This document shows, in pieces, positions 1 through 64,000 of a stretch of 64,000 nt of DNA. The notes under the pieces were generated by a model that was given only the letters and a program-made list of their open reading frames with translations, made no database searches and was not told where the DNA came from. The position numbers and the translations under genes were made by a program. This stretch comes from Loxodes magnus (Eukaryota > Ciliophora > Karyorelictea > Loxodida > Loxodidae): the NCBI GenBank assembly GCA_946699065.1, contig CAMPDV010001046.1, forward strand, positions 1 through 64,000. Direction: 5' to 3'. Within the stretch, counting starts at the first letter, position 1. Every line of letters starts with the position of its first letter.

Positions 1-3000
1 CTGGATGTCTGGGTTTGGATTGGACTAAATAATTTAGGAAAGAGTTTTATAAGGTTGTTTGTTGCTCAGAGATTTACACTGGATGTCTGGGTTTGGATTG
101 GACTAAATAATTTCGGAAAAGAGTTTTATAAGGTTGTTTGTTGCTCAGAGATTTACACTGGATGTCTGGGTTTGGATTGGACTAAATAATTTCGGAATAG
201 AGTTTTATAAGGTTGTTTGTTGCTCAGAGATTTACACTGGATGTCTGGGTTTGGATTGGACTAAATAATTTCGGAATAGAAAGAGTTTTATAAGGTTGTT
301 TGTTGCTCAGAGATTTACACTGGATGTCTGGGTTTGGATTGGACTAAATAATTTCGGAATAGAAAAGAGTTTTATAAGGTTGTTTGTTGCTCAGAGATTT
401 ACACTGGATGTCTGGGTTTGGATTGGACTAAATAATTTAGGAATAGAAAAGAGTTTTATAAGGTTGTTTGTTGCTCAGAGATTTACACTGGATGTCTGGG
501 TTTGGATTGGACTAAATAATTTCGGAATAGAAAAGAGTTTTATAAGGTTGTTTGTTGCTCAGAGATTTACACTGGATGTCTGGGTTTGGATTGGACTAAA
601 TAATTTAGGAATAGAAAAGAGTTTTATAAGGTTGTTTGTTGCTCAGAGATTTACACTGGATGTCTGGGTTTGGATTGGACTAAATAATTTAGGAATAGAA
701 AAGAGTTTTATAAGGTTGTTTGTTGCTCAGAGATTTACACTGGATGTCTGGGTTTGGATTGGACTAAATAATTTAGGAATAGAAAAGAGTTTTATAAGGT
801 TGTTTGTTGCTCAGAGATTTACACTGGATGTCTGGGTTTGGATTGGACTAAATAATTTCGAATAGAAAAGAGTTTTATAAGGTTGTTTGTTGCTCAGAGA
901 TTTACACTGGATGTCTGGGTTTGGATTGGACTAAATAATTTCGGAATAGAAAAGAGTTTTATAAGGTTGTTTGTTGCTCAGAGATTTACACTGGATGTCT
1001 GGGTTTGGATTGGACTAAATAATTTAGGAATAGAAAAGAGTTTTATAAGGTTGTTTGTTGCTCAGAGATTTACACTGGATGTCTGGGTTTGGATTGGACT
1101 AAATAATTTAGGAATAGAAAAGAGTTTTATAAGGTTGTTTGTTGCTCAGAGATTTACACTGGATGTCTGGGTTTGGATTGGACTAAATAATTTAGGAATA
1201 GAAAAGAGTTTTATAAGGTTGTTTGTTGCTCAGAGATTTACACTGGATGTCTGGGTTTGGATTGGACTAAATAATTTAGGAATAGAAAAGAGTTTTATAA
1301 GGTTGTTTGTTGCTCAGAGATTTACACTGGATGTCTGGGTTTGGATTGGACTAAATAATTTCGGAATAGAAAAGAGTTTTATAAGGTTGTTTGTTGCTCA
1401 GAGATTTACACTGGATGTCTGGGTTTGGATTGGACTAAATAATTTAGGAATAGAAAAGAGTTTTATAAGGTTGTTTGTTGCTCAGAGATTTACACTGGAT
1501 GTCTGGGTTTGGATTGGACTAAATAATTTCGGAATAGAAAAAGTTTTATAAGGTTGTTTGTTGCTCAGAGTTTTATAAGGTTGTTTGTTGCTCAGAGATT
1601 TACACTGGATGTCTGGGTTTGGATTGGACTAAATAATTTCGGAATAGAAGAGTTTTATAAGGTTGTTTGTTGCTCAGAGATTTACACTGGATGTCTGGGT
1701 TTGGATTGGACTAAATAATTTAGGAATAGAAAAGAGTTTTATAAGGTTGTTTGTTGCTCAGAGATTTACACTGGATGTCTGGGTTTGGATTGGACTAAAT
1801 AATTTCGGAAAAGAGTTTTATAAGGTTGTTTGTTGCTCAGAGATTTACACTGGATGTCTGGGTTTGGATTGGACTAAATAATTTAGGGAAAAGAGTTTTA
1901 TAAGGTTGTTTGTTGCTCAGAGATTTACACTGGATGTCTGGGTTTGGATTGGACTAAATAATTTCGAATAGAAAAGAGTTTTATAAGGTTGTTTGTTGCT
2001 CAGAGATTTACACTGGATGTCTGGGTTTGGATTGGACTAAATAATTTCGGAATAGAAAAGAGTTTTATAAGGTTGTTTGTTGCTCAGAGATTTACACTGG
2101 ATGTCTGGGTTTGGATTGGACTAAATAATTTCGGAATAGAAAAGAGTTTTATAAGGTTGTTTGTTGCTCAGAGATTTACACTGGATGTCTGGGTTTGGAT
2201 TGGACTAAATAATTTCGGAAAAGAGTTTTATAAGGTTGTTTGTTGCTCAGAGATTTACACTGGATGTCTGGGTTTGGATTGGACTAAATAATTTAGGAAT
2301 AGAAAAGAGTTTTATAAGGTTGTTTGTTGCTCAGAGATTTACACTGGATGTCTGGGTTTGGATTGGACTAAATAATTTCGGAAAAGAGTTTTATAAGGTT
2401 GTTTGTTGCTCAGAGATTTACACTGGATGTCTGGGTTTGGATTGGACTAAATAATTTAGGAATAGAAAAGAGTTTTATAAGGTTGTTTGTTGCTCAGAGA
2501 TTTACACTGGATGTCTGGGTTTGGATTGGACTAAATAATTTCGGAAAAGAGTTTTATAAGGTTGTTTGTTGCTCAGAGATTTACACTGGATGTCTGGGTT
2601 TGGATTGGACTAAATAATTTCGGAATAGAAAAGAGTTTTATAAGGTTGTTTGTTGCTCAGAGATTTACACTGGATGTCTGGGTTTGGATTGGACTAAATA
2701 ATTTCGGAATAGAAAAAAGTTTTATAAGGTTGTTTGTTGCTCAGAGATTTACACTGGATGTCTGGGTTTGGATTGGACTAAATAATTTCGGAATAGAAAA
2801 GAGTTTTATAAGGTTGTTTGTTGCTCAGAGATTTACACTGGATGTCTGGGTTTGGATTGGACTAAATAATTTCGGAATAGAAAAGAGTTTTATAAGGTTG
2901 TTTGTTGCTCAGAGATTTACACTGGATGTCTGGGTTTGGATTGGACTAAATAATTTAGGAATAGAAAAGAGTTTTATAAGGTTGTTTGTTGCTCAGAGAT

Positions 3001-5035
3001 TTACACTGGATGTCTGGGTTTGGATTGGACTAAATAATTTAGGAATAGAAAAGAGTTTTATAAGGTTGTTTGTTGCTCAGAGATTTACACTGGATGTCTG
3101 GGTTTGGATTGGACTAAATAATTTAGGAATAGAAAAGAGTTTTATAAGGTTGTTTGTTGCTCAGAGATTTACACTGGATGTCTGGGTTTGGATTGGACTA
3201 AATAATTTAGGAATAGAAAAGAGTTTTATAAGGTTGTTTGTTGCTCAGAGATTTACACTGGATGTCTGGGTTTGGATTGGACTAAATAATTTAGGAATAG
3301 AAAAGAGTTTTATAAGGTTGTTTGTTGCTCAGAGATTTACACTGGATGTCTGGGTTTGGATTGGACTAAATAATTTCGGAATAGAAAAGAGTTTTATAAG
3401 GTTGTTTGTTGCTCAGAGATTTACACTGGATGTCTGGGTTTGGATTGGACTAAATAATTTAGGAATAGAAAAGAGTTTTATAAGGTTGTTTGTTGCTCAG
3501 AGATTTACACTGGATGTCTGGGTTTGGATTGGACTAAATAATTTCGGAAAAGAGTTTTATAAGGTTGTTTGTTGCTCAGAGATTTACACTGGATGTCTGG
3601 GTTTGGATTGGACTAAATAATTTCGGAATAGAAAAGAGTTTTATAAGGTTGTTTGTTGCTCAGAGATTTACACTGGATGTCTGGGTTTGGATTGGACTAA
3701 ATAATTTAGGAATAGAAAAGAGTTTTATAAGGTTGTTTGTTGCTCAGAGATTTACACTGGATGTCTGGGTTTGGATTGGACTAAATAATTTCGGAATAGA
3801 AAAGAGTTTTATAAGGTTGTTTGTTGCTCAGAGATTTACACTGGATGTCTGGGTTTGGATTGGACTAAATAATTTCGGAATAGAAAAGAGTTTTATAAGG
3901 TTGTTTGTTGCTCAGAGATTTACACTGGATGTCTGGGTTTGGATTGGACTAAATAATTTAGGAATAGAAAAGAGTTTTATAAGGTTGTTTGTTGCTCAGA
4001 GATTTACACTGGATGTCTGGGTTTGGATTGGACTAAATAATTTAGGAATAGAAAAGAGTTTTATAAGGTTGTTTGTTGCTCAGAGATTTACACTGGATGT
4101 CTGGGTTTGGATTGGACTAAATAATTTCGGAATAGAAAAGAGTTTTATAAGGTTGTTTGTTGCTCAGAGATTTACACTGGATGTCTGGGTTTGGATTGGA
4201 CTAAATAATTTCGGAATAGAAAAGAGTTTTATAAGGTTGTTTGTTGCTCAGAGATTTACACTGGATGTCTGGGTTTGGATTGGACTAAATAATTTAGGAA
4301 AAGGAAAAGAGTTTTATAAGGTTGTTTGTTGCTCAGAGATTTACACTGGATGTCTGGGTTTGGATTGGACTAAATAATTTCGGAATAGAAAAGTTTTATA
4401 AGGTTGTTTGTTGCTCAGAGATTTACACTGGATGTCTGGGTTTGGATTGGACTAAATAATTTCGGAAAAGAGTTTTATAAGGTTGTTTGTTGCTCAGAGA
4501 TTTACACTGGATGTCTGGGTTTGGATTGGACTAAATAATTTAGGAATAGAAAAGAGTTTTATAAGGTTGTTTGTTGCTCAGAGATTTACACTGGATGTCT
4601 GGGTTTGGATTGGACTAAATAATTTAGGAATAGAAAAGAGTTTTATAAGGTTGTTTGTTGCTCAGAGATTTACACTGGATGTCTGGGTTTGGATTGGACT
4701 AAATAATTTCGGAATAGAAAAGAGTTTTATAAGGTTGTTTGTTGCTCAGAGATTTACACTGGATGTCTGGGTTTGGATTGGACTAAATAATTTCGGAAAA
4801 GAGTTTTATAAGGTTGTTTGTTGCTCAGAGATTTACACTGGATGTCTGGGTTTGGATTGGACTAAATAATTTAGGAATAGAAAAGAGTTTTATAAGGTTG
4901 TTTGTTGCTCAGAGATTTACACTGGATGTCTGGGTTTGGATTGGACTAAATAATTTCGGAATAGAAAAGAGTTTTATAAGGTTGTTTGTTGCTCAGAGAT
5001 TTACACTGGATGTCTGGGTTTGGATTGGACTAAGA
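1..5035 (+). repeat. 84-bp satellite array, about 60 copies
   Basis: Tandem head-to-tail copies of a unit of about 84 bp run from the left edge of the window to 5035. Each contains GTTTTATAAGGTTGTTTG, then GCTCAGAGATTTACACTGG, then a TGGGTTTGGATTGGAC segment. Copies are almost identical. Variation is concentrated at one site, where AATTTCGGA alternates with AATTTAGGA, and in the following spacer, where GGAATAGAAAAGAG (84-bp unit) alternates with GGAAAAGAG (79-bp unit). A few 81- to 89-bp units and one truncated unit (about 1550-1580) also occur. The 5-bp length change breaks any reading frame, so open frames across it look incidental. The array ends abruptly at a WD40 relic. Confidence 0.95.
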
Positions 5036-5160
5036 GAACTTTGAAGGGTCATGCGTTTTTCGTTTGATCAGTATCTTTCACAAGTCACATGAGTTCAATT
5101 TTCTCAGGATGATGGATAAAACCATAATGATTAGGGATGTGCAGACAGGAAGCTGTTCGA
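5033..5160 (+). pseudogene. Decayed single WD40 blade
   Basis: The sequence beginning AGAGAACTTTGAAGGGTCAT is a diverged copy of the 126-bp blade of the kinase-WD40 gene at 17881-18270. It has the RTLKGH start, the TCACATGAGTTCAATT stretch, the ATAAAACCATAATGATT stretch and the final GATGTGCAGACAGGAAGC. Several substitutions and a small length change near the middle break the blade frame. It abuts the last 84-bp satellite unit directly. The T-rich DNA just downstream, including a TTTTTTCTAGTAATGTGTAAT element near 5240, resembles DNA about 600 bp downstream of the intact gene (near 19225). This is probably the 3' remnant of a second kinase-WD40-type gene consumed by satellite expansion. Confidence 0.75.
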
Positions 5161-5289
5161 TATTTTTAATCTTTTTTTGGGTTTTTTTCTTTTTTTTAAG
5201 TTTACGGTTTTTTAAAGTTTTATTTTTTTTATTATAATTTTTTCTAGTAATGTGTAATCTGATATTAAAAAAAAAAATCAATTTTTAGC

Positions 5290-6367
5290 TTTTTTTTTTA
5301 ATTTCTATATTTTTTTCGAAGATTTTATTGTTTATACATTTTTTTTTCTTGGTATTTTTTTTTATAGTTCGCATTTATTATTTTATTTGCGTTTTATTTC
5401 TTATAATTTCCTTTTTTTCTTGTTCGTTTCTCTTAACTTTTTTTCGGTTTTTCTCTTTCTTTAGCATAAATTTTCTTTAAATTTATTTTTCTTTAAAGTT
5501 TCTATTTTCGAAATGAAATTTTTTTCCTTTGCTCTTAATCACATAGAGTTTACATTTTTTCCTTTAAAAATTATATTTTTATCTATAATCGACATTTTTT
5601 TTCTAAATCTCAAGTATTTTTTCATGAATTGCATCTTTTTCTTCTCTTGGAAATGTCTTTACTTCTTTTTTATTTCCATTTTAGTTTTTTATTAAAGGTT
5701 CTACAGGTTTTCTTTCAAATTGAGTCTAGTGCTTAATTCGACTCATTTTTTCTCGTTTTGCTCTTGAATTATTTATAATCAGCTCTAAATTTTTCATTTG
5801 CTCATTAACTTCGACTTTAGGTCTTCGGTCTTCCATATGGACTTCGCCATCATCTTCTTGGTTTATTAAATCTACAATCATCTCTTTCTTCTGGGAGTAT
5901 GTTCTTCTTCGAGTTTTTTTGAGGTTCTTATTAGTGATGAATCAGCTGTTTCATCTACTCAGAGTCCATTTTTTCTATTTCTGTATTATCTAAATCAAAG
6001 GTAATAAGATCTATATTGAATTATAGTACTTTATCTTCTTCGTTTTTTTTAAATTTTGTCGTTATTATTTTCATCGATTAAGTTGAATGGTCTCCTTTTT
6101 TTCAGTTTTCAATGGAGGTTTTTAGAACTGTTTTAACTTTTCTGTTCTTGATTTTTATCTCAATTTTTAGTCTTTTGATGGAAAGATTTCGCTTTATTTA
6201 ATTTGTTGGAGTTAATATTTTTTATAAGTTTTTCTAATCTAAATTTAGTTCTGGTTATTTTATTAGGAAAAGCGTTTAGTTGAAGAAGAAGTGGTGAGAA
6301 TATGTGCTTCTGGTTTTTTCTCCTCTTCTGAGGAGGTGGTAAAAAAACCCTTCTTGAAGCCAGCCAT
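5290..6367 (-). CDS. Lysine-rich ORF, MxGxKKGF family, frame not continuous
   Basis: Read on the minus strand with TAA/TAG as Gln, this begins at an ATG (complement of 6365-6367) as MAGFKKGFFTTSSEEEKK. The start is supported because the plus-strand ORF at 8608 begins MEGLKKGFYTTSS. Recognisable stretches follow: FKKNEEDKVLQFNIDLITF, EIEKMDSEQMKQLIHH, INQEDDGEVHMEDRRPKVE and KTFPREEKDAIHEKILE, then a very lysine-rich tail that explains the T-rich plus strand at 5290-5700. The middle portion reads best in another frame than both ends, so at least two frame changes are apparent, unless introns were missed. No known domain is recognised; the composition suggests a charged, coiled-coil-like protein. 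Its nearness to the inverted repeat at 6549 suggests it belongs to the mobile-element family. The 3' end is uncertain. Confidence 0.45.
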
Positions 6368-6548
6368 TTTATATTATCATTTTATAATAATAATTTTTTT
6401 TTTATTGTATTGAATCTAATAAGTTTTTAATATTCTATAAAGCAATGAGAATTTTTTATTTTCTATATTATATTTTATTAAGCATTTTTTTTCGAATAAT
6501 TATGTATTTATTAAAAATGTGATTATTATAAAATATAATATAATAAAA
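6368..6548. other. AT-rich spacer, no gene seen
   Basis: Almost pure A/T sequence between the start of the minus-strand ORF and the left inverted repeat. It would be the 5' flank of that ORF. No motif can be assigned. Confidence 0.6.
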
Positions 6549-6768
6549 TTAATAAATAAGATTATAGAGCGTCTAGCAACTCATTGGCGCGCAGCTCTTT
6601 CAATTTCTATATTTAATATTAAGAAAAATGTTCTCATGTTTCTTGTTAAAATTCTAGCTGTCTGATGAGTCTTTTCAGCTTCTCAAAATGGGGAATCTTC
6701 TTATTAAAATATATTCTTAAATCTTGAGTCAAATACTTCAGCCTTCTTGAATAAGGTCTAAATAAAAG
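6549..6768 (-). repeat. Left inverted repeat of the composite element
   Basis: Reverse complement of the right copy at 9977-10195. The outermost part holds the end motif, which on this strand reads GATTATAGAGCG, then GGCGCGCAGCTCTTTCA; that segment is itself an imperfect palindrome. A third copy of the end motif lies at 10513-10560. On the minus strand the inner part can be read as TLFKKAEVFDSRFK and FQQEDSPF, and the right copy gives TLFKKTEAFDSRFK and FQQEDSPF. The repeat may therefore be coding-derived. Confidence 0.75.
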
Positions 6769-7010
6769 AAGTTATTAAGTCGTTAATAAGAAGGCCCGTC
6801 AGTCAAACTTTCATACTGCTAGAGAGAGCCCAACGGGGCAAGTTAGGTATGTCTCAACGAAGCTTATCCACTTCTCCCCGTGGTGGATAAACTCCGTTGA
6901 GACATACCTAACTTGCCCCGTTGGGCTCTCTCTAGCAGTATGAAAGTTTGACTGATAGGCCTTCTAATTATAGACTTAATAACTAATTCTTATTTGAACC
7001 CTATTCAAAT
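6746..7010. repeat. Long inverted repeat with 59-bp perfect arms
   Basis: Bases 6801-6859 and 6895-6953 are perfectly complementary over 59 bp, separated by a 35-nt spacer. The spacer can pair further (TTATCCAC with GTGGATAA), leaving a loop of roughly ten bases. The arms continue outward with imperfect pairing to about 6746 and 7010. The perfect arms are much less AT-rich than the surroundings. Such a structure can extrude a cruciform or, if transcribed, form one long hairpin RNA. The reverse transcriptase frame opens in the right outer arm. Confidence 0.9.
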
Positions 7011-8607
7011 ACCTGATTAACTTAAATAAGTAAGAATTCTTTCAATTTACAAGAAAGGATCAAAGAGCGATTGAAAAAATTGAAGACCAATTGAGCTCAT
7101 AAATGTAATTTTAAAAATATATGATAAAGTACTAACTTAAAGACTCTATGGGTATATTTATTAGCGTAAAATTATACATCCCTCTTAATAAGGATTTCTA
7201 AAGAGTAGACAAACAATGCATCATGTCTGAACTTTATAATCAATTATTGATTTACACAAAAGATGGGGGAAATAAAAGCACTTACTTACAACTCTTATAG
7301 ATGTAGAAAAGATGTTTGACACTATTAACAGAAGACTATTTTTTCATCATTTACGCAGAATAAAACTACCTCTTGCCCTAATAAACTGTTTCGAATCATT
7401 TTATCATAATCTAGATATTAGATTCATTTTAGATGGTACTCTTTCAAGAAATTTATAATATAGTAATGGAGTATTGTAAGGAAGTCCCCATGGTCCAGTT
7501 CTAGCTATTATATTCTACGATATTGTTATCAGGTACTTAGAAACTTATTAAAAACGATTTGGCTTTAAAATCTGTGGACGCGTATTTGTTATTAAAGCTT
7601 GGGCAGATGATTTATTATTGATTTCTAATGAAGATAATATGAATCTATTGATTAAAGCAACGTGTAAAGTATTTGGATGAGTAAAACTGAGCATAAATGT
7701 TAGTAAGTGTGAGTTTATATGCTTTAAAGCAAGAAGACATTAATGTTAACATAAGTTTGAATAATTAAGAAATTAAAAGATCTAAGAGGATAACTTATTT
7801 AGGATATACTTTCCATGAAAACGAATATTATAAAGTCCATTGCAAAGAAATAGTGTAAAAATATAAGAAATGAGTTAATGGATCCTTGATATAATTGTCC
7901 AAATATTAGAATATCACTCCTTACAACTTTAAGTAGATTTTTCAAGTTTTTTTACTCCCTAAAACAGAATATGGCTCAGAAGTTATTCCATGGACGATTT
8001 TAAGGGGCATTGGAAAAATAAAGAAAGACATACATACTAGTTAAAGAAAAGTAGCAAGATATGCATTCTAAAGTCCAAATTCAACGTTTAATGAATCATG
8101 CTTTATTGATTTGAACTGACTACCTTTGAGTACTACATAGCAATGAGATATTTAAAGTTTTACGTAAAATAATGATAAGAAACATAAACAAATCCTGACT
8201 CTGATATTACCTTTTTATTTAACAAAACAAAAATAGCTAATCTGAAATATTTTAAAAACTTGGAGAAATTAACTTAACTTTTTGAAATAGATGTATAGAA
8301 TATTGAAGACAGCAAATTATTTTTGAGTAAAGCTTATAACAAAATCTAAGAGAAGTTCTTTTAAGATGCTACAGAAAAGATGAAATCAATGTAAACTGCA
8401 CACTTTTACTTTGAAGATATTAATAAAGAAACAAGATAGTTTCTATTTTATACATATACGAAACTAAATAAATTTATGATTAGAGAAATAATTTCTATTT
8501 ATAAATTTAGAACCTTTTGCTATCATTTCTAATACGACTTATAACAAAGACAATTCAAAATCAAATGCTCTGAGATTTGCATATGTGGAGAATTAGAAAT
8601 TAAAAAT
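7003..8607 (+). pseudogene. Non-LTR (LINE-type) reverse transcriptase, decayed
   Basis: With TAA/TAG as Gln and TGA as Trp, the frame opening near 7003 gives the ordered motifs of non-LTR reverse transcriptases: ILSIYKKGSK, then NWRPIELIN (Trp encoded by TGA), QQGFLKSRQTMHH, LIDVEKMFDTINRR, GVLQGSPHGPVL, the catalytic WADDLLL (usually YADD or FADD) and LSINVSKCEF. The later part has RITYLGYTF, LLPKTEYGSEV, EYYIAMRYLKFY and a cysteine motif CSEICICGE near 8570. It is not in one frame throughout: about two frame changes occur after 7740. The upstream endonuclease expected of most LINEs was not seen, so this is a 5'-truncated copy. The protein would copy element RNA into target DNA. The cysteine motif stops short just before the ATG of the next ORF. 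Confidence 0.8.
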
Positions 8608-9950
8608 ATGGAAGGTCTTAAGAAAGGCTTCTACACCACCTCCTCCAAAGTCTAAAAGGAGGAGAGGAAGCAGGAAGTTCTAAAGACTAAAACCCAAACC
8701 TAGACCCTCTAATAATAACATTCTCCCCAGAAGACCTAAAAATAACTCTAAACAACTCCTCCTAGACAGCCTCAGAAACATAGCCATGCTACTACCTCAA
8801 CGGAAAATCTTCCAAAGAAGCAGAAGATAAGCGACTTTCAGACGCAAATTCGGAACTTCTCACCATATATGGACCTCGGTGAGATAAACAAGGAACAAAT
8901 ACTCGGAATGGCTAAAGAGGAAATGGCTAAATTAATTATAGCGTTAAATAGCCATAACTAAGACCTAGAGAAATAGGTTATGGATCTTGCCCAAGAACAA
9001 CAATGACACCTGGACGACGAGGAGATGCATGCTTCTAGAAACAAAAACTAAGCTTCCATGAATATTCGAATTGACGAATTCGACAGGCAGTTGGAATAGC
9101 TATATGATATGAACGAGAACATGCACGTCAAGTTAGAGAAAATTGAAAACAATATTAACCTTAAAATGGAGAATATCAAGAATGATATCAAGATCTAGAC
9201 AGCACACTCCGTTCCAATGGAGTTGGAAGAGGTCTAGAATAAACAAATCGAATTAACTAAAGAAAGATACTTTAAAAAAAATGCTTTATCTGTGGAAGAA
9301 TAAACATCTCTGAAGGAAATGCAGATAAAGAAAAGAGATCCAAAAGAAAATTTGAAACGAACTAACCTAATTCTACCCAACTAGCAGTGGGAGTATTTAT
9401 AGGAAGAAAAGCAATATTCGGAGCAATCCACTGCGAAGACTTGAAAGTGACTGGAGGAACAGACCACCAAGAGTTCAAGTACCTATCAGTTGGATAGGGA
9501 GTATGAAACTATTAAGAAAACAATCCCTTCTCTGAATAACTTAAATTTAATTAATGTGGATAATTAGATAGCTTTGTTCATATTGAATCATGTGAAGCTC
9601 TGCAAGATCTTATTTAGGAATTTAAAGATTTTAAAAATTACGACCTAATAAAAATGTTAACATCTAATTAAAGTTACCTTACTCTTAATTTCCCTACTTA
9701 AAAACAGCTAAGAGAAATAGATTTTAGAATTAAAAGCTTCCATTAACAATTATTGAAGAGAAGAATTGAAATCCTATAGTGAAATAAGGAAATACTACAG
9801 TGGCGGAACGATTTGGATAAAGTTGTAGCAGTAGAAGGAGAAGAACAATAGCAAAACAAGAAGAAAAAGAACATGAGCAATGAATAAAATAGGAATGATG
9901 AATTAGATGTAAAATAAACAGTTTTGTTATCTATATGAAAATATAGTAAA
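8608..9950 (+). CDS. Coiled-coil ORF of the MxGxKKGF family
   Basis: It starts at ATG 8608 as MEGLKKGFYTTSS, matching the minus-strand ORF at 6367, which supports this start. The order is a Gln/Thr/Pro/Lys-rich segment (about residues 15-75); ISDFQTQIRNFSPYMDLGE; and a long acidic coiled-coil-like stretch, for example FDRQLEQLYDMNENMHVKLE. After an apparent frame change near 9365 comes a better-folded segment (LAVGVFIGRKAIFGAIHCED, then GGTDHQEFKYLSVGQGVW), then IEILQWNKEILQWRND and a Lys-rich tail. In ILQWNKEILQW the first Trp is TGA and the second TGG. Length is about 440 residues. Coiled-coil first ORFs are known in LINEs, so it may be the ORF1 of the element whose reverse transcriptase lies upstream, but no family is recognised. 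Confidence 0.5.
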
Positions 9951-9976
9951 GACATATTAAATGATATTATTATTAT

Positions 9977-10195
9977 TTGAACCCTATTCAAGAAGACTGA
10001 AGCATTTGACTCAAGATTCAAGACTAATTTTTAATAAGAAGATTCCCCATTTGGAGAAGCTGAAGTGACTCTATGGACGAAAAGAATGAAATCAAGCTTT
10101 TGAGAACACTTTTTTAATATTAAATATTAATACTGAAAGAGCTGCGCGCCAGTGAGGAGCTACGTGCTCTATAATCATTTTTATTTATTTATTAT
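9977..10195 (+). repeat. Right inverted repeat of the composite element
   Basis: Inverted counterpart of 6549-6768, starting TTGAACCCTATTCAAGAAG and ending in the end motif GAAAGAGCTGCGCGCCA, then TGCTCTATAATC. The same TTGAACCCTATTCAA sequence also occurs in the outer right arm of the palindrome (near 6994), so pieces of this end have been reused inside the element. Confidence 0.75.
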
Positions 10196-10512
10196 ATAAA
10201 AAATTCTTAAATAGGGTGGAAAGCCCTTTCCTTCAGATGCTGCTTGGAGGCCCAGCAAAGGCAACTAAAAAATAAGCGCGGGCGTAGGATAAATCCGTGG
10301 AAGAGAAACCAATAACAAGAGAAAGAAGATGTGACAAACTGGAAAACTCTGAATGCCAGGAGGAAACTTTCTTCATCATAGGCCGTGGAAATGTACCCGT
10401 AATCGCGTATTGCATCCTATGCTTTGGAAGGAAAAATTACAGGGATGTACTGCAGGAAGAGAAAACAAGGACAGAGAGAAATAAAAAATTTTTTAGACAT
10501 TAGATAAAATTA
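10196..10512 (+). other. GC-richer insert with a short unrecognised ORF
   Basis: This roughly 300-bp stretch is visibly richer in G and C than its flanks and lies between two same-orientation copies of the element-end motif (10135-10190 and 10513-10560). On the plus strand it reads CDKLENSECQEETFF, then VIAYCILCFGRKNYRD, with several cysteines but no recognised zinc-binding spacing. The minus strand is also open over part of it, so strand and coding status are undecided. Base composition and flanking ends suggest a separate small element inserted next to the larger one. Confidence 0.4.
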
Positions 10513-10560
10513 ATTGAAAGAGCTGCGCACCAACGAGAGTGCTACGCGCTCTATAATCCA
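10513..10560 (+). repeat. Third copy of the element-end motif
   Basis: GAAAGAGCTGCGCACCA, then GTGCTACGCGCTCTATAATC, matches the outer ends at 10136-10175 and, inverted, 6560-6602. The two halves (AGAGC...GCGC and GCGCTCT) can pair as an imperfect hairpin, a form common for transposon ends and some small non-autonomous elements. Confidence 0.7.
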
Positions 10561-10679
10561 ATTTATTTATTAACTAATTTTATTTAAATATAGTTTTTAA
10601 CTATTCTTTCTTTAGATTATAAAACTAGTTAAATTCATAATTCTTTTTAATTTATAGAAGCTAAATTACCTGACTACAA

Positions 10680-12110
10680 AAATTACTCTAGTAACTAATT
10701 TTAGAGAGTTAAAATATAAAGAATTATCTGGAAATAAACTAAATAATTGCTTTATATTTTAAGCCTTTTCTCTTAAAAGTTACAGAGCTTATTAAAAGCA
10801 AGCCTCAAATTCTCTCCTTTGATATTTAAACTCTCTAGCATCCATAAATAAGAGAAAAGTATACAAAAATTAAAAGTTTATTTGATAGTAAATATCTGAA
10901 AGTATTGAAATCGTTTGAGGCAATAACTGGAATAAAAGTTTAAATACCAGAAACTTTCAAAAGACAAAACTCAGATTTGCCAAACCTAAAGGAACTTATG
11001 AATAGTGGTAGAAAAGTAAAAAGTTTGGAAAGAGACTAAAGAAGAAACAGTAATGGCTTGCTATTTAGTTAAATAGTGAATCTATTCCTTTAAACTCTTA
11101 TAGGAATTTTTTTTTAATTCTTCAGTTTACTCAGAAGATTATCAAATGTTTCTATATCTATCTTTTAATAACTTATAACAGTATAATATTTAAATTAAGA
11201 AACAAAAAAATTAGTTTCACATTTAAAAAAAAGTTAAATGTAATTAAGCAACTTAAATAAAGAGGCTAAAGATTAATTAAAGACTAAAGCATAATAATAA
11301 ATAGAAGAAGGAGGTTTAAACAAAAAGTTTTAATTTATTAATAATGTTTAAATAATGCTATAGTAACTACTAATTTAGTATATGCTCTAATAATAATTAG
11401 TGAAGCTTATTTATTTCAGTTTAAATTAAAAACAAAAGATACAATTGAACAAAATAGAAAACTGTGAGAATGCCTTTAATCTCTTATTTAATCTTAGTTC
11501 TTCATAAGCTGACTGATAAATGGGTTTAGATTCTCTCAGCCTAGAACTAATGGTTAAAATTAAAATATTAAAGAGATAAAAAATCAGAATTACAAATCAG
11601 AGAGATAAGGATAAAGCTAAACATAAAAAACTACTAGACCCTAAATAAAAAATTTATTCTTCTAGACTTTTTCAAAAATACTGGAAATGATTGAAACTAA
11701 AAGAGTAATAAAATCGATTGAGAGGTTAATGCATAAACTTTGAGAACATCAAAGATATAAAGTACTCAGAAAAAAGCGAGACAAAGCAATTAGATATATA
11801 TTAAAGATAGTTCTTCTATCAAATCTTATTTTTATTCGAGCGAAAGTGAAAAACTTAAGGAGATTCTTTTAGATTTGCTCTATAAAATTTTAAAATGAAT
11901 AGACAATTAAAATAATATTAGCTGCAAAGTATTAAAGTAGTTTTTCTTTTTACTCGGAAAAATATAGAAAAAGTGATTTATGAAAGAAGCAAGAAAAATA
12001 GGGATACAAATTCCAATAAAGCGCAGATATATAAAACTAAACTAGATAATTAATCTAAGTATTACTAAGCAATTTTGTATTTTGATTTTATATGGAAAAA
12101 AATGCAGAAT
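10680..12110 (+). CDS. Possible unrecognised coding region
   Basis: In one frame (codons starting at positions divisible by 3), read with TAA/TAG as Gln, I find protein-like sequence: ILSFDIQTLQHPQIREKYT, LFDSKYLKVLKSFEAITGIK, PETFKRQNSDLPNLKELM, and later YWKWLKLKEQQNRLRG and WKTQGDSFRFALQNFKMN. No TGA occurs in this frame from about 10680 to 11510, while the neighbouring frames contain several. Because all three stop codons may be sense here, ORF length is not evidence by itself, and AT-rich noncoding DNA can look like Lys/Asn/Gln/Ile-rich protein. No domain is recognised, and start and end are unknown. It could instead be a decayed gene or chance. Confidence 0.28.
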
Positions 12111-15100
12111 TTATAAGAAAAAACATAATAAAATCATAGTAAATTTTTTACTAAATCTAAGAAAGCACCAAAAATTAACTTTTATCCTTGCAAAAAAAGA
12201 AGATCTTAAAGAAACTGGTTTTTTAGTGTGAAATTCTTTAATAATATTTACCAATGGAATTAAAAGACATAATGAAAAAGATTGTAGCAGGTAAATTAGC
12301 AATTCTTCAAGTAAATAAAATGTAAATAGATCGCTCAAAAATAAAAGCATCCAGTTTTACTAAGTAATTAAGTTAAAATTAGAGATTTAATTTAAACTTA
12401 AAGAAAGATTATACAATTAAAAGGCTTTTTTAGATAATCTTATTAATGTAACCACTATTTATTTAGAATCTTTAATAATCTTAATTAGTCTGATTATCTT
12501 TAACTAGCATTTCAAATAAATATTCACTTATTATTTTTTAGATTCTAGTAATTTATATTGCTATTATTATATTCATTAATACCTAATAATAATTCCCTTT
12601 TTTGAATTAATAAAACTGCTTAATTCAAGCAAGAATAGTTGTAAAGGAGAGTTTTAATCTTAAAATAAAAGGAAATTGTCTTTTAAAAATTTAAATGAAA
12701 ATGAAATTGACAGACGCCAGAGATACGAAGCCTTTACTAAGAAGTTGATATATCTAAACGAGAAAACTGATAATGCATCAAATTTCCTATTTCTATGATT
12801 ATTTAGATTTGAACAAATAATCTTAAACTTCTTCATTTATTAAAGTATGCTCTTTTAATAATCATTATAGCAAGCGAATAATCTAAAGTCTTTGTAGAAG
12901 AAAAAACAAGTAGTATATAATTTATGATGTTGGTATAAATATTCAAAAATAATGATTTTCAGAAGCTTTCAAAATGCTATTATTTAAATTTAGCAGTATA
13001 GATAATAACCATTAGAGGTAGATTAATATTCAACTTAAAGTTCTACAGCTGAATTAAGATATTTTTATAGGATTTTATCTATAAATCTAAACAAAAAATT
13101 ATATTAGTAGAATTAACGAACGCTCTTTTATATAATTCTATCAATAAATAGTATTTTAATTAGATTTAGTTTTTTTCTACTTGGTAAAATAATAATTGCT
13201 TCTCATTTCTGTCTAGAAGCAATAATAATTCTTTTTATTGATTCATTTTTTTCATCTTTTGATTTTAAGTTCTACAGTCAGTATGAAATATTATCTCTCC
13301 AGTATTTTTAAGAATCATTTAAGAAAATTATTTTTTCTATTCATTCTTTGATGCCAGTAAGTTAAAAGATTTGAAGAGTGTTCTAAGACTATATTTGTTT
13401 CTTTTTGTGAGAATAATGCTTAAGATCTATTTGTTTACTAAAGCATTCTATTGCTTCTCTATATCTTAGAAAGTTTTAAGATTTCTCCTTTACAAGTTTA
13501 GCCTTAAGATTTTCTTTTCAAGGACTTGATTGACTGATTATGTAATCTATCTTATATTTATTCCCTTTAGATTGAACCATCAATGCTAATAGAACTTAAG
13601 TAAATTGTCTTATGTCTGCAAATTAAAGCTCTTAATATTTTTCCTGATACCTCAGAGAAATTCCTTTATTACTAAAATCTTATAGATTTTAGAATTTACT
13701 TAAAAACCTTATTAAAACATGTTTTTTGGTTCTTCAAGCTTTTATAATTTAATAATAAAATTTTTAATTTTTAATTAAAGAGTGAAATTTAAAGAAAAAA
13801 GAGAGGTTTATTCGTTAATGAATAGCTACAACAAATAATTATAATTAAAAGATGAAGAGAAAATTCAAGCTAAAGAAAGAAAAGTAAAAATGGACTAAAG
13901 ATGACTTGATTGAGATATCTAAATTTTAGAAATTTATCATGCGTAATATATTTAAATTTTGGCTAATGAATTAACTAAATTTTCTTAAATTTGCTATTTT
14001 GAATGTTGATGTGGAATCTTAAGCTAGCCTTTTATTACGTAACAAGGGTATTTTGAAGTAATATTTATCACTCAAAACCTCTTCTTTATGACTCGCTCAT
14101 CCTTTGAAAAGCGTAAATTACTATAATATGGTTAAGCAACTATTAAGGCTTTAATTTTCTTTCTAATGCTTATTATTCTAAAATTGACTAAAGAAGATAA
14201 AGAGAAGAAGTTTCCGTAACAATAGGATTAAAAATATTATTGCTAAGGAATTCATTTTTTGCATTTGGTAAATTGTTTCTAGCATATTCTTAAAATTATT
14301 GGCAGAGGAAAATACTTTTAATAAGCTTTATGCTATTCTAAGGGATTTCTCTATTTACAATCAGATCTAAATTAATTGAGTTATTTTATTCAAAGCATCA
14401 TTCAGCAAGTAGAAGTCCAAATACAAATATTATTACATACACTATTGCCAACTTCTTAATCTCAAAGCTCAAGTCAATAAATTTAAGTTGAAATTCGCTT
14501 TTTAGTTCTCTTTTTTTGTTGTTAAAAATTATTTTTATTAAAGAATTCACCGATCATTAGATTCTCCGACTCAACTATTTATTCTTCCTAAGTTTTTAAT
14601 GAAATTCTAGAATTTCAATTAAGTTTAATGTATTCTTATCTTGCTAGCATTGAATATCTTAAGCAATCTCAGTGTTCAATTCTATTATTAATGCTGAATT
14701 ATTCATTTTAAGTTAGCCAGCTTACATTCTTATTGATTTTAATATTTATTCTTACAGTTTATTGAAAAGGCTTACTTGTCTAAGTATTTATATACTCTGC
14801 TAACTCGCTTTCTACTTTATGTATTCTTCTAAGAAGATGAATCAAAGAATATTTGAAAGATTTTTGGCAGACATCTATCAACACTCTAATACCTTTTGTT
14901 AAAAATTTTTTTCTTTTCTTTTAAGCTTCAAGCATCTAAATTTTTTGTCTTTATTCAACTCTCTAAAATAAAAAATTAGTTAAACCTCATAAATTTTTAT
15001 AAATCCATGCCTTAAAATTATTATTAATAATACTCTCAAATCTCCTTGTAAAATACTTACCTATTAGTATTAATTAATAAGAACTTCCTTTCTTTATCCA

Positions 15101-16767
15101 ACTTTATGATGTTTAATCTTTATTTTAATTTTAGGTATTTTTCGGTTTAGTTATCTTAGATATTTTAAATGTAATTATTTTATCAACTTATTCAATCTTT
15201 AGACTTATATTCTGCCAAATATAATTTGCTGAGTTGTCTTAGGAAATTAATTCAAAAGACTTAAAAAAATCAGCTTTAATAATATAACTTCTTTCTATGT
15301 AGGCTAAAAATTTTTATTATACAAACTGCTACGTTTTCTAGTTTTTTTTGTATTAGACAACTAGTGAAAATCTGTTTCTTCCTAAGAAACTTATATCATT
15401 AGGAAAGCTTTAATTTAAAGAATATTCTAGAATAAAGCAATTTCTTGAAATTCAAAGGAGAAGTTTCTTAGCGGAATTGTTACTAATTCTTTTTACGTAG
15501 GATGAAGCTTTTTATGATTACATAATAGAATATAAGACGTTTTAAAAGTAAAAATTTAGCAAATATTAAGGATTTATTTTCATAATTTTTGTAGTTATTT
15601 AATTTTTAAAGCGCATTTTAAAAAAATTTTATACCTTTTAAGAGAGTTTATGAAAGCATGATTAAAAAATCTATTTTAGTACAATCATGCATTTTAAGTT
15701 CTTTATAGTTATTTTCTATGGTTTATTATACATTTTTAGTAAAAGAGCAATATAACTTTTTTATAGATGAATCTACAATTTAATTATTTTTTATGAAGCA
15801 AACAAAATTTTATTTAAATTGGCTCTTAATTCTAAGACTTTAATAGTTATCATTTTATTTTTTTATTAATTCATAAATTTTGGTTATTGGCTATAAGGTT
15901 ATAATTATTTTGTTAAATATTTTTTGTTATAAGTTATTATTTATAAGTTTGTTATCTATTTTATTATTTTGGCCTTTTCTGTTTATATTTCTTTATCTTT
16001 TTAAAAAATTTTTTAAGAGTTATATAATTAATAAATCTTAAATATATATAAAACTTAGAGATCTAAGTTCAAATAATTTTTTTTAGATATAGATTTTTTT
16101 TTGGTTTTTTTTATTGTTAGACTTTAAATTATATAACAAGTTTTTGATTTGGTTTTTTCAAAATATTTTACAATTTATATACGTTTGTAGTTATATATGA
16201 TAAATTTTTTTTTAAATTTTCAATTCATAAAGTTAGCATTATTAATTATACTATTGTGTAAGGTTATTGTAGTTGATATTTTAAGATTTTTAGATTTTTT
16301 TATTTCAATTTTGAAAGTTTAAACAACTCATCTCGTAATTTTTTTTGTTATTATTTTTTTTTAAAAAATTCATATTTTATTGTTTTTATATAGTAGCAAG
16401 CATTAAAAATAATTTACTAAATTTTAGTTTTCTAGTTAAAGTCTAGAACCAATAATTTTTAAAATGGTATATTTATTTAGTTTTATAAAAAAAAATTTAG
16501 TTTGAGATAGATTTTAAAATTTATAGGTGTTAAATGTTAAATTTCTTAGTTATAGTTGTAGTTATTAATTTTTAATTGGATAAAGAAGTTTTTCTCTTTT
16601 TTTGATCTAAAGTTTTTATTAGAGTTTATATCATTTTATTAAGTTAATTCACTCATATTTAATTTAAACAATTACTAAAAATTTCTTAATTTCATTATCG
16701 TTATTAAACAGATTTAATTAGGCTCTCATTCTTAAGTTAAAAAATTTAATTTAATTATAATTTAGAA
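12111..16767. other. Very AT-rich region, no supportable gene
   Basis: The DNA is extremely AT-rich, becoming T-rich on the plus strand after about 15.5 kb. Some frames read as hydrophobic, Lys/Gln/Phe-rich sequence, but TGA appears in them at about the rate expected by chance, and no motif of a known family was found on either strand. No tRNA-like or rRNA-like sequence was seen. The last few hundred bases are the 5' flank of the kinase gene; no promoter motif can be singled out. Confidence 0.5.
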
Positions 16768-18629
16768 ATGGTTTCGACTATTGACTAGGATTATATTATC
16801 TAAGCCTAAAAACTTAAAAAGGTAGAAGAGATAGCGAAAGGTGGTTTTGGAATAGTTTATAAAGGTTTATTGCAAGGTTGTACTGAGGTAGCGATCAAAG
16901 AACTTTATAACTAATCTTTATCAGTAGCGGCTAAGTAGGATCTGGAGCAAGAAATAGCCATTTAGAAAAAAATGCATCATCCAAATATAGTTTCTTTGTA
17001 TGGATATTGCCAGTAGCCTTTATGTTTGGTAATGGAGTATTTACCATAAAACTTATACTAGCTTATACATAACAAATAGGAGATATCTTGGGAAATTCGT
17101 TATAAAATTAGTCTGGAAATTGCAGTAGGGCTTGAGCATATACACGGCAAAAACATTATTCATAGAGATCTTAAGAGTAACAATATCTTATTAGATATTT
17201 AGTTAAGAGCAAAGATTACCGATTTTGGACTATCAAGAGTGAGAACCGAATCCAAATCGATGGAATCATTAAAATAAGTCGCTAACTTTCGTTGGATGGC
17301 TCCTGAGCTGATGTGCTTAAGGCCTAAATACAGCAAATAATCGGATATATTTGCTTTAGGTGTAATTTTATGGGAAATAGCCGCGAGAAAAATCCCATTT
17401 TAAGAATCCGAAGTTCTCTATATTGAGAGAGGTGTTAGTTATTGTGAAAGGGAGGAGATACCTGAAGATTGTCCTCCAGAATATGCACAACTAATTCAAG
17501 GATGTTGGCAATAAAAAGCAGCTGAAAGAATTAGTTTAGAGTAGATACAAAGCACTCTTTAAAACATTTAGTAGCAGCCGAGCCTAAAGAGTCAAAAAAA
17601 AGAAGAAATAAAGCAAGTAATTGACCCCAACGTTCTCTCTCAAATAGGAAACATTCAGAGTCAGCAATTCAAATAAATAAAATTAACGACTGAACCAACA
17701 GCGCAGTATCAAATCAATTATGACCAATCATAAGGTAATATCTTAATATTTTAGACTAAGTATTGAATGGTCATAGGAATTCCGTTAGATCAGTAGCTTT
17801 AACAAGTGACATGAGAACAATTGTCTCTGGAAGTTCTGATAAAACCATAAAGATTTGGGATGTGCAGACTGGAAGCTGTACGAGAACTTTGAAGGGTCAT
17901 GGGAATTCCGTTTGATCATTAGCTTTAACAAGTGACATGAGATCAATTGTCTCTGGAAGTTTGGATAATACCATAAAGATTTGAGATGTGCAGACTGGAA
18001 GCTGTACGAGAACTTTGAAGGGTCATGGGGATTACGTTAGATCAGTAGCTTTAACAAGTGACATGAGATCAATTGTCTCTGGAAGTGCAGATAATACCAT
18101 AAAGATTTGGGATGTGCAGACTGGAAGCTGAACGAGAACTTTGACGGGTCATGGGGATTCCGTTAGATCAGTAGCTTTAACAAGTGACATGAGATCAATT
18201 GTCTCTGGAAGTGGGGATAATACCATAAAGATTTGGGATGTGCAGACTGGAAGCTGTACGAGAACTTTGAAGGGGCATGGGGATTCCGTTAGATCAGTAG
18301 CTTTAACAAGTGACATGAGATCAATTGTCTCTGGAAGTGCAGATAAAACCATAAAGATTTGGTCCTTTTCAACTGGTCAGTTATTTCGAACGCTCAATGG
18401 GCATTCGGGCACTGTTTATTGTATCTGTTTAAGTAACGACATGAACTTTATATTTTCTGGATCTTACGACAAAACGATTAAGATTTGAAATTTTAATACG
18501 GGTGATTGTATATAGACATTGTAAGGACACACGGAAGGAATTTTCGCATTAGCATTGAGTAAGGACAACAAGTGGTTGGTATCTGGTTCTAAAGACACAA
18601 CAATAAGAAAGTGGAAGGTGGCGAATTGA
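16768..18629 (+). CDS. Protein kinase with C-terminal seven-blade WD40 propeller
   Basis: Exons 16768-17734 and 17755-18629 give 613 residues when TAA/TAG = Gln and four internal TGA = Trp. Kinase domain (about residues 20-268): glycine loop [17 protein letters not shown] lysine (44), HRDLKSNN catalytic loop (132-139), DFGLSR (152-157), RWMAPE (175-180) and CWQQKAAERI. It is active-looking and TKL/Raf-like. A Gln-rich linker follows, then seven WD40 repeats spaced exactly 42 residues from 328 ([14 protein letters not shown]) to 613, enough for one closed propeller. Blades 2-5 are nearly identical; 6 and 7 are diverged. Two of the internal TGAs are the Trp of IWD/IWN (17982, 18486). The others are at 17913 (VWSLA) and 18129. 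Termination is at TGA 18627, with another in-frame TGA two codons on. Likely role: Ser/Thr phosphorylation directed by propeller binding to a ligand or partner. Confidence 0.88.
17735..17754 (+). other. 20-nt GT-AG intron in the kinase-WD40 gene
   Basis: The segment begins GTAATATC and ends ATTTTAG. Removing exactly these 20 bases (phase 1) joins the kinase-linker frame to the first WD40 blade. Left in, the reading runs into a TGA within about 35 bases and misses all seven blades. Introns this short with GTA...TAG ends are typical of several ciliate lineages. Confidence 0.8.
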
Positions 18630-18660
18630 GAATTGTGAATTTAACATTTTAAGTTTTACG

Positions 18661-18762
18661 ATTAAAGTATTAAAGTATAAAAGTATTAAAGTATAAAAGT
18701 ATAAAAGTATAAAAGTATTAAAGTATAAAAGTATTAAAGTATTAAAGTATTAAAGTATTATT
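18661..18762 (+). repeat. 8-bp microsatellite downstream of the kinase-WD40 gene
   Basis: About twelve copies of an 8-bp unit alternating TATTAAAG and TATAAAAG, starting some 30 bp after the stop codon. It lies in what would be the 3' UTR or downstream spacer. Confidence 0.9.
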
Positions 18763-19390
18763 GTGGCTATTAAGTTAAAGAAAATTTCTAAGTCTTAGTT
18801 AAAATTAAGTTAATGGCTTTCTAAAATTTTATTTAGTTATTTATTAGGTTAAAATTAATTTAAGTTTAGTTTGTATACTTATAAAAAAAAGAAGTCCACT
18901 TATTTCTGAAATTAATTTAATTAATTTAATTTTTTTAGGAAGTTCTACTTGTAGCAATTAATTGAGTATTATGATTATTAAGTGCTAAAAAAACGGCTAA
19001 CTAAAACGCTAATAACTTTGACTTAGAAAAATTTTAAAGTCATTTTATTTAAAACGTAAAAGGATTTTTTTCAGACTTAAGTTTTAATAAAAATTTTAAA
19101 ACTTACGTTACAATTTAAGATTTTTTTTTGGAATGGACAGTTTAAGTTATTTTCTATTTTTATTTTTTTTTTATTATTTTTTTAATTTTCCCTTAAGTTA
19201 AATATTATAATAATTTTGTTTTTTTCTAGCGATGTGTAATGGATTATCAAAGTAGTTTTGTAATTTTGAGTTTAAATAAATTTTAAGATAGTAAGAAGGG
19301 ATTTCCGATAGTAAAAAGTTTTGAGAAAGTTTCTTTTGATTTTTACTGGCAATAGAAGCCTGAAATTCGCAAAAAGTGCGAAAGCCTTTT

Positions 19391-20060
19391 TTTGCTCAGA
19401 GTTTTACACTATAGGGACGAGCTGGGACGAGCTGGGACGAGCTGGGACGAGCTGGGACGGAACAAACTTAGGGGATTCAGGACGGAAAAAAGTTCAGAAA
19501 GGAATAAAATTCAAGAAAAAGTTAAAAAATAAAAAGAGTATTCAGAAATAATAGATACAAAAAGTTTTGAAAATTTTTGATTTTGGGTTGTGATAATCTC
19601 TTGATTTTTGATCTTATTTGTTCGGAAATTTATTCGAAATAGGAAATGATAATTTTTTTTGATTTTTAGTAATAAATAGAAGGAAAACAAGTAAAGATAA
19701 AGCTCTAAAATGAGAAAATTTTATTTTTGTTTTTTTGCTCAGCTTTTACACTACAAGACTTTTTTCGGACAGGATAAACTTAAAAATTATAGAAAAAAGG
19801 TTTAAAAATAAAAAATTTTTTAATTTAAATGTATTTTCTAAAAAGTTTAAAAGATTTATTAAAAAAAGACTAAAACTGTTAAAGCCGTTTTTTTATTAAG
19901 AGTTTTGCACTACAAATAATTTTATGGACGAAAATAAAATCAAAAAAATGAAAGTTAAAAGAAATGAAAATTTAAAAACTTGTATAAACAGACAGATAAA
20001 AACAAAGACGATAAAAAAACGGAAAAAAAACCTTCTTTGGCAGTGAATTTTACATTAATA
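19391..20060 (+). repeat. Dispersed TTGCTCAG...TTTTACACTA motif copies
   Basis: Near 19391 (TTGCTCAGAGTTTTACACTA), 19734 (TTGCTCAGCTTTTACACTA), 19892 (TTATTAAGAGTTTTGCACTA) and 20038 (GCAGTGAATTTTACATTA), a T-run is followed by a decaying copy of one motif. The first strongly resembles the core GCTCAGAGATTTACACTGG of the 84-bp satellite at 1-5035. These may be isolated, old relatives of that satellite unit. The later copies are weak. Confidence 0.45.
19414..19460 (+). repeat. 10-bp minisatellite GACGAGCTGG
   Basis: About four perfect tandem copies of GACGAGCTGG, unusually GC-rich against the AT-rich spacer, immediately after the first dispersed TTGCTCAG motif copy. Confidence 0.9.
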
Positions 20061-20556
20061 AATTAACTTTATGAGAAAAAAGTATAAAAACATTTTATAT
20101 AGATTGAAAAAACAAAATAAAAGAATATCTGAAAATCTTAAAAGAATAAAAATAAAAATAATATAAATAATGTTCTTTAAATATGAAATATCTAAGGAAA
20201 ATAAATAAAAGAAAAAAAAATAGAAAAATATTATTAAAAAAAATTTTTCGAAATATCGAAAAAAAAATCGAAAAAATATACTAAAATAAAAAGTTCCTCT
20301 TAAAAAAAAGAAAAAGAGAATTAAAAAAAGTAAATGGAAAAATTTATTTTTAAATCAAATGAAAAATCGATATACTAAAAACATAAGTAAAAAATAAAAC
20401 AAAACAAAAAAATATATAAAATAATAAATAAAAAAAAAATAAAGATCATGTCTTGAAACATTAAAAAAAATAAAAATTATTTAAAACTATATTAAAAAAA
20501 ATAAAAATTATAAGAAAAACTAAAAATATAAGAAAAACAATAAAAACCTCAAAGAA

Positions 20557-20757
20557 AAGTGAAGAAGAAAAGTAAGAAAAAGAGTCTGAAGATCAGTTTA
20601 AGTAAATAATAAGTCATTTGAAGATTAAAAATGATTTCTAAAAAAGTGAAGATGAAAAGTAAGAAAAAGAGTGTGAAGATCAGTTTAAGTAAAAAATAAG
20701 TCATTTGAAGTTTAAAATTGATTTCTAAGAAAAGTAAGAAGAAAAGAAAGAAAAAGA
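20557..20757 (+). repeat. 87-bp repeat, about 2.3 copies, E/K-rich if translated
   Basis: GAAGATCAGTTTAAGTAA recurs 87 bp apart (near 20588 and 20675) inside a longer repeated block, with a partial third copy running into the WD40 array. With TAA as Gln one frame gives SEDEKQEKE, then EDQFKQ and ISHLK in each copy: a charged, coil-like 29-residue repeat. That frame is not the frame of the WD40 units. The array begins mid-unit (CTATGGGACGTC) directly after this block, so the junction looks like a breakpoint rather than a gene start. Confidence 0.6.
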
Positions 20758-35562
<14,805 letters not shown>

Positions 35563-38500
35563 CTAGTTCTGCATTATCAGTGGCTATATCCAGTGATTCA
35601 GAGTTCATCGTATCGGGAAGTGCAGATTATACGGTGAGACTATGGGACGTCAAGACAGGTACCTGTAAGACCATGAGTGGTCACACTAGTTATGTATCAT
35701 CTGTGGCTATATCCGGTGATTCAGAGTTCATCGAATCGGGAAGTTATGATTATACGGTGAGACTATGGGACGTCAAGAAAGGTACCTGTAAGACCATGAG
35801 TGGTCACACTAGTTGTGTATATGCTCTTGCTATATCCAGTGATTCAGAGTTCATCGTATCGGGAAGTTATGATTAGACGGTGAGACTATGGGACGTCAAG
35901 ACAGGTACCTGTAAGACCATGAGTGGTCACACTAGTTTTGTATCATCTGTGGCTATATCCAGTGATTCAGAGTTCATCGAATCGTGAAGTTATGATTATA
36001 CGGTGAGACTATGGGACGTCAAGACAGGTACCTGTAAGACCATGAGTGGTCACACAGATTCTGTAAGATCTGTGGCTATATCCAGTGATTCAGAGTTCAT
36101 CGTATCGGGAAGTTATGATTAGACGGTGAGACTATGGGACGTCAAGACAGGTACCTGTAAGACCATGAGTGGTCACACTAGTTGTGTAAATGCTATGGCT
36201 ATATCCAGTGATTCAGAGTTCATCGAATCGGGAAGTTATGATTATACGGTGAGACTATGGGACGTCAAAACAGGTACCTGTAAGACTATGAGTGGTCACA
36301 CTAGTTATGTATCATCTGTGGCTATATCCAGTGATTCAGAGTTCATCGAATCGGGAAGTTATGATTATACGGTGAGACTATGGGACGTCAAGACAGGTAC
36401 CTGTAAGACCATGAGTGGTCACACTAGTTGTGTAAATGCTATGGCTATATCCAGTGATTCAGAGTTCATCGAATCGGGAAGTTATGATTATACGGTGAGA
36501 CTATGGGACGTCAAGAAAGGTACCTGTAAGACCATGAGTGGTCACACTAGTTATGTATCATCTGTGGCTATATCCAGTGATTCAGAGTTGATCGAATCGG
36601 GAAGTTATGATTATACGGTGAGACTATGGGACGTCAAGACAGGTACCTGTAAGACCATGAGTGGTCACACTAGTTATGTATCATCTGTGGCTATATCCGG
36701 TGATTCAGAGTTCATCGAATCGGGAAGTTATGATTATACGGTGAGACTATGGGACGTCAAGAAAGGTACCTGTAAGACCATGAGTGGTCACACTTATTCT
36801 GTAAATGCTCTTGCTATATCCAGTGATTCAGAGTTCATCGTATCGGGAAGTTATGATTAGACGGTGAGACTATGGGACGTCAAGACAGGTACCTGTAAGA
36901 CCATGAGTGGTCACACTAGTTTTGTATCATCTGTGGCTATATCCAGTGATTCAGAGTTCATCGAATCGGGAAGTTATGATTATACGGTGAGACTATGGGA
37001 CGTCAAGACAGGTACCTGTAAGACCATGAGTGGTCACACAGATTCTGTAAGATCTGTGGCTATATCCAGTGATTCAGAGTTCATCGTATCGGGAAGTTAT
37101 GATTAGACGGTGAGACTATGGGACGTCAAGACAGGTACCTGTAAGACCATGAGTGGTCACACTAGTTGTGTAAATGCTATGGCTATATCCAGTGATTCAT
37201 AGTTCATCGAATCGGGAAGTTATGATTATACGGTGAGACTATGGGACGTCAAGAAAGGTACCTGTAAGACCATGAGTGGTCACACTTATTCTGTAAATGC
37301 TCTTGCTATATCCAGTGATTCAGAGTTCATCGAATCGGGAAGTTATGATTATACGGTGAGACTATGGGACGTCAAGACAGGTACCTGTAAGACCATGAGT
37401 GGTCACACTAGTTGTGTAAATGCTATGGCTATATCCAGTGATTCAGAGTTCATCGAATCGGGAAGTTATGATTATACGGTGAGACTATGGGACGTCAAGA
37501 AAGGTACCTGTAAGACCATGAGTGGTCACACTTATTCTGTAAATGCTCTTGCTATATCCAGTGATTCAGAGTTCATCGAATCGGGAAGTTATGATTATAC
37601 GGTGAGACTATGGGACGTCAAGACAGGTACCTGTAAGACCATGAGTGGTCACACTAGTTGTGTATATGCTGAGGCTATATCCAGTGATTCAGAGTTCATC
37701 GTATCGGGAAGTTATGATTAGACGGTGAGACTATGGGACGTCAAGACAGGTACCTGTAAGACCATGAGTGGTCACACTAGTTGTGTAAATGCTCTTGCTA
37801 TATCCAGTGATTCAGAGTTCATCGTATCGGGAAGTTATGATTATACGGTGAGACTATGGGACGTCAAAACAGGTACCTGTAAGACCATGAGTGGTCACAC
37901 TAGTTATGTATGATCTGTGGCTATATCCAGTGATTCAGAGTTCATCGAATCGGGAAGTTATGATTATACGGTGAGACTATAAGACGTCAAGACAGGTACC
38001 TGTAAGACCATGAGTGGTCACACTAGTTATGTATCATCTGTGGCTATATCCAGTGATTCAGAGTTCATCGAATCGGGAAGTTATGATTATACGGTGAGAC
38101 TATGGGACGTCAAGACAGGTACCTGTAAGACCATGAGTGGTCACACAGATTCTGTAAGTTCTGTGGCTATATCCAGTGATTCAGAGTTCATCGTATCGGG
38201 AAGTGCAGATAAGACGGTGAGACTATGGGATGTCAAGACAGGTACCTGTAAGACCATGAGTGGTCACACTAGTTATGTATCATCTGTGGCTATATCCAGT
38301 GATTCAGAGTTCATCGTATCGGGAAGTTATGATTATACGGTGAGACTATGGGACGTCAAGACAGGTACCTGTAAGACCATGAGTGGTCACACTAGTTGTG
38401 TATATGCTGAGGCTATATCCAGTGATTCAGAGTTCATCGTATCGGGAAGTTATGATTAGACGGTGAGACTATGGGACGTCAAGACAGGTACCTGTAAGAC

Positions 38501-39621
38501 CATGAGTGGTCACACTAGTTGTGTAAATGCTATGGCTATATCCAGTGATTCAGAGTTCATCGAATCGGGAAGTTATGATTATACGGTGAGACTATGGGAC
38601 GTCAAGAAAGGTACCTGTAAGACCATGAGTGGTCACACTTATTCTGTAAATGCTCTTGCTATATCCAGTGATTCAGAGTTCATCGTATCGGGAAGTTATG
38701 ATAATACGGTGAGACTATGGGACGTCAAGACAGGTACCTGTAAGACTATGAGTGGTCACACTAGTTATGTATTATCTGTGGCTATATCCAGTGATTCAGA
38801 GTTCATCGAATCGGGAAGTTATGATTATACGGTGAGACTATGGGACGTCAAGACAGGTACCTGTAAGACCATGAGTGGTCACACTAGTTATGTATATGCT
38901 GTGGCTATATCCAGTGATTCAGAGTTCATCGAATCGGGAAGTTATGATTATACGGTGAGACTATGGGACGTCAAGACAGGTACCTGTAAGACCATGAGTG
39001 GTCACACTAGTTATGTATATGCTGTGGCTATATCCAGTGATTCAGAGTTCATCGAATCGGGAAGTTATGATTATACGGTGAGACTATGGGACGTCAAGAC
39101 AGGTACCTGTAAGACCATGAGTGGTCACACTAGTTTTGTATCATCTGTGGCTATATCCAGTGATTCAGAGTTCATCGTATCGGGAAGTGCAGATAAGACG
39201 GTGAGACTATGGGACGTCAAGACAGGTACCTGTAAGACTATGAGTGGTCACACTAGTTATGTATTATCTGTGGCTATATCCAGTGATTCAGAGTTCATCG
39301 AATCGGGAAGTTATGATTATACGGTGAGACTATGGGACGTCAAGACAGGTACCTGTAAGACCATGAGTGGTCACACTAGTTTTGTATGATCTGTGGCTAT
39401 ATCCAGTGATTCAGAGTTCATCGTATCGGGAAGTGCAGATAAGACGGTGAGACTATGGGACGTCAAGACAGGTACCTGTAAGACCATGAGTGGTCACACT
39501 AGTTATGTATCATCTGTGGCTATATCCAGTGATTCAGAGTTCATCGTATCGGGAAGTTATGATTAGACGGTGAGACTATGGGACGTCAAAACAGGTACCT
39601 GTAAGACTATGAGTGGTCACC
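35563..39621 (+). CDS. WD40-repeat reading frame, segment 2 (shifted by one base)
   Basis: The same 41-residue units continue for about 33 copies, displaced by one base relative to segment 1. The segment starts and ends at the same deletion type (CACCTAG). It includes one TCG TGA AGT (near 35985), where the usual Gly of SGS would read Trp, and an in-frame TAG in place of a Glu codon near 37200. Both are tolerated only if those codons are sense. It is a continuation of the array rather than a separate gene. Confidence 0.3.
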
Positions 39622-42600
39622 TAGTTCTGCATTATCAGTGGCTATATCCAGTGATTCAGAGTTCATCGTATCGGGAAGTGCAGATTATACGGTGAGACTA
39701 TGGGACGTCAAGACAGGTACCTGTAAGACCATGAGTGGTCACACTAGTTATGTATCATCTGTGGCTATATCCGGTGATTCAGAGTTCATCGAATCGGGAA
39801 GTTATGATTATACGGTGAGACTATGGGACGTCAAGAAAGGTACCTGTAAGACCATGAGTGGTCACACTAGTTGTGTATATGCTGAGGCTATATCCAGTGA
39901 TTCAGAGTTCATCGTATCGGGAAGTTATGATTAGACGGTGAGACTATGGGACGTCAAGACAGGTACCTGTAAGACCATGAGTGGTCACACTTATTCTGTA
40001 AATGCTCTTGCTATATCCAGTGATTCAGAGTTCATCGTATCGGGAAGTGCAGATTATACGGTGAGACTATGGGACGTCAAGACAGGTACCTGTAAGACCA
40101 TGAGTGGTCACACTAATGTTGTATATGCTGTGGCTATATCCAGTGATTCAGAGTTCATCGTATCGGGAAGTTATGATTAGACGGTGAGACTATGGGACGT
40201 CAAGACAGGTACCTGTAAGACCATGAGTGGTCACACTAGTTATGTATATGCTGTGGCTATATCCAGTGATTCAGAGTTCATCGAATCGGGAAGTTATGAT
40301 TATACGGTGAGACTATGGGACGTCAAGACAGGTACCTGTAAGACCATGAGTGGTCACACTTATTCTGTAAATGCTCTTGCTATATCCAGTGATTCAGAGT
40401 TCATCGTATCGGGAAGTTATGATTATACGGTGAGACTATGGGACGTCAAGACAGGTACCTGTAAGACCATGAGTGGTCACACTAGTTATGTATATGCTGT
40501 GGCTATATCCAGTGATTCAGAGTTCATCGAATCGGGAAGTTATGATTATACGGTGAGACTATGGGACGTCAAGACAGGTACCTGTAAGACCATGAGTGGT
40601 CACACTAGTTATGTATCATCTGTGGCTATATCCAGTGATTCAGAGTTCATCGAATCGGGAAGTTATGATTATACGGTGAGACTATGGGACGTCAAGACAG
40701 GTACCTGTAAGACCATGAGTGGTCACACTTATTCTGTAAATGCTCTTGCTATATCCAGTGATTCAGAGTTCATCGTATCGGGAAGTTATGATTATACGGT
40801 GAGACTATGGGACGTCAAGACAGGTACCTGTAAGACCATGAGTGGTCACACTAGTTATGTATCATCTGTGGCTATATCCAGTGATTCAGAGTTCATCGAA
40901 TCGGGAAGTTATGATTATACGGTGAGACTATGGGACGTCAAGACAGGTACCTGTAAGACCATGAGTGGTCACACTAGTTTTGTATCATCTGTGGCTATAT
41001 CCAGTGATTCAGAGTTCATCGTATCGGGAAGTTATGATAATACGGTGAGACTATGGGACGTCAAGACAGGTACCTGTAAGACCATGAGTGGTCACACTAG
41101 TTCTGCATTATCAGTGGCTATATCCAGTGATTCAGAGTTCATCGAATCGGGAAGTTATGATTATACGGTGAGACTATGGGACGTCAAGACAGGTACCTGT
41201 AAGACCATGAGTGGTCACACAGATTCTGTAAGTTCTGTGGCTATATCCAGTGATTCAGAGTTCATCGTATCGGGAAGTGCAGATAAGACGGTGAGACTAT
41301 GGGATGTCAAGACAGGTACCTGTAAGACCATGAGTGGTCACACTAGTTATGTATCATCTGTGGCTATATCCAGTGATTCAGAGTTCATCGTATCGGGAAG
41401 TTATGATTAGACGGTGAGACTATGGGACGTCAAGACAGGTACCTGTAAGACCATGAGTGGTCACACTAGTTGTGTATATGCTGAGGCTATATCCAGTGAT
41501 TCAGAGTTCATCGTATCGGGAAGTTATGATTAGACGGTGAGACTATGGGACGTCAAGACAGGTACCTGTAAGACCATGAGTGGTCACACTAGTTGTGTAA
41601 ATGCTATGGCTATATCCAGTGATTCAGAGTTCATCGAATCGGGAAGTTATGATTATACGGTGAGACTATGGGACGTCAAGAAAGGTACCTGTAAGACCAT
41701 GAGTGGTCACACTTATTCTGTAAATGCTCTTGCTATATCCAGTGATTCAGAGTTCATCGTATCGGGAAGTTATGATAATACGGTGAGACTATGGGACGTC
41801 AAGACAGGTACCTGTAAGACTATGAGTGGTCACACTAGTTATGTATTATCTGTGGCTATATCCAGTGATTCAGAGTTCATCGAATCGGGAAGTTATGATT
41901 ATACGGTGAGACTATGGGACGTCAAGACAGGTACCTGTAAGACCATGAGTGGTCACACTAGTTATGTATCATCTGTGGCTATATCCAGTGATTCAGAGTT
42001 CATCGAATCGGGAAGTTATGATTATACGGTGAGACTATGGGACGTCAAGACAGGTACCTGTAAGACCATGAGTGGTCACACAGATTCTGTAAGATCTGTG
42101 GCTATATCCAGTGATTCAGAGTTCATCGTATCGGGAAGTTATGATTATTCGGTGAGACTATGGGACGTCAAAACAGGTACCTGTAAGACCATGAGTGGTC
42201 ACACTAGTTATGTATCATCTGTGGCTATATCCAGTGATTCAGAGTTCATCGAATCGGGAAGTTATGATTATACGGTGAGACTATGGGACGTCAAGAAAGG
42301 TACCTGTAAGACCATGAGTGGTCACACTAGTTCTTCATTATCAGTGGCTATATCCAGTGATTCAGAGTTCATCGAATCGGGAAGTTATGATTATACGGTG
42401 AGACTATGGGACGTCAAGACAGGTACCTGTAAGACCATGAGTGGTCACACAGATTCTGTAAGATCTGTGGCTATATCCAGTGATTCAGAGTTCATCGTAT
42501 CGGGAAGTGCAGATAAGACGGTGAGACTATGGGATGTCAAGACAGGTACCTGTAAGACCATGAGTGGTCACACTAGTTATGTATCATCTGTGGCTATATC

Positions 42601-45345
42601 CAGTGATTCAGAGTTCATCGTATCGGGAAGTTATGATTAGACGGTGAGACTATGGGACGTCAAAACAGGTACCTGTAAGACTATGAGTGGTCACCTAGTT
42701 CTGCATTATCAGTGGCTATATCCAGTGATTCAGAGTTCATCGTATCGGGAAGTGCAGATTATACGGTGAGACTATGGGACGTCAAGACAGGTACCTGTAA
42801 GACCATGAGTGGTCACACTAGTTATGTATCATCTGTGGCTATATCCGGTGATTCAGAGTTCATCGAATCGGGAAGTTATGATTATACGGTGAGACTATGG
42901 GACGTCAAGAAAGGTACCTGTAAGACCATGAGTGGTCACACTAGTTGTGTATATGCTGAGGCTATATCCAGTGATTCAGAGTTCATCGTATCGGGAAGTT
43001 ATGATTAGACGGTGAGACTATGGGACGTCAAGACAGGTACCTGTAAGACCATGAGTGGTCACACTTATTCTGTAAATGCTCTTGCTATATCCAGTGATTC
43101 AGAGTTCATCGTATCGGGAAGTGCAGATTATACGGTGAGACTATGGGACGTCAAGACAGGTACCTGTAAGACCATGAGTGGTCACACTAATGTTGTATAT
43201 GCTGTGGCTATATCCAGTGATTCAGAGTTCATCGTATCGGGAAGTTATGATTAGACGGTGAGACTATGGGACGTCAAGACAGGTACCTGTAAGACCATGA
43301 GTGGTCACACTAGTTATGTATATGCTGTGGCTATATCCAGTGATTCAGAGTTCATCGAATCGGGAAGTTATGATTATACGGTGAGACTATGGGACGTCAA
43401 GACAGGTACCTGTAAGACCATGAGTGGTCACACTTATTCTGTAAATGCTCTTGCTATATCCAGTGATTCAGAGTTCATCGTATCGGGAAGTTATGATTAT
43501 ACGGTGAGACTATGGGACGTCAAGACAGGTACCTGTAAGACCATGAGTGGTCACACTAGTTATGTATCATCTGTGGCTATATCCAGTGATTCAGAGTTCA
43601 TCGAATCGGGAAGTTATGATTATACGGTGAGACTATGGGACGTCAAGACAGGTACCTGTAAGACCATGAGTGGTCACACTAGTTTTGTATCATCTGTGGC
43701 TATATCCAGTGATTCAGAGTTCATCGTATCGGGAAGTTATGATAATACGGTGAGACTATGGGACGTCAAGACAGGTACCTGTAAGACCATGAGTGGTCAC
43801 ACTAGTTCTGCATTATCAGTGGCTATATCCAGTGATTCAGAGTTCATCGAATCGGGAAGTTATGATTATACGGTGAGACTATGGGACGTCAAGACAGGTA
43901 CCTGTAAGACCATGAGTGGTCACACAGATTCTGTAAGTTCTGTGGCTATATCCAGTGATTCAGAGTTCATCGTATCGGGAAGTGCAGATAAGACGGTGAG
44001 ACTATGGGATGTCAAGACAGGTACCTGTAAGACCATGAGTGGTCACACTAGTTATGTATCATCTGTGGCTATATCCAGTGATTCAGAGTTCATCGTATCG
44101 GGAAGTTATGATTAGACGGTGAGACTATGGGACGTCAAGACAGGTACCTGTAAGACCATGAGTGGTCACACTAGTTGTGTATATGCTGAGGCTATATCCA
44201 GTGATTCAGAGTTCATCGTATCGGGAAGTTATGATTAGACGGTGAGACTATGGGACGTCAAGACAGGTACCTGTAAGACCATGAGTGGTCACACTAGTTG
44301 TGTAAATGCTATGGCTATATCCAGTGATTCAGAGTTCATCGAATCGGGAAGTTATGATTATACGGTGAGACTATGGGACGTCAAGAAAGGTACCTGTAAG
44401 ACCATGAGTGGTCACACTTATTCTGTAAATGCTCTTGCTATATCCAGTGATTCAGAGTTCATCGTATCGGGAAGTTATGATAATACGGTGAGACTATGGG
44501 ACGTCAAGACAGGTACCTGTAAGACTATGAGTGGTCACACTAGTTATGTATTATCTGTGGCTATATCCAGTGATTCAGAGTTCATCGAATCGGGAAGTTA
44601 TGATTATACGGTGAGACTATGGGACGTCAAGACAGGTACCTGTAAGACCATGAGTGGTCACACTAGTTATGTATCATCTGTGGCTATATCCAGTGATTCA
44701 GAGTTCATCGAATCGGGAAGTTATGATTATACGGTGAGACTATGGGACGTCAAGACAGGTACCTGTAAGACCATGAGTGGTCACACAGATTCTGTAAGAT
44801 CTGTGGCTATATCCAGTGATTCAGAGTTCATCGTATCGGGAAGTTATGATTATTCGGTGAGACTATGGGACGTCAAAACAGGTACCTGTAAGACCATGAG
44901 TGGTCACACTAGTTATGTATCATCTGTGGCTATATCCAGTGATTCAGAGTTCATCGAATCGGGAAGTTATGATTATACGGTGAGACTATGGGACGTCAAG
45001 AAAGGTACCTGTAAGACCATGAGTGGTCACACTAGTTCTTCATTATCAGTGGCTATATCCAGTGATTCAGAGTTCATCGAATCGGGAAGTTATGATTATA
45101 CGGTGAGACTATGGGACGTCAAGACAGGTACCTGTAAGACCATGAGTGGTCACACAGATTCTGTAAGATCTGTGGCTATATCCAGTGATTCAGAGTTCAT
45201 CGTATCGGGAAGTGCAGATAAGACGGTGAGACTATGGGATGTCAAGACAGGTACCTGTAAGACCATGAGTGGTCACACTAGTTATGTATCATCTGTGGCT
45301 ATATCCAGTGATTCAGAGTTCATCGTATCGGGAAGTTATGATTAG
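39422..45345 (+). repeat. Higher-order repeat of about 25 units, second copy shortened
   Basis: Blocks starting near 39638 and 42712 match at an offset of 3,074 bp. From about 40500 onward the offset drops to 2,705 bp (369 bp less), so three units are missing from the second copy. Both copies begin with the CACCTAG deletion unit. A less similar relative begins near 35563. Confidence 0.8.
39622..42693 (+). CDS. WD40-repeat reading frame, segment 3 (shifted again)
   Basis: About 25 units in the third frame, bounded on both sides by the CACCTAG deletion. Its content is closely repeated in the first part of segment 4 at an offset of 3,074 bp (25 units minus the deleted base), showing that the deletion was copied along with its block. 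It contains the unit type NVVYA (near 40115), which recurs in later blocks. Confidence 0.3.
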
Positions 45346-48300
45346 ACGGTGAGACTATGGGACGTCAAAACAGGTACCTGTAAGACCATGAGTGGTCACA
45401 CTAGTTGTGTATATGCTGAGGCTATATCCAGTGATTCAGAGTTCATCGTATCGGGAAGTTATGATTAGACGGTGAGACTATGGGACGTCAAGACAGGTAC
45501 CTGTAAGACCATGAGTGGTCACACTAGTTATGTATCATCTGTGGCTATATCCAGTGATTCAGAGTTCATCGAATCGGGAAGTTATGATTATACGGTGAGA
45601 CTATGGGACGTCAAGAAAGGTACCTGTAAGACCATGAGTGGTCACACTAGTTATGTATCATCTGTGGCTATATCCAGTGATTCAGAGTTCATCGAATCGG
45701 GAAGTTATGATTATACGGTGAGACTATAAGACGTCAAGACAGGTACCTGTAAGACCATGAGTGGTCACACTAGTTATGTATCATCTGTGGCTATATCCAG
45801 TGATTCAGAGTTCATCGAATCGGGAAGTTATGATTATACGGTGAGACTATGGGACGTCAAGAAAGGTACCTGTAAGACCATGAGTGGTCACACTAGTTAT
45901 GTATCATCTGTGGCTATATCCAGTGATTCAGAGTTCATCGAATCGGGAAGTTATGATTATACGGTGAGACTATGGGACGTCAAGAAAGGTACCTGTAAGA
46001 CCATGAGTGGTCACACTTATTCTGTAAATGCTCTTGCTATATCCAGTGATTCAGAGTTCATCGTATCGGGAAGTTATGATAATACGGTGAGACTATGGGA
46101 CGTCAAGACAGGTACCTGTAAGACTATGAGTGGTCACACTAGTTATGTATTATCTGTGGCTATATCCAGTGATTCAGAGTTCATCGAATCGGGAAGTTAT
46201 GATTATACGGTGAGACTATGGGACGTCAAGACAGGTACCTGTAAGACCATGAGTGGTCACACTAGTTTTGTATCATCTGTGGCTATATCCAGTGATTCAT
46301 TGTTCATCGTATCGGGAAGTGCAGATTATACGGTGAGACTATGGGACGTCAAGACAGGTACCTGTAAGACCATGAGTGGTCACACTAATGTTGTATATGC
46401 TGTGGCTATATCCAGTGATTCAGAGTTCATCGTATCGGGAAGTTATGATTAGACGGTGAGACTATGGGACGTCAAGACAGGTACCTGTAAGACCATGAGT
46501 GGTCACACTAGTTATGTATATGCTGTGGCTATATCCAGTGATTCAGAGTTCATCGAATCGGGAAGTTATGATTATACGGTGAGACTATGGGACGTCAAGA
46601 CAGGTACCTGTAAGACCATGAGTGGTCACACTAGTTGTGTAAATGCTATGGCTATATCCAGTGATTCAGAGTTCATCGAATCGGGAAGTTATGATTATAC
46701 GGTGAGACTATGGGACGTCAAGAAAGGTACCTGTAAGACCATGAGTGGTCACACTTATTCTGTAAATGCTCTTGCTATATCCAGTGATTCAGAGTTCATC
46801 GTATCGGGAAGTTATGATAATACGGTGAGACTATGGGACGTCAAGACAGGTACCTGTAAGACTATGAGTGGTCACACTAGTTATGTATTATCTGTGGCTA
46901 TATCCAGTGATTCAGAGTTCATCGTATCGGGAAGTTATGATTATACGGTGAGACTATGGGACGTCAAGACAGGTACCTGTAAGACCATGAGTGGTCACAC
47001 TAGTTATGTATATGCTGTGGCTATATCCAGTGATTCAGAGTTCATCGAATCGGGAAGTTATGATTAGACGGTGAGACTATGGGACGTCAAGACAGGTACC
47101 TGTAAGACCATGAGTGGTCACACTAGTTGTGTAAATGCTATGGCTATATCCAGTGATTCAGAGTTCATCGTATCGGGAAGTTATGATTATACGGTGAGAC
47201 TATGGGACGTCAAGACAGGTACCTGTAAGACCATGAGTGGTCACACTAGTTTTGTATCATCTGTGGCTATATCCAGTGATTCAGAGTTCATCGAATCGGG
47301 AAGTTATGATTATACGGTGAGACTATGGGACGTCAAGACAGGTACCTGTAAGACCATGAGTGGTCACACTAGTTGTGTAAATGCTATGGCTATATCCAGT
47401 GATTCAGAGTTCATCGAATCGGGAAGTTATGATTATACGGTGAGACTATGGGACGTCAAGACAGGTACCTGTAAGACCATGAGTGGTCACACTAGTTGTG
47501 TAAATGCTATGGCTATATCCAGTGATTCAGAGTTCATCGTATCGGGAAGTTATGATAATACGGTGAGACTATGGGACGTCAAGACAGGTACCTGTAAGAC
47601 TATGAGTGGTCACACTAGTTATGTATTATCTGTGGCTATATCCAGTGATTCAGAGTTCATCGAATCGGGAAGTTATGATTATACGGTGAGACTATGGGAC
47701 GTCAAGACAGGTACCTGTAAGACCATGAGTGGTCACACTAGTTATGTATCATCTGTGGCTATATCCAGTGATTCAGAGTTCATCGAATCGGGAAGTTATG
47801 ATTATACGGTGAGACTATGGGACGTCAAGACAGGTACCTGTAAGACCATGAGTGGTCACACTAGTTGTGTATATGCTGAGGCTATATCCAGTGATTCAGA
47901 GTTCATCGTATCGGGAAGTTATGATTATACGGTGAGACTATGGGACGTCAAGACAGGTACCTGTAAGACTATGAGTGGTCACACTAGTTATGTATTATCT
48001 GTGGCTATATCCAGTGATTCAGAGTTCATCGAATCGGGAAGTTATGATTATACGGTGAGACTATGGGACGTCAAGACAGGTACCTGTAAGACCATGAGTG
48101 GTCACACTAGTTCTTCATTATCAGTGGCTATATCCAGTGATTCAGAGTTCATCGAATCGGGAAGTTATGATTATACGGTGAGACTATGGGACGTCAAGAC
48201 AGGTACCTGTAAGACCATGAGTGGTCACACAGATTCTGTAAGATCTGTGGCTATATCCAGTGATTCAGAGTTCATCGTATCGGGAAGTGCAGATAAGACG

Positions 48301-51300
48301 GTGAGACTATGGGATGTCAAGACAGGTACCTGTAAGACCATGAGTGGTCACACTAGTTATGTATCATCTGTGGCTATATCCAGTGATTCAGAGTTCATCG
48401 TATCGGGAAGTTATGATTAGACGGTGAGACTATGGGACGTCAAAACAGGTACCTGTAAGACCATGAGTGGTCACACTAGTTGTGTATATGCTGAGGCTAT
48501 ATCCAGTGATTCAGAGTTCATCGTATCGGGAAGTTATGATTAGACGGTGAGACTATGGGACGTCAAGACAGGTACCTGTAAGACCATGAGTGGTCACACT
48601 AGTTATGTATCATCTGTGGCTATATCCAGTGATTCAGAGTTCATCGAATCGGGAAGTTATGATTATACGGTGAGACTATGGGACGTCAAGAAAGGTACCT
48701 GTAAGACCATGAGTGGTCACACTAGTTATGTATCATCTGTGGCTATATCCAGTGATTCAGAGTTCATCGAATCGGGAAGTGGAGATTATACGGTGAGACT
48801 ATGGGACGTCAAGACAGGTACCTGTAAGACCATGAGTGGTCACACTAGTTCTTCATTATCAGTGGCTATATCCAGTGATTCAGAGTTCATCGTATCGGGA
48901 AGTTATGATTAGACGGTGAGACTATGGGACGTCAAAACAGGTACCTGTAAGACCATGAGTGGTCACACTAGTTATGTATGATCTGTGGCTATATCCAGTG
49001 ATTCAGAGTTCATCGTATCGGGAAGTTATGATTATACGGTGAGACTATAAGACGTCAAGACAGGTACCTGTAAGACCATGAGTGGTCACACTAGTTATGT
49101 ATCATCTGTGGCTATATCCAGTGATTCAGAGTTCATCGAATCGGGAAGTTATGATTATACGGTGAGACTATGGGACGTCAAGAAAGGTACCTGTAAGACC
49201 ATGAGTGGTCACACTAGTTATGTATCATCTGTGGCTATATCCAGTGATTCAGAGTTCATCGAATCGGGAAGTTATGATTATACGGTGAGACTATGGGACG
49301 TCAAGAAAGGTACCTGTAAGACCATGAGTGGTCACACTTATTCTGTAAATGCTCTTGCTATATCCAGTGATTCAGAGTTCATCGTATCGGGAAGTTATGA
49401 TAATACGGTGAGACTATGGGACGTCAAGACAGGTACCTGTAAGACTATGAGTGGTCACACTAGTTATGTATTATCTGTGGCTATATCCAGTGATTCAGAG
49501 TTCATCGAATCGGGAAGTTATGATTATACGGTGAGACTATGGGACGTCAAGACAGGTACCTGTAAGACCATGAGTGGTCACACTAGTTTTGTATCATCTG
49601 TGGCTATATCCAGTGATTCATTGTTCATCGTATCGGGAAGTGCAGATTATACGGTGAGACTATGGGACGTCAAGACAGGTACCTGTAAGACCATGAGTGG
49701 TCACACTAATGTTGTATATGCTGTGGCTATATCCAGTGATTCAGAGTTCATCGTATCGGGAAGTTATGATTAGACGGTGAGACTATGGGACGTCAAGACA
49801 GGTACCTGTAAGACCATGAGTGGTCACACTAGTTATGTATATGCTGTGGCTATATCCAGTGATTCAGAGTTCATCGAATCGGGAAGTTATGATTATACGG
49901 TGAGACTATGGGACGTCAAGACAGGTACCTGTAAGACCATGAGTGGTCACACTAGTTGTGTAAATGCTATGGCTATATCCAGTGATTCAGAGTTCATCGA
50001 ATCGGGAAGTTATGATTATACGGTGAGACTATGGGACGTCAAGAAAGGTACCTGTAAGACCATGAGTGGTCACACTTATTCTGTAAATGCTCTTGCTATA
50101 TCCAGTGATTCAGAGTTCATCGTATCGGGAAGTTATGATAATACGGTGAGACTATGGGACGTCAAGACAGGTACCTGTAAGACTATGAGTGGTCACACTA
50201 GTTATGTATTATCTGTGGCTATATCCAGTGATTCAGAGTTCATCGTATCGGGAAGTTATGATTATACGGTGAGACTATGGGACGTCAAGACAGGTACCTG
50301 TAAGACCATGAGTGGTCACACTAGTTATGTATATGCTGTGGCTATATCCAGTGATTCAGAGTTCATCGAATCGGGAAGTTATGATTATACGGTGAGACTA
50401 TGGGACGTCAAGACAGGTACCTGTAAGACCATGAGTGGTCACACTAGTTGTGTAAATGCTATGGCTATATCCAGTGATTCAGAGTTCATCGTATCGGGAA
50501 GTTATGATTATACGGTGAGACTATGGGACGTCAAGACAGGTACCTGTAAGACCATGAGTGGTCACACTAGTTTTGTATCATCTGTGGCTATATCCAGTGA
50601 TTCAGAGTTCATCGAATCGGGAAGTTATGATTATACGGTGAGACTATGGGACGTCAAGACAGGTACCTGTAAGACCATGATTGGTCACACTAGTTGTGTA
50701 AATGCTATGGCTATATCCAGTGATTCAGAGTTCATCGAATCGGGAAGTTATGATTATACGGTGAGACTATGGGACGTCAAGACAGGTACCTGTAAGACCA
50801 TGAGTGGTCACACTAGTTGTGTAAATGCTATGGCTATATCCAGTGATTCAGAGTTCATCGTATCGGGAAGTTATGATAATACGGTGAGACTATGGGACGT
50901 CAAGACAGGTACCTGTAAGACTATGAGTGGTCACACTAGTTATGTATTATCTGTGGCTATATCCAGTGATTCAGAGTTCATCGAATCGGGAAGTTATGAT
51001 TATACGGTGAGACTATGGGACGTCAAGACAGGTACCTGTAAGACCATGAGTGGTCACACTAGTTATGTATCATCTGTGGCTATATCCAGTGATTCAGAGT
51101 TCATCGAATCGGGAAGTTATGATTATACGGTGAGACTATGGGACGTCAAGACAGGTACCTGTAAGACCATGAGTGGTCACACTAGTTGTGTATATGCTGA
51201 GGCTATATCCAGTGATTCAGAGTTCATCGTATCGGGAAGTTATGATTATACGGTGAGACTATGGGACGTCAAGACAGGTACCTGTAAGACTATGAGTGGT

Positions 51301-54300
51301 CACACTAGTTATGTATTATCTGTGGCTATATCCAGTGATTCAGAGTTCATCGAATCGGGAAGTTATGATTATACGGTGAGACTATGGGACGTCAAGACAG
51401 GTACCTGTAAGACCATGAGTGGTCACACTAGTTATGTATGATCTGTGGCTATATCCAGTGATTCAGAGTTCATCGTATCGGGAAGTTATGATTATACGGT
51501 GAGACTATGGGACGTCAAGACAGGTACCTGTAAGACCATGAGTGGTCACACTAGTTATGTATATGCTGTGGCTATATCCAGTGATTCAGAGTTCATCGAA
51601 TCGGGAAGTTATGATTATACGGTGAGACTATGGGACGTCAAGACAGGTACCTGTAAGACCATGAGTGGTCACACTAGTTTTGTATCATCTGTGGCTATAT
51701 CCAGTGATTCAGAGTTCATCGTATCGGGAAGTGCAGATAAGACGGTGAGACTATGGGACGTCAAGACAGGTACCTGTAAGACTATGAGTGGTCACACTAG
51801 TTATGTATTATCTGTGGCTATATCCAGTGATTCAGAGTTCATCGAATCGGGAAGTTATGATTATACGGTGAGACTATGGGACGTCAAGACAGGTACCTGT
51901 AAGACCATGAGTGGTCACACTAGTTGTGTAAATGCTATGGCTATATCCAGTGATTCAGAGTTCATCGAATCGGGAAGTTATGATTATACGGTGAGACTAT
52001 GGGACGTCAAGAAAGGTACCTGTAAGACCATGAGTGGTCACACAGATTCTGTAAGATCTGTGGCTATATCCAGTGATTCAGAGTTCATCGTATCGGGAAG
52101 TTATGATTAGACGGTGAGACTATGGGACGTCAAAACAGGTACCTGTAAGACCATGAGTGGTCACACTAGTTGTGTATATGCTGAGGCTATATCCAGTGAT
52201 TCAGAGTTCATCGTATCGGGAAGTTATGATTAGACGGTGAGACTATGGGACGTCAAGACAGGTACCTGTAAGACCATGAGTGGTCACACTAGTTATGTAT
52301 CATCTGTGGCTATATCCAGTGATTCAGAGTTCATCGAATCGGGAAGTTATGATTATACGGTGAGACTATGGGACGTCAAGAAAGGTACCTGTAAGACCAT
52401 GAGTGGTCACACTAGTTATGTATCATCTGTGGCTATATCCAGTGATTCAGAGTTCATCGAATCGGGAAGTTATGATTATACGGTGAGACTATAAGACGTC
52501 AAGACAGGTACCTGTAAGACCATGAGTGGTCACACTAGTTATGTATCATCTGTGGCTATATCCAGTGATTCAGAGTTCATCGAATCGGGAAGTTATGATT
52601 ATACGGTGAGACTATGGGACGTCAAGAAAGGTACCTGTAAGACCATGAGTGGTCACACTAGTTATGTATCATCTGTGGCTATATCCAGTGATTCAGAGTT
52701 CATCGAATCGGGAAGTTATGATTATACGGTGAGACTATGGGACGTCAAGAAAGGTACCTGTAAGACCATGAGTGGTCACACTTATTCTGTAAATGCTCTT
52801 GCTATATCCAGTGATTCAGAGTTCATCGTATCGGGAAGTTATGATAATACGGTGAGACTATGGGACGTCAAGACAGGTACCTGTAAGACTATGAGTGGTC
52901 ACACTAGTTATGTATTATCTGTGGCTATATCCAGTGATTCAGAGTTCATCGAATCGGGAAGTTATGATTATACGGTGAGACTATGGGACGTCAAGACAGG
53001 TACCTGTAAGACCATGAGTGGTCACACTAGTTTTGTATCATCTGTGGCTATATCCAGTGATTCATTGTTCATCGTATCGGGAAGTGCAGATTATACGGTG
53101 AGACTATGGGACGTCAAGACAGGTACCTGTAAGACCATGAGTGGTCACACTAATGTTGTATATGCTGTGGCTATATCCAGTGATTCAGAGTTCATCGTAT
53201 CGGGAAGTTATGATTAGACGGTGAGACTATGGGACGTCAAGACAGGTACCTGTAAGACCATGAGTGGTCACACTAGTTATGTATATGCTGTGGCTATATC
53301 CAGTGATTCAGAGTTCATCGAATCGGGAAGTTATGATTATACGGTGAGACTATGGGACGTCAAGACAGGTACCTGTAAGACCATGAGTGGTCACACTAGT
53401 TGTGTAAATGCTATGGCTATATCCAGTGATTCAGAGTTCATCGAATCGGGAAGTTATGATTATACGGTGAGACTATGGGACGTCAAGAAAGGTACCTGTA
53501 AGACCATGAGTGGTCACACTTATTCTGTAAATGCTCTTGCTATATCCAGTGATTCAGAGTTCATCGTATCGGGAAGTTATGATAATACGGTGAGACTATG
53601 GGACGTCAAGACAGGTACCTGTAAGACTATGAGTGGTCACACTAGTTATGTATTATCTGTGGCTATATCCAGTGATTCAGAGTTCATCGTATCGGGAAGT
53701 TATGATTATACGGTGAGACTATGGGACGTCAAGACAGGTACCTGTAAGACCATGAGTGGTCACACTAGTTATGTATATGCTGTGGCTATATCCAGTGATT
53801 CAGAGTTCATCGAATCGGGAAGTTATGATTATACGGTGAGACTATGGGACGTCAAGACAGGTACCTGTAAGACCATGAGTGGTCACACTAGTTGTGTAAA
53901 TGCTATGGCTATATCCAGTGATTCAGAGTTCATCGTATCGGGAAGTTATGATTATACGGTGAGACTATGGGACGTCAAGACAGGTACCTGTAAGACCATG
54001 AGTGGTCACACTAGTTTTGTATCATCTGTGGCTATATCCAGTGATTCAGAGTTCATCGAATCGGGAAGTTATGATTATACGGTGAGACTATGGGACGTCA
54101 AGACAGGTACCTGTAAGACCATGAGTGGTCACACTAGTTGTGTAAATGCTATGGCTATATCCAGTGATTCAGAGTTCATCGAATCGGGAAGTTATGATTA
54201 TACGGTGAGACTATGGGACGTCAAGACAGGTACCTGTAAGACCATGAGTGGTCACACTAGTTGTGTAAATGCTATGGCTATATCCAGTGATTCAGAGTTC

Positions 54301-57100
54301 ATCGTATCGGGAAGTTATGATAATACGGTGAGACTATGGGACGTCAAGACAGGTACCTGTAAGACTATGAGTGGTCACACTAGTTATGTATTATCTGTGG
54401 CTATATCCAGTGATTCAGAGTTCATCGAATCGGGAAGTTATGATTATACGGTGAGACTATGGGACGTCAAGACAGGTACCTGTAAGACCATGAGTGGTCA
54501 CACTAGTTATGTATCATCTGTGGCTATATCCAGTGATTCAGAGTTCATCGAATCGGGAAGTTATGATTATACGGTGAGACTATGGGACGTCAAGACAGGT
54601 ACCTGTAAGACCATGAGTGGTCACACTAGTTGTGTATATGCTGAGGCTATATCCAGTGATTCAGAGTTCATCGTATCGGGAAGTTATGATTATACGGTGA
54701 GACTATGGGACGTCAAGACAGGTACCTGTAAGACTATGAGTGGTCACACTAGTTATGTATTATCTGTGGCTATATCCAGTGATTCAGAGTTCATCGAATC
54801 GGGAAGTTATGATTATACGGTGAGACTATGGGACGTCAAGACAGGTACCTGTAAGACCATGAGTGGTCACACTAGTTATGTATGATCTGTGGCTATATCC
54901 AGTGATTCAGAGTTCATCGTATCGGGAAGTTATGATTATACGGTGAGACTATGGGACGTCAAGACAGGTACCTGTAAGACCATGAGTGGTCACACTAGTT
55001 ATGTATATGCTGTGGCTATATCCAGTGATTCAGAGTTCATCGAATCGGGAAGTTATGATTATACGGTGAGACTATGGGACGTCAAGACAGGTACCTGTAA
55101 GACCATGAGTGGTCACACTAGTTTTGTATCATCTGTGGCTATATCCAGTGATTCAGAGTTCATCGTATCGGGAAGTGCAGATAAGACGGTGAGACTATGG
55201 GACGTCAAGACAGGTACCTGTAAGACCATGAGTGGTCACACACATTCTGTAAGTTCTGTGGCTATATCCAGTGATTCGGAGTTCATCGAATCGGGAAGTT
55301 ATGATAAGACGTTGAGACAATGGGACGTCAAGACAGGTACCTGTAAGACCATGAGTGGTCACACTAGTTCTGCATTATCAGTGGCTATATCCAGTGATTC
55401 AGAGTTCATCGTATCGGGAAGTTATTATAAGACGGTGAGACTATGGGACGTCAAGACAGGTACCTGTAAGACCATGAGTGGTCACACTAGTTATGTATCA
55501 TCTGTGGCTATATCCAGTGATTCAGAGTTCATCGAATCGGGAAGTTATGATTATACGGTGAGACTATGGGACGTCAAGACAGGTACCTGTAAGACCATGA
55601 GTGGTCACACTAGTTGTGTATATGCTGAGGCTATATCCAGTGATTCAGAGTTCATCGTATCGGGAAGTTATGATTAGACGGTGAGACTATGGGACGTCAA
55701 GACAGGTACCTGTAAGACCATGAGTGGTCACATTAGTTTTGTATCATCTGTGGCTATATCCAGTGATTCAGAGTTCATCGAATCGGGAAGTTATGATTAT
55801 ACGGTGAGACTATGGGACGTCAAGAAAGGTACCTGTAAGACCATGAGTGGTCACACTTATTCTGTAAATGCTCTTGCTATATCCAGTGATTCAGAGTTCA
55901 TCGAATCGGGAAGTTATGATTATACGGTGAGACTATGGGACGTCAAGAAAGGTACCTGTAAGACCATGAGTGGTCACACTTATTCTGTAAATGCTCTTGC
56001 TATATCCAGTGATTCAGAGTTCATCGAATCGGGAAGTTATGATTATACGGTGAGACTATGGGACGTCAAGACAGGTACCTGTAAGACTATGAGTGGTCAC
56101 ACTAGTTATGTATTATCTGTGGCTATATCCAGTGATTCAGAGTTCATCGAATCGGGAAGTTATGATTAGACGGTGAGACTATGGGACGTCAAGACAGGTA
56201 CCTGTAAGACCATGAGTGGTCACACTTATTCTGTAAATGCTCTTGCTATATCCAGTGATTCAGAGTTCATCGTATCGGGAAGTTATGATTATACGGTGAG
56301 ACTATGGGACGTCAAGACAGGTACCTGTAAGACCATGAGTGGTCACACTAGTTATGTATATGCTGTGGCTATATCCAGTGATTCAGAGTTCATCGAATCG
56401 GGAAGTTATGATTATACGGTGAGACTATGGGACGTCAAGACAGGTACCTGTAAGACCATGAGTGGTCACACTTATTCTGTAAATGCTCTTGCTATATCCA
56501 GTGATTCAGAGTTCATCGTATCGGGAAGTTATGATTATACGGTGAGACTATGGGACGTCAAGACAGGTACCTGTAAGACCATGAGTGGTCACACTAGTTA
56601 TGTATATGCTGTGGCTATATCCAGTGATTCAGAGTTCATCGAATCGGGAAGTTATGATTATACGGTGAGACTATGGGACGTCAAGACAGGTACCTGTAAG
56701 ACCATGAGTGGTCACACTAGTTGTGTAAATGCTATGGCTATATCCAGTGATTCAGAGTTCATCGAATCGGGAAGTTATGATTAGACGGTGAGACTATGGG
56801 ACGTCAAGACAGGTACCTGTAAGACCATGAGTGGTCACACTAGTTGTGTATATGCTGAGGCTATATCCAGTGATTCAGAGTTCATCGAATCGGGAAGTGA
56901 TGACTAGACGGTGAGACTATGGGACGTCAAGACAGGTACCTGTAAGACCATGAGTGGTCACACACATTCTGTAAGTTCTGTGACTATATCCAGTGATTAA
57001 GAGTTCATCGTATCGGGAAGTTATGATTATACGGTGAGACTATGGGACGTCAAAACAGGTACCTGTAAGACTATGAGTGGTCACACTAGTTCTGCATTAT
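42694..57100 (+). CDS. WD40-repeat reading frame, segment 4
   Basis: After the third one-base deletion the frame returns to that of segment 1 and stays open (TAA/TAG = Gln, TGA = Trp) for about 14.4 kb, some 117 units. TGA occurs only at the codon after GHTxxV (for example near 48978, 51438 and 54883). In a few units the Trp of LWD is TAA instead (CTATAAGAC, near 45727, 49047 and 52492), which would substitute Gln at a core propeller position. Large blocks are near-identical copies of each other. It ends where the next one-base-deleted unit type appears (GTGACATATCC). Confidence 0.4.
45472..55140 (+). repeat. Higher-order repeat of 27-28 units, three copies
   Basis: Unit order beginning near 45472/45757 recurs near 49078 (offset 3,321 bp = 27 units) and near 52522 (a further 3,444 bp = 28 units). 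The shared landmarks are the unit with TAA in place of the LWD Trp codon, the SLFIVSGSADYT unit and the NVVYA unit. The last two copies are nearly identical over more than 2.6 kb. One difference is MIGH (near 50680) against MSGH. Confidence 0.85.
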
Positions 57101-60100
57101 CAGTGACATATCCAGTGATTCAGAGTTCATCGAATCGGGAAGTTATGATTATACGGTGAGACTATGGGACGTCAAGACAGGTACCTGTAAGACCATGAGT
57201 GGTCACACAGATTCTGTAAGATCTGTGGCTATATCCAGTGATTCAGAGTTCATCGTATCGGGAAGTTATGATTATTCGGTGAGACTATGGGACGTCAAAA
57301 CAGGTACCTGTAAGACCATGAGTGGTCACACTAGTTCTGCATTATCAGTGGCTATATCCAGTGATTCAGAGTTCATCGTATCGGGAAGTTATTATAAGAC
57401 GGTGAGACTATGTGACGTCAAGAAAGGTACCTGTAAGACCATGAGTGGTCACACTAGTTATGTATTATTTGTGGCTATATCCAGTGATTCAGAGTTCATC
57501 GAATCGGGAAGTTATGATTATACGGTGAGACTATGGGACGTCAAGACAGGTACCTGTAAGACCATGAGTGGTCACACTAGTTCTGCATTATCAGTGGCTA
57601 TATCCAGTGATTCAGAGTTCATCGAATCGGGAAGTTATGATTATACGGTGAGACTATGGGACGTCAAGACAGGTACCTGTAAGACCATGAGTGGTCACAC
57701 ACATTCTGTAAGTTCTGTGACTATATCCAGTGATTAAGAGTTCATCGTATCGGGAAGTTATGATTATACGGTGAGACTATGGGACGTCAAGACAGGTACC
57801 TGTAAGACTATGAGTGGTCACACTAGTTCTGCATTATCAGTGACATATCCAGTGATTCAGAGTTCATCGAATCGGGAAGTTATGATTATACGGTGAGACT
57901 ATGGGACGTCAAGACAGGTACCTGTAAGACTATGAGTGGTCACACAGATTTTGTAAGATCTGTGGCTATATCCAGTGATTCAGAGTTCATCGTATCGGGA
58001 AGTTATGATTATTCGGTGAGACTATGGGACGTCAAGACAGGTACCTGTAAGACCATGAGTGGTCACACTAGTTCTGCATTATCAGTGGCTATATCCAGTG
58101 ATTCAGAGTTCATCGTATCGGGAAGTTATTATAAGACGGTGAGACTATGTGACGTCAAGAAAGGTACCTGTAAGACCATGAGTGGTCACACTAGTTATGT
58201 ATCATCTGTGGCTATATCCAGTGATTCAGAGTTCATCGAATCGGGAAGTTATGATTATACGGTGAGACTATGGGACGTCAAGACAGGTACCTGTAAGACC
58301 ATGAGTGGTCACACTAGTTGTGTAAATGCTATGGCTATATCCAGTGATTCAGAGTTCATCGAATCGGGAAGTCATTATTATACGGTGAGACTATGGGACG
58401 TCAAGACAGGTACCTGTAAGACCATGAGTGGTCACACTAGTTCTGCATTATCAGTGGCTATATCCAGTGATTCAGAGTTCATCGTATCGGGAAGTTATGA
58501 TTAGACGTTGAGACTATGGGACTTCAAGACAGGTACCTGTAAGACCATGAGTGGTCACACTAGTTCTGTATAATCTGTGGCTATATCCAGTGATTCAGAG
58601 TTCATCGTATCGGGAAGTTATGATTAGACGGTGAGACTATGGGACGTCAAGACAGGTACCTGTAAGACCATGAGTGGTCACACTAGTTGTGTATATGCTG
58701 AGGCTATATCCAGTGATTCAGAGTTCATCGTATCGGGAAGTTATGATTAGACGGTGAGACTATGGGACGTCAAAACAGGTACCTGTAAGACCATGAGTGG
58801 TCACACTAGTTATGTATATGCTGTGGCTATATCCAGTGATTCAGAGTTCATCGTATCGGGAAGTGCAGATAAAACGGTGAGACTATGGGACGTCAAGACA
58901 GGTACCTGTAAGACCATGAGTGGTCACACTAGTTCTGCATTATCAGTGGCTATATCCAGTGATTCAGAGTTCATCGAATCGGGAAGTTATGATTATACGG
59001 TGAGACTATGGGACGTCAAAACAGGTACCTGTAAGACTATGAGTGGTCACACTAGTTCTGCATTATCAGTGACATATCCAGTGATTCAGAGTTCATCGAA
59101 TCGGGAAGTTATGATTATACGGTGAGACTATGGGACGTCAAGACAGGTACCTGTAAGACCATGAGTGGTCACACTAGTTATGTATATGCTGTGGCTATAT
59201 CCAGTGATTCAGAGTTCATCGAATCGGGAAGTCATGACTAGACGGTGAGACTATGGGACGTCAAGACAGGTACCTGTAAGACCATGAGTGGTCACACACA
59301 TTCTGTAAGTTCTGTGACTATATCCAGTGATTAAGAGTTCATCGTATCGGGAAGTTATAATAAGACGGTGAGACTATGGGACGTCAAAACAGGTACCTGT
59401 AAGACTATGAGTGGTCACACTAGTTCTGCATTATCAGTGACATATCCAGTGATTCAGAGTTCATCGAATCGGGAAGTTATGACTAGACGGTGAGACTATG
59501 GGACGTCAAGACAGGTACCTGTAAGACCATGAGTGGTCACACTAGTTATGTATATGCTGTGGCTATATCCAGTGATTAAGAGTTCATCGTATCGTGAAGT
59601 CATTATTATACGGTGAGACTATGGGACGTCAAGACAGGTACCTGTAAGACCATGAGTGGTCACACTAGTTCTGCATTATCAGTGGCTATATCCAGTGATT
59701 CAGAGTTCATCGTATCGGGAAGTTATGATTAGACGTTGAGACTATGGGACTTCAAGACAGGTACCTGTAAGACCATGAGTGGTCACACTAGTTCTGTATA
59801 ATCTGTGGCTATATCCAGTGATTCAGAGTTCATCGTATCGGGAAGTTATGATTAGACGGTGAGACTATGGGACGTCAAGACAGGTACCTGTAAGACCATG
59901 AGTGGTCACACTAGTTATGTATATGCTGTGGCTATATCCAGTGATTCAGAGTTCATCGTATCGGGAAGTGCAGATAAAACGGTGAGACTATGGGACGTCA
60001 AGACAGGTACCTGTAAGACCATGAGTGGTCACACACATTCTGTAAGTTCTGTGACTATATCCAGTGATTAAGAGTTCATCGAATCGGGAAGTTATGATTA

Positions 60101-63100
60101 TACGGTGAGACTATGGGACGTCAAAACAGGTACCTGTAAGACTATGAGTGGTCACACTAGTTCTGCATTATCAGTGACATATCCAGTGATTCAGAGTTCA
60201 TCGAATCGGGAAGTTATGATTATACGGTGAGACTATGGGACGTCAAGACAGGTACCTGTAAGACCATGAGTGGTCACACTAGTTATGTATGATCTGTGGC
60301 TATATCCAGTGATTCAGAGTTCATCGAATCGGGAAGTTATGACTAGACGGTGAGACTATGGGACGTCAAGACAGGTACCTGTAAGACCATGAGTGGTCAC
60401 ACTAGTTATGTATATGCTGTGGCTATATCCAGTGATTCAGAGTTCATCGAATCGGGAAGTGATGACTAGACGGTGAGACTATGGGACGTCAAGACAGGTA
60501 CCTGTAAGACCATGAGTGGTCACACACATTCTGTAAGTTCTGTGACTATATCCAGTGATTAAGAGTTCATCGTATCGGGAAGTTATAATAAGACGGTGAG
60601 ACTATAAGACGTCAAGACAGGTACCTGTAAGACCATGAGTGGTCACACTAGTTATGTATCATCTGTGGCTATATCCAGTGATTCAGAGTTCATCGAATCG
60701 GGAAGTTATGATTATACGGTGAGACTATGGGACGTCAAGACAGGTACCTGTAAGACTATGAGTGGTCACACTAGTTCTGTATTATCAGTGGCTATATCCA
60801 GTGATTCAGAGTTCATCGTATCGGGAAGTTATAATAAGACGGTGAGACTATGGGACGTCAAAACAGGTACCTGTAAGACTATGGGTGGTCACACTAGTTC
60901 TGCATTATAAGTGACATATCCAGTGATTCAGAGTTCATCGAATCGGGAAGTTATGACTAGACGGTGAGACTATGGGACGTCAAGACAGGTACCTGTAAGA
61001 CCATGAGTGGTCACACTAGTTATGTATATGCTGTGGCTATATCCAGTGATTAAGAGTTCATCGTATCGGGAAGTCATTATTATACGGTGAGACTATGGGA
61101 CGTCAAGACAGGTACCTGTAAGACCATGAGTGGTCACACTAGTTGTGTATATGCTGAGGCTATATCCAGTGATTCAGAGTTCATCGTATCGGGAAGTTAT
61201 GATTATACGGTGAGACTATGGGACGTCAAGACAGGTACCTGTAAGACTATGAGTGGTCACACTAGTTATGTATTATCTGTGGCTATATCCAGTGATTCAG
61301 AGTTCATCGAATCGGGAAGTTATGATTATACGGTGAGACTATGGGACGTCAAGACAGGTACCTGTAAGACCATGAGTGGTCACACTAGTTATGTATGATC
61401 TGTGGCTATATCCAGTGATTCAGAGTTCATCGTATCGGGAAGTTATGATTATACGGTGAGACTATGGGACGTCAAGACAGGTACCTGTAAGACCATGAGT
61501 GGTCACACACATTCTGTAAGTTCTGTGACTATATCCAGTGATTAAGAGTTCATCGTATCGGGAAGTTATAATAAGACGGTGAGACTATGGGACGTCAAAA
61601 CAGGTACCTGTAAGACTATGAGTGGTCACACTAGTTCTGCATTATCAGTGACATATCCAGTGATTCAGAGTTCATCGAATCGGGAAGTTATGACTAGACG
61701 GTGAGACTATGGGACGTCAAGACAGGTACCTGTAAGACCATGAGTGGTCACACTAGTTATGTATATGCTGTGGCTATATCCAGTGATTAAGAGTTCATCG
61801 TATCGGGAAGTCATTATTATACGGTGAGACTATGGGACGTCAAGACAGGTACCTGTAAGACCATGAGTGGTCACACGAGTTCTGCATTATCAGTGGCTAT
61901 ATCCAGTGATTCAGAGTTCATCGTATCGGGAAGTTATAATAAGACGGTGAGACTATGGGACGTCAAAACAGGTACCTGTAAGACTATGAGTGGTCACACT
62001 AGTTCTGCATTATCAGTGACATATCCAGTGATTCAGAGTTCATCGAATCGGGAAGTTATGACTAGACGGTGAGACTATGGGACGTCAAGACAGGTACCTG
62101 TAAGACCATGAGTGGTCACACTAGTTATGTATATGCTGTGGCTATATCCAGTGATTAAGAGTTCATCGTATCGGGAAGTCATTATTATACGGTGAGACTA
62201 TGGGACGTCAAGACAGGTACCTGTAAGACCATGAGTGGTCACACAGATTCTGTAAGATCTGTGGCTATATCCAGTGATTCAGAGTTCATCGTATCGGGAA
62301 GTTATGATTAGACGTTGAGACTATGGGACTTCAAGACAGGTACCTGTAAGACCATGAGTGGTCACACTAGTTCTGTATAATCTGTGGCTATATCCAGTGA
62401 TTCAGAGTTCATCGTATCGGGAAGTTATGATTAGACGGTGAGACTATGGGACGTCAAGACAGGTACCTGTAAGACCATGAGTGGTCACACTAGTTATGTA
62501 TATGCTGTGGCTATATCCAGTGATTCAGAGTTCATCGTATCGGGAAGTGCAGATAAAACGGTGAGACTATGGGACGTCAAGACAGGTACCTGTAAGACCA
62601 TGAGTGGTCACACACATTCTGTAAGTTCTGTGACTATATCCAGTGATTAAGAGTTCATCGAATCGGGAAGTTATGATTATACGGTGAGACTATGGGACGT
62701 CAAAACAGGTACCTGTAAGACTATGAGTGGTCACACTAGTTCTGCATTATCAGTGACATATCCAGTGATTCAGAGTTCATCGAATCGGGAAGTTATGATT
62801 ATACGGTGAGACTATGGGACGTCAAGACAGGTACCTGTAAGACCATGAGTGGTCACACTAGTTCTGTATAATCTGTGGCTATATCCAGTGATTCAGAGTT
62901 CATCGAATCGGGAAGTTATGACTAGACGGTGAGACTATGGGACGTCAAGACAGGTACCTGTAAGACCATGAGTGGTCACACTAGTTATGTATATGCTGTG
63001 GCTATATCCAGTGATTCAGAGTTCATCGAATCGGGAAGTGATGACTAGACGGTGAGACTATGGGACGTCAAGACAGGTACCTGTAAGACCATGAGTGGTC

Positions 63101-64000
63101 ACACACATTCTGTAAGTTCTGTGACTATATCCAGTGATTAAGAGTTCATCGTATCGGGAAGTTATAATAAGACGGTGAGACTATAAGACGTCAAGACAGG
63201 TACCTGTAAGACCATGAGTGGTCACACTAGTTATGTATCATCTGTGGCTATATCCAGTGATTCAGAGTTCATCGAATCGGGAAGTTATGATTATACGGTG
63301 AGACTATGGGACGTCAAGACAGGTACCTGTAAGACTATGAGTGGTCACACTAGTTCTGTATTATCAGTGGCTATATCCAGTGATTCAGAGTTCATCGTAT
63401 CGGGAAGTTATGATTATACGGTGAGACTATGGGACGTCAAGACAGGTACCTGTAAGGCCATGAGTGGTCACACTAGTTATGTATCATCTGTGGCTATATC
63501 CAGTGATTCAGAGTTCATCGAATCGGGAAGTTATGATTATACGGTGAGACTATGGGACGTCAAGACAGGTACCTGTAAGACCATGAGTGGTCACACTAGT
63601 TCTGCATTATCAGTGGCTATATCCAGTGATTCAGAGTTCATCGTATCGGGAAGTTATGATTATACGGTGAGACTATGGGACGTCAAGAAAGGTACCTGTA
63701 AGACCATGAGTGGTCACACTAGTTGTGTATATGCTGAGGCTATATCCAGTGATTCAGAGTTCATCGTATCGGGAAGTTATGATTATACGGTGAGACTATG
63801 GGACGTCAAAACAGGTACCTGTAAGACTATGAGTGGTCACACTAGTTCTGCATTATCAGTGACATATCCAGTGATTCAGAGTTCATCGAATCGGGAAGTT
63901 ATGATTATACGGTGAGACTATGGGACGTCAAGACAGGTACCTGTAAGACCATGAGTGGTCACACTAGTTATGTATGATCTGTGGCTATATCCAGTGATTC
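57101..64000 (+). pseudogene. Frameshift-rich right part of the WD40 array
   Basis: About ten units here carry GTGACATATCC in place of GTGGCTATATCC, a one-base loss plus a substitution, so the blade frame changes every 0.3-1.2 kb (near 57103, 57840, 59070, 59440, 60173, 60910, 61649, 62016, 62756 and 63869). Other changes also concentrate here: GATTAAGAG in place of GATTCAGAG, GTCATTATT, GATGACTAG and a TCG TGA near 59592. The variant units have been amplified as part of longer blocks. No continuous WD40 protein can be read from this part, so it behaves as satellite DNA derived from coding units. Confidence 0.65.
59859..64000 (+). repeat. Higher-order repeat with 2,579-bp period in the frameshift-rich zone
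   Basis: Sequences near 59859 and 60635 recur near 62438 and 63214, an offset of 2,579 bp: 21 units minus four deleted bases. The frameshifted unit type is therefore multiplied by block duplication rather than by independent mutation. The second copy runs toward the window edge. Confidence 0.75.

Follow-up and report, generated by a model that had tools for sequence, protein, structure and literature searches.

In this work we have analysed a window of 64,000 nucleotides of AT-rich DNA (GC 22–44% per 2-kb block). It opens with a satellite, an 84-bp tandem array of about 60 copies (positions 1–5033), followed on the forward strand by a fragment of a non-LTR retrotransposon (6970–7740), by a gene that joins a protein kinase to WD40 repeats (16768–18629), and by an array of about 352 copies of a 123-bp (41-aa) WD40 repeat, which begins at 20755 and runs past the end of the window at 64000. 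The satellite abuts a decayed WD40 unit of 126 bp (about 5035–5160); in translation, the degenerate relic of this unit covers 5035–5170 on the forward strand and carries a TGA at its VxS slot. By eye, the GCTCAG...TTTACACT motif of the satellite was also recognized in short copies at about 19394 and 19737, within the spacer that follows the kinase gene. No tRNA genes were found anywhere in the window, and an Rfam scan of 5034–21000 gave no matches. Pfam searches in one frame each found no family in 7721–8608, 8609–9976, 5078–6400 (minus strand), 10674–12200 or 14010–15400; none was found in 8608–9559 or 7742–8530 either, and 9561–9936 gave one match, under its cut-off.

The surroundings of the retrotransposon fragment are unusual. 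Together with the next ORF (6546–10190) it is flanked by inverted repeats, which is surprising for a non-LTR element; each side measures about 220 bp, and the arms pair 6546–6626 with 10110–10190 (83%) and 6642–6765 with 9973–10096 (81%). A palindrome with 115-nt arms, 89% complementary and separated by an 11-nt spacer, lies just before the reverse transcriptase (RT) at 6757–6997. In searches of viral contigs, two DNA patterns gave no matches each and the RT protein pattern gave five, none of them a relative.

The kinase–WD40 gene

The first exon (16768–17734, forward strand) starts with an ATG and encodes a protein kinase domain of the TKL or Tyr-kinase-like type. With TAA and TAG (TAR) read as Gln, the full kinase domain scores 195.5 bits with PF07714 and 182.2 bits with PF00069, and the best 60 of its 433 PDB sequence matches are eukaryotic TKL and Tyr kinases. 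As originally predicted, 21 in-frame TAA/TAG codons (11 TAA and 10 TAG) lie in this exon at places compatible with Gln. Since 19.8 ± 3.6 are expected from the codon-position composition of the exon itself, these codons are freely used, and not avoided, in an intact kinase. When all 20 residues were tried with both codons read alike, Gln was the best-scoring one (PF07714: Q 195.5, K 194.1 and E 192.8 bits, with a minimum of 172.0 for W), and the top three residues were identical with PF00069. Codes in which TAA and TAG differ were also tried, ten in the kinase and four in the RT, where six other joint readings were scored as well. Reading TAA as Lys and TAG as Gln places the kinase 0.5–0.6 bits above Gln/Gln and the RT at 83.1 bits, 7.1 below it. 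Reading TAG as Lys or as Glu places the kinase 1.9 and 1.7 bits under Gln, and TAG as Glu places the RT 0.1 bits above it. With both codons as Gln the RT reaches 90.2 bits, versus 80.7–87.0 for the six other joint readings, and the sum over kinase and RT, 285.7 bits for Gln/Gln, is the best among the combinations scored in both domains.

These scores bear on other codes in which all three stop codons are sense, such as those of Amoebophrya sp. ex K. veneficum (Gln/Gln/Trp) and Blastocrithidia (UAR = Glu, UGA = Trp). All three stop codons are reported to occur in frame in both organisms, as is the case in this window. However, Glu falls 2.7 bits under Gln in the kinase and 9.5 bits under it in the RT, so UAR is not best read as Glu, and the 20-nt intron and the retrotransposon and satellite content match Loxodes; we regard a code of either kind as hardly credible here.

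The situation of TGA in the first exon is different. Its four Trp codons are all TGG, as the original prediction had conceded, and in-frame TGA is absent, versus 4.3 expected; zero was reached in 0.55% of 2000 shuffles. TGA is thus avoided in this exon, which counts against a sense TGA and in favour of a rival explanation, NCBI table 6, in which UAA and UAG are Gln and UGA is only a stop. The kinase would then end at 17764 if unspliced, or at 17913, and the WD40 frame downstream, the RT and the array would be decaying sequences with TGA as a nonsense mutation.

From the sequence and frame arithmetic, we predict a 20-nt GT...AG intron of 15% GC at 17735–17754 (forward strand), whose removal would bring the kinase and the WD40 repeats into one frame (...DQSQ-DQVLNGH...). 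Introns of Loxodes magnus have a mean of 19.3 bp, with a mode of 17 bp, whereas about 95% of heterotrich introns are 15 bp long and the remainder 16 bp (PMC11441545, excerpt). The second exon (17755–18626, forward strand) is 872 nt long and holds a single frame through seven whole WD40 blades and four in-frame TGAs. With TGA as Trp, PF00400 scores 260.0 bits over seven stretches (region searched, 17745–18650). An AlphaFold2 single-sequence model with the four TGAs read has a pLDDT of 91.9 and 28 strands, which we read as seven blades of four in a predicted seven-bladed propeller; its top-ranked PDB fold is 5yzv_B, the PkwA WD40 domain (TM 0.94/0.96). Provided that the frame is translated, such an exon speaks against table 6, under which stopping at the first TGA would cut a complete propeller and leave little more than one blade. 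By composition, the exon has 4 TGA versus 5.3 expected and 3 TAR versus 9.1 expected.

Where do the four TGAs fall? Two of them lie on the Trp expected in a blade, as had been claimed, and both of these are invariant Trp codons: 17982–17984, the Trp of IWD, which is TGG in four sibling repeats, and 18486–18488, the Trp of IWN in blade 6. The TGA at 17913–17915 occupies the VxS slot, repeat codon 7, a variable position that is AGA (Arg) in four sibling repeats, and the one at 18129–18131 takes the place of a Cys codon (TGT in siblings 1, 2 and 4), a misfit to a Trp slot that also accords with table 6. The only changes among the seven blade-end Trp codons are from TGG to TGA (2/7), a pattern that table 6 does not account for. 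Placing two or more of the four TGAs on invariant Trp codons has P = 0.073 in a simple draw from 64 codons (TGA or one step from TGA), 8 of which are Trp sites. Site placement gives moderate support for TGA as Trp; the better evidence comes from the RVT_1 and PF00400 scans given below and from the completeness of the propeller.

The presumed true stop of the gene is the TGA at 18627–18629 (forward strand), after the seventh blade, and the second in-frame TGA noticed earlier is indeed found at 18636. Between the TAA at 18522 and the TGA at 18627 of this single gene there are 34 codons without TAA, TAG or TGA, and GC falls from 36.5% in the CDS to 16.7% in the 60 nt after the stop. In Loxodes magnus, GC is 33.5% in the CDS and 18.6% in the 3΄UTR, and UGA and UAA are depleted over about 20 codons ahead of the stop (PMC11441545, excerpt). 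Codon depletion before the stop, a feature of table 27, is therefore present at one gene end. This end, TGA 18627, is the one gene end observed, and a UAA or UAG stop was not seen there. It bears on a Condylostoma-type code (table 28), in which UAA and UAG are context-dependent stops as well and which would place the window in a heterotrich. The sense meanings are identical to those proposed here, and a single gene end is compatible with UAA/UAG stops elsewhere; yet that end is a TGA, and the one predicted intron is of 20 nt, versus the 15–16 bp of heterotrichs, which makes table 28 very unlikely in our view.

TGA in the retrotransposon fragment and the repeat array

All 20 residues were tried for TGA in the RT and in the WD40 exon. 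Trp was the best of the 20 in two unrelated models, a result that table 6 leaves without explanation: RVT_1 (PF00078) gave W 90.2, Y 88.4 and K 88.1 bits, with a minimum of 83.4 for G, and PF00400 gave W 260.0, Y 258.3 and F 254.8 bits, with the remaining 17 residues at 250.9 or less. The margin of Trp over Tyr is just 1.7–1.8 bits in each. With PF25175, Trp (233.6 bits) was top among the residues listed, followed by Tyr (232.5). Trp is not the preferred residue in four whole-propeller models, which again accords with table 6. PF25173 gave 332.7 bits for Trp, with 8 of the 19 others higher (Leu 357.4); PF24814 gave 268.2 versus 284.2 for Glu, and PF25174 239.8 versus 322.2 for Phe; with PF25172, Trp was absent at the cut-off used and Gly reached 292.3. 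We give these models little weight because, on near-identical repeats, their scores change erratically from residue to residue (by as much as about 106 bits in PF25173), but they are still results against Trp.

The RVT_1 domain of the retrotransposon fragment (6970–7740, forward strand) scores 90.2 bits and has R2 and LINE-1 RT matches. Its in-frame TGAs are at 7072, 7081, 7228 and 7678. The second of them had been assigned to the Trp of the NWRPI motif, and it does face Trp in the alignment with the R2 retrotransposon RT; it is the only one of the three alignable TGAs to do so by eye, 7072 facing Ile and 7228 Lys, and 7678 lies outside the R2 alignment. The RT frame breaks near 7740 (by eye), so this copy is already a pseudogene, as table 6 would have it. 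Further downstream, a tandem pair of ILQW motifs (9771–9806, forward strand) reads ATC CTA TAG TGA and then ATA CTA CAG TGG, so that Gln as TAG stands beside Gln as CAG and Trp as TGA beside Trp as TGG. The two copies are synonymous under table 27, a fact that goes against table 6. The pair is real, although it lies in a different frame (offset 2) from the ORF at 8608 to which it had been attributed.

The 123-bp array (20755–64000, forward strand) has 352 anchors that define 351 units, of which 338 are 123 bp long and 13 are 122 bp long. About seventeen units had been reported to carry TGA at a WD40 slot often filled by Trp. The total is 18 of the 338 full-length units, with 16 at the VxS slot (codon 7); the other two lie at a Gly slot (codon 21), so that the earlier remark that some TGAs replace Cys or Gly holds for these two units as it does for the Cys slot of the WD40 exon, and the Gly slots, too, suit table 6. 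Codon 7 is the most variable of the array, with S, N, L, Y, W, R and Q among 128 distinct units, whereas the conserved Trp codon 30 is TGG in 325 of the 338 units, TAA in 7, TGT in 5, TAG in 1 and TGA in none. Given this pattern of diversity, we see in a TGA at codon 7 another variant of a variable position and not proof of a conserved Trp, and we rejected the array as strong proof that TGA is Trp. Weaker lines of support are the array TGAs, which lie at the most variable codon of an array whose frame is partly broken, and, except for that at 7081, the TGAs of the RT.

The 13 short units carry 1-base deletions, at 35557, 39615 and 42689 and at ten places from 57079 to 63835. They represent two deletion lineages, of 3 and 10 copies, which indicates that broken units were copied; they appear to have spread by duplication. 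Jointly, the deletions at 35557, 39615 and 42689 restore the frame after 42689. Deletions of 1 bp in 13 of 351 units are also what table 6 would lead one to expect of a decaying array. Weighing the two sides, we consider table 6 an unlikely explanation of the window.

The genetic code of the window

We propose that UAA and UAG stand for Gln, and UGA for Trp inside genes and for a stop at the gene end; this is the best reading of the kinase–WD40 gene and the RT piece, and it is supported because TAR fits Gln, because in two unrelated models Trp is the best fit to TGA (by a small margin), because read-through yields a whole propeller, and because a run free of TAR and TGA precedes the last TGA. 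The inference that a context-dependent code similar to those of Condylostoma and Parduczia operates here is thus supported, and the code matches NCBI table 27, in which UAA and UAG are Gln and UGA is Trp or stop in karyorelicts, including Parduczia and Loxodes magnus (PMC4967479 and PMC11441545, excerpts). It coincides with a published code and hence is already known, not new. The window most likely originates from a karyorelict ciliate, and we consider it highly probable that it is nuclear DNA of a Loxodes-like karyorelict using this ambiguous code. In the work on Loxodes magnus, about 2,700 RVT_1 copies are reported, and tandem repeats amount to 231 and 359 Mb in the two assemblies (PMC11441545, excerpt); the 20-nt intron, the RT element and the satellites of the window are consistent with Loxodes, though none is species-diagnostic. 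Against this reading stands a 2019 survey that scored Loxodes and other karyorelicts as UAR = Gln and UGA = stop (PMC6935857, excerpt).

How might UGA be read in two ways? UAA and UAG would be decoded as Gln throughout, and UGA would mean Trp deep within the message and stop close to the poly(A) tail; that distance from poly(A) plays a role is taken from the literature. The kinase–WD40 gene would use UGA both ways, four internal ones being read and the fifth, after blade seven, ending the protein. Translation, the splice, the tRNA used and the species are all inferred steps in this scheme. Looking for a UCA-anticodon tRNA could fail to reveal the decoder: in Condylostoma, reportedly none was detected for Trp (PMC4967479, excerpt), and UGA is reported to be read by a CCA tRNA whose anticodon stem is 4 bp long (PMC13092985 and PMC12005148, excerpts). 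As the code is published, what the window contributes is a worked example in which one gene apparently uses UGA four times as sense and once as stop. If proteomics agreed, the repeat units would be a good natural test of whether position, and not sequence, decides the meaning of UGA.

Diversity of the WD40 repeats and comparison with known systems

The part of this work worth a second look is the HET-like diversity in the kinase–WD40 gene and the satellite array of a presumed ciliate. In the HET-D/E family of Podospora, strong positive selection acts on repeat codons 7, 9, 25 and 27, and the selected codon pairs each flank a conserved residue (PMC1805685, excerpt). Mapped by the GH motif and spacing, they correspond to codons 5, 7, 23 and 25 here, which flank V6 and D24. 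For the diversity counts of the array, the 13 short units and duplicates of identical units were dropped, which reduces the 338 units to 128 distinct ones; these share ancestry, so the counts are non-independent. The four codons are among the five most variable in the 128 distinct units (codon 23 is eighth with all 338), and in the WD40 frame pN/pS is 2.95 at them versus 0.73 at the other 37, with P = 2e-5 in a permutation of their mean pN. A fraction of 0.515 of the nonsynonymous differences sits at these four of 41 codons. With all codons counted, pN/pS is 1.24 for the WD40 frame versus 1.21 and 1.01 for the two alternative frames, a similarity by which the overall ratio gives no sign of coding. 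A non-coding satellite, first suggested by the segregating sites per codon position (21/18/17), was set aside, as the site-by-site contrast in the WD40 frame speaks for a coding past of the array. Similarly, in the kinase gene 8 of the first 30 positions vary among its five sibling repeats, including all four at codons 5, 7, 23 and 25. Variation thus peaks at the codons selected in HET-D/E in both 17769–18398 and 20755–64000.

By analogy, and tentatively, the kinase–WD40 gene may be part of a ciliate system of non-self or ligand recognition, with near-identical repeats diversified at the four surface codons of HET-D/E. The 43-kb array could then serve as a reservoir of paralogous units or be a giant family member, and Trp at the selected codon 7 could come from sense UGA. 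If borne out, this pattern would matter more than the code, since it would suggest repeat-based recognition of the fungal kind in a ciliate. Our literature search, a narrow one, found no paper pairing Loxodes with WD40 and no published account of an HIC-type pattern in ciliates, and NACHT was absent from the Pfam families listed for exons 1 and 2 (for exon 2, 25 of 57).

Compared with known systems, the window resembles the karyorelict code of table 27 in having UAA/UAG as Gln, UGA as Trp or stop, a UGA stop after a depleted run, a very short intron and AT-rich sequence past the stop. A TGA density of 0.120% is quoted for Parduczia (PMC4967479, excerpt), whereas the 4 of 294 codons in the WD40 exon are a higher share, in one repetitive exon of a gene whose exon 1 has none. 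Condylostoma magnum (table 28) likewise gives sense meanings to all three codons and uses context-dependent stops; unlike in that ciliate, UAA/UAG stops are not seen here and the predicted intron is of 20 nt, not 15–16. The bacterial PkwA is named a probable Ser/Thr kinase and also has a WD40 domain (that of PDB 5yzv), to which the fold compares with a TM of 0.94, but the kinase here best matches eukaryotic TKL and Tyr kinases among its best 60 of 433 PDB matches. Finally, the HIC WD40 repeats of the fungal NLRs HET-D and HET-E (PMC1805685, excerpt) are likewise near-identical tandem repeats with variation at the same four codons. In contrast to them, the repeats of this presumed ciliate are joined directly to a kinase in place of HET-NACHT, the array contains frame-breaking deletions, and a recognition function is putative.
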